Origin: Oceanobacillus damuensis
GTDB lineage: Bacteria > Bacillota > Bacilli > Bacillales > Amphibacillaceae
NCBI RefSeq assembly: GCF_001618145.1
Contig: NZ_KV392042.1
Location: 62,001-126,000, forward strand
Length of the DNA stretch: 64,000 nt
Direction: 5' to 3'
Shown here: one piece after another, positions 1 through 64,000 of the stretch
How positions within the stretch are numbered: position 1 is the first letter of the stretch
Layout of the letters: each line of letters begins with the position of its first letter
Notes under the pieces: model-generated
Told to the model about the DNA's origin: nothing
Database searches by the model: none
Seen by the model: the letters and a program-made list of their open reading frames with translations, nothing else
Position numbers and translations under genes: made by a program

Positions 1-74
1 TATGTTCTATACATTATATTTCTATTTATCAATGGTGGAACTTATGATTGTCCAAAGATTCATATCTTTAATCA

Positions 75-127
75 GGTGCCTGTCCCCCCATAGCTTTAAT
101 CCTGTAAAGCGGTGGGGGACAGGCACC
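75..127. repeat. GC-rich hairpin repeat, copy 1
   Basis: The arms GGTGCCTGTCCCCC (75-88) and GGGGGACAGGCACC (114-127) are exact reverse complements around a loop containing TAAAG. It belongs to the dispersed repeat family seen again near 4.3, 4.5, 9.8, 10.3, 19.9, 22.6, 26.2, 36.2, 36.6, 42.6 and 63.1 kb. Confidence 0.8.
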
Positions 128-257
128 AATTTTGTGGAAAAACTCCCTCACCAAGGTCAACATAACCATTTTCTTCAAGTACAGTTGTATCAAAGGTAAA
201 TAATGTTCATTAATCAGTTTATTTTCATCCGTCCATAAATTTCATTTCATTGAAGTA

Positions 258-287
258 TTACAAAATGCGATAACAACGTGGTATAAT
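258..287 (+). promoter_or_regulatory. Possible extended -10 promoter
   Basis: TGGTATAAT (279-287) matches an extended -10 (TGnTATAAT). TTACAA (258-263), 18 bases upstream, is a mediocre -35. If used, the leader to the aconitase X start would be about 440 nt, so this may belong to something else. Confidence 0.3.
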
Positions 288-738
288 AGGAAATTAAAAG
301 TGAATATTGATATATTTGTAATAGATTCAATTTTAGGAAGGTGTCTAATTGGGAATACAAATAGCATTAGTCTATATTACTCTAAAGTTAAGTGTGAGGG
401 AAAACTATAATTAACTAAAGTTAAAAACTAAGGTTTAATTAAACTCTTGAGAAATTGGAATATTTAATGTGAAATCCTAACAATGTGAAATATAGATAAA
501 ACTAAGGCTATTTGAGTTAGGAAACTTAGTAGTTCAAAAGATGATTTCTGCTAATTTAGTGGTAGGAATACCCTACAGAATTACTAATGATGATTTTAGT
601 GAAGTTTCAGAGAAGCTAGGTTGTCTCTAGGTAATGTAAACCATAGGGGTTGGGTATATTGACATTCTAGAATAGGTTTTTTCTAGTCATTTATAGGATG
701 AATAGAAAGCCTAAATATAAAATACGAGGAGGAATTTT

Positions 739-2019
739 ATGAAACTGAGTCCTGAGGAATCTTATATGCTAAGTGGGGAAGCTGGGCCTGCAAAGCAATT
801 TGCGATGAATATAATTGTATCAGTTGGAAAGGCGCTTGGGGCGCCATGCCTACAGGAGATAACGGCTGCTCACGTCGTCGATACTTTGATGACTGGTACT
901 GGAGAGACCGGCCCTGATTTTGCTCGGGCGCTTGCAAAGAAGGGTGCAAAAGTTGCAGTTCCTACAACCATCAATGTCGGTAATGTTGATGCAAAGCACC
1001 GTTGTTTAAATGTACCAACAAGCGAGCATGATTTTGAAACGTCTCGAGAAGTTATGCGGATTTTCCAAGAAATGGGCTGCTCACCTACATATACTTGTGC
1101 TCCGTTCCAAGAACCCGAGAATCAATTGCAGTTCGGGGAACATGTTGCTTGGGGAGAATCGAGTGCTGTTCCATATGCGAATTCGGTATTTGGTGCTCGA
1201 ACAAACCGATACGGGCACTTCATTACATCTGCTGCTGCCATTACAGGCAGGATTCCATTCAGTGGGTTACATTGTGAAGAAAATCGGCGCGGGCAAATCG
1301 TTTTTAACGTGGACCACCTTCCTAAGAAGTGGTTGGAAAATAGCCTGTTTTATCACATATTCGGCTATCAAGTAGGAAAAATCGCCGGTGAACGAATACC
1401 AGTCATTTCAGGGTTTGATCACGATATTTCCAAAGATAATCTCAAAGCGTTCGGAGCAGCTGCAGCAACTTCCGGCGGCATTTCAATGTACCACATTGTA
1501 GGCCTAACACCTGAAGCGCCGACTCTTCAAGATGCACTTCATGGTGAAGCGCCAGAAGAAATAGTAAAGATTGAGACTGGAGATTTAACGCAAACATACA
1601 AGGAACTCTCTATAAATGAACGTGGTACTCCGTTAGATGCCATTTGTTTAGGGGCGCCGCATCTTTCTGTTGATGAAGTAGGGAAAGTATATGAAATACT
1701 GGATCAAATTGGATGGAACCTTCAAGTTCCATTGTATATTTCCATGAGCCGACGTACGCTGGAGATAGCCGAGCGACGAGGTTGGGCGGAAAAATTTAAT
1801 GAGGCGGGAGTTAAAATCGTCGTCGATCGTTGTGTTTATTTCCCTGGGATCCTCTGGAACGACGGATTAACAATCATGACTGATTCAGCTAAGTGGGCTC
1901 ACTATGCACCTCGGTGTATTTCTGCAAAAGTCACGGTAGGCACACTGGCTGATTGTATTTCTTCTGGAAAGAAAGGTCATGTCGTTATGGAGAATGGTTT
2001 GGAGGAGGATGCAGTGTGA
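739..2019 (+). CDS. Aconitase X catalytic (large) subunit
   Basis: A 426-residue aconitase X family protein (formerly DUF521). The family are [Fe-S] hydro-lyases; characterised bacterial members dehydrate cis-3-hydroxy-L-proline and an archaeal branch acts on phosphomevalonate. The family N-terminus (..EESYMLSGEAGPAKQFAMNI) and conserved stretches HVVDTLMTGTGETG, FGARTNRYGHF, and the Cys-containing ITGRIPFSGLHCEENRRG and VYFPGILWNDGLTIMTDSAKWAHYAP are visible. The ATG follows GAGGAGG by about 7 bases. It overlaps the small-subunit gene by four bases, so this is the split two-polypeptide form. The substrate cannot be read from sequence; hydroxyproline breakdown is the best guess, but no proline racemase or reductase lies beside it. 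Confidence 0.88.
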   Translation: MKLSPEESYMLSGEAGPAKQFAMNIIVSVGKALGAPCLQEITAAHVVDTLMTGTGETGPDFARALAKKGAKVAVPTTINVGNVDAKHRCLNVPTSEHDFETSREVMRIFQEMGCSPTYTCAPFQEPENQLQFGEHVAWGESSAVPYANSVFGARTNRYGHFITSAAAITGRIPFSGLHCEENRRGQIVFNVDHLPKKWLENSLFYHIFGYQVGKIAGERIPVISGFDHDISKDNLKAFGAAAATSGGISMYHIVGLTPEAPTLQDALHGEAPEEIVKIETGDLTQTYKELSINERGTPLDAICLGAPHLSVDEVGKVYEILDQIGWNLQVPLYISMSRRTLEIAERRGWAEKFNEAGVKIVVDRCVYFPGILWNDGLTIMTDSAKWAHYAPRCISAKVTVGTLADCISSGKKGHVVMENGLEEDAV

Positions 2020-2432
2020 AGGAATTTCAAGCCAAGGAACTTCTGTCTGGAACAGTAGAAGCCCAAACATTGACGTTAGGTGCACCGCTTAGTCTTTGGG
2101 ATGGAATCGATAGCAGTGAAGGAATCATAATTCAAGGGGGGCATCCAAATGAAGGGCAAAGTATAGCAAACGCTATTCTTGTTATTTCTCACGGTCTTAG
2201 TGGTGCAACCGGCGGTGGTTCATTGACGGAATGCTTTAGAAAGGGAAATGGTCCAGTTGCTATGATTCTTCCGGAAGCAGAGCCAATGGTCGTCGCAGCA
2301 TCGGTTGTTGCAGGTGAACTGTATAATAAACAGATTCCTATCCTTCAAGTAGATTCGGAGGATATCGTCCGAATTCCAAATGGGGTACAAGCGACGATTA
2401 TGAATGGCGTTATTGCTTTAAGGACAGAGTAG
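2016..2432 (+). CDS. Aconitase X swivelling (small) subunit
   Basis: A 138-residue DUF126-type protein, the mobile swivelling domain that closes over the active site of aconitase X. I chose the GTG at 2016 because it forms a GTGA overlap with the large-subunit stop and is preceded by GGAGGAGG (2001-2008). A longer frame from 1953 would overlap the neighbour by 67 bases. The hallmark glycine- and serine-rich segments, PLSLWDGIDSSEGIIIQGGHP and SHGLSGATGGGS, are present. The two subunits should be made in equal amounts by translational coupling. The transcript ends at the hairpin at 2463-2497. Confidence 0.86.
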   Translation: MKEFQAKELLSGTVEAQTLTLGAPLSLWDGIDSSEGIIIQGGHPNEGQSIANAILVISHGLSGATGGGSLTECFRKGNGPVAMILPEAEPMVVAASVVAGELYNKQIPILQVDSEDIVRIPNGVQATIMNGVIALRTE

Positions 2433-2462
2433 GTGAAAGGGACAATTCCAAACATAGAGCTA

Positions 2463-2497
2463 AAAAAGCAAGCAACCAGAATAGTTGCTTGCTTTTA
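2463..2497. terminator. Bidirectional terminator between aconitase X and metQ
   Basis: AAAAGCAAGCAAC pairs with GTTGCTTGCTTTT across a 7-base loop. There is an A-run on the left and a T-run on the right, so it can end the convergent transcripts from both sides. Confidence 0.85.
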
Positions 2498-2501
2498 TCT
2501 G

Positions 2502-3305
2502 TTATTCCCAGCCAGGTAACAATGTTCCGCCAAAAACTTCCTCAATCTTATCTTTTACTGCATCTGATTGATAGGCATCTACAAGCTTTTGCACGGCTGG
2601 ATCATCTTCGTTTTCAGCACGTACGACGATGTTGACCGTATATGGCGAATCTGTTGATTCTCTATAAATAGAGTCTTCTATTGGATTCAGGCCTGCTTCA
2701 AAAGAGTAGTTTGAATTGATTGCTGCAAAATCAACTTCGCTAAGCTGCCTAGGGATCTGTGCAGCTTCTAACTCAATAAATTCAAGATTTTTAGGATTTT
2801 CAACGATATCCATGACAGATGGGTTGGTTTCTTCTTCATTGACTTTAATCAAACCAGTTTCTTGCAACATTAATAATGCACGAGCACCGTTTGTTGGATC
2901 ATTTGGAAGTGCGAACAATGCGCCGTCTTCCACTTCGTCTATACTTTCGTATTTCTCTGAGAAAATTGCCATCGGGTTAAGAAATGCTGCCCCTACAGGT
3001 ACAAAATCTGTACCATGGTCCTCATTATATTGGTCTAAGAAAGGGAGGGTTTGATAGATATTTGCATCTAAATCGCCTTCCTCTAACGCAGTATTCGGCA
3101 TAATGTAATCACTGAATGTCATAACTTCAATTTCTAATCCATCTTCTGCTGCAATCTCTGCTACAAATTCTACAATTTCCGCCTGATCTCCAGCCATCGA
3201 ACCTACAACTAATTTATCCTCGCTTAAAGTACTTGTATCCTCATTACCACATGCTGCAAGTGTCAATGCAACTAAACCAATAATAGCTAATAATAATTTC
3301 TTCAT
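2502..3305 (-). CDS. metQ: MetQ/NlpA-type substrate-binding lipoprotein
   Basis: A 267-residue substrate-binding protein of the MetQ/NlpA family, which captures methionine or related amino acids outside the membrane for a MetNI importer. The N-terminus MKKLLLAIIG..LTLAAC is a lipoprotein signal with lipobox LAAC. Then come the family's VVGSMAGDQAEIVEFVAE start and LPNDPTNGARALLMLQ signature. The ATG at 3305 puts the charged n-region at the start; an upstream in-frame ATG (3338) would add 11 unlikely residues. No metN or metI is adjacent and no S-box leader was seen, so it must share an importer encoded elsewhere or act on another substrate. Confidence 0.88.
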   Translation of the reverse strand: MKKLLLAIIGLVALTLAACGNEDTSTLSEDKLVVGSMAGDQAEIVEFVAEIAAEDGLEIEVMTFSDYIMPNTALEEGDLDANIYQTLPFLDQYNEDHGTDFVPVGAAFLNPMAIFSEKYESIDEVEDGALFALPNDPTNGARALLMLQETGLIKVNEEETNPSVMDIVENPKNLEFIELEAAQIPRQLSEVDFAAINSNYSFEAGLNPIEDSIYRESTDSPYTVNIVVRAENEDDPAVQKLVDAYQSDAVKDKIEEVFGGTLLPGWE

Positions 3306-3585
3306 GTTTATAACCATTCCTTTCGCTCGCTCAGGCACAAAGCGCTAAGAAATATACTTGTGCTGAGCAATTTTTTAATTATTCTAGGATTATAGGGAAT
3401 CTCAGTTAACTATAAATCATATAGAGGTGAGTGGGCCATTTCGCTGGAGGAGTGACCGCATGTTTATATGTATAAATTGCCTTTTCTAGTACGCAGGCTT
3501 ATCTATGTATAAACATTACTCTTTTATTGCTGACAATCAGTCAATGCTGCTCCATCCCTATATATTCTAAAATGGAGAATCTTTT

Positions 3586-3795
3586 ATGGGTTTAAAAATT
3601 GTTTATCCCTTTTGTTTTGGAAATGATGTCCACAAAACCTTTGTCGTTGCGTGTATTGCTTCTACGAACAATAAAGGAGTTACTACTTACAAACGCCATG
3701 GCTTTCAACATTAAGGATGTTTTTATGGGATCTACCGGGAAACTTTTTAACGTATTAGAAGATTCCTATAACATCACGTTTGCACATAATATGTA
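3586..3795 (+). pseudogene. IS110-family transposase N-terminal fragment
   Basis: From ATG 3586 (behind GGAGA) the frame reads MGLKIVYPFCFGNDVHKTFV and continues VACIASTNNKGVTTYKRHGF. This matches the start of IS110/IS116/IS902 transposases, whose first catalytic Asp lies in the GxDVHK motif; here that position is N-D-V-H-K. The frame stops near 3711 but continues in another frame as KDVFMGSTGKLFNVLEDSYN, the family's KDVCMESTGKYW..NILED region. The copy is therefore internally deleted, frameshifted and truncated, with nothing recognisable beyond about 3800. Confidence 0.75.
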
Positions 3796-3857
3796 TATTT
3801 TGTTTTATTTAAGACTTACCTCCCCCAATTTTTTAGTTGATGATAATAAATAAAAAA

Positions 3858-3890
3858 CCTCTCCTTTTAGTAAAAAGAGAGGTAGTTATT
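3858..3890 (+). terminator. Terminator-like hairpin
   Basis: ACCTCTC (3858-3864) pairs with GAGAGGT (3877-3883), followed by AGTTATTTTC. No intact gene ends here; it may have come with the adjacent transposase debris. Confidence 0.45.
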
Positions 3891-4269
3891 TTCATAGATA
3901 TTCCTCTCTTATCTCTCAAAACAAAAAATGTTTTGCTGGAATTAGCACCTTTCTATGCATTGGATACATAGAGGGTTGCCGAGCTTCATAGGGCCAGTCC
4001 CTCAGCTTCTCTGGATAAGAGGTTATTTAATTGTTATCATCAAGATAAATAATAAGTTACAGGATATGTCGAAAAAAGTCAATCTCTTTACTGAAATTAT
4101 GTATCAAGATTTTCTTGGTGAGTTTTTAACACCGATAGCTTAAATGAAATAGCGAAACTAAATATTAATCGAAGTGTAAAAAGAAATATTCTAAAGATAA
4201 ACTGCCCTATCAATTAAGACTGTTGCATCAAGTTGCAATGCCTTTTACTTTGCGTTGGAATAAAGGGCT

Positions 4270-4316
4270 CACAGTCCCCCACCACGTTAAAGTGATATTG
4301 AAGCGGGCTGACCCAA
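4270..4316. repeat. Dispersed repeat, CACGTTAAAG subtype
   Basis: Contains CAGTCCCCCACCACGTTAAA and a partly complementary right arm GCGGGCTGACCC. The same core recurs near 10.3, 22.6 and 26.2 kb. Confidence 0.75.
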
Positions 4317-4517
4317 TAACCTAGAGGTGAAGTCCACTATGAGTAAGATAGATTATGATATGTTTTTACATTATTAAACGAATGCAACCTTGGGATTAAT
4401 TTTTTATTGGATTCAAGGTAGATCAATATTCGGCGGAGTTTATGATGAAACAGCTTACTGTTCTTTCTAATACTCAGGTAGTGGATTTGAAGAGGATATA
4501 AAGAGAACCTTAGAAAC

Positions 4518-4611
4518 AGGTGCCTTGTCCGATTAGCTTTTAGTTTAAACTATGGGACGATGAATATAACTGTCCCCTTGGACCTAGAGTAGTGGGGACA
4601 GGCATCTTTTA
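4518..4611. repeat. Dispersed repeat, GGGACGAT subtype
   Basis: Contains TTTAGTTTAAACTATGGGAC, then GATGAATATAACTGTCCCC and TGGACCTA, ending in GGGGACAGGCA. The same order recurs at 19.85 and 63.1 kb. It directly follows the mcrC stop codon and may act as its transcript end. Confidence 0.75.
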
Positions 4612-4613
4612 AA

Positions 4614-5657
4614 TTAACTACCATTTAATAGAAAACTTTCAACCAAAATGTTGAGTTGGTCTGAGAGATTAGAGAAATCGGTATTCATATCCAACGTTTT
4701 TACCCCTATATGGTTTCCACTTAATGAAAATTCATTATCCGGTATAATATCCTCATCCGTCATTGCATAAAGTAAAACCCCACTAACATTACCGGAATTG
4801 TTACAGTCTTTATTTTTTACGTACGCAAATATCTGGTACATATTGTGAGAGTGAAAGCTTTTGCTATTATAATAACTATTTGATTGCATCGTATGCTGGT
4901 AGTATTTCGTATCTATAATAAGAGTCTTTTCTTTATAAGTAAGAGTAATATCCGTTTTCATAACAGGAAGAAACTCAATCATCCCTTGATCAACATCCCA
5001 ATCAATATGAGAAGCGGAAGCATTGAATTGTGGAAAGTGTTTTCGATAATATTCCAGTACAAACTTCTCAAAAAGTTGATGCATTTTCTGATCATCCACA
5101 AATCTGGCTAATTTATGAGTACCCTCTTGTTCTGTTAGTAGTAGGCCTTCTATAACTAAATAGCATATATTAACGAGCATTTTATAGGTAGCATTGTTTC
5201 GATGGTATCTAATGCTTGACCACTGAATTCTTCGATAATCTATTTGGTCAACATTAGAAAAGTACAGCAATACTTTCTTTAAATCCTTTTTATGCTTATT
5301 TGCAACTTCTGGAGTCTTAATTAATAGTAAAGCGGTAGTTTTTAGTATTTGATTCATATAGGAATTTTCCGTGTACTCATCAAAACTACATACCAGTTGT
5401 TTATTAATCATGGTTTGTTGTTTTACGGAAAACGCAACATTGATTTTACCTCTTGGGGACCTAAGGGACTCTGTGTTATCAACATAGTCCTTAATTAATC
5501 CCCGTTTGATTTGAATACTGATGCCCTTAGCTAGTATTGCAGCAAATAAATCAGAAGCATATTCAAAGTGCTCTGTTTCTAACTCTGCATAGTTTCTCTT
5601 ATTCAATACCTGGAATGCATAAGCAAGCATATGATAAATGTTTTTTATTCGGATCAT
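4614..5657 (-). CDS. mcrC: McrC-like nuclease subunit of a modification-dependent restriction system
   Basis: A 347-residue McrC family protein, the nuclease partner of the McrB motor. The N-terminal segment IKNIYHMLAYAFQVL is typical of the shorter Firmicutes McrC proteins. The PD-(D/E)xK core is visible late in the protein: an Asp in VMKTDITLTYKEKTL, then IIDTKYY about ten residues on, supplying the D-x-K pair. The start at 5657 is chosen because its ATG overlaps the mcrB stop as ATGA. No strong Shine-Dalgarno precedes it, so translation is probably coupled to mcrB. The transcript runs into a hairpin repeat just downstream. Confidence 0.88.
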   Translation of the reverse strand: MIRIKNIYHMLAYAFQVLNKRNYAELETEHFEYASDLFAAILAKGISIQIKRGLIKDYVDNTESLRSPRGKINVAFSVKQQTMINKQLVCSFDEYTENSYMNQILKTTALLLIKTPEVANKHKKDLKKVLLYFSNVDQIDYRRIQWSSIRYHRNNATYKMLVNICYLVIEGLLLTEQEGTHKLARFVDDQKMHQLFEKFVLEYYRKHFPQFNASASHIDWDVDQGMIEFLPVMKTDITLTYKEKTLIIDTKYYQHTMQSNSYYNSKSFHSHNMYQIFAYVKNKDCNNSGNVSGVLLYAMTDEDIIPDNEFSLSGNHIGVKTLDMNTDFSNLSDQLNILVESFLLNGS

Positions 5658-8131
5658 TTTAGAGCACCACGGAGTCGATTTGTCCATTGTTCTACTTTAG
5701 ACGGCTCATCAAACCAATATTCATCTAATAAAGGTATTAATTCATACTCTATTACCGATGATAACCATTCATCTGTTATTTCTTCATCAGCACATAAATA
5801 GCTGTGACCGATCTGAAATCCACTACCTAATGATTCATCATGCTTAATGTAGTTATTTAAAGCTTTTATTTGCTCAACAAGTGGACCAAATTTTGTATTA
5901 TTTATCTCACTCAATATTTTCTGAAACCCTTCAGAATCAAATGCAGGTTCTAGTTTAAAGAAAGCAAATCTTCTTCTTAGTGCATAATCTAGCATGGCCA
6001 GACTACGATCTGCCGTATTCATCATTCCAAGAATATATACATTTTTAGGAACGGAAAACAATTGATTGGCATAAAGAAGACGCAATTTTTGACCACGCTT
6101 ATCCTTTTCAAGTAACATCAGTAGTTCACCGAATATTTTACTTAGATTACCTCGGTTAATCTCGTCTATAATAAAGAAATAATCCCGATTACTATCTTTT
6201 TCAGCTTTTTTGCAGAACTCATAAAATGGTCCTTCTGCAAGCTCAAATCCATCATTCGTTGGGCGATACCCCATAATAAAGTCTTCATAACTATAACTTT
6301 GATGGAATTGAATCATCATTACTCGACTCGTATCTTTTTGACCCATAATAGAATAGGCAAGTCTTTTAGCAGAAAAGGTTTTTCCTACACCTGGAGCCCC
6401 TTGTAATATGACGTTTCTTTTCTTTTTCAGAAGATTTACCAATTTATAGTAGCGCTCTTTATCTATGAATACTTCATTAAGAAAATCTTCTTCTGTATAA
6501 GGATCATAATCAACTTCTCTTTCTTCAGTATCATCATCGTCTTCATCTATAAAAAGATCCTCCAGCTTTCGCACATAATCGGTATATGAGGTTATATCCG
6601 TAAGTGTCTTATTAACAGCCTTACCGGGATGTTCCCATTCTCCATTTTCCTTCCAATCCACTTTATGGATATGCTTGTACTCATCCCGAGTTGGATCATA
6701 CATATACTCCGATTCAACTATGCCACGTCCGATTACTTTTGACGTTCCTTTTTTAACATAAATGGTATCACCTGGTAATAATTCATTAGCAAATTGCCAT
6801 GTTGCATGAGCAGCATTCATAAACGTGTATTCTTGTCCGTATAATTCTTTCATTTTGGATTTCATTTCCTCTTTTGATGAAAACTGACTTAAATCACCCA
6901 TCTTATCCCAACCAATTCCCATAATATCTTGAGAGTAAAATTCCTCCCACTTGGAAGCACTATGGCCAGGCGAATAAATCCAGTATCTTTTTTCCTTTTC
7001 GTTCACTACATCAGAAGGAGGTGAGGAATCTTCTTCTCGTTGCTTCTTCATTTTATCTACCCATTTGATGAATATGTCACTAGCTATTTCATCATCCATA
7101 TCAGCAGTTTGTCCCTTTTCAGTTAGTGACCACATACCTCGAATTGAATTATCTATGTAACCGTCATAGACCAAATAATTTCTTGCAAAGGCGACTTCGT
7201 TATCGAACTTTTTCACTCCGCTTCTTCCACGAGTTTCATTCACAATTTCATCTGTGAGACTTAGGTCAGCTGCTATTTGATTACGAACTTCTTCTGGAGT
7301 ACCAGAACCACCTAGTTCTTTTAGTGCATTTATAAGTGGAACAAACCATTTAAGAAAGCTTGCATTCGACTTTTTTCGATCGATTTCTTTAGGAGATGGT
7401 TGTTTCCATGCTGCGAATGATAAATTAGGAAAACTTTGATGCGGATTATCCTCTGTTTGAAAGGTATCCTTGAAATAATTAATTAGTTTTATGTAATCTT
7501 TGGCATTAGGTAAGTCCTTTAATTTTGATATCTTTGTAATATACTCAGAATAATAGCTATTTTTTTGTAATAAGTATGTTCTATTTCTTTCATCTAGGTT
7601 TAAATAAAAAAATGGACGAATCCAATAAAGTCCCATTGTTAGATTCCATTTAACCCCTTGCTGTTTTCTTACTTTATCATAACTATCAGTGAACTTTTTC
7701 TTTAAATCTGCAGATTGGTGATCTGCGTACTGTATTGCTGTTTCGAAGACATTCCAAAGATTTGGAATATCTTCTGGTCCTCTTTGATTTTTATATGCAA
7801 AAAACCATGCTTTCATATTGTTTAAAACAGGGATACCATTAAAATCAGTTGGAACAGGGGACTGAACACCAATTTTACTACTGATTCCTTCAGCTATCGC
7901 AATACGATTTTCGTTTGTAATTCCTTTGTTAAAACTACCGAAAACAGTGAATGGGCAGATGTCATCAATGGATTTCCCGTTTTCAGTAAAAGGGTAGCGT
8001 ATATCCAAACTATTATAGACATCTTCTAATTTAGTTAAAAGTTCTGTTCTTTTTTCTTTGTATTGTAGAAGTTTATCAGCAAATTCCATGTAAAAATTAG
8101 ACCATGAAAATGTTGGATTATCTGTTTTCAT
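5654..8131 (-). CDS. mcrB: McrB-like AAA+ NTPase with Mrr-type and EVE-like domains
   Basis: An 825-residue motor and recognition subunit. Rough order: residues 1-240 not assigned; 260-345 a winged-helix module resembling the Mrr N-terminal domain (ALKELGGSGTPEEVRNQIA); 375-530 an EVE/PUA-like module starting YWIYSPGHSASKW with an internal YVKKGTSKVIGRGIVE strand pair; 545-820 the McrB AAA+ core. The core has Walker A GAPGVGKTF (about 576), DEINRG (about 654) and the diagnostic NTAD (about 703). EVE-like domains read modified bases in other McrB proteins, so the target is probably modified phage DNA. AGAGGTG precedes the ATG. It forms a two-gene operon with mcrC. Confidence 0.9.
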   Translation of the reverse strand: MKTDNPTFSWSNFYMEFADKLLQYKEKRTELLTKLEDVYNSLDIRYPFTENGKSIDDICPFTVFGSFNKGITNENRIAIAEGISSKIGVQSPVPTDFNGIPVLNNMKAWFFAYKNQRGPEDIPNLWNVFETAIQYADHQSADLKKKFTDSYDKVRKQQGVKWNLTMGLYWIRPFFYLNLDERNRTYLLQKNSYYSEYITKISKLKDLPNAKDYIKLINYFKDTFQTEDNPHQSFPNLSFAAWKQPSPKEIDRKKSNASFLKWFVPLINALKELGGSGTPEEVRNQIAADLSLTDEIVNETRGRSGVKKFDNEVAFARNYLVYDGYIDNSIRGMWSLTEKGQTADMDDEIASDIFIKWVDKMKKQREEDSSPPSDVVNEKEKRYWIYSPGHSASKWEEFYSQDIMGIGWDKMGDLSQFSSKEEMKSKMKELYGQEYTFMNAAHATWQFANELLPGDTIYVKKGTSKVIGRGIVESEYMYDPTRDEYKHIHKVDWKENGEWEHPGKAVNKTLTDITSYTDYVRKLEDLFIDEDDDDTEEREVDYDPYTEEDFLNEVFIDKERYYKLVNLLKKKRNVILQGAPGVGKTFSAKRLAYSIMGQKDTSRVMMIQFHQSYSYEDFIMGYRPTNDGFELAEGPFYEFCKKAEKDSNRDYFFIIDEINRGNLSKIFGELLMLLEKDKRGQKLRLLYANQLFSVPKNVYILGMMNTADRSLAMLDYALRRRFAFFKLEPAFDSEGFQKILSEINNTKFGPLVEQIKALNNYIKHDESLGSGFQIGHSYLCADEEITDEWLSSVIEYELIPLLDEYWFDEPSKVEQWTNRLRGALK

Positions 8132-8522
8132 TTTTTACACCTCTAATCTTTTATAATAATATAGACTATACTAATAACATGATTTGAACATTTATACTAA
8201 TTTCTATTATAAGGTTTTATGCTATTAAATAAAATGAATAGGTGTTAAGAGGCTTTCTGGTAATTTCATAAAAATGTTGCAAGTACCAAGGATAGAGACT
8301 TACTTTCTTTTTATCTAGGAAATTAGCTGAAATCAATTTATAAAGCTAGAGAGCGGTGGAACAAGGTTCTGTGATCAATGGATAACTTCTAGACAGTCAG
8401 CCTTGTTACTTGCAGTTGGAATTTTCTAAGCAAATACATTCTAATAAGAGATATAATAGTCTTAACAATCAAATATCATGAGTCTAAGTATAAGTAAAAG
8501 CAATGTACTGGGAGGGGAAGCT
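8132..8522. other. Intergenic region between divergent mcrB and TPR gene
   Basis: AT-rich divergent region with no gene. TATAAT at 8452-8457 could be the -10 of the rightward TPR gene, but no good -35 stands at the right distance. Confidence 0.5.
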
Positions 8523-9146
8523 ATGTCTAAAGATAAGAAAGTGCAGCTGGAATCACAAATTGATGGATGGCTACAAAGAGAAGACGAGGAGGATGAAGCG
8601 GATTTTAGGCAGGAATGGGTGAAGAAAGGTATAGAATTGTATGAACAATTTAAAATGTGTCGACTTTCCGATCAAGAAAAAGCATAGACTTACCATTCTC
8701 TAGCCGAATTGTATTTAGAGTATTGGCGCTCTGAGAAAATGATCGGTGGAAATAAACAAAGGGCTTTTACCTATTTACAGCGTGCGGCAAGTACCTCATC
8801 ACAAAAAGGTGATACATTTTATCATTTAGCGTTTTTGGCTGAGGCGATGACATCTGGCAGAGAGCGATGGGAATCTTCTGCGTTTTATGCAAAAGAAGCA
8901 ATAGAACGAGGAATTAATCTAGATAATCTGATAAAAGTGTGGTGTCTGTTGGGGAAGGCCTACCATGAATTGGGACTAAAAGAAGATGCAGCAAGGTGTT
9001 TTTCTGAATCCAAAAAGTTAGATAAAGATGATAATCATGTTCGATTTAGGGACAAATATAGAAAAAAAGAAAAGAGCAACATGAATTTCGCACGTTCAAT
9101 CAATCGGGACAACGTATATCGAAGAGAGCCTATCAAGATGAATTAA
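8523..9146 (+). pseudogene. TPR-type protein, broken by amber codon and probable frameshift
   Basis: ATG 8523 follows GGGAGGGGAAG. The frame reads MSKDKKVQLESQIDGWLQRE and stops at TAG 8685-8687, then continues without shift as TYHSLAELYLEYWRSEKM into TPR-like helices: AFTYLQRAASTSSQKGDTFY, AKEAIERG and GKAYHELGLKEDAARCF. The same frame on both sides of the TAG argues for one gene with a nonsense mutation. A second lesion is likely near 9062-9072 in an A-rich run, because an alternative frame stays open and protein-like (EQHEFRTFNQSGQRISKRAY..) until TAG 9250. It probably carried helical repeats for protein binding; its role is unknown. Confidence 0.7.
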
Positions 9147-9267
9147 TTGAACGAAGCAAAGGGAGCGCGTGTTTTGTGCTTGGACGAGAGCATGGGCGGA
9201 AGTGTGGACTACAGTGTGAACCCCAATTAGTTGGTCATAAACAGTCTTAGCCTTTTCTTTCAAAGGG

Positions 9268-9805
9268 ATCCCTATAGTCCGTGCAAATCTCTGCCTGCAA
9301 AAAAGATTCTCTATTCCATTAAAGTAAGTTCACAAAGATATCGGCCAGAAATAAGATCAGCGCCGTGCCCAACGTAGATGAAATTTGAAAAAATGGCATT
9401 AACTCTATTCTTTTGGCTGCTGCTAAAACAGAGACGTCTCTAGTTCCTACGATGATAATGTATTTAAGGGTAAGCGCATGAATGATGCATTAAGGCCGGT
9501 AAACGTAATTCCAATCCCAACTAATAGCGCAAATGTCCAATTCTTTACAACGAATTGATACCATGCACTTGATCCGTCCACAATCATTTTAGAAAGGATA
9601 CCGGATATTTTTAGAATTGCTAATAAGATACTCATCAATGCAAAGGGATGAAGAGGAATGAATTCTCCCAACTGGAAATGAAACTATTACATAAACCGGC
9701 TGCATATATACAAGAAACAATGAATATAGCAGAAACAGGAAAAGATAAAAGAGTAAAATAAAAGACTGGCCGAACATGTATCGCAGACCATAGGTGGAAG
9801 AAAAA
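9268..9805. pseudogene. Relic of duplicated permease/dehydrogenase locus
   Basis: Bases 9268-9670 closely match 26966-27480, the 3' end of the leftward 2-hydroxycarboxylate permease gene, with about 120 bases missing at 9445. The match then switches without a gap to 29448-29575: from about 9672 the sequence matches the 3' end of the rightward dehydrogenase gene (..AAYIQETMNIAETGKDK) and its downstream bases. The two 3' ends of a divergent pair are thus fused, with both 5' halves and the promoter region lost. Stops and indels leave no usable frame except a short permease-like piece (9447-9671, minus). Confidence 0.85.
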
Positions 9806-9809
9806 AAGG

Positions 9810-9853
9810 CACAGACCCCCACCATGTATTAGTGAGGGAGGGACTGACCCCCA
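9810..9853. repeat. Dispersed repeat, variant copy
   Basis: CACAGACCCCCACCATG, then TATTAGTGAGGGAGGGACTG and ACCCCC: a variant of the CAGTCCCCCACCACG family. Confidence 0.6.
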
Positions 9854-9890
9854 TAAATATGGGGCTTCAAGAGTGCAGGAGCTTCGTGAT

Positions 9891-9934
9891 GACCAAAACA
9901 GACCAGTGGGCTTGGCCGCTGGTCTGTTTTGGTC
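9891..9934. repeat. Long perfect hairpin before yvrJ
   Basis: GACCAAAACAGACCAG (9891-9906) and CTGGTCTGTTTTGGTC (9919-9934) are exact complements; inner bases extend the stem with one G-U pair. It ends just before the yvrJ ribosome-binding site and has no T-run, so it is more likely a processing or translation-control hairpin, or a mobile repeat, than a terminator. Confidence 0.7.
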
Positions 9935-9947
9935 AGGGGGAGTACAC

Positions 9948-10082
9948 ATGGAGACCTGGATATTATTCTTTACAGAAGTCGGCTTCCCAATCGCGGCAAC
10001 ATTTTACCTGCTTCATCGCGTAGAGGGAAAGCTGAACCAATTGATTGAATTAATTCAAGCGTTGCCAGAGAGAATGAAATAG
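9948..10082 (+). CDS. YvrJ family small membrane protein
   Basis: A 44-residue protein of the YvrJ family. The sequence METWILFFTEVGFPIAATFY leads into LLHRVEGKLNQLIELIQALP, with the family's VGFP motif, a single membrane helix and an amphipathic tail ending ALPERMK. The ATG is preceded by AGGGGGAG, and the full family length supports this start; a frame opening upstream at 9873 would read through the hairpin. Function is unknown: in Bacillus the namesake lies near the sigma-O/RsoA genes, but none is nearby here. Confidence 0.78.
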   Translation: METWILFFTEVGFPIAATFYLLHRVEGKLNQLIELIQALPERMK

Positions 10083-10464
10083 AACCGAGTCGTGCAGTGG
10101 TAAGCTATTAACGATTATCATACCTGATATAATTATTCATATATTAAATAAGAAGATATATCCTATAGCGAAATAGAAATGTGAAGGATAAAACGGAATT
10201 TATATTTTTTATAGTTTTATCCTTTTTATATCCTCATCACTATTTTTAATCAGTAACCTAAATAAAGACATAAGAAAATACCTACCTGTATCTTGGAACA
10301 GGTTCCGGATAAAGAATCAGTCCCCTACCACGTTAAAGCGATATGTTGGACTAATCCTATATCCTGACCCTCTATACATTCATTTAGGGTTTTTATTGTA
10401 AGAGAGTATAGATAATTAAAGAATTTTTTATTTTAGCAACTTATGCAGCAAGGAGAAACCATCT
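10083..10464. other. Intergenic region with repeat copy
   Basis: No gene. AT-rich, with the CACGTTAAAG-type repeat at 10318-10372 and a short AT-rich leader before the AraC gene. Confidence 0.5.
10318..10372. repeat. Dispersed repeat, CACGTTAAAG subtype
   Basis: CAGTCCCCTACCACGTTAAA, then GCGATATGTTGGAC and a decayed right arm ending CCTGACCCTC. Confidence 0.7.
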
Positions 10465-11193
10465 ATGGAATCGAATAGCAACTCCATGAATCAAAGAATT
10501 GAAAATGATCATCAATCTAGGGAAGCTCTTCTTCAAGCAATCCTAACTTGCGATACAAAGAAAATGGACTACTATAAGCAGGAATTAGTGAAGATCTTAA
10601 AAGAGGATACGTTAAATATTTTTAAACGCGTACCTGGGAACATGCTTCGTTCCTATAAGAATTTCCTGCTGTCACATAATACCCTTTATAGTTATAGTGC
10701 TGAAAAAGGGGGGCTCAGCGCTGCGAAGTCTCACTTTATTTCGGAAAAATATGCCATTATGATCGAACATACCGACCAAATCCATAAACTCGATACGATT
10801 CATCTGAACATGATTGATGAATATGGAGACCCCTCTATTCGTTACGATAAAATAACGAATCCAAGTATTGCGGATAAAGCGATTCATTATATTGAGACAA
10901 ACTTTGCTGAAGAGTTTGTGATAGAAGAGATGGCTCATGATTTACACGTCCACCCATCCCATCTCATGCGTTCGTTTAAGAAAGAGAAGGGGACTACCAT
11001 TAGCCATTGGCGTAATCAAAAGCGGATTAAAGAAGCAAAGGAACTCCTTATTCACTCAAATCTTTCGATAACAGATATTGCCATCATGGTTGGATTTAAT
11101 AATTCTCAGTATTTTTCTAAAATATTTAAGAAAGAGGAAGGAGTCACGCCTAAAGCCTTCAGGGAAGCACATTTAAACAGAATTAAAGAATAG
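10465..11193 (+). CDS. AraC-family transcriptional regulator
   Basis: A 242-residue one-component regulator. The C-terminal 100 residues carry the AraC double helix-turn-helix: ATNFAEEFVIEEMAHDLHVHPSHLMRSF-type first unit, then SNLSITDIAIMVGFNNSQYF followed by SKIFKKEEGVTPKAFRE. The N-terminal 120 residues have no cupin-like pattern and resemble the helical sensor halves of other Bacillaceae AraC proteins. AAGGAGA stands before the ATG. It lies 210 bases upstream of a GPH sugar symporter and a creatininase-fold enzyme in the same direction and probably controls them. Confidence 0.87.
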   Translation: MESNSNSMNQRIENDHQSREALLQAILTCDTKKMDYYKQELVKILKEDTLNIFKRVPGNMLRSYKNFLLSHNTLYSYSAEKGGLSAAKSHFISEKYAIMIEHTDQIHKLDTIHLNMIDEYGDPSIRYDKITNPSIADKAIHYIETNFAEEFVIEEMAHDLHVHPSHLMRSFKKEKGTTISHWRNQKRIKEAKELLIHSNLSITDIAIMVGFNNSQYFSKIFKKEEGVTPKAFREAHLNRIKE

Positions 11194-11287
11194 TTTGTTT
11201 TGTTTCCAGTATCCCTCCTAACTCATATATGCAATTTTAGTATAAAAACAGGAAATTTTAGATTAAAAATATTGTAAGCATTTACAT

Positions 11288-11320
11288 TATAATTAGTCAT
11301 ATAACATTAAAACGCTTTCA
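11288..11320 (+). promoter_or_regulatory. -10 element and cre-like site upstream of GPH symporter
   Basis: TATAAT at 11288-11293 is followed 13 bases later by TTAAAACGCTTTCA (11307-11320), which matches the cre consensus TGWAANCGNTNWCA at all but the second base. A cre just downstream of a -10 would let CcpA repress this operon on preferred sugars. No good -35 was found. Confidence 0.55.
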
Positions 11321-11402
11321 TATTTCTGACAAGTTATTTTGTTTACAAAACAAAGTAACAAACATGCATAGATAGAAAGAAGTATTAACAGGAGGGGTTA
11401 AG

Positions 11403-12776
11403 ATGAAACAGAGAAAGTTTGGTGTGCGAGACCAGGTTGGCTATGCTTTAGGAGATATTGGGGGTAGCTTTATTAATTTATATATAGGAGGTTTCTTTCT
11501 ATTATTTACAACCTCTGTATTAGGGGTAAGCCCTTACTTTATGGGGACATTATTTTTAGTTTCCAGGGTATTTGACGCGTTTACCGATGTTATTATGGGA
11601 TCCATTCCAGACCGCTTTAAAATCGGGAAAAGTGGGGACAAGTTCTTACCATATATTAATATATCCAAATGGTTCTTAGCGGCTTCTGTATTGTTAGCGT
11701 TTGCTGATGTATCAAGTTGGGGTTCAGCGGCGACGCATGTGTGGGTAGTATTTGTTTACTTATTTTACGGCATTGCTTATACCGCTGATTCAATTCCTTA
11801 TGGATCACTTGCAGCGGTTATTACGCAAGATCCAATTGAACGTACAAAGTTATCGCGTGCACGTGCGGTTGGTGGGATGATTGTCGGGATTGGGGCCCTT
11901 TCTTTCGTTCCAATGTTTATCTATGATAGTAATGGAGCAATTATCCCAGATGCATTCTTCATTATCTCGATTGTCTTTGCAATTTGTTCATTGCTTGCGT
12001 ACACAGGTCTGGTGAAGCTTTCAACGGAACGTGTGAGAGATGACAATCCAGCTGGTAAGAAAATAGACTATAAATTTAAAGATGCTTTAACAGCAGCACT
12101 GAAAAACAGACAATTAATCGGGATGATGGTAGCTTCTGTTGGTTCGTTAATTGTTATCAATGGGGTAACCCAATTAGCTCCGATCGTATTTGCTGAGTAC
12201 TTCGGTAGTCCAAGTGCCTTTGCAATTAACTCGTTTGTACAAATAGGGTTTATATTAATCTTATTCCTTATCATACCAAAATTAGTAAAATCATTTGGAA
12301 AGCGTAATCTAGTGATTGTAACATCTGTATTTAGTATCATTTCAATGGTATTCCTCACCTTAGTTCCAATTGAGAACGTTTACCTTTATATTGCAGTTTA
12401 TAATACCGGTATGATAGCGAACAGTGTCTTTGTTGTGATTGTATGGGCACTTGTCGCAGATGCATTGGATTATACAGAGTTGCAAACTGGAAAACGATAC
12501 GATGGAACGCTTTATTCGATTTATTCCTTCTCCCGCAAAGTTGGTATGGGGGTTGGATCTGCATTAGGTAGTTATTCCCTTGGTTGGGTAGGATATGGTT
12601 CTGAATCTGCTTCACAATCACAACAAGTGGCAGAAGGAGTCCTTCGTATGTATAATGGCTTACCAATTATTGCGTTTGCATTAATGTTGATTGGTTTATT
12701 GTTCATCTTTAGTTTAAACAGTCAGAAGACAAATGCAATGTATGAAGAACTAGAATTGAGAAGGAAATCATCATAA
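11403..12776 (+). CDS. GPH-family sugar:cation symporter
   Basis: A 457-residue, 12-helix carrier of the glycoside-pentoside-hexuronide:cation symporter family (MelB, XynP, UidB type). Family signatures are the start FGVRDQVGYALGDIGGSF, the cation-site segment SRVFDAFTDVIMGSIPDR after helix 2, SIPYGSLAAVITQDPIERT, and the C-terminal YDGTLYSIYSFSRKVGMGVG. AGGAGGGG precedes the ATG. It lies 64 bases upstream of a creatininase-fold hydrolase with which it probably forms an operon. The substrate is likely a sugar, sugar acid or lactone; it cannot be fixed from sequence. A second family member lies at 23744-25159. Confidence 0.9.
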   Translation: MKQRKFGVRDQVGYALGDIGGSFINLYIGGFFLLFTTSVLGVSPYFMGTLFLVSRVFDAFTDVIMGSIPDRFKIGKSGDKFLPYINISKWFLAASVLLAFADVSSWGSAATHVWVVFVYLFYGIAYTADSIPYGSLAAVITQDPIERTKLSRARAVGGMIVGIGALSFVPMFIYDSNGAIIPDAFFIISIVFAICSLLAYTGLVKLSTERVRDDNPAGKKIDYKFKDALTAALKNRQLIGMMVASVGSLIVINGVTQLAPIVFAEYFGSPSAFAINSFVQIGFILILFLIIPKLVKSFGKRNLVIVTSVFSIISMVFLTLVPIENVYLYIAVYNTGMIANSVFVVIVWALVADALDYTELQTGKRYDGTLYSIYSFSRKVGMGVGSALGSYSLGWVGYGSESASQSQQVAEGVLRMYNGLPIIAFALMLIGLLFIFSLNSQKTNAMYEELELRRKSS

Positions 12777-12840
12777 TTCATTTACTAGAGAGGAATACTG
12801 TTAGGATTCCTCTATCATCAAATAGATAGGAGAGAGAAAC

Positions 12841-13692
12841 ATGCGCACAAGATTTTTATCGAAACTAACAAATGGGGAAGTAGAAGAGTATCTGGATAGA
12901 AATGATCTTATCTTTGTACCAGTCGGTGTAACAGAAACACATGGCGCATTGCCATTAGATTCAGAAACGGTTTTGGCAGAAGCGTTTGCCTTGAAAATGG
13001 CGGAGGCTGCGGATGGACTGGTTCTGCATAATCTCCCATATTTCTTTGCGGGAGCAACACCTACTGGACGTGGGACCGTACAAATGACAACAAAAGACGG
13101 TGCAGCATACTTAGATCGGATTGCACAGTCATTATTGAATCAAGGGTTCAGAAGGCAAGTGTATGTTACGTTACATGGGCCTGCATATTTAACAGTCGGT
13201 CCAATGATCCGCGACTTTTTCGACCGTACCAAAGCACCTGCTCTTTATATGGACTTAATGGTGACAATCGGTACGGTAAAAGATTTATCGTTTAACTTCT
13301 TTGAGAAGTTCAATGATATGGCAATCGGCGCATATGATATTTTAGGTAGATTGGAAGATGTTCCACTTAATGTACCTGAATCCAATTCTGTTAGCTATGA
13401 TGTGGAAAAAGTAATGAAAGCAAATGCGGACAATCCAGCATCGCCCCTTGGAAAATATGCATTGCAATCTGGTGCGGTTGGCTATTATTTTGACCAAGCT
13501 TCCGATCACTTATATACACCACTACTGAAAACGCCAGATGAACGTAAAACCCATGCCAACTCTGGTGTTGCGGCGATCAATGAGATTGTCGAAGGGTTAG
13601 ATATGCCTACGGTTGTGAAACAGTTGAGGGAAGTAGATGAATATACGCAAAATGTAAGTATGAAAAGATATGGGGACTGGCTTCCAAGATAA
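12841..13692 (+). CDS. Creatininase-family amidohydrolase/lactonase
   Basis: A 283-residue protein of the creatininase fold, which includes creatinine amidohydrolase, the inositol-pathway 3-dehydro-scyllo-inosose hydrolase IolN and the mycofactocin protein MftE. The N-terminal metal motif is PVGVTETHGALPLDSE: E-x-H and the Asp are present, but the loop is one residue shorter than the usual EQHGPHLPLD form. The second site reads VTLHGPAYL where family members usually have NGH-x-E-N, so His is kept but Asn and Glu are not. Pairing with a GPH symporter suggests action on an oxidised sugar or sugar lactone rather than creatinine. AGGAGAGA precedes the ATG. Confidence 0.82.
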   Translation: MRTRFLSKLTNGEVEEYLDRNDLIFVPVGVTETHGALPLDSETVLAEAFALKMAEAADGLVLHNLPYFFAGATPTGRGTVQMTTKDGAAYLDRIAQSLLNQGFRRQVYVTLHGPAYLTVGPMIRDFFDRTKAPALYMDLMVTIGTVKDLSFNFFEKFNDMAIGAYDILGRLEDVPLNVPESNSVSYDVEKVMKANADNPASPLGKYALQSGAVGYYFDQASDHLYTPLLKTPDERKTHANSGVAAINEIVEGLDMPTVVKQLREVDEYTQNVSMKRYGDWLPR

Positions 13693-14167
13693 CGCTTAAG
13701 GGACGGTAAATAATACCGTTCCTTTTACTATGTGCGTCAGGCATAGCGACTATCTTGGTGGTGAATGTCCAATTTATAGTGCTTCGCTACCATGAATGCA
13801 CGTAAGATAAACTAGGGGAACGTTTCTGTCTCCATTAATTTTTAAGCACGATCAATCTGAGACAATGAATCTAGTTCTATCCCTTAAAGGTCAGTCCATG
13901 TATTAGCGACATTTATGGAAAAGTGGAACAGATACAAGATAATGGAATTCATGATTCAATTAATGACATAGGTGATAAAGTAGATAATATATCATTCAAA
14001 TTAGACTTAATGGATTAACAGGAAATATATTGATATTCGTCAATGTTGACTGTTGGTAAAAGTATAAACCTATAATCCGCAAAAAGAAATTTATTTATTC
14101 AATCAACTGGAAAATAATCTATATTTATTGTATCATCGCATTTATATTAAATTAGGAAGTGAATACT
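13693..14167. other. Intergenic region with a coiled-coil-like reading frame
   Basis: No complete gene. Between about 13881 and 14019 a frame without a start codon reads ..SDIYGKVEQIQDNGIHDSIN and continues DIGDKVDNISFKLD to a TAA. The heptad-like pattern suggests the tail of a small coiled-coil protein, probably a relic. AT-rich promoter sequence follows. Confidence 0.45.
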
Positions 14168-14395
14168 TTGGCTGAAATAAAATACGACATAATCGAAAAC
14201 CTCGCAGTATTGTCAGAGGGTAATAAGGGATGGAAAAAAGAACTAAATCTAATAAGTTGGAATGAAAGGGAGCCAAAATACGATATACGTGACTGGTCAG
14301 AAGATCACAAAAAGATGGGAAAAGGAATTACTTTTTCACTTTCTGAGCTCCAAAAGTTAAAAGAGTACTTAAACAATATGCCAGAATTAGAATAA
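14168..14395 (+). CDS. YdbC/PC4-like single-stranded nucleic-acid-binding protein
   Basis: A 75-residue protein of the YdbC family, bacterial homologues of transcription cofactor PC4 that bind single-stranded DNA and RNA as dimers. The family pattern is complete: LAEIKYDIIENLAVLSEGNK, then GWKKELNLISWNEREPKYDI and RDWSEDHKKMGKGITFS. I prefer TTG 14168, which gives the usual (M)AEIKY start at good distance from AGGAAGTGA; GTG 14159 overlaps that ribosome-binding site. It converges with the helicase-nuclease gene. A link to DNA metabolism or defence is possible but unproven. Confidence 0.86.
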   Translation: MAEIKYDIIENLAVLSEGNKGWKKELNLISWNEREPKYDIRDWSEDHKKMGKGITFSLSELQKLKEYLNNMPELE

Positions 14396-14399
14396 AAAA

Positions 14400-14425
14400 A
14401 GGAGCCCGTTTACTTAAAGGCTCCT
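14400..14425 (-). terminator. Terminator of the helicase-nuclease gene
   Basis: AGGAGCC (14400-14406) pairs with GGCTCCT (14419-14425). Seven A residues on the left give a T-run on the minus strand, directly beyond the helicase stop. It may also slow the converging ydbC transcript. Confidence 0.8.
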
Positions 14426-14430
14426 ATATT

Positions 14431-17400
14431 CTATTTCCTTTTTTCACGCTTCATTTTTGCAAACCATGCTGGTTTATAATTCGTTAAGCTGTGTCCCTTT
14501 TCCAGGTATCGGAAAATAGTATTCGTTCGTTTAAAGTCTTCTATAATTGGAAGTAACTCTTCGCCACCTATTAACCAAACAGTTTCGGAAATATAGCGAT
14601 TATCGATTATTTGATAGCCAGCATTTTTTAGCTCTTTTAACATTTGAGAAGGTGTCTTTTGAATCTGATTGTCTTCATTTGTTGCATTTTTCTTCTTATC
14701 TAATTCAGTGTTCACTATTGGTTGGTTATCATTTACTTTGGTTTCTAAGGTCATACTCCATACCGGTAAGCCGTCCGAAATAGGGAAACCTTTTTCATGA
14801 AAAGTAAATGAATTATTTCTTGGCGCAATGTTTTCAAGCTCTTTTCTTAAGACTTCAGTACCTGCAACATATATTGTGTTTGATGGAGGATTATCTTGTA
14901 ATACTTCAAATCCCTTTTTTCTTAATAACACTATATATTTTTCGTGTTTTGGATTTAGAGTATTCTCGTTCCTATTAATATCTTCATTCAATCCTTCATC
15001 TTCCTGATGAATTAAAGGTTGCTCGTCTTCGTTATGTTCTTTTTTATTTTTAATGGAAACCATTTCTTCAAAGTTAACTAAATTGGAATCATCTTCTGTA
15101 TTTCTGCTAGGTACCTCTATTTGATTGTAATTGTCTTTTTCTGATGTAGTTACTTCTGTGGTAGCGGCAAGTTCATCAAGTATATTGTCTTCACTTTCTG
15201 CTTCTTTCCATTCTAAAAATGGCTTAATTCCCATCTCTTCAAGTGTTTCCCATAAACTTTCAAGTGACTTTACAGGATTATTATAGTAGGTACTTCCAAG
15301 AATTCTCCAGAAAGTCCATCCTGCACGTTGTAGCACACGCTCTCTTAGAAAATCTCGCTCACGATCTTCAGGTGAAGTATGCCAATAATCACCATCGCAT
15401 TCTACAGCTAGTTTCGTTTTCTCGCCCATTACAACTAAATCAATAAAATATCCAGCAACATTATATTGAGGGATTACACGAAATCCTTTAGAAGTAATAC
15501 TATCAAATACACGGCGTTCAAAATCACTTTCGCATTTTGATCGGTTTGATTCTGTTTCTTCTTTTAATGGGTCCATCACGTATGAAAGAAGTTGATAACG
15601 CATGCAATCTCTATTGCTTATATCGTTCACAGTAATAGAATGCATTAACCATAATTGATCTTTAGCACGGCTGACAGAAACATTAAATCTTTGACGAGCT
15701 TTTTCATCAGCTAATGATGTAATACGAGTAGCCCCTTTTGCCGCAACCATTGTCAGGAAAATAACGTCACGTTCATCACCTTGGAAACTGTAAGCATCAC
15801 CGCAAATAATTTTTCGTTCTTCAATTAGCTCAGCGCCAATCTCATTGAGTAGCTTTGTTTGAATAAGAGTGGCTTGTCCAGAACCGAGTAATGAAATCAC
15901 ACCAATTGTTTTACCATCGTACTTCGGATTATTAATACAATTTTTAATCTCTTGGACGATTGCATCTGCTTCAACTTCATTTGTAGCATTTTGTGATGAA
16001 CCGACACGTACACCATGTGGTAAATAAACAGATTTAATTGGTTCTAATCGGTTTGATGGATATTGTCTTAACGGGACAAGTGGTTTGTCCTGATATGAAA
16101 TTCGATTAGAAAACCCTATTATCTCTGGCATACATCTAAAATGTTCTCGTAAAGTAATGGTATCTTTAAACATGATGTAACAAATGTCAAAGAACGAATT
16201 TTTTAAGTTTAGGTCTGAACCAAATGGGAAATTGATATCTTTAAAATATTTGCGTTGTAGTTTAGTGACATCGTCATCATTAACCCCTATGATTGTAGGA
16301 CTAATTTGTTTGTCATCTCCGACAATAATCATTTTTTTCGCAATATACTTTAGTAAAAGCGCGTCATGCCAAGATTGACTTGCTTCGTCAATAATAACAA
16401 CATCAAAAAGGTTAGGCTTAATCTCAAAATGATCAAATACCTGGCTTAGAGGCATTATCCATGCTGGAATAGCATCAATGCAATACTCCATATGTTTTTG
16501 GGCTTCTGCTCGGTATTTTGCTGCATTTTTACCTGTTCCTTTTCCAATATTCCCTACTGATTTTACCCAAGCTTTCAAGTGCTTATTTTGAGAAACAGTC
16601 ATGGATTGGAGCATATTAATCCAGGCTTTCGTTGTTCCCGTTTCAGTAATTGTCTCACTTATTTCCTTATCTATATCATCAAATTTCTCAGAAACTTCAC
16701 TTTCACTTCTAGAAGAGAATTCGTCAATCCAATTTTTGGCTTGTTTCCATTCAAAAGCCTTCTGCCAAACTAGCAGCCGATTTTCCCATACAGGATCATC
16801 ATATGTCTTTTCTAACGTTTCTCCTAAAGAATGAGATTCTTTCTTTAAATGCGTTATTATATCATTTAATGTGTTATCCCGTTTCATTACCTCTTGATAA
16901 TGCTTATATAAACTAATATTTTTCTGGGTACTTTCAACTTCAAGAGAAGCTATATCATCGATTAAATCTTTATATAATGGATGTGTTTCTTCTGATATTA
17001 GTCGAATTAATTCTTGTTTAGCACTCTCAAGGTAATCCCTGTTATTTCGAATTCCAACCTCTATTTCATAAATAGTTATATTATCAAGGATTTTTGAAAC
17101 CTTTTCTTCATTAAATGAATCTCTTGCTAAGAACGTAAACTTACTAAGAACAGCTTCTCTCCACTCGTTAACTTTCTGTGCTTTAGAAAGCTGATCAATG
17201 GCATTTTCGTATTCACTCAATAAAAATAAAGCGTTAGGTAATTCATCGTTAAGGAACCTTGGTACTAATAATTCTTTAATTTGTTCCTTAGCATGTCTTA
17301 ATTGAGCGTATGAATAGAGTATCTCTACCTGCTTATTGTTTTTTATTGTTGAGCCATTATATTTAACTTGCTCTAATTGGGTTTTATATTCACGAACAAT

Positions 17401-19569
17401 CTTTGGTTTAATAAGGAAGTTTCCTAAATTACCACCATTTTGAATATGTGCATATAAGTCTTCTGCCATTTTCCTAACTTCAGCTGTAGAAAGGCTTCCT
17501 GTATCAAAAAGTTGCTCATCAGCTTCGTCATTATATTTTTGAATTACTTGAAGGTGTTTTTTTGCATTATTTAGTATTTCTTGCCACAAATTCCCCTTGT
17601 TCATAAAAATTTCATTGATTACAATTTCTAATTTCGGATAGCTATTGTATAGCAATGGACGTTTAAGCTTGTTCAATTCTTGTAATTCAATCTTCAAAGA
17701 TTCTCTTTCACTATCAGTTATAGTCATCAAATTATTTTGAATGGTTTCAATCGAAAGTGCTTTAATGGAATCTTGTTTAGCGTTTAATACTAGAATTTCT
17801 TTAATTGATTCTATTATTTTATCTACCCTGATTGTTTCCGGTATTGTTGGATAGCCAAATTTATTATATTCTTCAGGGACATCGAAGGGCATTTGGTTTA
17901 ATTCGAGATAATCGGATACAAGTTGTTTTTCTTTTTCCCAAAATGATTCGGGAGTATCCCTTGTTACATCCGAGGAATACCAGCTGTATAAGTTAGCATT
18001 ACCATTTACTTTTTCAGCAACTTCTTTTGCAGTTCCTTTATATACCGAATTAAAATTATGTGTATAAGTCTCTGCTTCACGAATTTCAAATAACTTGGTT
18101 TTCGTTATGTTTAGCTGTTGTTTTAGAGATTTGAGCTTCAATTCATTCTGTTCAACAAGTAATTTGTTTTTAGTTAGATCAAATTGCTCCTTATTTATCG
18201 ATATAGTACCAACTACTTTCTCCAAATCCTTAATTGCAGCAGAATCTCCTCCAAGGAGACTAACGGTAAGATCTTGTAACTCAGGAGGAAGTTTCTTTTT
18301 TAAAACACTTAAGGCTTTAGCTGTTTGACTAGTAATTAATATTTTTTTACCAGAAGCAAGTAAGTGTGATGTTAAATTTGCAATGGTATGAGTTTTACCA
18401 GTTCCGGGCGGTCCTTGTACAAGTACGCTATTATTACTGCTTAAGGTTGATATAATACGACTTTGTTCTTCATTAGAAGGTAGAGGGAAGTAAAATTCCT
18501 TTACTGAAAACTCGTTTTCGTTATTAGCTGTACCATTTTCATTGTCCTGATCGACATTTTCAGGACTTAGAAACATATTTTTTAAATTACTTGGTATTTG
18601 AGAATCATCCGTTAGATGCTCTAGTTGTTGAACAGCATTTTCACATGCTTTTTGAAAGCCTTTTTGCGTCTTTTTTCTTAATACCAATGCAGGACTAAGA
18701 GAAATTAAAGGTGTATTAATTTGTCCAACAGTCGGTATTTCGAGTGTATCATTGTAAGCACCACGTGAATCAAGGGCATTTGAAATATTCTCCAAGATAT
18801 TTTCTAACTGGGGTATTAACTCACTTTCTGAGTTGATTTCTGTTAATAGGCGTTGAATTTCTTTACTACCATCGCCTTGTAATCTATTTTCAACTAATAA
18901 CATATCCTCTTCATATTCAAAAACTTTTCCTTTTGAAGTATGAGTAACAAAAAATTCAGCTTTCTCTTTATTAAAATGAAGTTCTACAGGTGAAATTAAA
19001 GCGTGGCGCTCCACAGAATTTTTACTATTACTTTTCCACTGTAGTAAACCAATACTAAGCACGAGCTCTACTGATTCTGAATTGTTTTGTATATATTGGA
19101 ATATCGTAAATAGCTTGTCATAAAGGTCTTGTATTTTTCTAGCTCGCTTGGACTCGATAGCATATGCATCCCATTTTTCTTCAATGAAATGGTCTATTTC
19201 CATTTGTATTTCAGGTAAATCTGAAAGAAAAATTTCAGTTTCTACTACCTCTTCATCTATAACGTTTTCTTTCAGGATAGACTTCTGAATTTTGTACGAA
19301 TAGTTTCTATTATCGGTAGTAACCCAATCTTTTATTTTAGTAGGTAATTTTGGCTCGATTGGATGTTTAGGTCTTTTTACATATAACCAATCTTCCGTAT
19401 TATCCCGAAATGCATCAATACATTCGGGTTCATTGGGGATATCTTTGCAAAACCATAAAACTTCTTCGTACTTTTTATAACTCATTACCGGTTTTTGCCG
19501 CAGTTGAGAAAGTTCATTTAAATATTGAACTAATCTTGTTACTCTCGTATTTAATGACACCTCAGTCAT
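14431..19569 (-). CDS. Large SF1 helicase with Vsr-like nuclease and tandem C-terminal modules
   Basis: A 1712-residue protein. SF1 motifs: Walker A GPPGTGKTHTIAN (about 385), motif II DVVIIDEAS (about 1060), VGDDKQISPT (about 1082), LREHFRCMPEIIGF, GDAYSFQGDERDVIFLTM and FNVSVSRAKDQLWL. A long coiled-coil-rich insertion (about 450-1000) separates motifs I and II. Around 1340-1450 lies a Vsr/DUF559-type endonuclease with AVECDGDYWHTSPEDRERD. The last 190 residues hold two similar ~65-residue modules (about 1541-1605 and 1638-1705) of unknown role. Helicase-Vsr proteins of this layout include known phage-defence genes. Start at 19569 is chosen for AAGAGGTGGG upstream. It stands alone as a transcription unit. 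Confidence 0.9.
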   Translation of the reverse strand: MTEVSLNTRVTRLVQYLNELSQLRQKPVMSYKKYEEVLWFCKDIPNEPECIDAFRDNTEDWLYVKRPKHPIEPKLPTKIKDWVTTDNRNYSYKIQKSILKENVIDEEVVETEIFLSDLPEIQMEIDHFIEEKWDAYAIESKRARKIQDLYDKLFTIFQYIQNNSESVELVLSIGLLQWKSNSKNSVERHALISPVELHFNKEKAEFFVTHTSKGKVFEYEEDMLLVENRLQGDGSKEIQRLLTEINSESELIPQLENILENISNALDSRGAYNDTLEIPTVGQINTPLISLSPALVLRKKTQKGFQKACENAVQQLEHLTDDSQIPSNLKNMFLSPENVDQDNENGTANNENEFSVKEFYFPLPSNEEQSRIISTLSSNNSVLVQGPPGTGKTHTIANLTSHLLASGKKILITSQTAKALSVLKKKLPPELQDLTVSLLGGDSAAIKDLEKVVGTISINKEQFDLTKNKLLVEQNELKLKSLKQQLNITKTKLFEIREAETYTHNFNSVYKGTAKEVAEKVNGNANLYSWYSSDVTRDTPESFWEKEKQLVSDYLELNQMPFDVPEEYNKFGYPTIPETIRVDKIIESIKEILVLNAKQDSIKALSIETIQNNLMTITDSERESLKIELQELNKLKRPLLYNSYPKLEIVINEIFMNKGNLWQEILNNAKKHLQVIQKYNDEADEQLFDTGSLSTAEVRKMAEDLYAHIQNGGNLGNFLIKPKIVREYKTQLEQVKYNGSTIKNNKQVEILYSYAQLRHAKEQIKELLVPRFLNDELPNALFLLSEYENAIDQLSKAQKVNEWREAVLSKFTFLARDSFNEEKVSKILDNITIYEIEVGIRNNRDYLESAKQELIRLISEETHPLYKDLIDDIASLEVESTQKNISLYKHYQEVMKRDNTLNDIITHLKKESHSLGETLEKTYDDPVWENRLLVWQKAFEWKQAKNWIDEFSSRSESEVSEKFDDIDKEISETITETGTTKAWINMLQSMTVSQNKHLKAWVKSVGNIGKGTGKNAAKYRAEAQKHMEYCIDAIPAWIMPLSQVFDHFEIKPNLFDVVIIDEASQSWHDALLLKYIAKKMIIVGDDKQISPTIIGVNDDDVTKLQRKYFKDINFPFGSDLNLKNSFFDICYIMFKDTITLREHFRCMPEIIGFSNRISYQDKPLVPLRQYPSNRLEPIKSVYLPHGVRVGSSQNATNEVEADAIVQEIKNCINNPKYDGKTIGVISLLGSGQATLIQTKLLNEIGAELIEERKIICGDAYSFQGDERDVIFLTMVAAKGATRITSLADEKARQRFNVSVSRAKDQLWLMHSITVNDISNRDCMRYQLLSYVMDPLKEETESNRSKCESDFERRVFDSITSKGFRVIPQYNVAGYFIDLVVMGEKTKLAVECDGDYWHTSPEDRERDFLRERVLQRAGWTFWRILGSTYYNNPVKSLESLWETLEEMGIKPFLEWKEAESEDNILDELAATTEVTTSEKDNYNQIEVPSRNTEDDSNLVNFEEMVSIKNKKEHNEDEQPLIHQEDEGLNEDINRNENTLNPKHEKYIVLLRKKGFEVLQDNPPSNTIYVAGTEVLRKELENIAPRNNSFTFHEKGFPISDGLPVWSMTLETKVNDNQPIVNTELDKKKNATNEDNQIQKTPSQMLKELKNAGYQIIDNRYISETVWLIGGEELLPIIEDFKRTNTIFRYLEKGHSLTNYKPAWFAKMKREKRK

Positions 19570-19849
19570 ATAAACCCACCTCTTACAATATTTCCATTTG
19601 ATTGGCATCATTTTAATTTTAGCACAAGTATAAAATAAGAAAAAATTTTTGTAGTAAAATTGTCATATAAATTTTTACAATTTAGTAATGTTTTAAGAGG
19701 TTGTTCAAAGAGTTCGGAGAAAATGTACATTGAATTTCATTGTGGCTTGTTTTTCGGCTCTTAGCGAAAATGTGACCGGTTGTTGTATATATGTTTTAGA
19801 AAAATTAAATGATTAACAGGGGATACTTTCACTTGAATCAGAGGGGAAG

Positions 19850-19917
19850 AAGGGGCAGGCAAAGCTTGTTTTAGTTCAAACTACGAGACGATGAACCTGT
19901 CCCCGTGGACTTAGTTC
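19850..19917. repeat. Dispersed repeat, GGGACGAT subtype
   Basis: GGGGCAGGCAAAGCTTG, TTTTAGTTCAAACTACGAGA, then CGATGAACCTGTCCCCGTGG and ACTTAG. Same order of parts as the copies at 4.5 and 63.1 kb. Confidence 0.75.
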
Positions 19918-20043
19918 AACAACGTATAGTGGAGTAAGAAGACCTAATAGTTGAATATTTTTCTTCATACTTTCAATATCAAGGTGTACCCTACTTTCTA
20001 AATCCCAAACAATCCAATCCAAACGAACCTCTAAGATGTCCAT
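19876..20043 (-). CDS. Possible 55-residue protein
   Basis: MDILEVRLDWIVWDLESRVH continues into a helical stretch (..IESMKKNIQLLGLLTPLYVV). The ATG has GGGGG six bases upstream. Its last 12 codons run into the dispersed repeat, so the frame is either a gene truncated by repeat insertion or chance. I do not recognise it. Confidence 0.25.
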   Translation of the reverse strand: MDILEVRLDWIVWDLESRVHLDIESMKKNIQLLGLLTPLYVVELSPRGQVHRLVV

Positions 20044-20167
20044 ATACAACCCCCGTTCTAGATGATAATTTACTTTATGAATATCAGAGGTTGTCTCATA
20101 ACAACTTGGTTCCAAAAAATTACATATCATTCTTGTTTTCGGCGAATACTAGGACGGGTGAAGAATC

Positions 20168-20986
20168 GTGACATATAAAATAACAACAAGACAACAAGCG
20201 ACTTTGGATGAATTAAAAGCATTTCATTTTGATGAATGTCCTTCTATTAATTGGGTAAGGAAAACCAAGGAACCATTTCCAAGGGATTCAGTTGGACCAA
20301 ATGAACGAACTTGGAGTCAGAAGGAGAGTGAATTTGATTCAAATTTATTTTCGCGAATAGCAGGAATAAACTCAATCATTAATAGTTATTACAGACTAAA
20401 TATAAACAAAGCAATAAAAAGAGATACCTTACTTTATCAAAAATGGGAAGAGAATTACCCTTTCGCCAAAAACATGATGGAAGGGCATCAAGAATCATGG
20501 AGAGAAGCAATAAAGAAATATGCATCTTTCCATGAGAATTGTGATGTTGCACAGGCTTATAGTTTGCATGTTTTTGATTCTAGAACAGTAGAGTGTGATG
20601 TTTTTCTTCATAAGCTAGAAAAAATGATCCCCAGCAAAATTGAAAAAACAACCAAAAAGGGAAAAATTCGTTACCACGAAATGCCGAAAACAAAACGGTA
20701 TGATTTATACCAATATTATGTGTACAGTTGCTTAAACAAGATAATAAATGATTTGTTTGCGGTGTTACCTTGTGAACGGGTATTTATTAATGGCGTAAGT
20801 GGTTCTTATGAAAACCATCAGCCGATTTTATCTATTGTTGTGGTACGAAAGGAACATAAACAAAACAGGTGTCCAAAGCGTACGCTAGTGAAACATCGAC
20901 ACATAGTAACGTTTAAAAAGAGAAGTGGTTTCTATCCTTTATATACGGTTTATTCCCCACAGATCCTTTTAAAGGAGAAGGGATAA
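20168..20986 (+). CDS. Unknown protein paired with GIY-YIG protein
   Basis: A 272-residue protein I do not recognise. It starts with GTG 20168 behind GGGTG and ends one base before the next gene, a tight two-gene operon. It is rich in Lys, Tyr and Trp, with no signal peptide or membrane helix. The N-terminal part has a charged segment (RKTKEPFPRDSVGPNERTW). The middle is helical (EENYPFAKNMMEGHQESWRE) and includes a basic stretch SKIEKTTKKGKIRYHEMPKT. The C-terminal third looks beta-rich (ERVFINGVSGSYENHQPILS, then IVVVRKEHKQ). It stands between a large helicase-nuclease and a GIY-YIG gene, which suggests nucleic-acid binding or defence. Confidence 0.75.
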   Translation: MTYKITTRQQATLDELKAFHFDECPSINWVRKTKEPFPRDSVGPNERTWSQKESEFDSNLFSRIAGINSIINSYYRLNINKAIKRDTLLYQKWEENYPFAKNMMEGHQESWREAIKKYASFHENCDVAQAYSLHVFDSRTVECDVFLHKLEKMIPSKIEKTTKKGKIRYHEMPKTKRYDLYQYYVYSCLNKIINDLFAVLPCERVFINGVSGSYENHQPILSIVVVRKEHKQNRCPKRTLVKHRHIVTFKKRSGFYPLYTVYSPQILLKEKG

Positions 20987-20987
20987 T

Positions 20988-21422
20988 ATGGATTTATTCG
21001 TCCTGGCGTGTGTTGCTTTTTTCATCTTTTTCATTTATAAAGCTTATACAGCATTTGTTAAAGGGGAAACCGTAACATCTGAAATACAAGAATGGCACCA
21101 TTTAGCACCTTTAAGTCAGCGGTATGATTCAAAAGGGTTGGATACTAGTTATGTTTATTTTATAAGGGAGTCAGGTATGCAACGTATAAAAATAGGCAAA
21201 GCAGATGACCCTGAACAGCGTAAAAAGGAGCTAAGCACCGGGTCGGCTAACAATCATGAAATCGTCCACCTTATAAAAAGTGAAAACCCGTATAAAACAG
21301 AAAATCTATTCCACAAACATTTTAGAGAGAAAAGGTGTAAAGGGGAATGGTTTGATATAACAGAGAAGGAGTTAAGGTGGATTCAAAGAGAAGATTATCC
21401 AAGAGAGATTGAAGATTCATAA
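20988..21422 (+). CDS. Membrane-anchored GIY-YIG (Mug113/T5orf172-type) protein
   Basis: A 144-residue protein with an N-terminal membrane helix (LFVLACVAFFIFFIYKAY, residues 3-20) and a C-terminal GIY-YIG module of the Mug113/T5orf172 type. Visible core: YVYFIRE (GIY strand), RIKIGKADDPEQRKKEL (YIG strand with the catalytic-type Arg), then ENLFHKHFREKRCKGEWFDI with conserved His and the GEWF motif. T5orf172 domains occur in phage and bacterial nucleases and fused to other defence domains. A GIY-YIG domain held at the membrane is unusual and could meet incoming DNA. It is almost fused to the upstream unknown gene. Confidence 0.8.
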   Translation: MDLFVLACVAFFIFFIYKAYTAFVKGETVTSEIQEWHHLAPLSQRYDSKGLDTSYVYFIRESGMQRIKIGKADDPEQRKKELSTGSANNHEIVHLIKSENPYKTENLFHKHFREKRCKGEWFDITEKELRWIQREDYPREIEDS

Positions 21423-21434
21423 AAGGGTACTAAA

Positions 21435-21462
21435 AAGCGGTGGAGGACTGGCACCATTTTTG
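21435..21462. repeat. Half-copy of the dispersed repeat
   Basis: AGCGGTGGAGGACTGGCACC resembles the right arm of the 75-127 copy (AGCGGTGGGGGACAGGCACC). The left arm is missing. Confidence 0.5.
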
Positions 21463-21570
21463 ATAAACTAATACCCTCAACCGTTTTTTATACTTGTTCA
21501 TCAGCTTAGCATAACAATCAAGAAGTAGATAAAATGACAAACCCTTCTGTCGTTAAAGCACCAGTTAAAC

Positions 21571-22260
21571 TTAATAATATTTTATATTAAGATGGCTTAA
21601 TTTATCTACAATTAAAGGTACTTCCTTCAAATCTTCCACTATATAATCTGCTTTCACGTTATCCCATTGATAATCTCTTTTCCATACACCTTTCATACCA
21701 ACATTTTGAGCAGCCTTTATATCTTTTTCTGGATGATCACCAACAAATATACTTTCAGATGGTAAAACATTTAGTTTATTTAAAGCTTTTAGGAATATCT
21801 GTGGTTCAGGTTTTTTCGTTCCTTCCCATTCAGATATAAGAATTGTTTTAAAGTATTTTTCTATACCTAAAGCCCTAATATTATCCATTTGGAACTGCCC
21901 TTTTCCATTCGTAATTATCCCCAGAATTATATTATTATTATTTAATTCTTCTAACATACTAATGAGGTTAGGGAAAGAAACACAACTATCTTTAAATTGA
22001 CTGATATAGTCTTGGAGTAATTCATCCCAAGTCAAACCTGTAATGTCAAAATCATCCACTAATTGCTGGTACACTTTATCCTTCCAAACATAACCCCTAT
22101 TATCAAGTTCAACAAATCTTGTTATGTATTTATCCTTTGGAATATGATTTAACCATTTATTTAGTCGGTGGTATTGCTTTTCAATAAAAGCTTTTACTGA
22201 CACATCCCGGTTTAACAAAGTTCCATCTAAGTCAAACACAACAGCTTTTATAATATTCAT
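21571..22260 (-). CDS. HAD-superfamily phosphatase
   Basis: A 229-residue haloacid-dehalogenase-type hydrolase. Motifs in order: I AVVFDLDGTLLNRD (nucleophile Asp and acid Asp), cap domain about 20-85, II GIITNGKGQF, III Lys in EWEGTKKPEPQIF, IV FVGDHPEKDIKAA. This layout is that of the YjjG/YfnB-like nucleotide and sugar-phosphate phosphatases; the substrate is not deducible. The start at 22260 sits behind GGGGGAGTGG; an upstream in-frame ATG at 22314 lacks such a site. It is transcribed alone. Confidence 0.85.
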   Translation of the reverse strand: MNIIKAVVFDLDGTLLNRDVSVKAFIEKQYHRLNKWLNHIPKDKYITRFVELDNRGYVWKDKVYQQLVDDFDITGLTWDELLQDYISQFKDSCVSFPNLISMLEELNNNNIILGIITNGKGQFQMDNIRALGIEKYFKTILISEWEGTKKPEPQIFLKALNKLNVLPSESIFVGDHPEKDIKAAQNVGMKGVWKRDYQWDNVKADYIVEDLKEVPLIVDKLSHLNIKYY

Positions 22261-22357
22261 CCACTCCCCCAAAAATAGGCTATAAATATTTTGCTTTCTT
22301 AATTTGTATGACAATAAACTTCTTTAACTATACTGCACCTGAGCGGCAAGGGGCTCA

Positions 22358-22515
22358 ATGAGCAAAGATGAATGTCAATTCTATCATTTAATCAAAATTA
22401 ACCACCCTTAGCCTTGCGAACAAATAGGAGTGGTTATTTTGATCCTTATTGTGAGCCGCCCCTTTGAAGGGCTTTGCACCACTTAACCGTTTGGTGTTCC
22501 AGCACCAGGCGGTTT
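22358..22515 (+). other. Relic of a type I toxin-antitoxin-like locus
   Basis: A 17-codon frame from ATG 22358 ends ..LIKINHP, like the C-terminus of small holin-like toxins (Hol-Tox/BsrG type). Its stop lies inside a long hairpin: ATCAAAATTAACCAC (22391-22405) pairs with GTGGTTATTTTGAT (22430-22443). A second hairpin, AACCGTTTGGTG with CACCAGGCGGTT, ends in TTTTT (22485-22515). Hairpin-stop-hairpin order is typical of these toxin loci. The membrane helix is missing, so the toxin part has decayed. Confidence 0.45.
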
Positions 22516-22618
22516 TTATTATTGTATGATGTCCTATTTATAGTATACTCGATTTTTTTTTAAAATTAAAACCTCTCATAAATAAACCGAGGAATCGATC
22601 ATATCTAAATTAGGAATA

Positions 22619-22673
22619 AAGGGTCAATCCCCTACCACGTTAAAGCGTAGGGAACTGGGGGACAGACACCTTT
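22619..22673. repeat. Dispersed repeat, CACGTTAAAG subtype
   Basis: GGGTCAATCCCCTACCACG, TTAAAGCGTAG, then GGAACTGGGGGACAGACACC. The right arm is shared with the 75-127 copy, linking the subtypes. Confidence 0.75.
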
Positions 22674-22692
22674 TCACATCTTTTCAATAATT

Positions 22693-22739
22693 AAAAGGAG
22701 AAAGCATATTAGACATATCTAAAAATGTTTTCTCCTTTA
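22693..22739 (-). terminator. Terminator of the DUF4256 gene
   Basis: AAAAGGAGAAAGCAT (22693-22707) pairs with ATGTTTTCTCCTTT (22725-22738). On the minus strand the stem ends CTCCTTTTAATT. It lies just past the reconstructed DUF4256 stop. Confidence 0.7.
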
Positions 22740-22745
22740 GTAGTT

Positions 22746-23316
22746 TTACACCCTTAGCGAGCCACGGAATCCTCTGGAACCATAGTAGGAGGACGCACCA
22801 TTATGATACAAGAAGACATGACCATAGCGATAATCACAAAAAAAGGGCTCCGCCACGTTCTCTAATATCAGAAGGTGTTTGCACCCAGGTCGATGTTTTC
22901 ATATCGAAGTTACCAAGCTCCTGCAATGCGCGATACTTTTCTTCCGTTAAAAGCTCAATACCCATATCAGTTGCCATATCAATCGCATTGTTTTCTGGTT
23001 TATGTTTTTTCCTGGACTCCAGCCCTTCCCGGTCATAACAAACACTTCTGCGGCCTTTGGGACTTTCCGGTGAACAATCATCAAATATGTATTCGTCGTT
23101 CTCTTTATCATAACCAACAACATCTGGCTCACCGCCAGTTCTCTCCATTTCGTTAAGCGACCACATTTTTTCAGGATTAGCATCGAGTTTTGCCATGATA
23201 TTAGCCCATTCAAGCCCTTCATGACGGTTCATATTTTCCTCGAAACGGGCTTTCAATGCTCCCAGTAATTCTTCACGTTGTTCGACTGACAACTCCTTTT
23301 GATTGCTGTTTGTCAT
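22746..23316 (-). pseudogene. DUF4256 protein, frameshifted near its end
   Basis: ATG 23316 follows GGGAGGG. The frame reads as a DUF4256 protein (SVEQREELLGALKARFEENM, GGEPDVVGYDKENDEYIFDD, and the C-terminal TPSDIRERGGALF) but stops at 22834. One frame over, from the seven-A run at 22840-22846, the family's ending continues: FCDYRYGHVFLYHNGASSYY and GSRGFRGSLRV, to a TAA at 22746-22748. The full protein would be about 190 residues, the usual family length. The lesion is a single-base change in a homopolymer, so it could be a real mutation, phase variation or a sequencing error. Function of DUF4256 is unknown. Confidence 0.85.
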
Positions 23317-23743
23317 GTTATTCCCTCCCATTGTTTTACTCGTAACCGTAAATAGGAATATGGTTTTATACTCAATCGTATTTAATAATACTGTGAATTC
23401 AGTTTACCGTAAATTACAGGATTAAGTAAATTTCTATCTTCACAAACCGGTTTCCAAGCGAACTGGGAGACTGTCCCATTGGCCTCAAAAATAAAAACGA
23501 AGGCATATATGTACTAGTTAAATCAAAATAATGCGAGCTTTAATTGGAACCACCTATTATAATTAAAGTAAGCCAAGTTATTTTATAGCAAAGGAAAAAT
23601 TTGTAAATAGATGGAAAGGTCAACATATTATAGGCTCTTATTAAGATAGACCTATACTCCGTTATGACGGAATATTTCATATAATGGGACGTTATGAAAA
23701 TCTGCAATACACGCTGATGTACTGGGAAATAGGGGGAAATAAA
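23317..23743. other. Intergenic region
   Basis: No gene. A partial dispersed repeat (GGGAGACTGTCCC) lies at 23458-23490. TATAAT at 23680-23685 may serve the following GPH gene, without a clear -35. Confidence 0.45.
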
Positions 23744-25159
23744 ATGATGGGTCAGGCTCATGAAGAAATAAAACCTGATTACGAAAATAATACGTTAGGT
23801 TCAGTGCAGCCTTTTGGTATCAGGGATAAATTAGGTTATTTATTTGGAGATTTTGGGAGCAGTTTATTTTTTATGCTGGTAAATACCTACTTAATGATTT
23901 ATTACACGGATATCTTACATATTAGTGCCGCAATGGTTGGTATATTATTTTTGGTTATAAATATTTGGAATGCCTGTGTTGATGTACTATGGGGACGTTT
24001 TCTTGACTCAAGGAGAAATAGAAACAAAAGCAAATTCATCCCGTGGATATTCCGCATGTCATTTCCGCTTGTCATTGCAGGTGTCCTCATGTTTGTAAAA
24101 ATTCCCGGAATGCCGGATGGCTTCTATGTTGGATGGTCAGTTGTTATGTATATTCTATGGGGCACTTTATATTCTACCGTGAATATTCCTTATGGTTCCA
24201 TGGCATCCGTCATTACGAATAATCCAGTAGAGCGTACGTCACTATCCACATGGAGAACGATGGGTTCTTCGATGGCCGCTTTAATTATAAGTGTCGGTGG
24301 ACCACTCATTTTATTTGAAAATAATATAGCAAGTGCGGACCGCTTTTTGTTAACAGCAATTATATTTGGATTCTTGTCTCTTGCGTTGATTCAAATGTGT
24401 GTCAGGTTATCAACGGAGCGTATTATGGTACCTAAGATGGAAAAGAAAACAGGTGATTTAAAACGAACTGCCAGCGCGCTTATGAAAAACAAGTCTCTCT
24501 TGTGGTTGTTAGTTGTCTCACTCATTTCTATGGCGACAATGTTGATGATTGGCGTTGTAAATATTTATTTGTTTAAGAATTACTTTGGCAACACGATTGC
24601 ATTAAGTGTTGTTGGATTTATTCAAACGGCTACCGTATTTATTGCGATGCCAATGATTACCCCTGCAGTTGTGAGGTTTGGAAAAAAAGAGATAGGTTCG
24701 GCGGGACTACTTATCGCATCTGTTGCCTATTTACTTTTATATATGTTACCGGATGTCTCTGTAACCTTGTTTGTAATGTTAACCGCAGTAGCTATGTTGG
24801 GAATGAACTTATTCAACATCATCACTTGGGCATTTGTCACGGATGTTGCGGATTATCATGAGTATATCACTGGAATGAGGGAAGACGGGACCGTTTATTC
24901 GATCTATTCCTTTTCGCGAAAAATCGGTCAAGCACTTGCCGGTGGGCTGGCTGGGTTGGCAATAACGGCCGTGGGATACGATGCAACGAAGGGAACACAG
25001 TCACGAGATGTACTTGATGGCATTTATTCACTTGCCACCTTGGTGCCAGGGGTATTGTTTTTAGTAGGATTTTTAGTCTTAGCAATTTTTTATCCACTTA
25101 ATAAAAGACGGACGAACCAACTTGCAGCTAACCTTATCACAAATAGAAAAAGAAAATAA
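23744..25159 (+). CDS. GPH-family sugar:cation symporter (second copy)
   Basis: A 471-residue carrier of the same family as the one at 11403, distantly related to it. Signatures: FGIRDKLGYLFGDFGSSLFF, INIWNACVDVLWGRFLDSRR (helix 2/loop site), VNIPYGSMASVITNNPVERT and the C-terminal REDGTVYSIYSFSRKIGQAL. About 20 polar residues precede the usual family start. ATG 23744 follows AGGGGGAAA; an upstream in-frame ATG (23684) has no site. No catabolic enzyme is adjacent; the next gene is a broken TauE/SafE exporter. The substrate is unknown, probably a glycoside or uronide. Confidence 0.88.
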   Translation: MMGQAHEEIKPDYENNTLGSVQPFGIRDKLGYLFGDFGSSLFFMLVNTYLMIYYTDILHISAAMVGILFLVINIWNACVDVLWGRFLDSRRNRNKSKFIPWIFRMSFPLVIAGVLMFVKIPGMPDGFYVGWSVVMYILWGTLYSTVNIPYGSMASVITNNPVERTSLSTWRTMGSSMAALIISVGGPLILFENNIASADRFLLTAIIFGFLSLALIQMCVRLSTERIMVPKMEKKTGDLKRTASALMKNKSLLWLLVVSLISMATMLMIGVVNIYLFKNYFGNTIALSVVGFIQTATVFIAMPMITPAVVRFGKKEIGSAGLLIASVAYLLLYMLPDVSVTLFVMLTAVAMLGMNLFNIITWAFVTDVADYHEYITGMREDGTVYSIYSFSRKIGQALAGGLAGLAITAVGYDATKGTQSRDVLDGIYSLATLVPGVLFLVGFLVLAIFYPLNKRRTNQLAANLITNRKRK

Positions 25160-25249
25160 CTAGCCTTGAGGATTTAAAGCATGTGGAGTCAAAACATCCA
25201 CTACATGTGATAAGCTAATTCTAAAAAGATTTAGAATGGGAGTATACAT

Positions 25250-25992
25250 ATGTTTGAACTATCAATTATGGAATGGCTTATTGTCATCCTTTGTGCTATT
25301 TCATAGGTTTTTCAAAAACGGGACTGCCAAATATGGTTATTCTCGTTGTTACAGTGTTAACATTCATTTTTCCAGCAAAAGAATCTGTTGGTATTCTGCT
25401 GCCTATGTTGTTGGTTGGGGACATTTTTGCAGTGACTTATTATCGGAGAAATGTCGTTTGGAAACATCTCATCAGCCTTATTCCCTGGGTGTTGATTGGA
25501 ATTATAGCAGGCTATTTTGTACTTTCACAGGTGAGCAGTGAGCAGTTGAAACCCCTCATTGGCATCATTGTGCTGACCATGATTGTGCTTCAGCTAACAC
25601 GGCAGAAATTCGGGAAAAGGTTCAATCAACTTTTGCCCACATCTCTCTGGTTTGTTGCATTAATGGGGATTCTAGGCGGATTCACGACCATCGTAGGAAA
25701 TGCTGCTGGTGCCGTGATGACCATTTATCTATTAGTGAAAGGTCTATCAAAGGAGGATTTTATCGGTACGGCTGCATGGTTTTTTCTGTACGTGAATTTG
25801 ATCAAGTTTCCATTTTACCTGCAATTGGGATTGATAAATCAGGCTTCATTGACTTTTAACCTCTGGATGGTTCCGGCAATTATTGCTGGTGTATTTATTG
25901 GTATTAAAATCCTGCCGCTGATACCAAAGAAGGTTTTCGGGAGGCTCGTCCTTGGACTAGCAGCGTTAGGCGGGATAAATTTGTTGCTATAA
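25250..25992 (+). pseudogene. TauE/SafE-family exporter, frameshifted near the start
   Basis: ATG 25250 (behind GGGAG) begins MFELSIMEWLIVILCAIS and hits TAG at 25304. One frame over the protein continues IGFSKTGLPNMVILVVTVLT to 25992 with the full set of helices. Adding one base at about 25303 would give ..CAISIGFSKTGLPN.., the normal TauE start (DUF81, 4-toluene-sulfonate uptake/sulfite exporter family). The rest is intact, including GGFTTIVGNAAGAVMTIYLL. An internal start at 25273 would lose the first helix, so the gene is probably inactive unless the base is a sequencing error. Confidence 0.85.
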
Positions 25993-26479
25993 ATTACAAC
26001 AATGAAAATATCCCACAGGAATGACCACTTCAGCCAGCTGTGCGTTTATCCTGTTTCACTATGGGTATTAGAATATGAAATCGTGTTTCATGGGTTCGCG
26101 GGGTGAAGAAACGGTCTATATATCTGTATTAGAAGATCTAAGAAATGCGAGTGCAATAATTGAAGTGAACGGAATAGAGGGTCAGTCTCCTACCACGTTA
26201 AAGCGATACCATACTGGGGGGCTGACCCATTGACCTTGTGGTACAGTTTATTTAGAATAAGGATAAATAGCACAATGTGGAACTGGATTTTTAAGAAAGT
26301 CCGAAATATTTACTGTAGATCAAAGATATATACCTTTGATTTTGGCTAATGGGTATTTATCCTATCCATTTCAGTACCACCTTATTTTTAGTAAAGCAAC
26401 ACATAAGAGTAAAATAGAAGAAGAATAAACCGATATATGAACATTGGTATTTTATTAGGAAATTAAAGGAGAGATAGCA
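25993..26479. other. Intergenic region with repeat
   Basis: No gene seen. It contains the dispersed repeat at 26177-26240 and AT-rich sequence before the SEC-C gene. Confidence 0.5.
26177..26240. repeat. Dispersed repeat, CACGTTAAAG subtype
   Basis: GGGTCAGTCTCCTACCACG, TTAAAGCGATACCATACT, GGGGGGCTGACCC, TTGACCTTGTGG: both arms are present and pair. Confidence 0.8.
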
Positions 26480-26851
26480 GTGGTCAACTATAGGTTAAGA
26501 GCTACACTGATGGAGGTGTTAGATAATCAATTACGTGATAACGACCCAAAATGTACAAAAAAGACCTTAAAAAGATTAATGGATCTTGGTTATACGGAGG
26601 ATGAATCGAAGGAGATGATCGCCTCTGTGCTGGTTGAAGAAATCTTTGATGTTACGAAAAATAAAGAAAAATATAATGAAAAACGGTACTGCAAAAAGTT
26701 AGCAAAACTTCCAGAGCGATATGAAATGGAATATACGGACGCTGAGTCTGAAGCGAAAGTGCAAACTCCAGTCGTCAATGAACAAAAAATTGGCAGGAAT
26801 GATCCCTGTCCATGTGGCAGCGGAAAAAAATATAAGAAATGCTGCGGGTAA
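26480..26851 (+). CDS. Small SEC-C domain protein
   Basis: A 123-residue protein with a helical N-terminal domain ([43 protein letters not shown]1841-like) and a C-terminal SEC-C zinc motif, [19 protein letters not shown], with the CxC...CC ligands. SEC-C tails mediate zinc-dependent protein contact, as on SecA, and are found on many small proteins of unknown role. The GTG start at 26480 has AAAGGAGA seven bases upstream. A second, broken SEC-C gene lies at 31283-32455. Confidence 0.85.
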
Positions 26852-27020
26852 GAATCGGATGGGAGTAATCTAGATTTCTATTCTAATAATTTAGCATTAA
26901 AATCACGTAGAAATTAGAACTAGCAATTTTGCAGGCAAGATATACTGCATTTTTTTCATCTAACATGGATCCCCATAAATCCGTGCAAATCTCTGCCTGC
27001 AAAAAAGATTCTCTATTCCA

Positions 27021-28310
27021 TTAAAGTAAGTTCACAAAGATACCGGCAAGAAATAAGATCAGCGCAGCGCCCAATGTGGATGAAATTTGACAAAATGGCA
27101 TTAACTCCATTCTTTTGGCTGCTGCTAAAACAGAGACGTCTCCAGTTCCTCCCATGTTAGCCATGCCCAACCCTGTGGTAATCGCTGCTTCAATGGGATA
27201 AAAGCCGACTAATTTCCCGATAAATCCCGCACCTAGAGTCGCACCTATGACGACAGTTCCTACGATGATAACGTATTTGAGGGTAAGCGCATGAATGATG
27301 ACATTAAGGTCGGTAAACGTAATTCCAATCCCGACTAATAGCGCAAATGTCCAATTCTTTACAACGAATTGATACCATGCACTTGCTCCGTCCACAATCA
27401 TTTTGGGAAGAATACCGGATATTTTCAGAATTGCTAACAAGATAATCATCAATGCAAAGGGATGGAGAGGAATGAATTCTCCTAGCATTTGACTGATGAC
27501 CAAAATGAGCAGCCCGGAAATCAACCCAACGCCCATTTGACTAATGTTATATGTAGGTTCTTTGCTTTCAACATGAAGTCCTGGCATCATTACGCCATTA
27601 CCGGTTAAATGTGGATGCTTTTTTCCTATGGCATTTAAGATGCTTGCGATCACAATGGCAAATAAATTACCTATAGCAATGGCTGGAACTAAAAGAGAAA
27701 TATAATAACTAGGATCGTTGCCCAGAACGTCCGAGTACAATTGTGACAATGGTACTCCACCTATGCCCATGCCCCCACCCATAATTGGAAGCACAATAAC
27801 TAGGATGGTTTTGATAAATCCATCTCCAAAAATAAACCCGGCCAGTCCTCCGAGTGTGATTGCAGTTGTTACAGATGCGAGCAAAGGTATGGCAAATCGA
27901 CTGCCTGCTTTTACCAAAATTTTTGAATCGATTCCAAGAATGCTGCCAGTTATTAATCCTGCTATGTAAAAATTTAAAAATCCCCCCGTTTGCATGAAGT
28001 CGGTAATCATTCCTGCTGTTTCCTTGGGCATAATGTTCATATGTATCATGAAAGCAGAGCCGAAAATAGATAAAATTGCCCCACCACCAAGGTAACTTCT
28101 TAAAATTGGAGTTTTATCTCCAACCCAGCCGAAAAACTCACCTAGAACCATCATAAGAAGGATAGCTCCAACCATTCCTGCAGGCAAATTCCCAGTATAC
28201 ATTGCAAATAACGTAATCGAAAGGATAACTAAAAACCAACCAATCGGAATGTTAAATATAGTTATTTTTTCTTGGCTGTTTAATTCTTCCATCTTTTTGA
28301 CTTGTGACAT
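27021..28310 (-). CDS. 2-hydroxycarboxylate transporter (CitS/MaeN/CimH family)
   Basis: A 429-residue carrier of the 2HCT family, Na+ or H+ symporters or exchangers for citrate, malate or lactate. Both family re-entrant-loop GGxG signatures are present: VLPIMGGGMGIGGVPLSQLY (first half) and GLGMANMGGTGDVSVLAAAK (second half), followed by RMELMPFCQISSTLG. The length fits the family. The gene is divergent from a lactate/malate-type dehydrogenase with 240 bases between, so carrier and enzyme probably form one dicarboxylate or 2-hydroxyacid module. A decayed duplicate of its 3' end lies at 9268-9670. Confidence 0.9.
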   Translation of the reverse strand: MSQVKKMEELNSQEKITIFNIPIGWFLVILSITLFAMYTGNLPAGMVGAILLMMVLGEFFGWVGDKTPILRSYLGGGAILSIFGSAFMIHMNIMPKETAGMITDFMQTGGFLNFYIAGLITGSILGIDSKILVKAGSRFAIPLLASVTTAITLGGLAGFIFGDGFIKTILVIVLPIMGGGMGIGGVPLSQLYSDVLGNDPSYYISLLVPAIAIGNLFAIVIASILNAIGKKHPHLTGNGVMMPGLHVESKEPTYNISQMGVGLISGLLILVISQMLGEFIPLHPFALMIILLAILKISGILPKMIVDGASAWYQFVVKNWTFALLVGIGITFTDLNVIIHALTLKYVIIVGTVVIGATLGAGFIGKLVGFYPIEAAITTGLGMANMGGTGDVSVLAAAKRMELMPFCQISSTLGAALILFLAGIFVNLL

Positions 28311-28550
28311 CTTCTTCCTCTTTTCAAAACTATTCTGGACTCTACTAAACTATTATTTTAATATGAGATGTTACAATAGGTCAATATATTAAAATTTTCA
28401 AGTAATTGAATCTCATATAATAAATGAAAATTAATCTAGCACTATTTAGCTTTTTCAGCGAAAATAGACATTTATCTAAAAACAGTTACAATAATATAGT
28501 AGAATTTACATAACTTATTTTAAAAGTGATTGGATAGAAGGAGGATAATG

Positions 28551-29534
28551 ATGAAAAATAATAAACTTGCTATCGTAGGTGTCGGGCATGTTGGTTCTTA
28601 TGTACTTGCCGATGCGATGAAGACTGGGCTTTTTTCTGAAATAGTTGTGATTGATAAGGATAAAGATGTTGCGTTTGGGGAAGCCCTTGATCAAGCCCAC
28701 GCAACGGCTCTTCCTTATATGACAAATACCCATGTATTTGCTGGTGATTATGAAAATGTAGAAGATGCGGATGTCATTATTATTGCTGCTGGACCGAGTG
28801 TGATTATCACGGATAAAGATGCAAAACCAGACAGGGCTTTACTTGCCGGAGAAAATGCAGAAGTCATTCGTGAAGTCATGGCAGGTATTACAACGTATAC
28901 GAAAGATGCTATTGTCATTTTAATTACGAACCCATTGGATACAATGGTATATATTGCAGAAAATGAATTCGATTATCCGCAAGGTCGGATATTCGGAACA
29001 GGAACGATGCTTGACTCCGCCCGTTTGCGTCATGCGATCGCATCCAACTACAATATCGATCCCAAAAGCGTCACGGGTTATATGATGGGTGAACATGGAA
29101 TGACTGCGTTCCCTGTTTTTAGCCGATTAAATGTTCAAGGGTTCGGGGAAAAGGAATTGGATAGTTATTTTGAGGGGAAAGAACCGCTCGATCGAGAGGT
29201 ATTCGGTCAAAAAGTTGTCGATACAGCCTATGATGTTATTACAAGTAAAGGTTGGACGAACGCTGCAATCGCCCAGGCAGCAATTACGCTGGCAAAGGCT
29301 ATTATATTGGATGAACGAAGTGTGTATCCAGTCTGTACCACATTAAATGGGCAGTACGGTTATGAAGGGGATGTCGCTTTAAGCATGCCTTGCCTCATTG
29401 GTAAAAACGGTGTGGAACAGCAATTGGAAATAGAGTTAGATGAACAGGAAATGGAGCTATTACATAAATCGGCTGCATATATACAAGAAACAATGAATAT
29501 AGCAGAAACAGGAAAAGATAAAAAAGTAAAATAA
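28551..29534 (+). CDS. L-lactate/malate-type 2-hydroxyacid dehydrogenase
   Basis: A 327-residue NAD-dependent dehydrogenase of the LDH/MDH superfamily. It shows the Rossmann motif AIVGVGHVGSYV, an acidic residue after strand 2 (VVIDKD, NAD preference), the DSARLR motif with catalytic Asp and substrate-binding Arg, and catalytic His in MGEHGMTAF. The mobile active-site loop (SVIITDKDAKPDRALLAGEN) is unlike classical LDH, closer to the L-2-hydroxyisocaproate dehydrogenase branch, so the substrate may be a branched 2-oxoacid. AAGGAGG precedes two tandem ATGs; the second (28551) has better spacing. Its 3' end is copied in the 9.7-kb relic. Confidence 0.86.
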   Translation: MKNNKLAIVGVGHVGSYVLADAMKTGLFSEIVVIDKDKDVAFGEALDQAHATALPYMTNTHVFAGDYENVEDADVIIIAAGPSVIITDKDAKPDRALLAGENAEVIREVMAGITTYTKDAIVILITNPLDTMVYIAENEFDYPQGRIFGTGTMLDSARLRHAIASNYNIDPKSVTGYMMGEHGMTAFPVFSRLNVQGFGEKELDSYFEGKEPLDREVFGQKVVDTAYDVITSKGWTNAAIAQAAITLAKAIILDERSVYPVCTTLNGQYGYEGDVALSMPCLIGKNGVEQQLEIELDEQEMELLHKSAAYIQETMNIAETGKDKKVK

Positions 29535-29649
29535 ATGATTGGCGGAACAGGTTTCGCCCTCCATAGTTGGAAAAAATGGATAGCCCCCCAGTGATTATTC
29601 CTACCAATGTTTTTAGGTCAATACAGTCAGGAAAGGGATTATAGACAAG

Positions 29650-30147
29650 ATGATTTCTTTAAGAAATGTTCAAGCTAAAGATTTAGAAAAGCTGTTAATT
29701 ATTGAGAATGAAGCCTTTTCAATAGAAGAAGCTGCGACAAAAGAAGCAATGGCGGAGAGGATTCAGTTGATAGCTGATACCTTTATTGTGGCTAAAAAGG
29801 AAGGGGAAATACTTGGTTATATTAATGGTCCTATTATTGATCAACCTTATATAACGGATGATCTTTTTGAAGGAATCAAAGAGAATCCGAAAAGAGGAGG
29901 ATATCAAAGTATTTTAGGGTTAGCGGTGTCCCGAAAGGCTAGAAATCAAGGGATTGCAAAGCTTTTAATTGAGAAAATGGAAGAACTTGTAGAAGAAAAT
30001 GAAAGAGAAGGAATCACTTTAACATGTAAACAAGAACTAGTTTCTTTTTATGAAAAATTTGGATTTATTAGCCATGGCATGTCTGAATCAAAACATGCTG
30101 GAGTAAGCTGGTATAACTTGGTAAAATTAAGAGAGGGTAGGAATTAA
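29650..30147 (+). CDS. GNAT-family N-acetyltransferase
   Basis: A 165-residue acetyl-CoA-dependent transferase. Fold landmarks: ISLRNVQAKDLEKLLIIENE at the start, the beta4 core GYQSILGLAVSRKARNQGIA with the pyrophosphate-binding (R/Q)xxGxA loop, and a C-terminal YEKFGF strand. The short insert PYITDDLFEGIKENPKRGG resembles the arylalkylamine N-acetyltransferase-like GNATs of Bacillaceae. The substrate is unknown. AAAGGG precedes the ATG. It is not clearly in an operon with its neighbours. Confidence 0.86.
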   Translation: MISLRNVQAKDLEKLLIIENEAFSIEEAATKEAMAERIQLIADTFIVAKKEGEILGYINGPIIDQPYITDDLFEGIKENPKRGGYQSILGLAVSRKARNQGIAKLLIEKMEELVEENEREGITLTCKQELVSFYEKFGFISHGMSESKHAGVSWYNLVKLREGRN

Positions 30148-30292
30148 TTCTTTTTCACGCTGTCACCGATAATAATGGCAAACCTACTAGAATGGATAGC
30201 ATTCCTTGTATACAAGTATAAGATTTAACTCATACGGTGAAATAATGCGGTAACGAGATTTTCTAATAAATTCTTCAAAAGAGGTGCATGAA

Positions 30293-30985
30293 ATGAAACT
30301 TTTATATTCTGGTAAAACAAAAAATGTATATGAATTAGAAGATGGAAACTATTTATTAAAATTTAAGGATGATGTCACCGGTGAAGATGGTGTATTTGAT
30401 CCAGGTGCAAATACAGTTGGGCTTTCTATTGAAGGTGCAGGGAAAGCTGGATTAAAACTGACTCAGTTTTTCTTTGAGAAGTTAAAAGAGCAAAATATAC
30501 CAACACATTTTATTGATGCAGATATAGAGAAACAAGAAATGAAAGTGGCGCCGGCAACAGTATTTGGCCAAGGCTTAGAAGTAATTTGCCGTTTCCGTGC
30601 GGTAGGTAGCTTCTTGAGAAGATATGGTAAATACACAGAAGAGGGCCAACCACTGGATGCATTTGTTGAAGTAACGTTAAAAGATGACGAACGGCAGGAT
30701 CCACCAATCAGCCGTGATGCATTGCATATGCTTGGAATTTTAGAAAAAGAAGAGTATTCCATTCTAAAGAATCTTACGAAAGAGATTTCCCATGTTGTGA
30801 AAGATGAGTTGGAAAAAAAGGGTATGGAACTGTACGATATAAAGTTGGAATTTGGTAGAAATGCCGGTAATCAGATTATCTTAATTGATGAAATTTCTGG
30901 TGGGAATATGAGAGTTTATAAAGATGGGGAATATGTTCAACCATTGGACCTGGAAAAATTACTATTGGGCGATCCCCGACAGTAA
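30293..30985 (+). CDS. purC: SAICAR synthetase (PurC)
   Basis: A 230-residue phosphoribosylaminoimidazole-succinocarboxamide synthase, the purine pathway enzyme that joins aspartate to CAIR using ATP. Landmarks: KLLYSGKTKNVYELEDG (ATP loop), FKDDVTGEDG, LEVICRFRAVGSFLRRYG and the metal/substrate segment LIDEISGGNMRVYKDG, where the common form is DE(I/F)SPDxxR; the SGGN variant is less usual. The start at 30293 follows AAAGAGGTG. The gene stands alone, whereas the main Bacillaceae purC lies inside the pur operon, so this may be a second copy with its own control. Confidence 0.88.
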   Translation: MKLLYSGKTKNVYELEDGNYLLKFKDDVTGEDGVFDPGANTVGLSIEGAGKAGLKLTQFFFEKLKEQNIPTHFIDADIEKQEMKVAPATVFGQGLEVICRFRAVGSFLRRYGKYTEEGQPLDAFVEVTLKDDERQDPPISRDALHMLGILEKEEYSILKNLTKEISHVVKDELEKKGMELYDIKLEFGRNAGNQIILIDEISGGNMRVYKDGEYVQPLDLEKLLLGDPRQ

Positions 30986-31043
30986 TAAAGTAAACCCATT
31001 GTGGGTTTCTACTGGCCAGTTAATCTCAGGACAAAAAAGATGG

Positions 31044-31075
31044 AAAAGCCGAATACCATAAGGTTTTCGGCTTTT
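31044..31075 (+). terminator. Terminator after purC
   Basis: AAAAGCCGA (31044-31052) pairs with TCGGCTTTT (31067-31075). A weaker AAACCCA/TGGGTTT hairpin stands nearer the stop codon, at about 30994-31010. Confidence 0.75.
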
Positions 31076-31282
31076 GCATGAGCGACCCAGCCACAGCGTC
31101 TTTAATATCTTTTTAATGTATCCTTCAATTAATGAGTGGCAAGGTTTATAGTTGCTTCGTATATATCTTCATCCGATATATTTTCATCTTTTCAGTTGAA
31201 CTGTTCTAATAACCCAAGCTTTATTTATTTTGAAAAGAAAGGCTGGGCAGCTACCAAAAGCATTCATCTATTTCAATGTCAA

Positions 31283-32455
31283 TCACTTTCCACAGCACTT
31301 CTTAAATTTCTTCCCACTGTCACAAGGGCAAGGGTCATTACGGCCTATACCCAAGCGTTTCGCGTCTCGTCGGGCTCTTTCCTTCTGTTGTTCATCCCAA
31401 TAAGCATCTTTTTCCAATAGTTCTTTTTTCCATTCCTATGATTTGGGTGATCAACGCCATTAATGACACAATTCCCGTATAAAGGTTCTTTTAAATCAAG
31501 CAATTTCTCATCGTAGCCTTCCTCAATAAGTGCTGCCACCTTTGGGATAGCTTTTGTTGGTAGTTGGCGACATAATGCTTCACCAATCAGTGTTTTCGAA
31601 CTTTTATCGGTTGTTTGTTCTAAGTGATGCAGCAGCATTTCTTCAGCGGCAGGGTGTTTGATATTTTCCAGCACATTAATTGCGAACATAGACGAATCAT
31701 CATTTGTAACATATTTCTCCACTGCTGGAATTACTTCAGGTGTGCCAATCTTAATTAGGGCATCCATAACCTCTTCCAGCAAAAAGTCCTCTTCCACCCG
31801 TGTAAGTAACTCTGTAAGTTGCGGTATCAAGGAAGTAACTTTTTGTTCACCAGCAAGGTAAACATGATAAATGCCATTAAAGGAAAAGAATTCCTCGTCT
31901 ATCTCTTCCTTTATAGCTGCTTCAATCTCCCAAAAATTCGGTCCGTCGAATTCTCCTCGTTTGATCAATTCTTTAAAAATTCTTTTGCCGAATTTGAAAA
32001 GGTGCTGATTAAACGCACCATTTTCCAGTGAATTCATGATACCAGCGATTTCCTCAAATAACTGTTCCGTATCCATCGAATGTAAGCTTACAATTGTTTC
32101 TAAAGCCTCTTTATTGACGAATGGAGAAAGTTGATGCTGATACTTTGCAATTAGATCGGTGTCACACCGTGCAATAATGGTTGAATACCAAAAAGAGTTA
32201 TCATCTTTTTTATTTAGGCGTCTAATTATTCCTTATACAAAGCACATTTTCTGTGACAGGCATGTGCTTTGTATAAGGAATAATTCGATTAATCATTGGA
32301 TGGGGTACCAGCTTGTCCAATGCTTGTAAGGCGTAGAAAAAAGATTGCTCTGTTCCCAGTTGACAATTATCAAGTGTTTTCAGCGCAAAATCACGTAGAA
32401 ATTTATCGTCGCTTAGAATATATGGTTCGACTTTTGTTAAGAATGTATTAGCCAT
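31283..32455 (-). pseudogene. HEAT-repeat/SEC-C protein gene with two lesions
   Basis: One broken gene. ATG 32455 starts MANTFLTKVEPYILSDDKFL, a HEAT-like N-terminus, and ends at TAG 32222. Coding resumes in another frame: RRLNKKDDNSFWYSTIIARC, then MDTEQLFEEIAGIMNSLENG and HEAT-like repeats (LLEEVMDALIKIGTPEVIPA). A second shift near 31437 leads to [20 protein letters not shown] and the SEC-C tail [20 protein letters not shown], stop at 31283. The first lesion coincides with an inverted duplication (32224-32285). The intact form would be a roughly 390-residue helical scaffold protein with a zinc tail. Confidence 0.85.
32224..32285. repeat. Perfect 23-bp inverted duplication inside the HEAT/SEC-C gene
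   Basis: The arms at 32224-32246 and 32263-32285 are exact complements (one more pair inside) around a 16-base loop. Read on the minus strand, the right-hand arm encodes native protein (..RIIPYTKHM) while the left-hand arm is its reverse copy and brings in the stop. It looks like a template-switch error that disrupted the gene. Confidence 0.85.
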
Positions 32456-32863
32456 AATATGTATCCACCTTTACAACATCATGATACTACTTCAACTTCT
32501 CATTATAATCCATTTACCTCATATAGAATACCGATATCACCCGGGTATAATAAAAAGTTATGATTATATAAGTGAGAATGCACTGCCTTCTTATTTTAGA
32601 TTTGGATAATGTTCCATTAAAATTTATTCTAATGTATAATTGATTTAAATAAATCTATTATTAAATAAAGTGGTTATAAAACGAACATCCAAACTCAACC
32701 AGATTTCCTCAAACGTGTACCTCAGCACCAATCGCCCAGCTATCTTGGTATAACTCCACAGACAGTAATTAGAATGAATGATGCATACCCAACTTAACTT
32801 AAGTCAATGCAGCATCAACATGTTCCAACTACAATGATAAAAAAAGCTAAAAGGAGGACGGAG
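32456..32863. other. Intergenic region
   Basis: Nothing recognisable. AT-rich, between a leftward pseudogene and a rightward reductase gene. Confidence 0.5.
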
Positions 32864-33832
32864 ATGAAAGCGATAATCTCTGAAAAATATGGAACACCTG
32901 ATACCCTGAAACTCAGTGAGGTAGCTGCTCCTGCACCTAAGCAAAGTCAAGTATTAGTAAGAGTTCATGCCTCATCGGTTAACTTTGGTAATCTTGTTTT
33001 ATTGACTGGGAAACCGCTGCTGGCCCGATTAGTATTTGGTCTTCGAAAACCGAAATATCCTATTCCTGGCGGGGACATGGCTGGAGTGGTGGAGGCTATC
33101 GGTGCGGGAGTTACCCAATTTCAGGTCGGTGATGAGGTGTATGGAGATTTATCCAGCTGTGGATGGGGTGCTTTTGCGGAGTATGTGGTTGTTGATGAAA
33201 AAGATGTGGCTTTAAAGCCTAGTAATCTATCATTTGCGGAAGCGGCAGCTGTACCCATGGCAGCTACCACGGCATTACAAGCTATAAGGGACATAGCTAA
33301 GATAAAGCCTGGACAGGAAGTACTGATCCATGGTGCCTCAGGTGGTGTGGGAACTTTTGCCGTTCAAATTGCGAAGGCATATGCCGCAAAAGTGACAGCG
33401 GTGGTGAGTACCAGAAACGTCGACATCGCAAGGTCCCTTGGTGCTGACCATGTAATGGATTATAAAAAGGAAGACTTGGCCAATCATGATATGGTTTATG
33501 ATTTGATTATCGGAGTGAATGGAGATCAATCCATTTCGGCGTATAAAAGAAAGCTAAAAGAGAATGGATTATTTGTTCATGTTGGTGGTACAGAAATTCA
33601 AATGTACCAAACGATGATTCTCGGATCTTGGTTTTCCATGATTGGAAAAAAGAAATTTACCACCTTTCTGCAAAAAGCGAATCAAAAAGATTTATTAGTG
33701 ATGAAAGAGCTTATTGAACAAGGCAAAGTAAAGCCGGTTATTGATAGAAGCTATTCTTTAAGTGAGGTAACAGAGGCATTCCAATATTTTGAAAAGGGCC
33801 ATTCGCAGGGGAAAGTTATTATAACTATTTGA
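32864..33832 (+). CDS. Zinc-independent MDR-family NAD(P)-dependent reductase
   Basis: A 322-residue medium-chain dehydrogenase/reductase of the quinone-oxidoreductase-like group. Landmarks: MKAIISEKYGTPDTLKLSEV, SSVNFGNLVLLTGKP, YPIPGGDMAGVVEAIGAGVT, GDEVYGDLS, and the nucleotide loop VLIHGASGGVGTFAVQIAKA. The Cys ligands of zinc alcohol dehydrogenases are absent. Members reduce quinones or enones; the substrate here is unknown. The start at 32864 is set by AAGGAGGACGGAG; an in-frame ATG 57 bases upstream lacks a site. Confidence 0.88.
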   Translation: MKAIISEKYGTPDTLKLSEVAAPAPKQSQVLVRVHASSVNFGNLVLLTGKPLLARLVFGLRKPKYPIPGGDMAGVVEAIGAGVTQFQVGDEVYGDLSSCGWGAFAEYVVVDEKDVALKPSNLSFAEAAAVPMAATTALQAIRDIAKIKPGQEVLIHGASGGVGTFAVQIAKAYAAKVTAVVSTRNVDIARSLGADHVMDYKKEDLANHDMVYDLIIGVNGDQSISAYKRKLKENGLFVHVGGTEIQMYQTMILGSWFSMIGKKKFTTFLQKANQKDLLVMKELIEQGKVKPVIDRSYSLSEVTEAFQYFEKGHSQGKVIITI

Positions 33833-33947
33833 TACAGGAATAGAGTAAGTGATCTAATAACAAAGCAGGTATAAATAATAAAGCGCTGGCTAGACTTGTA
33901 GCGAACTGAAAGGAAATATAGCAGATAAAATAAGAAAGGATGGAAAA

Positions 33948-36203
33948 ATGTCCGAAATAAAGGATGAGATTATTTTAAGAGGGCTTAAAGAAAATAATTT
34001 AAAAAATATAGACTTAAACATACCAAAAGAAAAAATCATCGTATTTACAGGTCTTTCAGGCTCAGGAAAAAGCTCCGTTGTTTTTGATACATTAGCGACA
34101 GAGAGCAGAAGACAGATGATTTTGAACTATCCTCACTATGTCAGATACCAAATGCCAAGATACGAAAGACCCCAGGCCGATCTTATGCAGAACTTAAGCC
34201 CGGTTGTCGTAGTTGAACAGAGACCTATCGGAGGCAATTCCCGTTCAACCGTTGGCACCTATATGGATATCAATCCATTAATCAGGCTTTTATTTTCAAG
34301 GATAGGAAAACCATCAATCGGAGCTGCCAGCGATTTTTTGAGTCAAAGTTCCTTTGGAAGGTGCCCACAATGCAGTGGATTTGGGGAGGTCATTACGCCA
34401 GACCCAAATAAGATGGTCGATTTGGATAAGTCACTTCGAGAGTATGCAGTGAGGTTTAAGCCATTATCGCCCTCAGGCTGGCAAGGTAACTGGATGATGA
34501 CGTGCGGATTATTCAATCCGGATATACCAATAAAGGACTACCCAGAAGAAAAACGCCAACTGCTATTATATGGTCCACGAGAAGGTGAGAAAGTCAATGC
34601 ACCGTTTCACACAAAGAATGGACCTCAAAAACATGATTGGGATGGCTTATTGCCTAGATTTACACGCCTTTATATCAATAGAGATATTTCAAAGCTAAGA
34701 GGAGTAACTCAAGATGACGTGTTGGCAGTATCAACACATTCACTATGCCCAACCTGCCAAGGCTCAGGCTTAAACCCAAAGGTATTGGAATGTAGGATAA
34801 AAGGCTTAAATATTGCAGAGTACGATCAATTAGAGCTTACAGAACTGCTAGAAGAACTAGAGAAATTAAAAGATCCGTTGGGAGAATATATAGCACTGCA
34901 GGCAATCCCGCATATCAAACAATTGGTTGATATGGGATTAGGGTATTTGAGCCTGTCAAGAAAAATGGGCACCTTATCTGGCGGCGAAGCTCAACGGGTA
35001 AAAATCGCCCGTCATTTAGGGAGCAGTTTAAACAATATCACATATATTTTCGACGAACCCAGTGCAGGACTCCATCCAGAAGAAGTGGATATGTTAATAC
35101 AGATGCTGAAAAGTATAAAAGACCAGCACAATACCGTCATCGTAATTGAACACGATCTATCCGTAATAAAAGAAGCGGATGAAATAATCGAGATGGGACC
35201 AGGAGCAGGTATAAGTGGAGGGGAAGTTATCTATCAAGGCAAACTAGAAGGACTGAGAAACTCTAAAGCCGCAACAACCCTAAACCACAAGCTAAAAATA
35301 AACAAGAATCCAAGAGATATAAAAAGTTATTTTTCAATAAAAAGAGCAAGTAACAATAACTTGAAAAATATAAATGTAAATATCCCTGAAAATGTCCTGG
35401 TCTCTATATGTGGGGTATCTGGTTCAGGCAAAAGTTCCTTAATGTCGGGTTCATTCACAGAAAATTATCCTGAAACCATCATGGTGGAGCAGGGCAGCAT
35501 AGGAATCTCTACCCGTTCGACACTAGCTACATATATGGGGATAATGGATGATATTCGCACCATATTTTCAAAAGAAACAGGACAACCAGCAGGATTATTC
35601 AGCTTTAACTCTTCAGGAGCATGTCCTGTCTGCAAAGGAAAAGGAGTCATAGCACCCGACGTGGCATTTGCAGATCCAGTGACAATTCCATGTGAAGCAT
35701 GTGGCGGTACGAGATATTCAAAAGAAGCACTTTCCTATCGATATCGAGATAAAAATATAGTAGAGATTCTAGATTTAACAATAGACGAGGCTATCAGCGA
35801 TTTTAAAATACAAAAAATTATAAAGAGATTGAATACGTTAAAAGATGTAGGATTAGGATATTTAACCTTAGGACAGACGACAAGTTCTCTAAGCGGAGGA
35901 GAAATCCAACGCCTGAAACTTGCAAGCCACCTGCAAAAAGAAGGACAAATCTACCTGTTAGACGAGCCATCCTTAGGCCTGCACACAAAAGATAATGGCA
36001 AGCTCTTAGACGTCTTTCAACATCTTGTAAACAAAGGTAATTCCGTTATCATAATCGAGCACAATCTAGACTTTATCGCGGCAAGCGACTGGGTAATAGA
36101 ACTGGGTCCAGGAGGGGGAAAACAAGGCGGAAAAATTATATTTGAAGGTACACCAGAAGAGATGTTACATGCAGAGACATTGACAGCGAAATGGTTAAAG
36201 TAA
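33948..36203 (+). CDS. Short UvrA paralogue (UvrA-like ABC ATPase)
   Basis: A 751-residue UvrA-type protein, about 200 residues shorter than repair UvrA. It has two ABC cores with Walker A FTGLSGSGKSS and CGVSGSGKSS, signatures LSGGEAQRV and LSGGEIQRL, and Walker B YIFDEPS and YLLDEPS, plus zinc modules CPQCSGFGE..CPTCQGSG and CPVCKGKG..CEACGGTR. The missing length fits loss of the UvrB-binding region. Such short paralogues occur near drug-resistance and antibiotic genes and may clear DNA-bound drugs without full excision repair. It stands alone 115 bases after the reductase gene. Confidence 0.88.
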   Translation: MSEIKDEIILRGLKENNLKNIDLNIPKEKIIVFTGLSGSGKSSVVFDTLATESRRQMILNYPHYVRYQMPRYERPQADLMQNLSPVVVVEQRPIGGNSRSTVGTYMDINPLIRLLFSRIGKPSIGAASDFLSQSSFGRCPQCSGFGEVITPDPNKMVDLDKSLREYAVRFKPLSPSGWQGNWMMTCGLFNPDIPIKDYPEEKRQLLLYGPREGEKVNAPFHTKNGPQKHDWDGLLPRFTRLYINRDISKLRGVTQDDVLAVSTHSLCPTCQGSGLNPKVLECRIKGLNIAEYDQLELTELLEELEKLKDPLGEYIALQAIPHIKQLVDMGLGYLSLSRKMGTLSGGEAQRVKIARHLGSSLNNITYIFDEPSAGLHPEEVDMLIQMLKSIKDQHNTVIVIEHDLSVIKEADEIIEMGPGAGISGGEVIYQGKLEGLRNSKAATTLNHKLKINKNPRDIKSYFSIKRASNNNLKNINVNIPENVLVSICGVSGSGKSSLMSGSFTENYPETIMVEQGSIGISTRSTLATYMGIMDDIRTIFSKETGQPAGLFSFNSSGACPVCKGKGVIAPDVAFADPVTIPCEACGGTRYSKEALSYRYRDKNIVEILDLTIDEAISDFKIQKIIKRLNTLKDVGLGYLTLGQTTSSLSGGEIQRLKLASHLQKEGQIYLLDEPSLGLHTKDNGKLLDVFQHLVNKGNSVIIIEHNLDFIAASDWVIELGPGGGKQGGKIIFEGTPEEMLHAETLTAKWLK

Positions 36204-36236
36204 GTGGACCACGGGGACAGGCGCCGCGGTCCTTTT
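36203..36236. repeat. Dispersed repeat fragment
   Basis: AAGTGGACCACGGGGACAGG, then CGCCGCGGTCCTTTT, at the stop of the UvrA-like gene: TGGACC and GGTCC arms and a T-run, so it may work as its terminator. Confidence 0.55.
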
Positions 36237-36353
36237 CTAATTAAAGCCAAGGTTTGTTTAGTCCTCCTTGCGCTCGAAAATTTACTCCACATTCCAAACA
36301 ACAACTACATAGTATAGTGGGCGGTTGGCCATCTTCCTTATGAAGTGGTAAGG

Positions 36354-36460
36354 ATGCCGACATATGAAGCAATGAGTTTATTTTACAATTCAGCTATTTT
36401 CTTATAGCATGCTTAGCACTAATTGTTACAATCATCGTCCTTCTAAATAAAAAGAAGTAA
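36354..36460 (+). pseudogene. Holin-like type I toxin (Hol-Tox) with a 1-base deletion
   Basis: ATG 36354 follows a weak GGTAAGG. The frame starts MPTYEAMSLF and, after a one-base gap near 36384, continues QFSYFLIACLALIVTIIVLL, then NKKK and TAA 36458. MxTYEAxxLxIxF..ALIVTIIVLLNKK is the pattern of the small membrane toxins (TxpA/BsrG relatives, Pfam Hol-Tox). One added A (TTT ATA CAA) restores ..MSLFIQFSYF... The stop codon is inside the terminator stem, typical for the family. As read, the toxin is cut before its helix. Confidence 0.75.
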
Positions 36461-36581
36461 CCGCCCCTGTGTACTAGGTTTTGCGATTACTTCTTTTTGA
36501 GCTAACAACTATACTGGTCAACCGCTCTTTATGCGGTTGTAGTTGTGGTACTTAGTAGTTACTGCTACTAAGTACCTTTTT
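36449..36581 (+). other. 3' hairpins of the type I toxin locus
   Basis: AAAAAGAAGTAA (36449-36460) pairs perfectly with TTACTTCTTTTT (36487-36498), the toxin terminator. Further on are AACCGC/GCGGTT (about 36520-36538) and a 12-bp stem GGTACTTAGTAG (36547-36558) with CTACTAAGTACC (36565-36576) followed by TTTTT. In related loci this downstream region encodes an antisense RNA antitoxin; which strand does so here is not clear. Confidence 0.55.
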
Positions 36582-36637
36582 CTTATTATTAGTATAGTTT
36601 GATATATTTATACTGTCAATCTCTCTCTTTGACAAAG

Positions 36638-36668
36638 TGGACCAGTGTTCCTGTCCCCGTGGTCCTTT
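36638..36668. repeat. Dispersed repeat fragment
   Basis: AGTGGACCAGTGTTCCTGTC, then CCCGTGGTCCTTTT, next to the azoreductase stop: the same end sequence as at 36203-36236. Confidence 0.55.
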
Positions 36669-36671
36669 TAA

Positions 36672-37316
36672 TTATGCTTTAACAGCTAACTCTAATAAAC
36701 GTTGTGCCGAAGATTTCACTTCTTCCATTCCTGCAGCAATAATTTCTTGTGCTTGATCAGGCATCGCAGCGTGACCTTCTATAATCACTTCATCGATGAT
36801 TTGCATACCGAATACACCGCCGAATACGTTGCGCATGTAGTTAACGGCCATTTCCATTGGAGCTGCCTCTGGTGTGGAGTAAGCCCCACCACGAGCGTTT
36901 AGGAAAATAGCTTTTTTATCAGTCATTAATTGAATCATGTTGCCTTCAGCGTCATATTTAAATGCAAACCCTGCAGCATATATATAATCGATGAATGTTT
37001 GTAATTTAGCTGGGATGGTTAAATTCCATAATGGGAACGCGAATACGACTACGTCTGCAGCTGTGATTGCGTCCATTGCTTTTTGCTTTGCAGTTAAAAG
37101 ACGTGATTCAACGTCTGTTAAATCTCCACCATTTTGTACTTTCCCGAAAGCGTTAAATAGATCTTGACCGAGGTAAGGTGTGTCTTCTTCAAACACATCG
37201 TAAGTTGTTACGTTTACGTCTTTACCTTCTAATTCAGCTATAAACGTTTCGTACATGTTGCTGGAAATTCCTTCTGTTGAAGGGCGATTATTTGCTTTTA
37301 CTACTAATATATTCAT
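36672..37316 (-). CDS. azoR: FMN-dependent NADH-azoreductase
   Basis: A 214-residue flavodoxin-like AzoR/YvaB-type oxidoreductase that uses FMN and NADH to reduce quinones and azo bonds. Landmarks: MNILVVKANNRPSTEGISSN (FMN phosphate loop region), VVFAFPLWNLTIPAKLQTFI with the typical PLWN(L/F)xxPAxLK motif, and LNARGGAYSTPE (flavin ring contact). It is the last gene of a likely three-gene leftward unit, 20 bases after the hydroxyacid dehydrogenase, suggesting an electrophile- or quinone-stress role there. AGGAGAGTT lies before the ATG. Confidence 0.88.
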   Translation of the reverse strand: MNILVVKANNRPSTEGISSNMYETFIAELEGKDVNVTTYDVFEEDTPYLGQDLFNAFGKVQNGGDLTDVESRLLTAKQKAMDAITAADVVVFAFPLWNLTIPAKLQTFIDYIYAAGFAFKYDAEGNMIQLMTDKKAIFLNARGGAYSTPEAAPMEMAVNYMRNVFGGVFGMQIIDEVIIEGHAAMPDQAQEIIAAGMEEVKSSAQRLLELAVKA

Positions 37317-37336
37317 TCTTAAAGAACTCTCCTTTT

Positions 37337-38170
37337 TTATGCTTCTGGTTTTTCTTTTTCCATAGCGTCAAATAATTGTGTGGATGATAATGCATTGAAT
37401 GGTAGGGATACATTATGTTTAATCCCTTGGTTGTAAGCTGCTATTAAGTCTTTAAGTAGAACGGCCAAGGCAGTTTCTGCGGTCCATTCAGAAACATCAC
37501 TCCAATTTCTGGCCACCCAACTATCACCAGTACTTACTTTTAATAAGTTTAATACCTCTTCTTCAGGTAAGTTATAGTGTTTTCCTAATTTAAGTCCTTC
37601 AGCCACAGCGTTCATGTTAATACCTAAGATAAGGTTGTTAATTAGTTTGGCTACTTGGCTGTTGCCTGGTTCACTTCCGTAATAGAATGTGTTAGAACCA
37701 ATAGCATCAAAGTATGGTTCGAAAGACTTTACAATCTCTTCTTTACCAGATGTCATAATTGATAAAGTTCCAGCTTGAGCACCTGAAGCACCACCACTTA
37801 CCGCAGCAGAGATTAACTTTAGTTCACTTTCCTCCTCAACTTTTTCACCTAATTGATTCATAGTTTGAGGATCGAGTGTACTCATAACAATAATTGTTTT
37901 ATTTTTAGGTTTGGCAGATAGTAGACCATCCTCACCAAAAGTAATGTCAACATTTTGAGCATAGTCACGAACCATGGATATAATCGCTTCATCAGCTTGT
38001 TCTGCCACTTCTTTTAAGGTCTCTACCATGGTTAATCCTGCAGCTTCTGCTTTTTCATAGACCCCTTTAAAAGCATCATAACCGATTACCTCAAAACCAG
38101 CTTTCTTTAAATTAACCGCCATTGGAAAGCCCATTGTCCCTAATCCTACAAATCCAATTTTTTTGCTCAT
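37337..38170 (-). CDS. 3-hydroxyisobutyrate/tartronate-semialdehyde reductase family protein
   Basis: A 277-residue beta-hydroxyacid dehydrogenase. The N-terminal Rossmann motif is KIGFVGLGTMGFPMAVNLKK, followed by the substrate segment SGGASGAQAGTLSIMTSG and catalytic Lys in GNSQVAKLINNLILG. Relatives reduce 2-hydroxy-3-oxopropionate (GarR) or oxidise 3-hydroxyisobutyrate. Pairing with a GntP-type permease favours a sugar-acid or glycerate substrate. GGGAGGAATT precedes ATG 38170; an earlier in-frame start at 38206 lacks a site. Confidence 0.86.
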   Translation of the reverse strand: MSKKIGFVGLGTMGFPMAVNLKKAGFEVIGYDAFKGVYEKAEAAGLTMVETLKEVAEQADEAIISMVRDYAQNVDITFGEDGLLSAKPKNKTIIVMSTLDPQTMNQLGEKVEEESELKLISAAVSGGASGAQAGTLSIMTSGKEEIVKSFEPYFDAIGSNTFYYGSEPGNSQVAKLINNLILGINMNAVAEGLKLGKHYNLPEEEVLNLLKVSTGDSWVARNWSDVSEWTAETALAVLLKDLIAAYNQGIKHNVSLPFNALSSTQLFDAMEKEKPEA

Positions 38171-38308
38171 GCTTAATTCCTCCCATATTGTAATATATTT
38201 TTTCATAGTATTGAAATCTATACATAAAAAACTTTAGTATAAAGTTCTTGATACCGTGTCCAACTTGAATAATTCGTATCAGATATAAAAGCTTTCTACA
38301 GTTATGCT

Positions 38309-39628
38309 TTAAGCTAAACCAAACAATGCCATGACTACGATAACGGCCATTGCAATCCAATGGGTAACACTTATACTGATAAATCCATTTTTGAAGGTGT
38401 CTTTCATCGTTAATCCCGTTATATTGTTGAATATAATCAAGAATCCAGAATAAGGCACAATGGATAGAGCTCCAGAACCAATTGCGATTGCGCGGTGAAT
38501 CGTTTCCGGATCTAATCCCATTTCCAAATAAATAGGGGCAAAATTTGCAACAGAAATGCCAATTGCGCCAACAGCAGAAGCAGTAATACCGCCTATAAGA
38601 CCTGTACCAATCATTAATGAGAGGATGGGAGGTCCTGGAATGGATTGAATCGCTTGAAATACACCCTTAAACGCAGGAACACTTGTTGCAATGCTACCAA
38701 ATGCAATTGTACTACCAGTTGTAATCGTTGATGATAATGATTCATTAGCACCTTGATTCAATACCTCTTTTTGCTGGGCAATTTGTTTTCGGAAAAGAAT
38801 TGCACTCAAAAGAATAGCAACTATTAAAGCGACAATAATGATGTTGTTCACAGAACTAAATAGTAATATGATGCCTAATAACACGACGATAGGCAGTAAA
38901 CTTATAATAAATGGTGGAAGTTCACGTTTAGATATCTCATCTTTACTTCCAGCCTTCTCATCCACATTAAATGTCTCGTTTTTACGCAAGCTTCTGGAAA
39001 GCGATAATTTCATAAATACTAGTATGAAGACAATCGCTACGATGGAAGTTACAATTCCGATAAGCGGTGCAGCTGTTAATGTGGTTCCCAAGGTTGTTGA
39101 AGGCACAATATTGTGTAGGGAAGGTGCCCCGGGCATCATTGTCATCGTAAACGTTGAAGTCCCGCCAAACACTGGAATGACAACTAATTTCCACGAAATA
39201 TTAAGTTCTCTGAAGATCGGTTTAGCCATCGGAATTAATGCGAATATGATAACAAATACATTAATACCACCGTAAGTAAGGATGGCTGAAATGATAAATA
39301 ATGCCACTAACGCGTTGTACGGATTTTTGGTTCCTACCACTGACAATACTCTATTTGCAATGGAAATCGTTGCCCCACTTTTATCCATGTATTTCGCTAA
39401 AATCGAACCTAATAGGAATATAGCGAAATTTGCTGCAATAAACCCAGCAAGTGCCGTCATATAAGAATTTTCTTGGCCAAATACGGTCTCTAATATCGGT
39501 ACGTCGTTAAACAGTAACACAACGATCGTTGCGATCGGTGCTGCAATGATGATATTAAATCTTTTTATAATAAATAGAATGATTGTTAAAATACCTAACA
39601 ATATTCCAATGATACCTAATATGTCCAC
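38309..39628 (-). CDS. GntP-family organic acid permease
   Basis: A 439-residue, 12-14 helix transporter of the gluconate:H+ symporter (GntP) family. Landmarks: ITIILFIIKRFNIIIAAPIA, FLLGSILAKYMDKSGATISIAN, the loop FGGTSTFTMTMMPGAPSLHN and ASAVGAIGISVANFAP. The GTG at 39628 behind GAAGGG gives the usual hydrophobic start (MDILGIIGILLGI); the frame is open further upstream with no better site. The probable operon is gntP - dehydrogenase - azoR, divergent from a LysR gene 600 bases away that is the obvious regulator. Confidence 0.87.
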   Translation of the reverse strand: MDILGIIGILLGILTIILFIIKRFNIIIAAPIATIVVLLFNDVPILETVFGQENSYMTALAGFIAANFAIFLLGSILAKYMDKSGATISIANRVLSVVGTKNPYNALVALFIISAILTYGGINVFVIIFALIPMAKPIFRELNISWKLVVIPVFGGTSTFTMTMMPGAPSLHNIVPSTTLGTTLTAAPLIGIVTSIVAIVFILVFMKLSLSRSLRKNETFNVDEKAGSKDEISKRELPPFIISLLPIVVLLGIILLFSSVNNIIIVALIVAILLSAILFRKQIAQQKEVLNQGANESLSSTITTGSTIAFGSIATSVPAFKGVFQAIQSIPGPPILSLMIGTGLIGGITASAVGAIGISVANFAPIYLEMGLDPETIHRAIAIGSGALSIVPYSGFLIIFNNITGLTMKDTFKNGFISISVTHWIAMAVIVVMALFGLA

Positions 39629-40228
39629 TCTGCCCTTCTCCCATTCTCTAGTTGTTACGGATATTAAGTAAGCAGTCAATATCCTGACTAATTTTCATTA
39701 CATCCATTGTTTTACAGTAAACTAGCAATCTCATGGTTCCAACCTACAACTTTGAGAGCTTCTCATGATGCACACCTCCTTTCATTAATGTTTTAATTAC
39801 TAATAGATTATTTCAGGTATTATTAATTAAGGATAATTAGCGAAAAAATTTCAGAAATCCAAATAAATACTTTAATGATGGTAAAACTTTTGTGTTGATC
39901 ATTTATTGTGAATACGAAATAGTAACGTTATCAATCCCCTTTAGACTACTATTACAGTCTCATTTAGTGTAACCACTCACCAGGTCATTTTGATGACGTT
40001 TTCAATAATCGAAGTCAATATCTTAATGCTATATTTCATTAATTGCTTTAACATAAATTAATTTAACAGATAATATTTCATAAGTAAAATGAATTTAAAT
40101 TATAAAACCTATGCATTTTGTCTATAAGTAATACGTTTCGCTTCTAGATAGTGTACAACTAAGCTAATTATAGATAAAATGAATACTATACATAATAATA
40201 ATGATATAAAGTTATGAGGAGCCAAAAA
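39629..40228. other. Divergent control region between gntP operon and LysR gene
   Basis: No full gene. It contains a short frame with a very strong ribosome-binding site (39731-39766), a weak cre-like site TGATGACGTTTTCA (39991-40004, two mismatches) and long AT-rich segments with several TATAAT-like words near 40165-40205. LysR sites of the T-N11-A type are probable but not distinctive enough to place. Confidence 0.5.
39731..39766 (-). CDS. Possible 11-codon leader peptide upstream of gntP
   Basis: AAAGGAGGTG, a near-perfect Shine-Dalgarno, stands 7-8 bases before ATG 39766. The frame MRSSQSCRLEP ends with TGA at 39733-39731, about 100 bases before the gntP start. No other gene uses this site, so either a leader peptide controls gntP or the site belongs to a lost gene. 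Confidence 0.35.
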   Translation of the reverse strand: MRSSQSCRLEP

Positions 40229-41107
40229 ATGGATACGAAGCAATTATATTATTTTATCGAAGTGGCAAAGCAAAAAAGTTTTACACGTGCAGCTGAAGTT
40301 TTATGCCTATCTCAACCAACAATTAGCAAAATGGTAAAGAATCTAGAAAGTGAGTTAAAAGTGGAACTCATTGATCGTTCAGCAAAAAAAATTGAATTAA
40401 CTGTTGCAGGAGAAATTGTATTTGAGGAAGGGCAGAAGATTTTAGAATCGATTGAAAATTTATCGGACCTTTTAAGTGATATGATGAATTTGAAGAAAGG
40501 AAAGTTAAAAATAGGAATTCCTCCACTTCTCGGATATTTATTTTTCCCAAAAATACTTAAAGGTTTTGGAGATTTATATCCCGAAATTTCGATTCAAATA
40601 GTAGAAAAAGGAGCAATTAAACTGAAGCAAGCTGTTAATGAGGGAATACTTGATTTGGGTGTAGTTGCAATACCTGTAGAGGAGGAATTTGATGTTATTC
40701 CTTTTGTGGAGGAAGATATGATGTTATTTGTTCATTCTTCTCACTCTCTCGCTGCTAGAGAGAAGGTTTCCTTACTAGAGATAAAAGATGAATCATTTGT
40801 TCATTTTCAAGATGATTCCACTCTCTATCAACAAGTTATACAGGAATGCAAACAAGCAGGATTTCACCCACATGTTTCTTACCAAAGTACCTATTGGGAT
40901 TTTATCACGGAAATGGTTAAACAGAACCTTGGCATCTCCATTCTCCCTCGTTCCCTTGCAGAAAAAGTAGACCAAAGTGACATAAAAGCGATTCCGATCG
41001 TTGATCCACCCATCATTTGGAGGATAGGAATTATATTAAAGAAAGATAAGTATGTTACATATGCAGCAAGAGAAATGGTTGAATACATTTCTTCCTCGTT
41101 AAGATAA
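40229..41107 (+). CDS. LysR-family transcriptional regulator
   Basis: A 292-residue LysR regulator. The N-terminal helix-turn-helix is LYYFIEVAKQKSFTRAAEVL, then LSQPTISKMVKNLESELKVE. The substrate domain begins GKLKIGIPPLLGYLFFPKIL, as in the CidR/YwbI branch, which senses small carboxylates such as acetate. ATG 40229 behind GAGGAGCC is preferred over the in-frame ATG at 40214 that overlaps this site. It is divergent from the gntP-dehydrogenase-azoR genes and probably regulates them. Confidence 0.9.
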   Translation: MDTKQLYYFIEVAKQKSFTRAAEVLCLSQPTISKMVKNLESELKVELIDRSAKKIELTVAGEIVFEEGQKILESIENLSDLLSDMMNLKKGKLKIGIPPLLGYLFFPKILKGFGDLYPEISIQIVEKGAIKLKQAVNEGILDLGVVAIPVEEEFDVIPFVEEDMMLFVHSSHSLAAREKVSLLEIKDESFVHFQDDSTLYQQVIQECKQAGFHPHVSYQSTYWDFITEMVKQNLGISILPRSLAEKVDQSDIKAIPIVDPPIIWRIGIILKKDKYVTYAAREMVEYISSSLR

Positions 41108-41202
41108 GGGTTCTTAATGTATCCTAAAGATTATCGACAAGTAATAGAAAATTTTCCTTTATTCTTTTCTTAAAATGTCGTTTTAGGGTATTATAGATAA
41201 TG

Positions 41203-41233
41203 TGAACCTCCAGTTAGTGGGGGTTCTTCATTT
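41203..41233 (+). terminator. Terminator after LysR gene
   Basis: GAACCTCC pairs with GGGGGTTC, followed by TTCATTTTCC. Confidence 0.65.
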
Positions 41234-41404
41234 TCCTATTATTGTCAGCACCACAAAAAGAGACTCACAGGCACTTATACGAATCGGGAGTTTGACTTGC
41301 TGTTCTTTTCCTATAAACAATACTTATTATTCCCGAATTCTGTTCGAAAAGGGGCTTGTCGCCAGTTAACCTGTGATAAACTAGAAAATTTAGAGGTGGA
41401 ATAA

Positions 41405-42622
41405 ATGGATCAAAAGAAGTCCCCAAATAATGTCATGCTGATTGTTGCTATTATGTTTGGATATGCATTGACATATATGGACAAAAATATGATTGCAGCA
41501 GCAATCATTCCAATGGAAGCAGAGTTGGGCTTAAATGCCAGCCAATCAGGCCTGCTAATGAGTATGTTCTTCATAGGATATACCGTGATGCAATTTCCAA
41601 GCGGATGGCTCTCTGACAAAATTGGACCGAAAAAAGTATTATTGATTTCAATTGGTACGATTCTAGTTGCAACCCTTTTCTTTGGATTTTTAAGCTCATT
41701 AATATTGCTGATGGTTATCCGATTAATTGCAGGGCTTGGGCATGCTGGAGTGCCGATAAGCTCGGCAAAGGTTGTAGCAAATACCATTAAGCCAAAACAA
41801 AAGATGTTTGTCCAGTCATTGATCTTATCAACATCTGGTATTGGAGGCATTCTTGCATTTACACTAGGATCCTCGTTAATTAATATGAACTGGCGCTATG
41901 CCTACTTCGGACTAGCTATATTATTTGCTGTTTCGATTCTTATGATTTTGATCTTCTTTCCGAAAGAGAAAAAGGACCCAAACGCGGAAAAAAAGAAAAA
42001 AGAGAAAAAGGTTCCAATCAGTGTTGTTTTTAAAGATAAGAATGTATTTATTCTATTTACTGCACTACTTTTTCTAAATATTGTTTTATACGGCTACCTT
42101 TCCTGGCTGCCATCCCTCTATGAGGCGGATTTTGGATTTGATTTAAGAGCAATAAGTATTATTTTGGGTATCAATGCAATTTTAATGAGTGCCGGTGCAC
42201 TTAGTTCAAGCTTTATAGTCGATAAAGTTTTTAAAGGAAAGGATAAGCGGTTTGCTTTAACTGCTATTATCGTTTGTGGACTTGCGTGTATTACTTTTGC
42301 CATTGCCGATAGCTTAGTTATTTCGATTATCATGATGTTTCTTTTTACACTTACATCCAATGCAGTCTACGTTACGCTGTTTAGCTGGCCACATAAATTG
42401 ATTCGGCGCGAAGTGATCGGGTCCTCAATTGCTATTGTCAATATGGGTTCAACTGTTGGAGGCTTTCTGTCTCCTACCATTACTGGATATTTAATTACTG
42501 TTTTTGGCGGTGATTACAATGTGGCCTTTATTGCAATGGGAATAAGCGCATTTGTTTGTGGGTTAGTCATTCTTTTTGTAAGAACAAATCAAGTAAATAG
42601 TGGGGAATATAAATTAAATTGA
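41405..42622 (+). CDS. MFS transporter
   Basis: A 405-residue, 12-helix major facilitator carrier of the anion:cation symporter/sugar-acid type. Landmarks: the helix 1 region GYALTYMDKNMIAAAIIPME, the loop 2-3 motif GWLSDKIGPKKVLL, RLIAGLGHAGVPISSAK, and a basic central loop (about residues 190-205). Relatives carry hexuronates, galactarate, phthalate or similar acids. AGAGGTGG lies before the ATG. No catabolic partner is adjacent, so the substrate is open. Confidence 0.87.
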   Translation: MDQKKSPNNVMLIVAIMFGYALTYMDKNMIAAAIIPMEAELGLNASQSGLLMSMFFIGYTVMQFPSGWLSDKIGPKKVLLISIGTILVATLFFGFLSSLILLMVIRLIAGLGHAGVPISSAKVVANTIKPKQKMFVQSLILSTSGIGGILAFTLGSSLINMNWRYAYFGLAILFAVSILMILIFFPKEKKDPNAEKKKKEKKVPISVVFKDKNVFILFTALLFLNIVLYGYLSWLPSLYEADFGFDLRAISIILGINAILMSAGALSSSFIVDKVFKGKDKRFALTAIIVCGLACITFAIADSLVISIIMMFLFTLTSNAVYVTLFSWPHKLIRREVIGSSIAIVNMGSTVGGFLSPTITGYLITVFGGDYNVAFIAMGISAFVCGLVILFVRTNQVNSGEYKLN

Positions 42623-42635
42623 GGTTAAGAATTTG

Positions 42636-42692
42636 TGGTCAGTCCGTTGCTTCTCTTAAGTATTAGCGTGAAGGAGTCTGACCCTTTTTCTA
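42636..42692. repeat. Dispersed repeat, diverged copy
   Basis: GTGGTCAGTCCGTTGCTTCT, then CTTAAGTATTAGCGTGAAGG and AGTCTGACCC: outer parts fit the family, the centre has drifted. Confidence 0.5.
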
Positions 42693-42715
42693 AAGATAAA
42701 GTATAATTATTTGGC

Positions 42716-42750
42716 TATACCACAGCGTTTCTAGCGGTGGTATTTTTAAT
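42716..42750 (+). terminator. Terminator-like hairpin downstream of MFS gene
   Basis: TACCAC pairs with GTGGTA around AGCGTTTCTAGCG (whose AGCG/CTAGCG bases extend the stem), followed by TTTTTAAT. Confidence 0.6.
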
Positions 42751-43581
42751 ATACGGAGAAAAACATTTTGAAACGATTTTTTTGATAATCATCAACCTGA
42801 AACGAACCAACTGTGCTACGGGAGGGTGACACTGAAATTGAGCGAACATGCAAAGTATTGTAAGAACAGAAGGTTACAATATCTATTCTACCAATAAATT
42901 TTGGAATGCATTTTTGGACTGTTAGACGAAAAATATAATAAATAGTTTATTTTTTCTTTATTTTATAATATGTTCTGAATATTTATGTTAAAATAATTTT
43001 GAAGGTTGCAAAATGGGGGTTTTAACTAAGGGAGAAGCACGACAATTTTTTGTCATAAGCATTTTTGTGCAGAAAGAAAAGGGAATTCTTTTCTAAATTC
43101 CAACTATACAACCAAAGATGAGAAATGATAGAATCATGTTTCTTGAAACCCTCCGTCAGTCACACTCCTGCATGCGTCTTAGCTGACAGGCAACGGATTT
43201 GGAGTACAGGTGGATTGACACAACGAATGCTACAGCCATTTCTTCGTAAAAGGTATGCCAATGGATATGCCCCACGGCTGATTAATGTAAAGGTCTAAAG
43301 TTAGAAATAGGGAAATCCTATGTACCATCCAATGATGAGTTGAATGGTGTAAAGTAAAAATGCAACCTATAAAACATGCTATACCGAACAACTAGTGGTA
43401 TCCATCCCATGGGCTTTTACTCCTGCGTCTAGTAAGGTAGCTGGGTTGTGCGGGACTTAGGTTTCGTAAATCTCCATTTTTACGCCATAAATCTCTCGAT
43501 AACATATTTTATATCATTAAAGCATTGAAAAAGTAAGAAGAACCATTTTAATTATTACTTTTAATAAAATTGAGGTGAGAA

Positions 43582-45804
43582 ATGAAGTATTTTAGAGGGG
43601 AATATTTAATTAAAATGCTTCTCATACTTGGTGGAAGCGTGGTCTTCATATTTTTATTAGTGTTTTTTTCTTTTTATATCAAAACAGCTAATTATCTTGA
43701 AAGAGAAGCTATAGATAATAGTGTTGAAATTATTAATCAAGTCAAAGATCGGTTACAGAATGAGTTGAATCAAGTTGAAAAGAGAGCAACAGAAATCGTA
43801 TTAAACCAAGATGTAATAGAATCAATTTATGACAGAGAATTAGAAAATAATAACGAAAAAATATTTTCAATTTCAAAAAGTTTAAATCAATTTTCTCAGA
43901 CAATTAATCAAATACAAAGTGTAGAATTATTTATTCCAGGGTCATCATTATTAATTTCTACTGCAAATGGTGTAGATACATTAGATAAGTTTTCTGATAA
44001 TAAAAGGCAATTTTATCAAACAGTTGAAGCTTTGAGAAAAACAACTTGGAATATTAATAGCGTAAATAATACTATTTCTTATGTTCAACCATTACCTGTT
44101 ATATCAAACTTTCCACAAGGATATTTCACTATAAATTTAAACCAAGCTTTTCTTACAGAAAGTTTAGAGTCTTATTATTTAGTTGAAGAATCAAATTATC
44201 AAATTATCAAGTCAAACGGAAATGTCCTTTTTCATAAAAAAGAAGAAAATGCTAGTCTCTTTGTCGACAATACACAATTCCTATCCATGCTTAACCACAC
44301 GGATCCAGTTGGATTCCTAATAGACGAAAGAAACCAAGTTATCCTTTTCCACGCAAAAATCCATTCGGGTGAATGGTTAATATTATATGAAGTCCCATTT
44401 GAATCATTGTTCTATAAAAAAAATGACTTTATGCAAAGTTTAAATTTAACCGCTTTGATCGTACTATTAATAGCGTTGTTGGTGGTATTCTGTGCATCTA
44501 TCTATCTTTATTCTCCTTTAAGACAATTGGTAAAAGGATTAAGTGTTAAAAAGCGCAAGGGTTTAATAAAGGAATGGGCTCTCTTAGCTTCAACAATTAG
44601 TAATATGAATGAAAAGGTAAAAAACATAAATAAAGAACTTATAGAAAGTCGAAAATATAATTTCGAAGCATTTTTAAGTAAATGGTTATTTACTGATTTA
44701 AATGTTAATGAGTTAAACAATTACCTTGATGAAGTAGGAATAGATCCATCATACAACTATATTGTTTTGGTTATAGAATATGAAAAGGTTGAGAAAGACT
44801 CAGTTTTTCTAGTTCATGAAAAAGCGGGTGACGTTATCTCTGGTTGTTTAAGTCAATATAATTTGTATCCGTTCTTTCTTCCATTGCAGGAACGATTAGT
44901 AGTGCTGTTACCGATACCTAAAAGAGAAAAGCATATTCAAGATAAGCAAAAACTCATTGACCTTGTTAATACGGCACACCAAGTAATCAACAAACATCTA
45001 AAAATACAAAGTTCAATTGGAATAGGGACTTTAACAGAAAGTGCGGATGAGATTAAAACTTCTTTTTTGAATGCAGAAGAGGCATTAAGATTTAGGTTAA
45101 ATAAAGGAATGAACCAGGTTATTAGTTATGATGAAATGCAATATACCAAATTCCTAATTTATCCTTATCATATAGAAGAATCAATACTTAAAGGAGTAAA
45201 AAACAATAATCAAGAAATCGCTCTTACTGAGTTAAATAATTTTATCAAATTTATTAGGAAGCAAACTTATAATTATAAGTCAATCTATCATGCATTTACG
45301 ATGTTATATATTTCTTTGTATCGTATTTTAGATGAAAATTGTAAAGATGATAAAGTGAAAATAAAACATGATTTCCATAATCAATTATTCGAAAAGAAAA
45401 CATTAAATGATATTAAGAAAATGTTTGAAAAGGATATCTTACCTGGTTTTTTTGATAAAATTATGGAACAAAGTGAGAATAGTGGAGTAAATACGATTAA
45501 TTCGGTAAAAAGGTTCCTTATGGACAATGTTACTGAGCCATTAACATTAGGGGAAGTTGCTAATCACTTTGATATAAATCCTAGCTATTTAAGCCGGTTA
45601 TTTAAGAAGCTAACAGGTCAAAGTTTCGTTGAATATTTTTCAGCAATAAAAATCGAAAAATCGAAAGACATGCTTAAAAATACAAAATATTCAATTTACG
45701 AAATAGCTGAAAACGTTGGATATACTGAAAGAACCTTTGGCCGTGTTTTTAAAAAGGTTACGGGTGTAACTCCTTCAAATTATAGATTAGAACGTAAAGG
45801 TTAA
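43582..45804 (+). CDS. Membrane-bound AraC-family regulator with extracellular sensor
   Basis: A 740-residue one-protein sensor-regulator. Helix 1 (LLILGGSVVFIFLLVFFSFY, about 12-32) and helix 2 (LTALIVLLIALLVVFCASIY, about 293-312) bracket a 260-residue extracellular sensor that looks like a Cache domain. A linker and a degenerate nucleotide-cyclase-like region (about 380-500) follow. The C-terminus is an AraC double helix-turn-helix: LTLGEVANHFDINPSYLSRL, then YSIYEIAENVGYTERTFGRV. Relatives regulate polysaccharide or peptide uptake operons. It lies upstream of the peptidase/ABC transporter operon in the same direction, separated by an IS21 remnant, and is the natural candidate activator. 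Confidence 0.87.
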   Translation: MKYFRGEYLIKMLLILGGSVVFIFLLVFFSFYIKTANYLEREAIDNSVEIINQVKDRLQNELNQVEKRATEIVLNQDVIESIYDRELENNNEKIFSISKSLNQFSQTINQIQSVELFIPGSSLLISTANGVDTLDKFSDNKRQFYQTVEALRKTTWNINSVNNTISYVQPLPVISNFPQGYFTINLNQAFLTESLESYYLVEESNYQIIKSNGNVLFHKKEENASLFVDNTQFLSMLNHTDPVGFLIDERNQVILFHAKIHSGEWLILYEVPFESLFYKKNDFMQSLNLTALIVLLIALLVVFCASIYLYSPLRQLVKGLSVKKRKGLIKEWALLASTISNMNEKVKNINKELIESRKYNFEAFLSKWLFTDLNVNELNNYLDEVGIDPSYNYIVLVIEYEKVEKDSVFLVHEKAGDVISGCLSQYNLYPFFLPLQERLVVLLPIPKREKHIQDKQKLIDLVNTAHQVINKHLKIQSSIGIGTLTESADEIKTSFLNAEEALRFRLNKGMNQVISYDEMQYTKFLIYPYHIEESILKGVKNNNQEIALTELNNFIKFIRKQTYNYKSIYHAFTMLYISLYRILDENCKDDKVKIKHDFHNQLFEKKTLNDIKKMFEKDILPGFFDKIMEQSENSGVNTINSVKRFLMDNVTEPLTLGEVANHFDINPSYLSRLFKKLTGQSFVEYFSAIKIEKSKDMLKNTKYSIYEIAENVGYTERTFGRVFKKVTGVTPSNYRLERKG

Positions 45805-45883
45805 GAAATTAATCTTTATTTGCAGAAATGACAGGGTTGTTTGATTTAAAGACGTTATATATTTAAATAAAAGAGACGGCTAA

Positions 45884-46694
45884 TGATTACAGCCACTGAA
45901 ATTTACCACCTCTGCCATATTATTTACCACAGAATGACGAGGAATTTACCAACGATTGCCAAACTGTTTACCAGTTCAAACCTCCTATATAATTAGTGAA
46001 CACACCTATGGTGGTGTGACACTTTTAAATAGGAGGTTTTTTGTTTGATACATTATCGAAAGATTTTGGAATTACATCATAACAAAATCAGTCTAGGAGA
46101 AATCACCGTATGTACGGGTAGTTCTCGTCCGAAGGTGATTACAGCCAACCGATTGAACCAGTTATGCCATCTTTTGGATGCACCTGTGACAAGAAAATGA
46201 GCCAATTAAGACAAAGGTGATCCACTCACTAGAATATAACACTATCTTAACCACAGCTTTAGCTGCTTGCCCTTGACCGACGTGCCACTTCTAAGTTCCG
46301 CTGGAAGGGGACGGGGCTCCACCAGCGGAACTTAGAAGTGATTGTCCGTGGTACGCTGCTAATGCGGATGGAGCCCTATAAGCTGTTTTATCGCCATCCG
46401 CCATCCAAACCACTACCATGGACACAAACAAGGTCAAGGGTGGTGGGATTGTTGCTATAACAGCATCAAGTATACTGACTCTCTCTATGGGCAACGGTGG
46501 CTCAAAATTGTTTCATAAGTGGATCAAAAACATGGCAAGACTGGATTAACTTCATGGCAATATTCTTAACTTTTACTTTGCATTAAACAACTTCTACATA
46601 TTTATGGTAAATACATTGGCAATCGATGGTATATTTTGTGGCACTTTGTGGTAAATAACATGTCAAGAGTGGTAAATTCTGATGGCAGTATTCA
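45884..46694. mobile_element. Internally deleted IS21-family element with intact ends and target duplication
   Basis: The outer ~89 bases at each end align as inverted repeats (left TGATTACAGCCACTGAAATT; right, read inward, TGAATACTGCCATCAGAATT), with the IS21-typical repeated TTTACCA words. The element is flanked by GGCTAA on both sides (45878-45883 and 46695-46700), a 6-bp target duplication. Inside are a short istA start and a 19-bp perfect inverted repeat (46286-46304 with 46322-46340), but no complete istA or istB. At 811 bp it is a non-autonomous derivative of a roughly 2.5-kb IS21-type element. Confidence 0.9.
46045..46200 (+). pseudogene. istA fragment of the IS21 remnant
   Basis: TTG 46045 behind AGGAGG starts (M)IHYRKILELHHNKISLGEI, then TVCTGSSRPKVI, the N-terminal helix-turn-helix of IS21 transposase IstA. 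After about 31 codons the similarity is lost and the frame ends at 46200 (..LDAPVTRK). All catalytic parts are missing. Confidence 0.8.
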
Positions 46695-46700
46695 GGCTAA

Positions 46701-47107
46701 AAGTAAAGTGCTGAATTTTAGCCGTTTATTTGGTGAATTTTTCTAAACGAGAACTCCTTACATCAAATACCATAATTCTTCCAGTTTGCTCTTGGTCATG
46801 TATTAATGAATTGATTATAGATAAAATAAAATTTAAATTATAGCTTCAAGCCCCAAGAATATTCCCCGTCATTTTTTTACTCTGTAATAAATATTCAGTA
46901 AAATAATGGCGGGTTTATCTCATTAAGATTCTCAATTTTAAAGGAATTAAAGTTAGAAAATTATATTCTGAAAATTTAAGTAAATTATTGACAGTTGATG
47001 ACATAAAAAAAGACATATACCATTAGTTCAAGGTTGATGGCGCCATTACACCTCATATGCAAATTATAAAATGAAACCGATTTCAAGATGTGGAGGAGGT
47101 GTGGGGA
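46701..47107. other. Leader region of the peptide-utilisation operon
   Basis: No gene. An imperfect hairpin (CCCGTCATTTTTTTA with TAAAATAATGGCGGG, about 46867-46915) lies upstream. TTGACA at 46988-46993 with CATATA about 20 bases on may be the promoter, and the cre box at 47072 precedes the first gene. Confidence 0.5.
47072..47085 (+). promoter_or_regulatory. Perfect cre box (CcpA site)
   Basis: TGAAACCGATTTCA matches the cre consensus TGWAANCGNTNWCA at every fixed position and is a near-perfect palindrome. It lies between a possible promoter (TTGACA at 46988) and the ribosome-binding site of the M20 gene, where CcpA would block transcription of the whole operon. Confidence 0.8.
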
Positions 47108-48316
47108 ATGAATGAACTTTTATATAAAACAAAAAAAATGGATTTGGAGGTAAGGAGGTGGAGAAGAACTTTACATCAATATCCAGAATTGGGATTTGAA
47201 GAATTCAATACTTCTAACTTTATCTTAAGAAAGTTGAACGAATTCAATATCAATAATGTGAAACGAATTGCAGGTACGGGTCTAGTTGGGTTGATTAAAG
47301 GAAAAAAGGAAGGTCCTACCATCCTATTACGAGCTGATATCGATGGATTACCTATTAATGATGAAAAGAAAGTGAATTATGCTTCCAAAGTAAATGGTAA
47401 AGCTCATCTTTGTGGACATGATGCACATACGTCCATTTTACTGTGTGCTCTTAAGGTAATTAAAGATCATGGTATTGAAAGAGGTAATGTGAAGTTTATT
47501 TTTCAGCCAGCGGAAGAGGGATTAGCTGGAGCAAAAAAAGTAATCGAAGAAGGTGTTTTAGAGAATCCTAAGGTTGATACAGCTGTCGGATTACATGTAT
47601 ATCCAAATGAAAAAACAGGGAGAGTTGCAATTTGCCCGGGTCCTTGCACATCTTTTTCAGATAGGTTCAATCTTACAATAATTGGAAAAGGAGGGCACGC
47701 TGCTCATCCACATATGGCTGTTGACGCGTTAGCTATTGGATCGATCATTGTAAATGCATTACAACAAGTCGTAAGTCGTCAAATTGATCCTCTTAGTCCT
47801 AGTGTTCTAACAATCGGAAAGATAAGTGGTGGTTCAGCCTACAATGCTATAGCGTCGTCTGTAACATTAGAGGGTACTGTAAGATTGCTAGATGAGAGTT
47901 TGAGGTATGAAGTAAAACAGAAAATTGAGGATATAGTAAGGGGAATATGCAGCAGTTTCGATGCTACATTTGAACTTAACTATCATCATGGCTATCCTTC
48001 TGTTGTAAATGATGAGGCACTAATACCGAAATTTAAACAAACAGTCAGCCAAATTTTAGGAGAAGATAGTTTCTCGATTATAAATCCATCGATGGGTGGA
48101 GAAGATTTTTCATATTATACGCAAAAGGTTCCGGGCTTATTTTTTAGACTTGGTACAAGATGTAATGAAGAAACATCTTATCCTCTTCATCATCCAAAGT
48201 TTGATATAGACGAAGAAGCACTTTCGCTAGGAGCTGCATTACTATCACAATATGCTTTGAATTTCTTGCATCATCATGATAGTCATCGAGACGAAAAAAT
48301 AAATTTAATTAATTAA
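47108..48316 (+). CDS. M20-family amidohydrolase/aminoacylase
   Basis: A 402-residue metal-dependent amidohydrolase of the M20D type (N-acyl-amino-acid, hippurate or IAA-amino-acid hydrolases). Landmarks: LHQYPELGFEEFNTSNF, LLRADIDGLPI, the metal ligands in HLCGHDAHTSI (Cys, His), FIFQPAEEG (Glu-Glu), GLHVYP, the dimer-domain segment GKGGHAAHPHMAVDAL, and GGEDFSYY near the end. ATG 47108 stands 7 bases after GGAGGAGGTG; an earlier in-frame start lies on that site. It is the first gene of the operon and probably releases amino acids from imported N-acyl or gamma-linked compounds. Confidence 0.88.
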   Translation: MNELLYKTKKMDLEVRRWRRTLHQYPELGFEEFNTSNFILRKLNEFNINNVKRIAGTGLVGLIKGKKEGPTILLRADIDGLPINDEKKVNYASKVNGKAHLCGHDAHTSILLCALKVIKDHGIERGNVKFIFQPAEEGLAGAKKVIEEGVLENPKVDTAVGLHVYPNEKTGRVAICPGPCTSFSDRFNLTIIGKGGHAAHPHMAVDALAIGSIIVNALQQVVSRQIDPLSPSVLTIGKISGGSAYNAIASSVTLEGTVRLLDESLRYEVKQKIEDIVRGICSSFDATFELNYHHGYPSVVNDEALIPKFKQTVSQILGEDSFSIINPSMGGEDFSYYTQKVPGLFFRLGTRCNEETSYPLHHPKFDIDEEALSLGAALLSQYALNFLHHHDSHRDEKINLIN

Positions 48317-48329
48317 TAGGGGGAGTACA

Positions 48330-49922
48330 ATGTTGAAATCTATAAAGGTTTTTACACTCATATTTCTAGTAGTTGTATTAGTTGCATGTAATGGAGGGCA
48401 AAGTTCAACCTCTACCTCTAGTGGTAGTACAAATGAAGAAGCTGGACAAAATAGTAATGAAGTGGAAGAAAGTAATAATGAGGAAGATCGGACACTAGTA
48501 ATTGGTATTCCTACTGATATTAAATCCTTTGACATCCATGACCATAACCAAATCATCACAGAAGCTGTCCATATTAATATTTTCAGTTACTTACTTAAAC
48601 GTGATAAGGAGATGGAGGTTCAACCTGACCTTGTAAAAGACTATAAAGTCATAGACGATGAGGTTTGGGAGTTTGATTTAAAAGAAGGAGTTACTTTCCA
48701 TAATGGAGATGTTTTAACTGCTAATGACGTTAAATTTACATTAGAAAGAGTTGCCAAGGATGAAGCGTTAACGGAACATTCTAGATTGAAAGTCATTAAG
48801 GAAGTAAAGGTGTTAGATGACCATAAATTTCAGATCATTACTGATGGCCCTCAACCAACGTTAATCAATCTTCTTTCACGCATTGGGTCTGGGATACTGC
48901 CACAAAAATATATTGAAGAGAATGGTTGGGACCATTTCTTAAGCAATCCGATTGGCTCAGGTGCCTTTAAGTTTGTAGAATGGCGCCGAGATGATCGTAT
49001 CATTTTAGAACCATACGAAAATTATTATGGAGGAAATATCCAAGATGTTGACCAGGTTGTATTCAGAGTTGTCCCTGAAGTAATGACTCGTATTAATGAG
49101 CTTATAACAGGAGGTGTTGACATAGTTACTGACTTAACCCCTGACGATATAACAAGAATAGAGGATGCTGAGGGAGTTTCAGCAACATCTGCTCCATCCC
49201 AACGTGTAGCTTTATTAGGGATACAACATAGAGAAGGTTATGTCACTTCTGATCCTAAAGTGCGTGAAGCCATAGAGTTAGCTATTGATAATGAAGCAAT
49301 TACAGAGCACGTGTTAAAAGGAGAGGCAACACCTACTCGAACGAGAGTTACTCCGGGAAATTTTGGTTCAAACCCGGATTTATTCAATACACAACTATAT
49401 GATATTGAAAGAGCAAAACAGTTGTTACAAGAAGCAGGGTACCCAAATGGTGTAGATATTACTCTTACAGTTCCAAGTGACCGTTATTTAAAGTCAAAAG
49501 AAGTAAATGAAACAATTGCCGCTATGCTAAAGCAAGCTGGAATTAATGTGAATGTTCAATTTGTTGAATATAGCCGTTTTGTTGAAATGCGTAATACTGG
49601 TGATTTTGGAGATCTATATTTCGCAGCTTATGGTAACTCATTATTTGATGGTTCAATTGCTCTTGAGGAATTTGCTACAGAAACAGGAAAAGAGCGTGCA
49701 GGATATGAAAATCAAGAAATAGCCGATTTATGGAATGAAGCCCATACAAATATGAACACTCAAGTTCGAAGCAAGCAATATCAAAAAATACAAGAAATTG
49801 TAGCAGAGGAGAGACCTCACCTATATCTATATCTACAAAATGAAGTATACGGGACTAGTGATAAGGTGAATTTTACTCCTAGAACTGACAGTATGATTGT
49901 CATCGAAGATTTTATTCAATAA
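48330..49922 (+). CDS. Oligopeptide ABC transporter substrate-binding lipoprotein
   Basis: A 530-residue SBP_bac_5 family (DppE/OppA-like) protein. The signal MLKSIKVFTLIFLVVVLVAC ends in a lipobox Cys and is followed by a Ser/Thr/Glu-rich linker (about 22-50). Family landmarks: VWEFDLKEGVTFHNGDVLTA, SNPIGSGAFKFVEW and VREAIELAIDNEAI. It captures di- or oligopeptides, or other amide-linked compounds, at the outer face of the membrane. It follows the M20 gene by 13 bases and is followed by a strong hairpin that could keep its mRNA level above that of the permeases. Confidence 0.9.
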   Translation: MLKSIKVFTLIFLVVVLVACNGGQSSTSTSSGSTNEEAGQNSNEVEESNNEEDRTLVIGIPTDIKSFDIHDHNQIITEAVHINIFSYLLKRDKEMEVQPDLVKDYKVIDDEVWEFDLKEGVTFHNGDVLTANDVKFTLERVAKDEALTEHSRLKVIKEVKVLDDHKFQIITDGPQPTLINLLSRIGSGILPQKYIEENGWDHFLSNPIGSGAFKFVEWRRDDRIILEPYENYYGGNIQDVDQVVFRVVPEVMTRINELITGGVDIVTDLTPDDITRIEDAEGVSATSAPSQRVALLGIQHREGYVTSDPKVREAIELAIDNEAITEHVLKGEATPTRTRVTPGNFGSNPDLFNTQLYDIERAKQLLQEAGYPNGVDITLTVPSDRYLKSKEVNETIAAMLKQAGINVNVQFVEYSRFVEMRNTGDFGDLYFAAYGNSLFDGSIALEEFATETGKERAGYENQEIADLWNEAHTNMNTQVRSKQYQKIQEIVAEERPHLYLYLQNEVYGTSDKVNFTPRTDSMIVIEDFIQ

Positions 49923-49937
49923 TTATTTCATAATTTA

Positions 49938-49969
49938 CGAGAGGAATGATTTTAACTCAATTCCTCTCG
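49938..49969 (+). promoter_or_regulatory. Intercistronic hairpin after the binding-protein gene
   Basis: CGAGAGGAAT (49938-49947) and ATTCCTCTCG (49960-49969) form a perfect 10-bp stem without a T-run. Such hairpins protect binding-protein mRNA and attenuate downstream permease genes. Confidence 0.65.
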
Positions 49970-49992
49970 CAAATATTCTAAAAAGGTGGTGA

Positions 49993-50913
49993 ATGTATTT
50001 GACTTACATTATTAGAAGGTTATTTCAAGTTATCCCAGTCTTAATTATTGTTTCTTTTTTAGTCTTTCTATTTGTCTATCTTTCAGGGGATCCTGTCGCC
50101 TTAATGTTACCGGAAGATGCATCACAAGCAGAAATTGAAAACATGCGTAAAGTGCTGGGACTCGATAAACCATTCATCGTACAATATGGTATTTTTCTTT
50201 TAAATGCGGTAAACGGAGATTTTGGTCAATCGTTTATATACAAACAAGAAGCACTAGGAATTGTATTAGAACGATTGCCAGCTACCTTTGAACTAATGAT
50301 TGCATCGATTATTGTTTCTACGATTATTGCGATTCCATTAGGGGTGTGGTCAGCGATTAGAAGAAATACATTTGTCGATTTGTTTATTAGTAGCTCATCT
50401 ATATTAGGTAAGGCAATGCCAAACTTTTGGTTGGGGATGATGCTGGTATTATTGTTTTCAGTTACATTGCAACTGTTACCGGTATCTGGAAAAGGTACTA
50501 TATATCACTTGATATTGCCAGCAATTACAGCAGGAACAGCCATGGCAGCTCAATTAACTAGAATGTTACGTTCGCATATGATAGAAGTACTTAGTCAAGA
50601 TTATATTCGAACAGCCCGTAGTAAGGGGTTAGGAAGTTTTGTGATCATTTTTAAACACGCATTAAGAAATTCTATGTTGCCTGTTATAACGATCATCGCA
50701 CTCCAAATTTCTACATTAGTTGGTGGTGCACTTATAACAGAGACAGTGTTTTCTTGGCCTGGTTTAGGGCAATTAATTATACAAGCAATACATGCAAGAG
50801 ATATGGCAGTAGTTCAAGCATGTGTCCTTGTAATCGCTGTATTTGTTATAGTAGTAAATCTGTTAGCGGACCTATTATACCGGGTTGTAGATCCTAGAAT
50901 TAAGTACAATTAG
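49993..50913 (+). CDS. Peptide ABC transporter permease, DppB/OppB type
   Basis: A 306-residue, six-helix permease. Typical start MYLTYIIRRLFQVIPVL, GDFGQSFIYKQEAL, and the EAA loop RSHMIEVLSQDYIRTARSKG before the C-terminal helices; TETVFSWPGLGQLIIQAI is a family signature. AAAGGTGG precedes the ATG. It pairs with the next gene to form the membrane channel. Confidence 0.92.
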   Translation: MYLTYIIRRLFQVIPVLIIVSFLVFLFVYLSGDPVALMLPEDASQAEIENMRKVLGLDKPFIVQYGIFLLNAVNGDFGQSFIYKQEALGIVLERLPATFELMIASIIVSTIIAIPLGVWSAIRRNTFVDLFISSSSILGKAMPNFWLGMMLVLLFSVTLQLLPVSGKGTIYHLILPAITAGTAMAAQLTRMLRSHMIEVLSQDYIRTARSKGLGSFVIIFKHALRNSMLPVITIIALQISTLVGGALITETVFSWPGLGQLIIQAIHARDMAVVQACVLVIAVFVIVVNLLADLLYRVVDPRIKYN

Positions 50914-50926
50914 GGAAGGTGCACAA

Positions 50927-51799
50927 ATGTTCATTAACTTATCTAAAAGGAAAACCCTCATGAAATGGGTAAAAATGTTACTTGTAAGTAAAGTAGGTTT
51001 AATAGGAGTTATTATAATCATACTTTTTACATTTACAGCGATATTCGCTCCTTTGATTGTTCCTCATGATCCTACTGAGGTGAATCTTGGAAAGAGTTCT
51101 TTACCACCCATTTGGTTAGACGGAGGAGAAAGTACTTATCTATTGGGTACTGATAATTTGGGTAGAGATGTTTTTAGTAGAATCATTTATGGCTCACAAA
51201 TTTCTATGCTTGTTGGTGTGTGTTCAGTTTTGGTTGCTGGGCTAATTGGGATACCAGTAGGGTTAATCTCTGGTTACTATGGTGGTTTGGTAGACAGCTT
51301 ACTAATGAGAATAGTAGATTCCCAAATTGCTATTCCCAGTATACTATTAGCTCTTGTAATTCTTGGCTTTATGAACCCAACATTACTAACTATTATTTTT
51401 GTAATTGGTGTATCAAGTTGGATCGCCTACGCAAGAGTGGTACGAAGTGAAGTATTAAGCTTAAAAGAAAGGGAATATGTTAAAGCGGCTAAGACAATGG
51501 GAGTAAGGCATTCATTTATTATGACGAGACATTTGCTGCCAAATGTATTTTCGTCAATCATTGTCATATCGACGATAAATGTAGCGACAAGTATTATTAC
51601 AGAATCATCTTTAAGCTTCTTGGGTCTGGGTCCTCAAAGTATATCTTGGGGTTCGATTTTAAGTGAAGGTAGAGATTATCTCGCCACTAATTGGTGGGTT
51701 GCAACATTTCCTGGAATTGCAATAACAGTAACGGTATTAGGTATTATATTATTTGGGGATTGGCTACGTGATGTGCTGGACCCACGTACTGAAGTGTAA
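50927..51799 (+). CDS. Peptide ABC transporter permease, DppC/OppC type
   Basis: A 290-residue permease with a family N-terminal helix, LLGTDNLGRDVFSRIIYGSQ, the EAA loop RSEVLSLKEREYVKAAKTMG, and ESSLSFLGLGPQSISWG. It begins 13 bases after the DppB-type gene. The 120-residue stretch between its first and second helices is periplasm-facing, as in other OppC proteins. Confidence 0.92.
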   Translation: MFINLSKRKTLMKWVKMLLVSKVGLIGVIIIILFTFTAIFAPLIVPHDPTEVNLGKSSLPPIWLDGGESTYLLGTDNLGRDVFSRIIYGSQISMLVGVCSVLVAGLIGIPVGLISGYYGGLVDSLLMRIVDSQIAIPSILLALVILGFMNPTLLTIIFVIGVSSWIAYARVVRSEVLSLKEREYVKAAKTMGVRHSFIMTRHLLPNVFSSIIVISTINVATSIITESSLSFLGLGPQSISWGSILSEGRDYLATNWWVATFPGIAITVTVLGIILFGDWLRDVLDPRTEV

Positions 51800-51889
51800 C
51801 GGATAATATTCAATATCCTTATGAAATAGACTCTGCTAAAAAGAGATTTTGGATTTCATCCTTATGGAGTACCAAGGAGGGCGTAAGCC

Positions 51890-52876
51890 GTGAGCAAGTT
51901 ATTACAGATAAATAATTTAAAAACTGTATTTTATACAGAGGAAGGTCAAGTTCCATCGGTTGATAATGTTTCACTAGACATAAAAAAAGGAGAAACAGTC
52001 GCAATTGTAGGAGAGTCGGGGAGTGGTAAAAGCGTTACGGCTTTATCCATCTTGGGTTTAGTGCCGTCCCCAGGGAGAGTCGTAACTGGAGAAATCCTAT
52101 ATGAAGGTAAAGATTTGCTTAAAATGACTGATAAAGAGATAAAAAAGATTAGAGGAAACGAAATATCTATGATATTTCAAGAGCCCTTATCTGCCTTAAA
52201 CCCTGTCCTTACTGTGGGGAAACAAATTCAGGAAAGTATCGAGCTACATCAAAAAAAGAAAGGAAAACGAGCAAAAGAAAAGGTAATCCAACTTTTAAAC
52301 AGAGTAGGTATCCCAAGACCTGAAAAAGTCTACTACTCTTATCCCCATACGCTCAGTGGAGGAATGAGACAAAGAGTTATGATTGCAATGGCTTTATCGT
52401 GCCGGCCAAAATTAATTATAGCAGATGAACCTACTACTGCCTTAGATGTTACTACTCAAGCACAAATACTAAACCTCATGAAGTCACTAAGTGAAGAAGA
52501 AGGAACCACGATATTAATAATTACACATGATCTAGGAGTAGTGGCAGAGATGGCTGATCGTGTGGTTGTTATGTACGCTGGCCAAGTGGTTGAACAGTCA
52601 ACGGTATATGATCTTTTTGAGAAACCGGAACATCCTTATACAAAAGGTTTACTTGATTGCACACCAAAGATTCATGGTGAGTCCGAAGAGCTGCTTGCGA
52701 TAGAAGGAACGGTACCGACTATACAAAATAGACCTACAGGATGTAAATTTCATCCTCGATGTAAATTCACACATGAAAAATGTAAAGAAAAAGATCCAGA
52801 GCTATTTACAATAAAGGAAAAACAAAAAGTGCGCTGTTATCTTCATGAGAAAGTAATAGAGGAGAGATTAAAATGA
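51890..52876 (+). CDS. Peptide ABC transporter ATPase, DppD/OppD type
   Basis: A 328-residue ATPase. Walker A GESGSGKSVTALS, Q-loop MIFQEPLSALNPVL, signature LSGGMRQRVMIAMAL, Walker B LIIADEPTTALDV and H-loop ITHD are all intact. The C-terminus has the Opp/Dpp Cys-rich motif (GCKFHPRCKFTHEKC), which in homologues binds an Fe-S cluster. Start is GTG 51890 behind AAGGAGG. It overlaps the next gene by four bases. Confidence 0.92.
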   Translation: MSKLLQINNLKTVFYTEEGQVPSVDNVSLDIKKGETVAIVGESGSGKSVTALSILGLVPSPGRVVTGEILYEGKDLLKMTDKEIKKIRGNEISMIFQEPLSALNPVLTVGKQIQESIELHQKKKGKRAKEKVIQLLNRVGIPRPEKVYYSYPHTLSGGMRQRVMIAMALSCRPKLIIADEPTTALDVTTQAQILNLMKSLSEEEGTTILIITHDLGVVAEMADRVVVMYAGQVVEQSTVYDLFEKPEHPYTKGLLDCTPKIHGESEELLAIEGTVPTIQNRPTGCKFHPRCKFTHEKCKEKDPELFTIKEKQKVRCYLHEKVIEERLK

Positions 52877-53904
52877 ATGATTTAATTAGAAAGAATGATG
52901 AAATATTGTTGGAATTAAAGAATGTTAAAAAATATTACGATATTTCGAATTCATTTTTAAAGAATAAATCCTATCTTAAAGCAGTTGATGATATAAGTCT
53001 TCGTGTACGAAAGGGGGAGACGATTGGTATAGTTGGCGAATCTGGGTGCGGGAAATCTACGCTGGGCAACCTTATCATGCAAATGCTTCCGCTAACAGAA
53101 GGCCAGATTTTATTTGAGGGCGAGGATATGAGTAATTTATCGGCAAATCAATTAAGAAAAAAAAGGTTAGATTTCCAAATGATCTTTCAAGATCCTTTCT
53201 CTTCATTAAATCCACGTATGAAGGTACTCGATATTATAGCAGAGCCTTTGAGAACATACCGAATTGCAAAAGGTGAGGAGCTTGAAAACAAGGTTTATAG
53301 TTTGATGGATTTAGTAGGGCTCAATAAAAGTCAGGCATACCGATACCCGCATGAATTTAGTGGAGGACAGCGTCAAAGAATTGGTATAGCACGGGCATTA
53401 GCGCTAAATCCAAAACTAATTGTATGTGATGAACCTATCTCCGCATTGGATGTCTCCATTCAGGCTCAGATATTAAATTTATTATCAAATCTTCAAAAGA
53501 AACTGGGCTTAACCTACATTTTTATCGGTCATGGTATACCGGCAGTCAAATATATCAGTGACAGAATTGCGGTTATGTATATGGGGAAGATTGTAGAAAT
53601 TGCCGATAAAAATGAAATTGTTAAAAACCCTAAACATCCTTATACAGAAGCATTGCTATCAGCTATACCTGTACCAGACCCAAAATTAAGGGGTAACAAA
53701 AAACAGACGGTTATAGAAGGGGATGTTCCTAACCCAGTAAATCCTCCTAGCGGTTGTCGTTTTCATACTCGATGTCTTTATGCTGAGGAAAAGTGTAAAA
53801 GAGAAGAGCCTCAAATGAAAAGGTTACACTCGTACCACCAATTTGCATGTCATTATCCTATTAACCATCAAGGAGGTAAAGAGTTTGAAAACGGAACTGC
53901 TTAA
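52873..53904 (+). CDS. Peptide ABC transporter ATPase, DppF/OppF type
   Basis: A 343-residue ATPase partner of the DppD-type subunit. Walker A GESGCGKSTLGNL, Q-loop MIFQDPFSSLNPRM, signature FSGGQRQRIGIARAL, Walker B LIVCDEPISALDV, and a Cys motif (GCRFHTRCLYAEEKC). The H-loop reads FIGHGIPAVKYIS where most family members have HDLxxV: His is kept but the following Asp is Gly, a minor oddity. Its start overlaps the upstream stop as ATGA, and its own end overlaps the following enzyme gene by 20 bases. Confidence 0.91.
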   Translation: MNDLIRKNDEILLELKNVKKYYDISNSFLKNKSYLKAVDDISLRVRKGETIGIVGESGCGKSTLGNLIMQMLPLTEGQILFEGEDMSNLSANQLRKKRLDFQMIFQDPFSSLNPRMKVLDIIAEPLRTYRIAKGEELENKVYSLMDLVGLNKSQAYRYPHEFSGGQRQRIGIARALALNPKLIVCDEPISALDVSIQAQILNLLSNLQKKLGLTYIFIGHGIPAVKYISDRIAVMYMGKIVEIADKNEIVKNPKHPYTEALLSAIPVPDPKLRGNKKQTVIEGDVPNPVNPPSGCRFHTRCLYAEEKCKREEPQMKRLHSYHQFACHYPINHQGGKEFENGTA

Positions 53905-54583
53905 GTCCATCGCTAGTGCCTATGAAAGTCAATTCGCACTTAATGATTATAAAGGAAATATATTAGCTAAGCATTCTTATGAAAAAAGCTTTGGCTCTAT
54001 TCCAATTTTGTTATCTATGCCCCACAGTGTAGCTCAAATGCGGAATGGAAAATTAAAAGATTCAGATGATTATACTGGAGCAATTGGTTTATTTACCCAA
54101 AAACTTTTAGACTGTCATTGTATATATTCAACCAGAACATCTGAGGAAGATCCTAATTACGTGATCGAAGGGAAATATAAGATAGAGTTAGAGAAAATCA
54201 TAAAGAAAGGCAATATTAAGTTTGTGATAGATCTACATGGAGCATCGTCAAAAAGAAACTTTGATATAGATTTAGGAACTATTCATGGAAAAACAATGAG
54301 TAGCAATACTATTAATGAAATCAAAGAGATTTTCAGTAACAATGGCATCATGAATGTTCTTGAGAATGAAATGTTTGCAGCGACACATAAAGGGACGATA
54401 ACCTCATTTGTACATCATGAATTGAAGGTACCTTGTTTCCAAATGGAGATCAATAAAAAATTTAGAGATCCGTTAAATCGAATTGATTCATTTAAAATTT
54501 TAATAGCATCACTGGTTGATATGATTCATTATTTAAATTCTTATCATATCAATGATTTAAATGGTACTTCACATGAGAATTAA
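53885..54583 (+). CDS. N-formylglutamate amidohydrolase-like protein
   Basis: A 232-residue protein of the N-formylglutamate amidohydrolase (FGase) superfamily of zinc hydrolases. ILLSMPHSVAQMRNGKLKDS holds the first metal-type His, KFVIDLHGASSKRNFDID the second (DLHG motif), and TSFVHHELKVPCFQMEINKK the late family motif (QxE). TTG 53885 is the start because AAGGAGG lies 8 bases before it, inside the end of the DppF-type gene; a frame opening at 53843 has no site. In this operon it could deacylate N-acyl-glutamate or split a gamma-glutamyl product. Related hydrolases also degrade poly-gamma-glutamate. Confidence 0.8.
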   Translation: MKTELLKSIASAYESQFALNDYKGNILAKHSYEKSFGSIPILLSMPHSVAQMRNGKLKDSDDYTGAIGLFTQKLLDCHCIYSTRTSEEDPNYVIEGKYKIELEKIIKKGNIKFVIDLHGASSKRNFDIDLGTIHGKTMSSNTINEIKEIFSNNGIMNVLENEMFAATHKGTITSFVHHELKVPCFQMEINKKFRDPLNRIDSFKILIASLVDMIHYLNSYHINDLNGTSHEN

Positions 54584-56075
54584 CCATAAAAAAAAATGGT
54601 GTGGGGTTAGTGCAGCACATCCAAAGGCTGTTGACGTTGGTGTTGAAATTTTGAGAAAAGGGGGAAATGCCGTTGATGCAGCAATTGCTGTTTCTTATAC
54701 GCTAGGGGTTGTGGAACCTTATGCATCAGGTATAGGGGGAGGAGGGGTAATGCTTATTCATTCTGTAAATGACAAACCGATATTTTATGATTATCGGGAA
54801 ATGGCCCCTATATCTGGTGAAACTAGTAAAAGCATTGGGATACCTGGTTTTGTTTTAGGGATGGAGACGATACATTCGGAGAGAGGAACATACCCATTTG
54901 ATCAACTTATTGAACCTTCCATTCTGGTAGCTGAGGAAGGATTTGAACTAAATGATATCCTCCATAGTAGACTGCAAGAAGCAAAACACTTATCTAAAAT
55001 AAAACTACAGCAATTCTATTCTGATGAAACTCCTCATCCAATTGGCAGCATTATAAAACAAAAAAAATTAGCTTTAACGTTAAAGAAGATTAAAAGACAT
55101 GGTTCAGAGTGGTTTTATAAAGGACCAATAGCAAAGGAAATTCATAACCTTATCAACGGGCAGGAAGTTTCTGATATTTACAAATATAAAGTAATAAAAA
55201 GGGAACCTGTTGTTGGTAGGTTTTTGGAATTTGAAGTTATATCAGCTCCTCCTCCCCTTGCTGGCGTTACGTTGATTCAGGCTTTACATATGGTTGAAAA
55301 AATGAAGTTGCATGAACATGCAGATGCTAGTTTTGAATTTATTTTAGGGTTAAGTCAGATAATGCAAAGGGTACATTTAGACCGCTTAAGTACAATGGGT
55401 GATCCGGATTTTGTTGACATTGATGCTTCAAAAATAATTAGCAGTGACTATATTGAGAATATGTTTTACGAGATTTATAAAACCCCTTTTGAAGTAGCCT
55501 CATCAAAAGAGAATAATGATTTTAACAATACTACCCATTTTACTGTGGTAGATAGAGATGGAATGATGGTTTCCGTTACGAATACAATCAGCGACTTTTT
55601 TGGTTGTGGTGAAAACATAGCAGGTTTCTTCCTTAACAATCAAATGAGAAATTTTACCAAAACGTCATCTTCACCAAATGTCATTAAACCCGGAAAACGC
55701 CCACATAGCAACATAGCGCCAACAATATTATGCCATAATAACAAACCTTTTCTTACAATTGGGTCAGCCGGAGGAAAAAGAATACCAACTATGCTGACTA
55801 GGATATTATTAAGGACATTGCAAAATAACTGGTCGCTTGAAAAGGCAGTAAAGAAGCCAAGAATTTTTGCCCATGACTACACTTTGTATTTGGAAGAGGA
55901 TATAGATAGCCAAATCAAAAGTAGATTAACCAAGAATGGTTATAACGTAAAGTATCATCCAATTAATATATTTTACGGTGGTGTTCATGGATTAATGTTC
56001 GTAGATGAAGATAATGAATTAATCGGGGTCGCCGATCCGAGGAGAGGAGGCACCTCCGAAACATTGAAAATTTAA
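54561..56075 (+). CDS. Gamma-glutamyltranspeptidase family protein, cytoplasmic
   Basis: A 504-residue Ntn-hydrolase of the gamma-glutamyltranspeptidase family. The large-subunit part has AVDVGVEILRKGGNAVDAAI and YASGIGGGGVMLIHS. The self-cleavage site and nucleophilic Thr are in FNNTTHFTVVDRDGMMVSVT (about residue 324). The late conserved PGKRPHSNIAPTI and GSAGGKRIPTML are present. There is no signal peptide, unlike Bacillus Ggt, so it should act on imported gamma-glutamyl compounds. Overlapping the upstream gene, its start is either ATG 54561 or ATG 54573; neither has a clear ribosome-binding site, implying translational coupling. Confidence 0.88.
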   Translation: MVLHMRINHKKKWCGVSAAHPKAVDVGVEILRKGGNAVDAAIAVSYTLGVVEPYASGIGGGGVMLIHSVNDKPIFYDYREMAPISGETSKSIGIPGFVLGMETIHSERGTYPFDQLIEPSILVAEEGFELNDILHSRLQEAKHLSKIKLQQFYSDETPHPIGSIIKQKKLALTLKKIKRHGSEWFYKGPIAKEIHNLINGQEVSDIYKYKVIKREPVVGRFLEFEVISAPPPLAGVTLIQALHMVEKMKLHEHADASFEFILGLSQIMQRVHLDRLSTMGDPDFVDIDASKIISSDYIENMFYEIYKTPFEVASSKENNDFNNTTHFTVVDRDGMMVSVTNTISDFFGCGENIAGFFLNNQMRNFTKTSSSPNVIKPGKRPHSNIAPTILCHNNKPFLTIGSAGGKRIPTMLTRILLRTLQNNWSLEKAVKKPRIFAHDYTLYLEEDIDSQIKSRLTKNGYNVKYHPINIFYGGVHGLMFVDEDNELIGVADPRRGGTSETLKI

Positions 56076-56218
56076 ACTCTTTAAATGATATGTTTTAAAA
56101 GGAGGTGGTTAAAGGTTAATAAATGGATGGTGTATTGTAAACTTGATCATTTTAGTTCTTGGTGGAAGTATGCTTTTTCTTAGGCAAAAGTTATTTTCTT
56201 TGAAAAGGAGAGGGAGGA

Positions 56219-58651
56219 ATGAAGATTAGAAATGTCTTAAATTTTATCGGTATAGCGACTATTTGTTTGGTTTTGATTATGACATTGTTCCAACCTAAAG
56301 CGTGGGCTTCAAGTTCAGCAATTGCTACAGGGAATTCGACAACAGACGGTCGTCCAGTAGCATGGAAGAATAGAGATCATTGGTCGACAAGCGACGGGTG
56401 GAAAGTTATACCATACCACTATCAAGCTGATGGCAGCTCATTTGGAGCTGGGGATCGTTATTTATCAAGTTTCAATTACTCAGGTGTTTCAGCAATTGGA
56501 TCATCAGGAATTGATGAACATACAAGCATACAGATACCATGGGTTGGGGCAAATGACAGAGGGCTTGGACTCGTACAGGTTGCAGGGCATACTTTAACTT
56601 CAAGTTTTGCGGAAGATAATGGATTTCCAGTTTCACAGGATTTAGAAAATGGTATGAGAGCTGGCTACTTAAATCACATTATACTTTCTCGTGCTGAGCA
56701 TATTGATGATGTTGAACAAATATTAAGAGATACAAATGATGGTGGTGGCTTTAATGGAAGCTTTGCCAGAAATACTTCTACTATTATAAGTGTATTTGAT
56801 CGCTGGGGAAATGCAGCTACATTTGAGATTGATGGTGATAGTTTTACTCGTGATAATGTAACGGAAGAATATGCTCAAGATGCTAATGGATATTTCACGG
56901 CATTACATGATGATGATAAAGATACAACTAATCCGTTAGATGGTGAGTATAGTGGTTTTGATTGGAGAACTAATTTTTCAAAAGTTAATTGGACAAAATC
57001 AAATGGCTTTCCATATTTTGTTGATAATCAAGTTACAGATGTGGATGGTAATGGAAATATAACAAGTGAGGGTACAATTCCTGATGGTATACATGACTGG
57101 TCTTATTCATCAAGTGCTGTGAAACGATATCCAAGGGCAGGGATTCGTATGGATGACCCCCATTTAAAAGATTATCGCTACTTTATTCAGAAAGATGTTG
57201 GTTCATATGCATTAGGTGATAAAAATAGCATTGAAACCCTCTCAAGGAATATTGGGTATCTGCCTAGAGAGGAAAAGCCAACAGGTTGGCATTTAAATCG
57301 CTTTGTATCTACATTTGGAACTGTATTAGTTGGATCGAAAATCGATGATCCTTATGAAGGAAGATTAACTACGATTTGGGTAGCATTGGGAGAGCCAGCT
57401 GCGGGAATCTTTGTACCGATTTTTCCTTATGCAGGTGAGGTTCCTGAAGAACTAATGGATATGTACTCATCCATCAACGAAAAGCGTCGCCAAGTTTATG
57501 ACTATACGGATGATAACGCCTGTGGCTATAGTTGCGGAAGAAACTCGGACCATGATATTGATACTTATGCGTTAACAGGTGAATATTATGGTGAATCAGG
57601 TGTTATGAAATATACGTTTGATATTGAAAATTGGGCTTTTGATCAATATGATAACTTTATGACTGAGCTTAGGGATGGATCAAGAACACTCAATGAATTA
57701 AAAAGTGATATGATTCAGTGGCAAAAGGCAGTTGCACAGCAAATGAAAGAGTATTATGAAAGTGAAACAAGTATATTCCCAGCAGTTGAAGATGCTTATG
57801 TTCGTTCTGATAATCCTGATAGTAATTACAATAATTTCTTAAGTGTACAGCATGATGATCGTATATCTTATCTAAAATTCAATTTAAAAGGAGTTACAGG
57901 AAAACCAATTCAGTCTATTAAATTAAGACTCACGGAAAGTGACAATGGTTTGGCAGGTGATACAAATTTCTTTGTTACAAAGACAACTTCCTCTTGGAAT
58001 GAACAAACTGTTACTTGGAATACAAAGCCGAGTACAGATGGTAAAACATATGGGACATATAACGCGGGGCAGCTAAATGAAAATGAAGTGATTGACATCC
58101 CTCTAAATCCATCATTTATTGAACAAGGTGATGGAGAATATAGTATTGCCCTTGTCGGAAGTTCTGGTTCAATGGATGATGAATTTTCAATGAGGGAAAC
58201 ATTAAAAGGAGCAAAGATCATAGTGGAGTTTGGAGATCTCAATAATATTGAGCTTGATAATAGAGATGCAACGATGTACTCTGAATGGTCTAGTTCTAGT
58301 ACCCAGCCGAATTATTATGGTGATAATTATTTATATCGATCAACAAGTGGAACAGGAAAAGAAGTTGTATGGACACCGTATATTACAAATCCAGGGAACT
58401 ATGAAATATATTATTGGCTCCCAGACGGAACATCTAATAGAACAACAATGGCTCCATATACTATTAATTATTCTGGAGGATCCACAACGGTTTTTGTAGA
58501 CCAGACTGTATCTGGAGGACGGTGGGTTCAACTTGGTAATACAGCATATCCTTTTGAGGCAGGAATTCATGGTAACGTAGAATTGAGTAGCAGTGCATCG
58601 GATGGGAAGTATGTAATAGCTGATGCAGTTAAATTTGTAAAAGTAAATTAA
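56219..58651 (+). CDS. Secreted Ntn-hydrolase-like amidase with DNRLRE and golvesin-like domains
   Basis: An 810-residue exported protein. The signal peptide ends LFQPKAWA (residue 30). The mature start SSSAIATGNSTTDGRPVAWK, then NRD, resembles C45/C69/choloylglycine-hydrolase-type Ntn enzymes, which normally begin Cys-Thr/Ser; here only Ser is available (31-33). The hydrolase part runs to about 500. About 520-670 is a DNRLRE beta-sandwich (EDAYVRSDNPDSNYNNFLSV, SSWNEQTVTWNTKPSTDGKT) and 675-810 a golvesin-C/Xly-like module (NPGNYEIYYWLPDGTSNRTT), both typical of surface or polymer binding. Preceded by GGAGAGGGAGG. It probably frees substrates outside the cell for the importer. Confidence 0.82.
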   Translation: MKIRNVLNFIGIATICLVLIMTLFQPKAWASSSAIATGNSTTDGRPVAWKNRDHWSTSDGWKVIPYHYQADGSSFGAGDRYLSSFNYSGVSAIGSSGIDEHTSIQIPWVGANDRGLGLVQVAGHTLTSSFAEDNGFPVSQDLENGMRAGYLNHIILSRAEHIDDVEQILRDTNDGGGFNGSFARNTSTIISVFDRWGNAATFEIDGDSFTRDNVTEEYAQDANGYFTALHDDDKDTTNPLDGEYSGFDWRTNFSKVNWTKSNGFPYFVDNQVTDVDGNGNITSEGTIPDGIHDWSYSSSAVKRYPRAGIRMDDPHLKDYRYFIQKDVGSYALGDKNSIETLSRNIGYLPREEKPTGWHLNRFVSTFGTVLVGSKIDDPYEGRLTTIWVALGEPAAGIFVPIFPYAGEVPEELMDMYSSINEKRRQVYDYTDDNACGYSCGRNSDHDIDTYALTGEYYGESGVMKYTFDIENWAFDQYDNFMTELRDGSRTLNELKSDMIQWQKAVAQQMKEYYESETSIFPAVEDAYVRSDNPDSNYNNFLSVQHDDRISYLKFNLKGVTGKPIQSIKLRLTESDNGLAGDTNFFVTKTTSSWNEQTVTWNTKPSTDGKTYGTYNAGQLNENEVIDIPLNPSFIEQGDGEYSIALVGSSGSMDDEFSMRETLKGAKIIVEFGDLNNIELDNRDATMYSEWSSSSTQPNYYGDNYLYRSTSGTGKEVVWTPYITNPGNYEIYYWLPDGTSNRTTMAPYTINYSGGSTTVFVDQTVSGGRWVQLGNTAYPFEAGIHGNVELSSSASDGKYVIADAVKFVKVN

Positions 58652-58809
58652 AGGGTTTTAACATCAAAATTGGGATGTCTACTAACCTGGATAGGAAGGC
58701 ATCCCTATAAAACAAAAAGATTGATCAATTCATTAATGTAAAAAAATTTTTTGATAAAAATAATGGGATTCTGGGGTAAGACACTAAGACCTTTAAACTG
58801 GAGGACATT
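58652..58809. other. Spacer after the secreted amidase gene
   Basis: GGGATG (58672-58677) and CATCCC (58700-58705) can pair, but no T-run follows, so this is at best a weak terminator. Confidence 0.4.
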
Positions 58810-58920
58810 ATGCAAAAAAAGACTGAAGAATTAGAAAATTCAGCTTCTATGCGAACTGCTGCATACATGGTAGGAGTCCGCAAAGTGGCAGAAGCATGTC
58901 TCTATCGTGGATGGGTCTAA
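58810..58920 (+). pseudogene. C-terminal fragment of a glutamate dehydrogenase gene
   Basis: The 36-codon frame from ATG 58810 to TAA 58920 ends SMRTAAYMVGVRKVAEACLY and RGWV, which is the C-terminus of NAD-dependent glutamate dehydrogenase (RocG/GudB ends ..R(L/V)AAYMxGVxxxAEAxRFRGW). A Shine-Dalgarno-like GGAGG precedes it, yet the rest of the enzyme is absent. It looks like the residue of a deletion, and it suggests that this glutamate-themed cluster once carried its own dehydrogenase. Confidence 0.7.
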
Positions 58921-59201
58921 AAATACAATCTAGAAGTGAAAGAAAGTTGTTTCAAAAAATTCATGAAGTTAAACCGTACTGTACTGGTAAAGTAATGAAT
59001 GTATATGTTACTCCCTCAACATATGTGTATGAATGGGAACCTTTATTCTCCGTAATGAATGGTGATGGTAAAATAACGGAAGTTTACTTAGGGGTAAGTG
59101 GAATTATAAAAGATATTAAAGTAACAGTAGGTGAACATGTATTCCATAATACCATACTAGCGAACATAGAAGATGATATGAAACTTTCTGGAAGTGATTA
59201 A
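58911..59201 (+). CDS. Small biotinyl/lipoyl-like domain protein
   Basis: A 96-residue protein from ATG 58911 (or 58896, 5 residues longer; neither has a good ribosome-binding site). It fits the biotinyl/lipoyl-attachment fold: GKVMNVYVTPSTYVYEWEPL, then the hairpin MNGDGKITEVYLGVSGIIKD and KVTVGEHVFHNTILANIED. The usual MKM attachment motif is replaced by NGDGK, so modification is uncertain. It begins inside the dehydrogenase fragment in another frame. It may be a carrier-like domain or a degenerate one. Confidence 0.55.
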   Translation: MGLKIQSRSERKLFQKIHEVKPYCTGKVMNVYVTPSTYVYEWEPLFSVMNGDGKITEVYLGVSGIIKDIKVTVGEHVFHNTILANIEDDMKLSGSD

Positions 59202-59241
59202 TTACAATTTTTAAAATTAGACTTTTATTTTGGAGGATAAT

Positions 59242-59415
59242 ATGACTGTTAAAGAACTATACATTAAGGTAGAGGAAAAGAGAAAAAAGATGTATGAAAT
59301 AGCAGCTGCCAAGGGGCTTACAAACATTGAAACAATTAACTGTAGTGTAGAGTTAGATGTCTTACTTAATCAATTAATCCTCCAAACAAAACAGGAATTG
59401 TATATCTGTTCTTGA
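59242..59415 (+). CDS. Spo0E-family aspartyl-phosphate phosphatase
   Basis: A 57-residue protein with the Spo0E/YisI/YnzD pattern: two helices, VEEKRKKMYEIAAAKGLTNI and ETINCSVELDVLLNQLI. The family's SxELD motif (S-V-E-L-D) supplies the residues that attack Spo0A-phosphate, so it should delay sporulation. GGAGG stands 5 bases before ATG 59242; a TTG at 59230 overlaps that site. It follows the relics of the peptide-utilisation cluster, and its presence implies an endospore former. Confidence 0.85.
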   Translation: MTVKELYIKVEEKRKKMYEIAAAKGLTNIETINCSVELDVLLNQLILQTKQELYICS

Positions 59416-59470
59416 CTGAATTAACATAGAACTGTACTTAAGTTGGTAGATATATCTTTGTTGATATGAA

Positions 59471-59706
59471 AGTGCTGCATTTAAATTATTTTTAAGAGTT
59501 GGTCAGGCCGCTAATAACCTGCATATATCGCAACGAGGGTTAAGTAAACAAATTATGCTCCTTTAAGAAGAACTAGGGAATAATCTCTTTGAGCGTTCTA
59601 CAAAACAGTTTACTAGAGGAGGGGGAAGGGGAATCTTTATATAAAAATATTCTCCCTTCTTTTAACAATATTGGAAGAGTGGTTGATGATGTGAAAGAAA
59701 CGGGTG
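59471..59706 (+). pseudogene. Relic of a LysR regulator N-terminus
   Basis: The frame ALKLF-like AAFKLFLRVGQAANNLHISQ, then RGLSKQIMLL, a TAA, EELGNNLFERSTKQFTR, and after a shift EGESLYKNILPSFNNIGRVV matches the LysR helix-turn-helix order (..AAxxLHISQxxLSxQIxxLEEELGxxLFER..). It has a small deletion, an in-frame stop and a frameshift, and the effector domain is missing. Confidence 0.7.
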
Positions 59707-59746
59707 CCATTCCGAAAAAGAAAATACGGCATTGGAGGAGAATTTT

Positions 59747-60454
59747 GTGAAGAAAATAATTGGAATTACGACAGATATTAAAAACGAAAAATTATTAACT
59801 ACAGGTTTGGATAACATTAAATCAATCGTTAAGTCAGGTGCAGTACCAGTCGTTTTACCGAACCTGGACGACGAAGATTCTATCAATCAACTAGCTGAAT
59901 TAATTGATGGATTACTTGTTACAGGTGGCGGCGATATTGACCCGACCCTTTTTGGAGAAGAACCACATCCTAATTTAGGTGAAATTTGTCCAGACAGAGA
60001 TCGTTTTGAAATGTTGCTAATTACTAAATTACTCGAATTGGATAAACCGATTTTAGCAATTTGTAGGGGATGCCAAATTTTAAATCTAGCAACGGGTGGT
60101 GATATGCATCAAGATATCTATGCTCAATCTCAAAGACCACTTTTACAACACTATCAAAAGGCACCACGAACACATACCTCCCATTACATTGACGTAACTG
60201 AGAACTCTTTTTATCAAAAAATTGTCCAAGCAACTCGTTTTAAAGTAAATAGCTATCATCACCAGGCTGTTCGAAAAATTGGAGATGGTTTTGAGGTATG
60301 TGCAAAATCAAGTGATGGTATAATTGAAGCTTTTGAAAGTAAAAAGCATCGATTTGTCATTGGTATTCAGTGGCATCCTGAGAATCTGTTCCAAAATGAG
60401 GATATTTTTTCCTTGATATTATTTAAATATTTCGTTTATTCAATTGACAATTAA
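59747..60454 (+). CDS. Gamma-glutamyl-gamma-aminobutyrate hydrolase family protein (peptidase C26)
   Basis: A 235-residue class I glutamine-amidotransferase-like hydrolase of the PuuD type. The nucleophile elbow AICRGCQILNLATGG carries the catalytic Cys, and the C-terminal GIQWHPE supplies His and Glu. LLVTGGGDIDPTLFGEEPHP and DRDRFEMLL are family marks. It cleaves gamma-glutamyl amides in the cytoplasm, fitting the transpeptidase and importer upstream. The GTG at 59747 lies 6 bases after GGAGGAG. It is separated from the main operon by relics and a spo0E gene but has the same direction. Confidence 0.9.
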   Translation: MKKIIGITTDIKNEKLLTTGLDNIKSIVKSGAVPVVLPNLDDEDSINQLAELIDGLLVTGGGDIDPTLFGEEPHPNLGEICPDRDRFEMLLITKLLELDKPILAICRGCQILNLATGGDMHQDIYAQSQRPLLQHYQKAPRTHTSHYIDVTENSFYQKIVQATRFKVNSYHHQAVRKIGDGFEVCAKSSDGIIEAFESKKHRFVIGIQWHPENLFQNEDIFSLILFKYFVYSIDN

Positions 60455-60991
60455 CTTGTATGTAATGTACTTAGAGTTAAATGAGGGGGAAATTGATTGG
60501 GTAAGCGATTATTCACTTCATACTCAATTTGTTTCAAAACCTTTTTCGACTGATGGATACGTTGCTAGTACCACCCCTAAATTCCCCACAACCTCTTTTA
60601 CGCTTTCACGTTCTCACCTTTCGAAAAGTAATCTTTACTGTTAATAAATAACCTAGGATTATAGGCATCATTTATTGTCGTTAGTTCAAATACAAACCAA
60701 GCCTCCGAACCATTTTCTAAGCAGATTACCTCATTAGTGATAGATAGAGGGTGGATACGTTTTTTTCGCATACTTACATCTCTTACTCATTCATTGACTG
60801 TACAACCTTAAAACCTCACGTTTATTAATCTAAAAAATACCCATAAATCCACTGAAAGAGCAGTGGTCATTATTACAGGGATGGCTCTCCCCAGTAAAGC
60901 TGGTACTATTTGGACGATGTTCAGTACCCATGCAATTAAAAACAAAAATCAAGGGTATACTAAACCATATTTGCTACCAGGAGGTATTTAT
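60455..60991. other. Leader region before the RNase J gene
   Basis: No convincing gene; frames at 60444-60644 and upstream of 60992 lack ribosome-binding sites and family patterns. No riboswitch was recognised. Confidence 0.5.
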
Positions 60992-62659
60992 ATGCGAACA
61001 AAGGATAATGTCTTATCTGTCTTTGCCCTTGGCGGTTTACATGAGATTGGGAAGAATATGTACGCGATTGAATATGGAAATGATATTGTAATTATCGATT
61101 GTGGAAATAAGTTTCCTGACGAAAGCTTATTGGGAATTGATCTCATCATTCCTGATATTTCTTACCTTATCGAAAATAAGGATAGAGTACGTGCCTTGAT
61201 CGTTACACATGGACATGAGGATCATATTGGCGGAGTGCCTTTCTTTTTGAAAGAAGTAAATGTGCCAGTGTATGCGACGAGCTTCACACTCGGGTTACTT
61301 GAAATCAAATTAAAAGAACATCGTTTTTTGCGAGAAAGTGAGCTTATTGAAATCAACTCCGATTCGGAAACCCAAATTGGGGAAATGAATATTAGCTTTT
61401 TCAAAGTGGCCCATAGCATTCCGGATTGTTTAGGGATTGTATTCGACACTCCAGATGGAACGATCGTACATACTGGAGACTTCAAGTTTGATTTGACTCC
61501 TGCAACTGATGAAAGACCAGATATCCACAAAATGGCTGACATCGGCAACAAAGGAGTATTGCTTCTTTTATCGGAAAGTACCAATGCAGAACGACCTGGT
61601 TACACTCCATCAGAAAAAATGGTAGGTAAAAATTTGGAACAGACCTTTATAAAGGCAAAGCGGAAAGTGATTGTATCTACTTTTGCTTCAAATGTCAGCC
61701 GTATCCAACAGGTTGTCCATGCTGCACAGAAAACCGAGCGAAAACTGGCATTACTTGGCCGGTCAATGGTAAATGTAGCGAAAGTTGCGATGGAGCGTGG
61801 CTACTTAACAGTTCCTGAAGGCATGTTAATTGAACCACGGGATATTAATAAATTGCCTCCAGAGATGGTGGCAATTTTATGTACCGGGAGTCAAGGAGAG
61901 ACGATGGCGGCCCTTAGCCGTCTGTCCACGGGTAACTTTCGCGATGTAGAAATTTTACCGGAAGATACGGTTATCCTTGCAGCCGGTCCAATCCCCGGGA
62001 ATGAAAAGAATGTAACCAGTATTGTCGACAACTTGTATAAGCTCGGAGCACATGTCATTTATGGTTCAGGAAGCAGTTCCGGTATGCATGTTTCGGGTCA
62101 TGGTTACCAAGAGGATTTACGCCTCATGCTTACCTTAATGAAGCCGAAATACTTTATACCTATTCACGGGGAATATCGAATGCTGCATCATCATCGGATG
62201 CTCGCAGAATCTGTAGGCGTAGAAGAGGGCAATACGTTTATCTTAAAAAATGGTGATATTGTGGATATTGAAAATTCGATTGCCCGCAGTACGAGAACAA
62301 TCCCGAGTGGGAACACGTATGTTGATGGAGTGGATGTAGGGGATATGGAATTTGTGTTACGGGATCGCAAACAAATTTCTGAAGATGGAATGCTCATGAT
62401 TATCATTCCAATGAATAAACAGGAGGAAAAAGTCCTCGCAGATCCCGAATTTATTTCTCGCGGATTTGTCGATCAGAATTTCTCTGAACTACGAAAGGGA
62501 ATGGATCGAATTACGATAGAAACAATTAACGAGCTTCATCAAGCGAATCGATTTTCCAGGAATGTCATGAAAAAACAGATCAAAAGGGCCATCGCGCAAT
62601 ATGTCAAAGAACATACGAGGAAGGAGCCGATGATTGTTCCTATATTGTTGGAAATTTGA
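60992..62659 (+). CDS. Ribonuclease J
   Basis: A 555-residue metallo-beta-lactamase/beta-CASP ribonuclease, with 5'-to-3' exonuclease and endonuclease activity in mRNA decay and rRNA maturation. Landmarks: FALGGLHEIGKNMYAIEYG, the metal motif VTHGHEDHIGG, HSIPDCLGIVF, HTGDFKFDLTP, and the beta-CASP motifs with SGSSSGMHVSGHGYQEDL and PIHGEYRML. The length equals RnjA of Bacillus subtilis. ATG 60992 has AGGAGGT upstream; 43 further in-frame codons precede it without support. Bacillaceae usually carry rnjA and rnjB elsewhere, so this could be either or an extra paralogue. Confidence 0.92.
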   Translation: MRTKDNVLSVFALGGLHEIGKNMYAIEYGNDIVIIDCGNKFPDESLLGIDLIIPDISYLIENKDRVRALIVTHGHEDHIGGVPFFLKEVNVPVYATSFTLGLLEIKLKEHRFLRESELIEINSDSETQIGEMNISFFKVAHSIPDCLGIVFDTPDGTIVHTGDFKFDLTPATDERPDIHKMADIGNKGVLLLLSESTNAERPGYTPSEKMVGKNLEQTFIKAKRKVIVSTFASNVSRIQQVVHAAQKTERKLALLGRSMVNVAKVAMERGYLTVPEGMLIEPRDINKLPPEMVAILCTGSQGETMAALSRLSTGNFRDVEILPEDTVILAAGPIPGNEKNVTSIVDNLYKLGAHVIYGSGSSSGMHVSGHGYQEDLRLMLTLMKPKYFIPIHGEYRMLHHHRMLAESVGVEEGNTFILKNGDIVDIENSIARSTRTIPSGNTYVDGVDVGDMEFVLRDRKQISEDGMLMIIIPMNKQEEKVLADPEFISRGFVDQNFSELRKGMDRITIETINELHQANRFSRNVMKKQIKRAIAQYVKEHTRKEPMIVPILLEI

Positions 62660-62688
62660 ATTCGGTGCAGTAAAATTCTGTAATGAAA

Positions 62689-62727
62689 GGCCAGCACTTT
62701 AGTTAATTCAAAGTGTTGGTCTTTTTT
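62689..62727 (+). terminator. Terminator of the RNase J gene
   Basis: GGCCAGCACTTT (62689-62700) pairs with AAAGTGTTGGTC (62710-62721), followed by TTTTTT. Confidence 0.85.
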
Positions 62728-63109
62728 AGGGTCCGCTAGTAGTAAGGAGTGGCAAACTGACACTATCTTTTTATATAGCCCTGACAGTGTTTAGTAACAT
62801 GGGTAGTTTGGGCATGTGGGGCAATAGCCGTATGATGATATACTATACAAAATATGTGGAAAAGGATGAAGTAGGACTAACAGGTTCTGTTTTTAGGTGT
62901 AAAACACTAATTAAACAATTAAATAAGATGTTTAGAATTAGTGAATTAATTTGAAAGGATTTAGATGAAATCTTTTTGAATATAAGAGAGAATCCTTCAT
63001 TCAAATATTGATTTCTTCTGCAACAAACTGATGCGCAATTGGAATAAGATTTGGGAGTAAATTTTATATGAAATAAGGATGGGTTCTAGAAAATGATTCA
63101 TTCAATAGG

Positions 63110-63183
63110 ACCGAGGGGACAGTTTGTAGTCCCGATTAGTTTTTAGGTTAACTACGGGACGATAACCTGTCCCCATGGACCTA
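63110..63183. repeat. Dispersed repeat, GGGACGAT subtype
   Basis: GAGGGGACAGTTTGTAGTCC, then TTTAGGTTAACTACGGGACG and ATAACCTGTCCCCATGGACC. Same layout as the copies at 4.5 and 19.85 kb. Confidence 0.75.
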
Positions 63184-63253
63184 AGGTAAATTTAATAATC
63201 AGTTGTTGGGAGAGTGAGGAAGTGTTAATAACAATGAAAACGAACCTTTTAAT

Positions 63254-63300
63254 CTTAATAGACCCCAACCAGAGGAATGCTCAAATTGGGGTCTATTAAG
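63254..63300 (-). terminator. Hairpin beyond the acetoin reductase gene
   Basis: CTTAATAGACCCCAA (63254-63268) and TTGGGGTCTATTAAG (63286-63300) are exact complements. On the minus strand it lies just past the stop of the reductase gene; the T-run is weak. Confidence 0.65.
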
Positions 63301-63336
63301 TATATAGTAATTTTACCTTTTAAAAAAAATCATTGA

Positions 63337-64000
63337 TTATCTGTAGACCATACCACCATCAGTTAAGATTGCCTGCCCAGTAATGTAATTTGCATCCTCA
63401 GAAGCTAAAAATGAAACTAAGTTAGCAACATCTTCTGGCTCTTGTGTACGACCTAATGAAATCGAAGAAGCGAATTGTTCTAATGCTTCACCTTTTTTAG
63501 TACCTAATACATCCATAAATTTCTCATCTAAACGATCCCACATACCTGTTGCTGCAATCCCAGGACAATATGCATTAACGGTAATCTTATCTTTTGCTAA
63601 CTCTTTAGAAGCAACTTGTGTTAAACCGCGAACCGCAAATTTAGAGGCACTATACGTCGCTAAGAAGTCAAAGCCTTCGTGACCTGCAATACTTGCGGCG
63701 TTGATGATTGTGCCGCCGTGACCTTGATCTTTTAATTGCTTTGCAGCAGCTTGAATACCAAATAATACACCTTTAACATTTACATCTAATACAAAATCAA
63801 CGTTTTTAGGAGCGATCTTTTCAATTTGTTCAACTTCACCTTCAACACCCGCGTTGTTGATATATACATCTAATTTACCGAACTTTTCCACAGCATGTTT
63901 TACCAGGGATTCATGGTCTTCTTGCTTCGTTACATCTGCTACTACAGCACTTACTTCATAATCTTTAGCTTTAAATTCTTCTAACGTTTCATTTAAAACT
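63337..64000 (-). CDS. Acetoin (diacetyl) reductase, short-chain dehydrogenase, 5' end outside window
   Basis: The last 220 residues of a classical SDR enzyme; the frame remains open to the window edge, so the cofactor-binding Gly motif and start lie outside. Visible are [11 protein letters not shown], the NNAG motif ([11 protein letters not shown]), the catalytic Ser in [11 protein letters not shown], and Tyr/Lys in [20 protein letters not shown]. The C-terminal part [19 protein letters not shown] and [19 protein letters not shown] is close to meso-2,3-butanediol dehydrogenase/(S)-acetoin-forming diacetyl reductases (BudC/ButA). It would interconvert diacetyl, acetoin and butanediol in overflow metabolism. 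Confidence 0.87.

Follow-up and report, generated by a model that had tools for sequence, protein, structure and literature searches.

A recurrent Bacillales operon combining an Opp/Dpp-type importer with a signal-less CapD-type enzyme, and its possible role in feeding on gamma-glutamyl oligomers

The operon described here, found in a 64,000-nucleotide stretch of Oceanobacillus damuensis DNA (the window), recurs in other Bacillales, and on balance we are inclined to read it as a horizontally spread system that would let cells feed on gamma-glutamyl oligomers, the likeliest being fragments of poly-gamma-glutamate (gamma-PGA). Its core (43582-56075; Table 1) comprises genes for an AraC-type regulator, an M20 amidase, a five-gene Opp-type importer, an enzyme resembling N-formylglutamate amidohydrolases (FGase-like), and a signal-less enzyme resembling gamma-glutamyltransferases (GGT). 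The eight core families other than the regulator (M20, the solute-binding protein, two permeases, two ATPases, FGase-like and signal-less GGT) occur together in five other Bacillales loci, namely in Metabacillus arenae (L046), Alteribacillus (L048), Salibacterium (L049), Alkalihalobacillus (L050) and genome G362 (L149), which is more than chance would produce. Across these loci, the M20 proteins are 54-57% identical and the importer proteins about 50-70%, and a reduced form in genome G018 keeps the importer and the signal-less GGT without M20 and FGase-like genes. The genes are real and belong to a conserved system whose boundary shifts between loci. The first-pass annotation had staked its case on a conserved gene order in related genomes: the gene set does recur there, whereas the order of the genes varies. 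The set is also rare: of 159 genomes from the family of the host, three carry the FGase-like gene. This sporadic occurrence suggests that the operon spread horizontally. An origin from plasmids was rejected, because neither the secreted domain discussed below nor the FGase-like protein had a match in 72,556 plasmid records.

Table 1. Features of the operon and its surroundings in the window.
Feature	Position	Strand	Basis
AraC-type regulator, 740 aa, with GGDEF_2-like part	43582..45804	+	HTH_18 67.6 bits, GGDEF_2 37.3 bits
Apparent insertion-sequence remnant separating the regulator from the operon, not counted as a functional part	45805..47089	.	1285-bp gap, degenerate frames
Exact cre-like site 5' of first enzyme gene	47071..47085	+	exact pattern match
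M20 amidohydrolase	47108..48316	+	PF01546 153 bits; TIGR01891 362 bits, cut-off 153.75
Solute-binding lipoprotein, SBP_bac_5	48330..49922	+	PF00496 283.8 bits
Permease B, Opp-type importer	49993..50913	+	PF00528 158 bits
Permease C, Opp-type importer	50927..51799	+	PF00528, OppC_N
ATPase D, Opp-type importer	51890..52876	+	ABC_tran, oligo_HPY
ATPase F, Opp-type importer	52873..53904	+	ORF listing; homologues 59-64% identical in 6/6 loci
FGase-like enzyme, 232 aa, without visible signal peptide	53885..54583	+	PF05013 26.0 bits, cut-off 28.9
Signal-less CapD-type GGT homologue, 504 aa, putative nucleophile T324	54561..56075	+	TIGR00066 365.3 bits, cut-off 357.85; trees
Secreted protein: predicted signal peptide, ~480-aa domain starting SSSAIATG, then CBM96 and Golvesin_C	56219..58651	+	
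C26 hydrolase gene, Peptidase_C26	59732-60454	+	Pfam

All named ORFs lie on the + strand where the first-pass annotation had placed them, according to the ORF listing of the window, and its family assignments hold in Pfam (AraC with GGDEF_2, M20, SBP_bac_5, two BPD_transp_1 permeases, ABC_tran, G_glu_transpept and Peptidase_C26), as do the two C-terminal modules of the secreted protein. With SBP_bac_5, two permeases and two ATPases with oligo_HPY, the importer is of the Opp/Dpp type; one ATPase was run in Pfam, and ATPase F was assigned via its homologues. The M20 ORF opens at GTG 47090, its likely start being ATG 47108 behind GGAGGAGG, and the FGase-like gene probably starts at TTG 53885, behind GGAGG and within atpF. 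The proposed coupling of most genes is borne out by overlaps at AtpD/AtpF (4 bp), AtpF/FGase and FGase/GGT (23 bp), but not between the AraC and M20 genes, which are held apart by what we read as the remnant of an insertion sequence, presumably of the IS21 type. The C26 gene, previously counted in, was rejected as part of the system, since the fetched loci of the other five whole-core operons contain no C26 match. It lies ~1.1 kb from the secreted gene, across a gap holding a Spo0E-like ORF (48.8 bits) and an apparent LysR remnant; in G018, a C26 gene stands behind genes read as thyA-dfrA. The upstream LysR/MFS genes (40214-42622) were excluded for want of a homologue in the six loci.

The regulator, whose sequence suggests a membrane sensor region, is of the AraC type in four loci (directly 5' of M20 in L046, L050 and L149); two others have a sigma-54 activator. 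L046 additionally carries a sigma-54 activator gene, 3' of the secreted gene. On the one strand scanned over 300 bp before M20, sigma-54-like sites number one each in L048 and L049 and none in L046, L050, L149 and the window. As for the suggested catabolite control, the single exact cre site before M20 hints at it faintly, but none of the five relatives has an exact counterpart within 400 bp before M20 (two, L049 and L149, have sites with one mismatch), and the window as a whole has three exact matches at two places where 1.12 would be expected, a count that 12 of 100 shuffles reach.

The affinities of the signal-less GGT point to a polymer. Six signal-less rows form one group (support 94/99 in a 33-row and 99/99 in a 38-row tree) on the CapD-type side of a branch supported at 100/100, with canonical GGT and paralogues of 24-28% identity on the other side. 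L149 was left out of these trees, and L038, L061 and L062 form long branches; because L061 and L062, labelled GGT, fall on the CapD-type side, that side is not wholly capBC-linked. In all 10 larger loci read, the close CapD-type relatives adjoin genes of the capB and/or capC type; the same holds for 14 of 18 short loci, the other four showing no cap gene in their flanks. A hydrophobic N-terminus was found in none of the seven signal-less rows, a small sample, versus 20 of 21 CapD-type rows (the remaining one unmeasured). Alignment columns were related to human GGT and CapD numbering by a mapping that we take to be correct. A threonine occupies the putative nucleophile place in all seven signal-less rows, and the putative acceptor-site column, tentatively matched to CapD Arg423, holds R407 in all seven, R in 19 and K in two of the 21 CapD-type rows, and T in four and R in two of six rows labelled GGT. 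The alignment also lacks the lid-loop insertion in the signal-less GGT, an absence linked to polymer hydrolysis in the accessible part of PMC8062742. The protein scores above the curated cut-off of the gamma-glutamyltransferase model TIGR00066, and its operon lacks cap genes, its genome a CapC match and its N-terminus a hydrophobic stretch; we therefore do not class it as CapD, yet it may work like CapD.

The FGase-like family offers a second link to gamma-PGA. In three genomes of two genera, its genes lie 3' of capD in cap operons. In G011, the gene comes immediately after the CapD-type member of a capBC operon, and in G281 and G442 it follows capBCAD with one gene intervening (an 8-fold NlpC/P60 protein in G442, its homologue in G281). 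Because G281 and G442 belong to the same genus, these amount to two independent cases. Nor is the family specific to gamma-PGA operons: of 31 further places read, 13 adjoin ligases of the RimK or Mur type, and 15 lack any neighbour from cap operons, the core operon or ligase clusters. Three of these 15 show one isolated match, to LysR, an ABC-ATPase or FolC, and L164 has a CapA-like match next to its ligases; in L152 and L162, the FGase frame is missing from the ORF listing. The window protein stays below the PF05013 cut-off, the G011 homologue reaches 29.2 bits, and neither PghP nor solved FGases gave a sequence match. A family profile of seven rows, one incomplete, found only unrelated PDB chains at chance level (best E 0.067), and a first scan of genome contigs with the protein gave 74 pattern stretches, none confirmed. 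As candidates for zinc ligands and the catalytic glutamate, H61, H132 and E202 are invariant in all six FGase-like proteins, spaced roughly like H41, H102 and E165 of the gamma-PGA hydrolase PghL, which has FGases among its nearest folds (both according to the text available of PMC6506827).

The remaining core genes leave room for a different, rather unlikely reading, in which the imported substrates are not polymer fragments but small compounds of the gamma-glutamyl or N-acyl-glutamyl kind (gamma-glutamyl peptides, glutathione, N-acyl-glutamate or p-aminobenzoyl-oligoglutamate), with M20 as the main deacylase. The M20 protein belongs to the TIGR01891 subfamily, which acts broadly on N-acyl amino acids, and matches the structures of YxeP (261.6 bits) and N-alpha-acyl-glutamine aminoacylase (177.3 bits). 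The binding protein has no curated transporter match above cut-off; its best NCBIfam matches are NikA-type and, as second-best curated match, the glutathione-binding GsiB (145 bits, cut-off 594). Against this reading stand the CapD rather than canonical type of the GGT and the presence of the FGase-like family in cap operons as well.

The secreted protein is found in five of the seven loci having this transporter and the signal-less GGT, and is absent from two within the stretches read. Its designation as an Ntn-type amidase is faintly echoed by C45 similarity in five of six members (best E 0.0033, 16.8 bits, far below the cut-off of 85), but across six homologues Pfam matches to the ~480-aa domain have E 0.26 at best. 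In hhalign, the family aligns with 15 C69 proteins at E 0.006 (probability 6%) and with 15 C45 proteins at E 0.29 over 18 columns. All six rows have a small residue followed by SSS, and the C69 alignment, itself weak, sets S31 on the cysteine, which hints that the protein could be an N-terminal-serine hydrolase. Its profile met the PDB at chance level (best E 1.1), and the two AlphaFold models, whose pLDDT averaged 33.8 and 38.0, were of low confidence, too poor for a fold search. Weak class-level matches in L044 and L045 were dropped as chance, their frames reading as type I restriction subunits; a match in G033 covers residues 496-606 only, extending into the CBM96 region. Two actinobacteria carry homologues in SBP_bac_1 sugar-type ABC gene runs with sulfatases nearby and no such operon, their best GGT matches being distant (E 4e-34 and 5e-20).

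These actinobacterial neighbourhoods, together with the CBM96 and Golvesin_C modules of the window protein, would suit a mixed polymer of gamma-glutamyl chains joined to polysaccharide, in which the secreted protein cuts a sugar amide while its modules hold the glycan; the consulted portions of PMC9971899 and PMC10897055 define CBM96 as alginate-binding and record a halophile exopolymer of PGA and carbohydrate, respectively. We consider this improbable, given that the modules occur in only two of seven homologues (the window and L050), that the operon has no glycosidase, and that no secreted protein is seen in the stretches read of two transporter loci. A role in turning over gamma-PGA made by the cell itself, or in signal-peptide recycling, in place of scavenging is very improbable: CapC is present in two of the six genomes tested, but nothing matched it in the host, M. 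arenae, S. aidingense or G018, which in the host fits scavenging, and an importer with a secreted enzyme is a nutrient-uptake layout.

The sequences themselves show the gene set and its recurrence, the lack of signal peptides, the CapD-type clade and the tie between FGase-like genes and cap operons. For gamma-PGA scavenging, we infer the substrate, the direction in which it is transported, the order in which the enzymes act, the part played by the secreted protein, autoprocessing and every enzymatic step. The AraC-type or sigma-54 regulator would respond to an outside signal; the secreted enzyme, where present, would act outside the cell; the importer would bring in short gamma-glutamyl oligomers whole; and in the cytosol the CapD-type gamma-glutamyl hydrolase, the FGase-like, putatively metal-dependent amidase and the M20 amidohydrolase would release glutamate. 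The earlier idea of outside trimming, import and glutamate release from a gamma-linked polymer gains support because the set recurs, the GGT is of the CapD type and FGase-like genes occur in cap operons; its C26 component falls away. Doubtful, in our view, is the fuller picture in which whole-oligomer Opp import and cytosolic digestion by an anchor-less CapD-type enzyme are joined by new secreted hydrolases, their N-terminal serine bared by signal peptidase, that moved between Bacillota and Actinomycetota. Literature searches returned no description of a pathway of gamma-PGA import and cytosolic digestion.

Gamma-PGA is a major slime and capsule polymer of Bacillus, and the portions of the literature available to us mostly describe its degradation as taking place outside the cell. 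If the scavenging reading is true, import followed by cytosolic digestion would explain how non-producers feed on gamma-PGA, and growth of type strains on its oligomers should depend on the operon. It would also single out a transporter and a CapD-type enzyme without signal peptide for this feeding route, and suggest what the FGase-like family and a conserved secreted family that matches no Pfam model might do.

Among known systems, CapD of the poly-gamma-glutamate capsule operons (MEROPS T03) shares with the window enzyme its clade, the threonine at the nucleophile place (7/7) and the lack of a lid-loop insertion; the window enzyme differs in having no membrane anchor or signal peptide and in belonging to an importer operon without capBCA. 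In E. coli, the gsiABCD operon for glutathione import likewise pairs an Opp-type importer with an N-terminal-nucleophile enzyme specific for isopeptides, but with another enzyme set and only a weak binding-protein match. The FGase-like protein recalls N-formylglutamate amidohydrolases and PghP-type hydrolases through a weak FGase profile match, the FGase and PghL folds being neighbours in the part of PMC6506827 at hand; it differs in scoring under the FGase cut-off and in finding no PghP or FGase structure by sequence. YwrD, intracellular according to the accessible text of PMC8062742, resembles the window enzyme in family and location, but the presumed YwrD-type paralogues of the host and its relatives, which represented YwrD in trees not containing its own sequence, lie across the 100/100 branch. 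Finally, the canonical GGT and PgdS route of Bacillus probably acts on the same polymer with the same end product, glutamate; in the available parts of PMC4497714 and PMC8062742, the known Bacillus gamma-PGA-degrading enzymes are secreted or at the surface, whereas here digestion would take place inside the cell, after import.

The eight-family core of the operon, from the M20 amidohydrolase to the signal-less GGT-like gene, was found at six loci including that of the window, and the secreted protein at five of seven loci once a reduced form is counted with the six. The first-pass annotation had read the region as a catabolite-controlled cluster for the use of gamma-glutamyl or N-acyl peptides. 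Its ORFs were all found where it had placed them, and profile searches recovered the AraC, M20, SBP_bac_5, GGT, Peptidase_C26, CBM96 and Golvesin_C families, two permeases and one ABC ATPase, but the FGase-like protein fell slightly short of the Pfam cut-off (26.0 bits against 28.9). The genes from M20 to GGT-like are tightly packed, the widest gaps being 70 bp (SBP/permease B) and 90 bp (permease C/AtpD), and the secreted-protein gene follows after 143 bp. The AraC gene lies 1285 bp from M20, across a stretch that we read as a degenerate insertion-sequence remnant with, presumably, IS21-type resemblance, and the C26 gene stands about 1.1 kb from the secreted-protein gene.

Coordinates of features in the window and at related loci
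Feature	Location	Remark
AraC regulator	window 43582-45804	
Insertion-sequence remnant, as read	window 45805-47089	
cre	window 47071-47085	
M20 to GGT-like genes	window 47108-56075	
Secreted protein	window 56219-58651	
Small ORF	window 58896-59201	weakly similar to Biotin_lipoyl (16.8 bits against a cut-off of 22.1)
Spo0E-like ORF	window 59230-59735	between secreted-protein and C26 genes; PF09388, 48.8 bits
LysR-like remnant, as read	window 59230-59735	before C26 gene; range shared with the Spo0E-like ORF
C26 gene	window 59732-60454	
RNase J-like gene, by reading	window 60863-62659	near the operon
RNase J-like gene, by reading	L026:2943-4604	about 11 kb from the cap/FGase operon of genome G011
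M14-type peptidase gene	L029:11629-13233	genome G018, directly 3' of signal-less GGT gene; PF00246, 43.3 bits
Secreted-protein gene, Alkalihalobacillus	L050:9953-12421	two frameshifts, three pieces

The regulator genes differ among the six core loci. An AraC-type gene lies upstream of M20 in four of the six, and the Alteribacillus locus (L048) carries a divergent sigma-54 activator gene, with an apparent homologue in the same place in Salibacterium (L049); each has one -24/-12-like site, 54 bp and 47 bp ahead of M20, respectively. As for the proposed catabolite control, no exact counterpart of the window cre was found ahead of M20 in five relatives, and one-mismatch sites occur there in two (L049 and L149, the locus of genome G362).

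In single-sequence searches, 3 of the 159 genomes from the host's family had the FGase-like protein, and 2 of the 299 from the order had the secreted domain; in a class sample of 398 genomes the latter matched the host only, apart from two chance matches, and a two-row profile found it in 2 of the 29 genomes from the family of Salibacterium. A contig scan for the secreted protein across 84,980 species, restricted to genomes with one of two exact peptides, returned seven loci, four in Bacillales and three actinobacterial (one a fragment). All four Bacillales loci hold M20, SBP, both permeases, both ATPases, the FGase-like enzyme, the signal-less GGT and the secreted protein; the broken Alkalihalobacillus gene reflects either real decay or an assembly error. 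An FGase-like family profile matched 32 of 397 genomes, among them G362, of another family group, which has AraC and the whole core; the secreted protein was not found in the 39 kb read there. Genome G018 has the importer, the signal-less GGT and an M14 peptidase, and neither M20 nor the FGase-like gene was found in the stretch read; the M14 enzyme is perhaps a stand-in for the FGase-like one.

The six signal-less GGT-like proteins form one group in trees of 33 rows (94/99) and 38 rows (99/99); in both trees a 100/100 branch has them on its CapD side. Opposite stand four canonical GGTs, joined in the 38-row tree by ten paralogues of 24-28% identity; two rows labelled GGT (L061 and L062) fall on the CapD side. 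All ten close relatives read in larger loci adjoin capB- and/or capC-type genes (CapC being Pfam-confirmed in G011 and otherwise called by sequence likeness), as do, by matches to CapB or CapC, 14 of the 18 short ones. The start lies 5 to 15 residues ahead of the core in five of the seven signal-less rows; the other two (Metabacillus arenae, L046, and L048) are ORFs that extend further at the 5' end, and they lack a hydrophobic stretch. All 34 aligned rows share threonine 324. Compared with E. coli GGT, no lid-loop insertion was seen: the loop has 22 residues in the five of seven rows caught by the pattern.

The FGase-like family has invariant H61, H132 and E202 (6/6 sequences). In G011 its gene directly follows a membrane-anchored CapD-type gene, itself behind capBC. 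Among 31 further places read, one is the G362 operon and two, in G281 and G442 of a single genus, come after capBCAD and one intervening gene, which encodes eight NlpC/P60 repeats in G442 and in G281 is the homologue of that gene; 11 adjoin two RimK-type ATP-grasp ligases, two a Mur-type ligase, and 15 have no cap, core-operon, RimK- or Mur-type ligase neighbours. The 11 RimK-type loci (L164-L166, L168, L170-L175 and L178), five with a matching Mur-type ligase too, are perhaps biosynthetic clusters for an amide-linked oligomer; most hold a protein of about 620 aa and lie between apparent valS and folC.

The window secreted protein has five aligned homologues, 61-72% identical to it, across two phyla. 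In all six rows the mature part begins with SSS behind a small residue, and two weak profile comparisons align this start with, or directly beside, the C45 or C69 nucleophile; both structure models are of low confidence. The window protein carries CBM96 and Golvesin_C modules, and the L050 copy has a tail that matches them. The actinobacterial homologues (L051 and L047, from the genera Jiangella and Nonomuraea) are each the last gene of a sugar-type ABC transporter run with GntR and SBP_bac_1 genes, and sulfatases lie nearby; Jiangella also has genes for an Opp-type ATPase and an M19 dipeptidase upstream.

We regard it as the most likely mechanism, with moderate confidence, that gamma-glutamyl oligomers would be imported and then digested in the cytosol. 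A CapC match is missing in four of six host genomes tested and present in two; the four without one fit scavenging. In the literature searched, which covers subscription journals thinly, no title on an import route for gamma-PGA was found. Feeding on oligomers freed from gamma-PGA by hydrolases was proposed earlier in a paper (PMC4497714) whose text lacks the word 'transport', and in one rhizosphere study 25 of 35 gamma-PGA users were Bacillus isolates (PMC11937826). According to the PghL structure report, the nearest folds to PghL after PghP are FGase-type structures (PMC6506827), and a review links the open cleft to gamma-PGA hydrolysis and mentions that CapD has been suggested to act as a depolymerase in the cytoplasm (PMC8062742).
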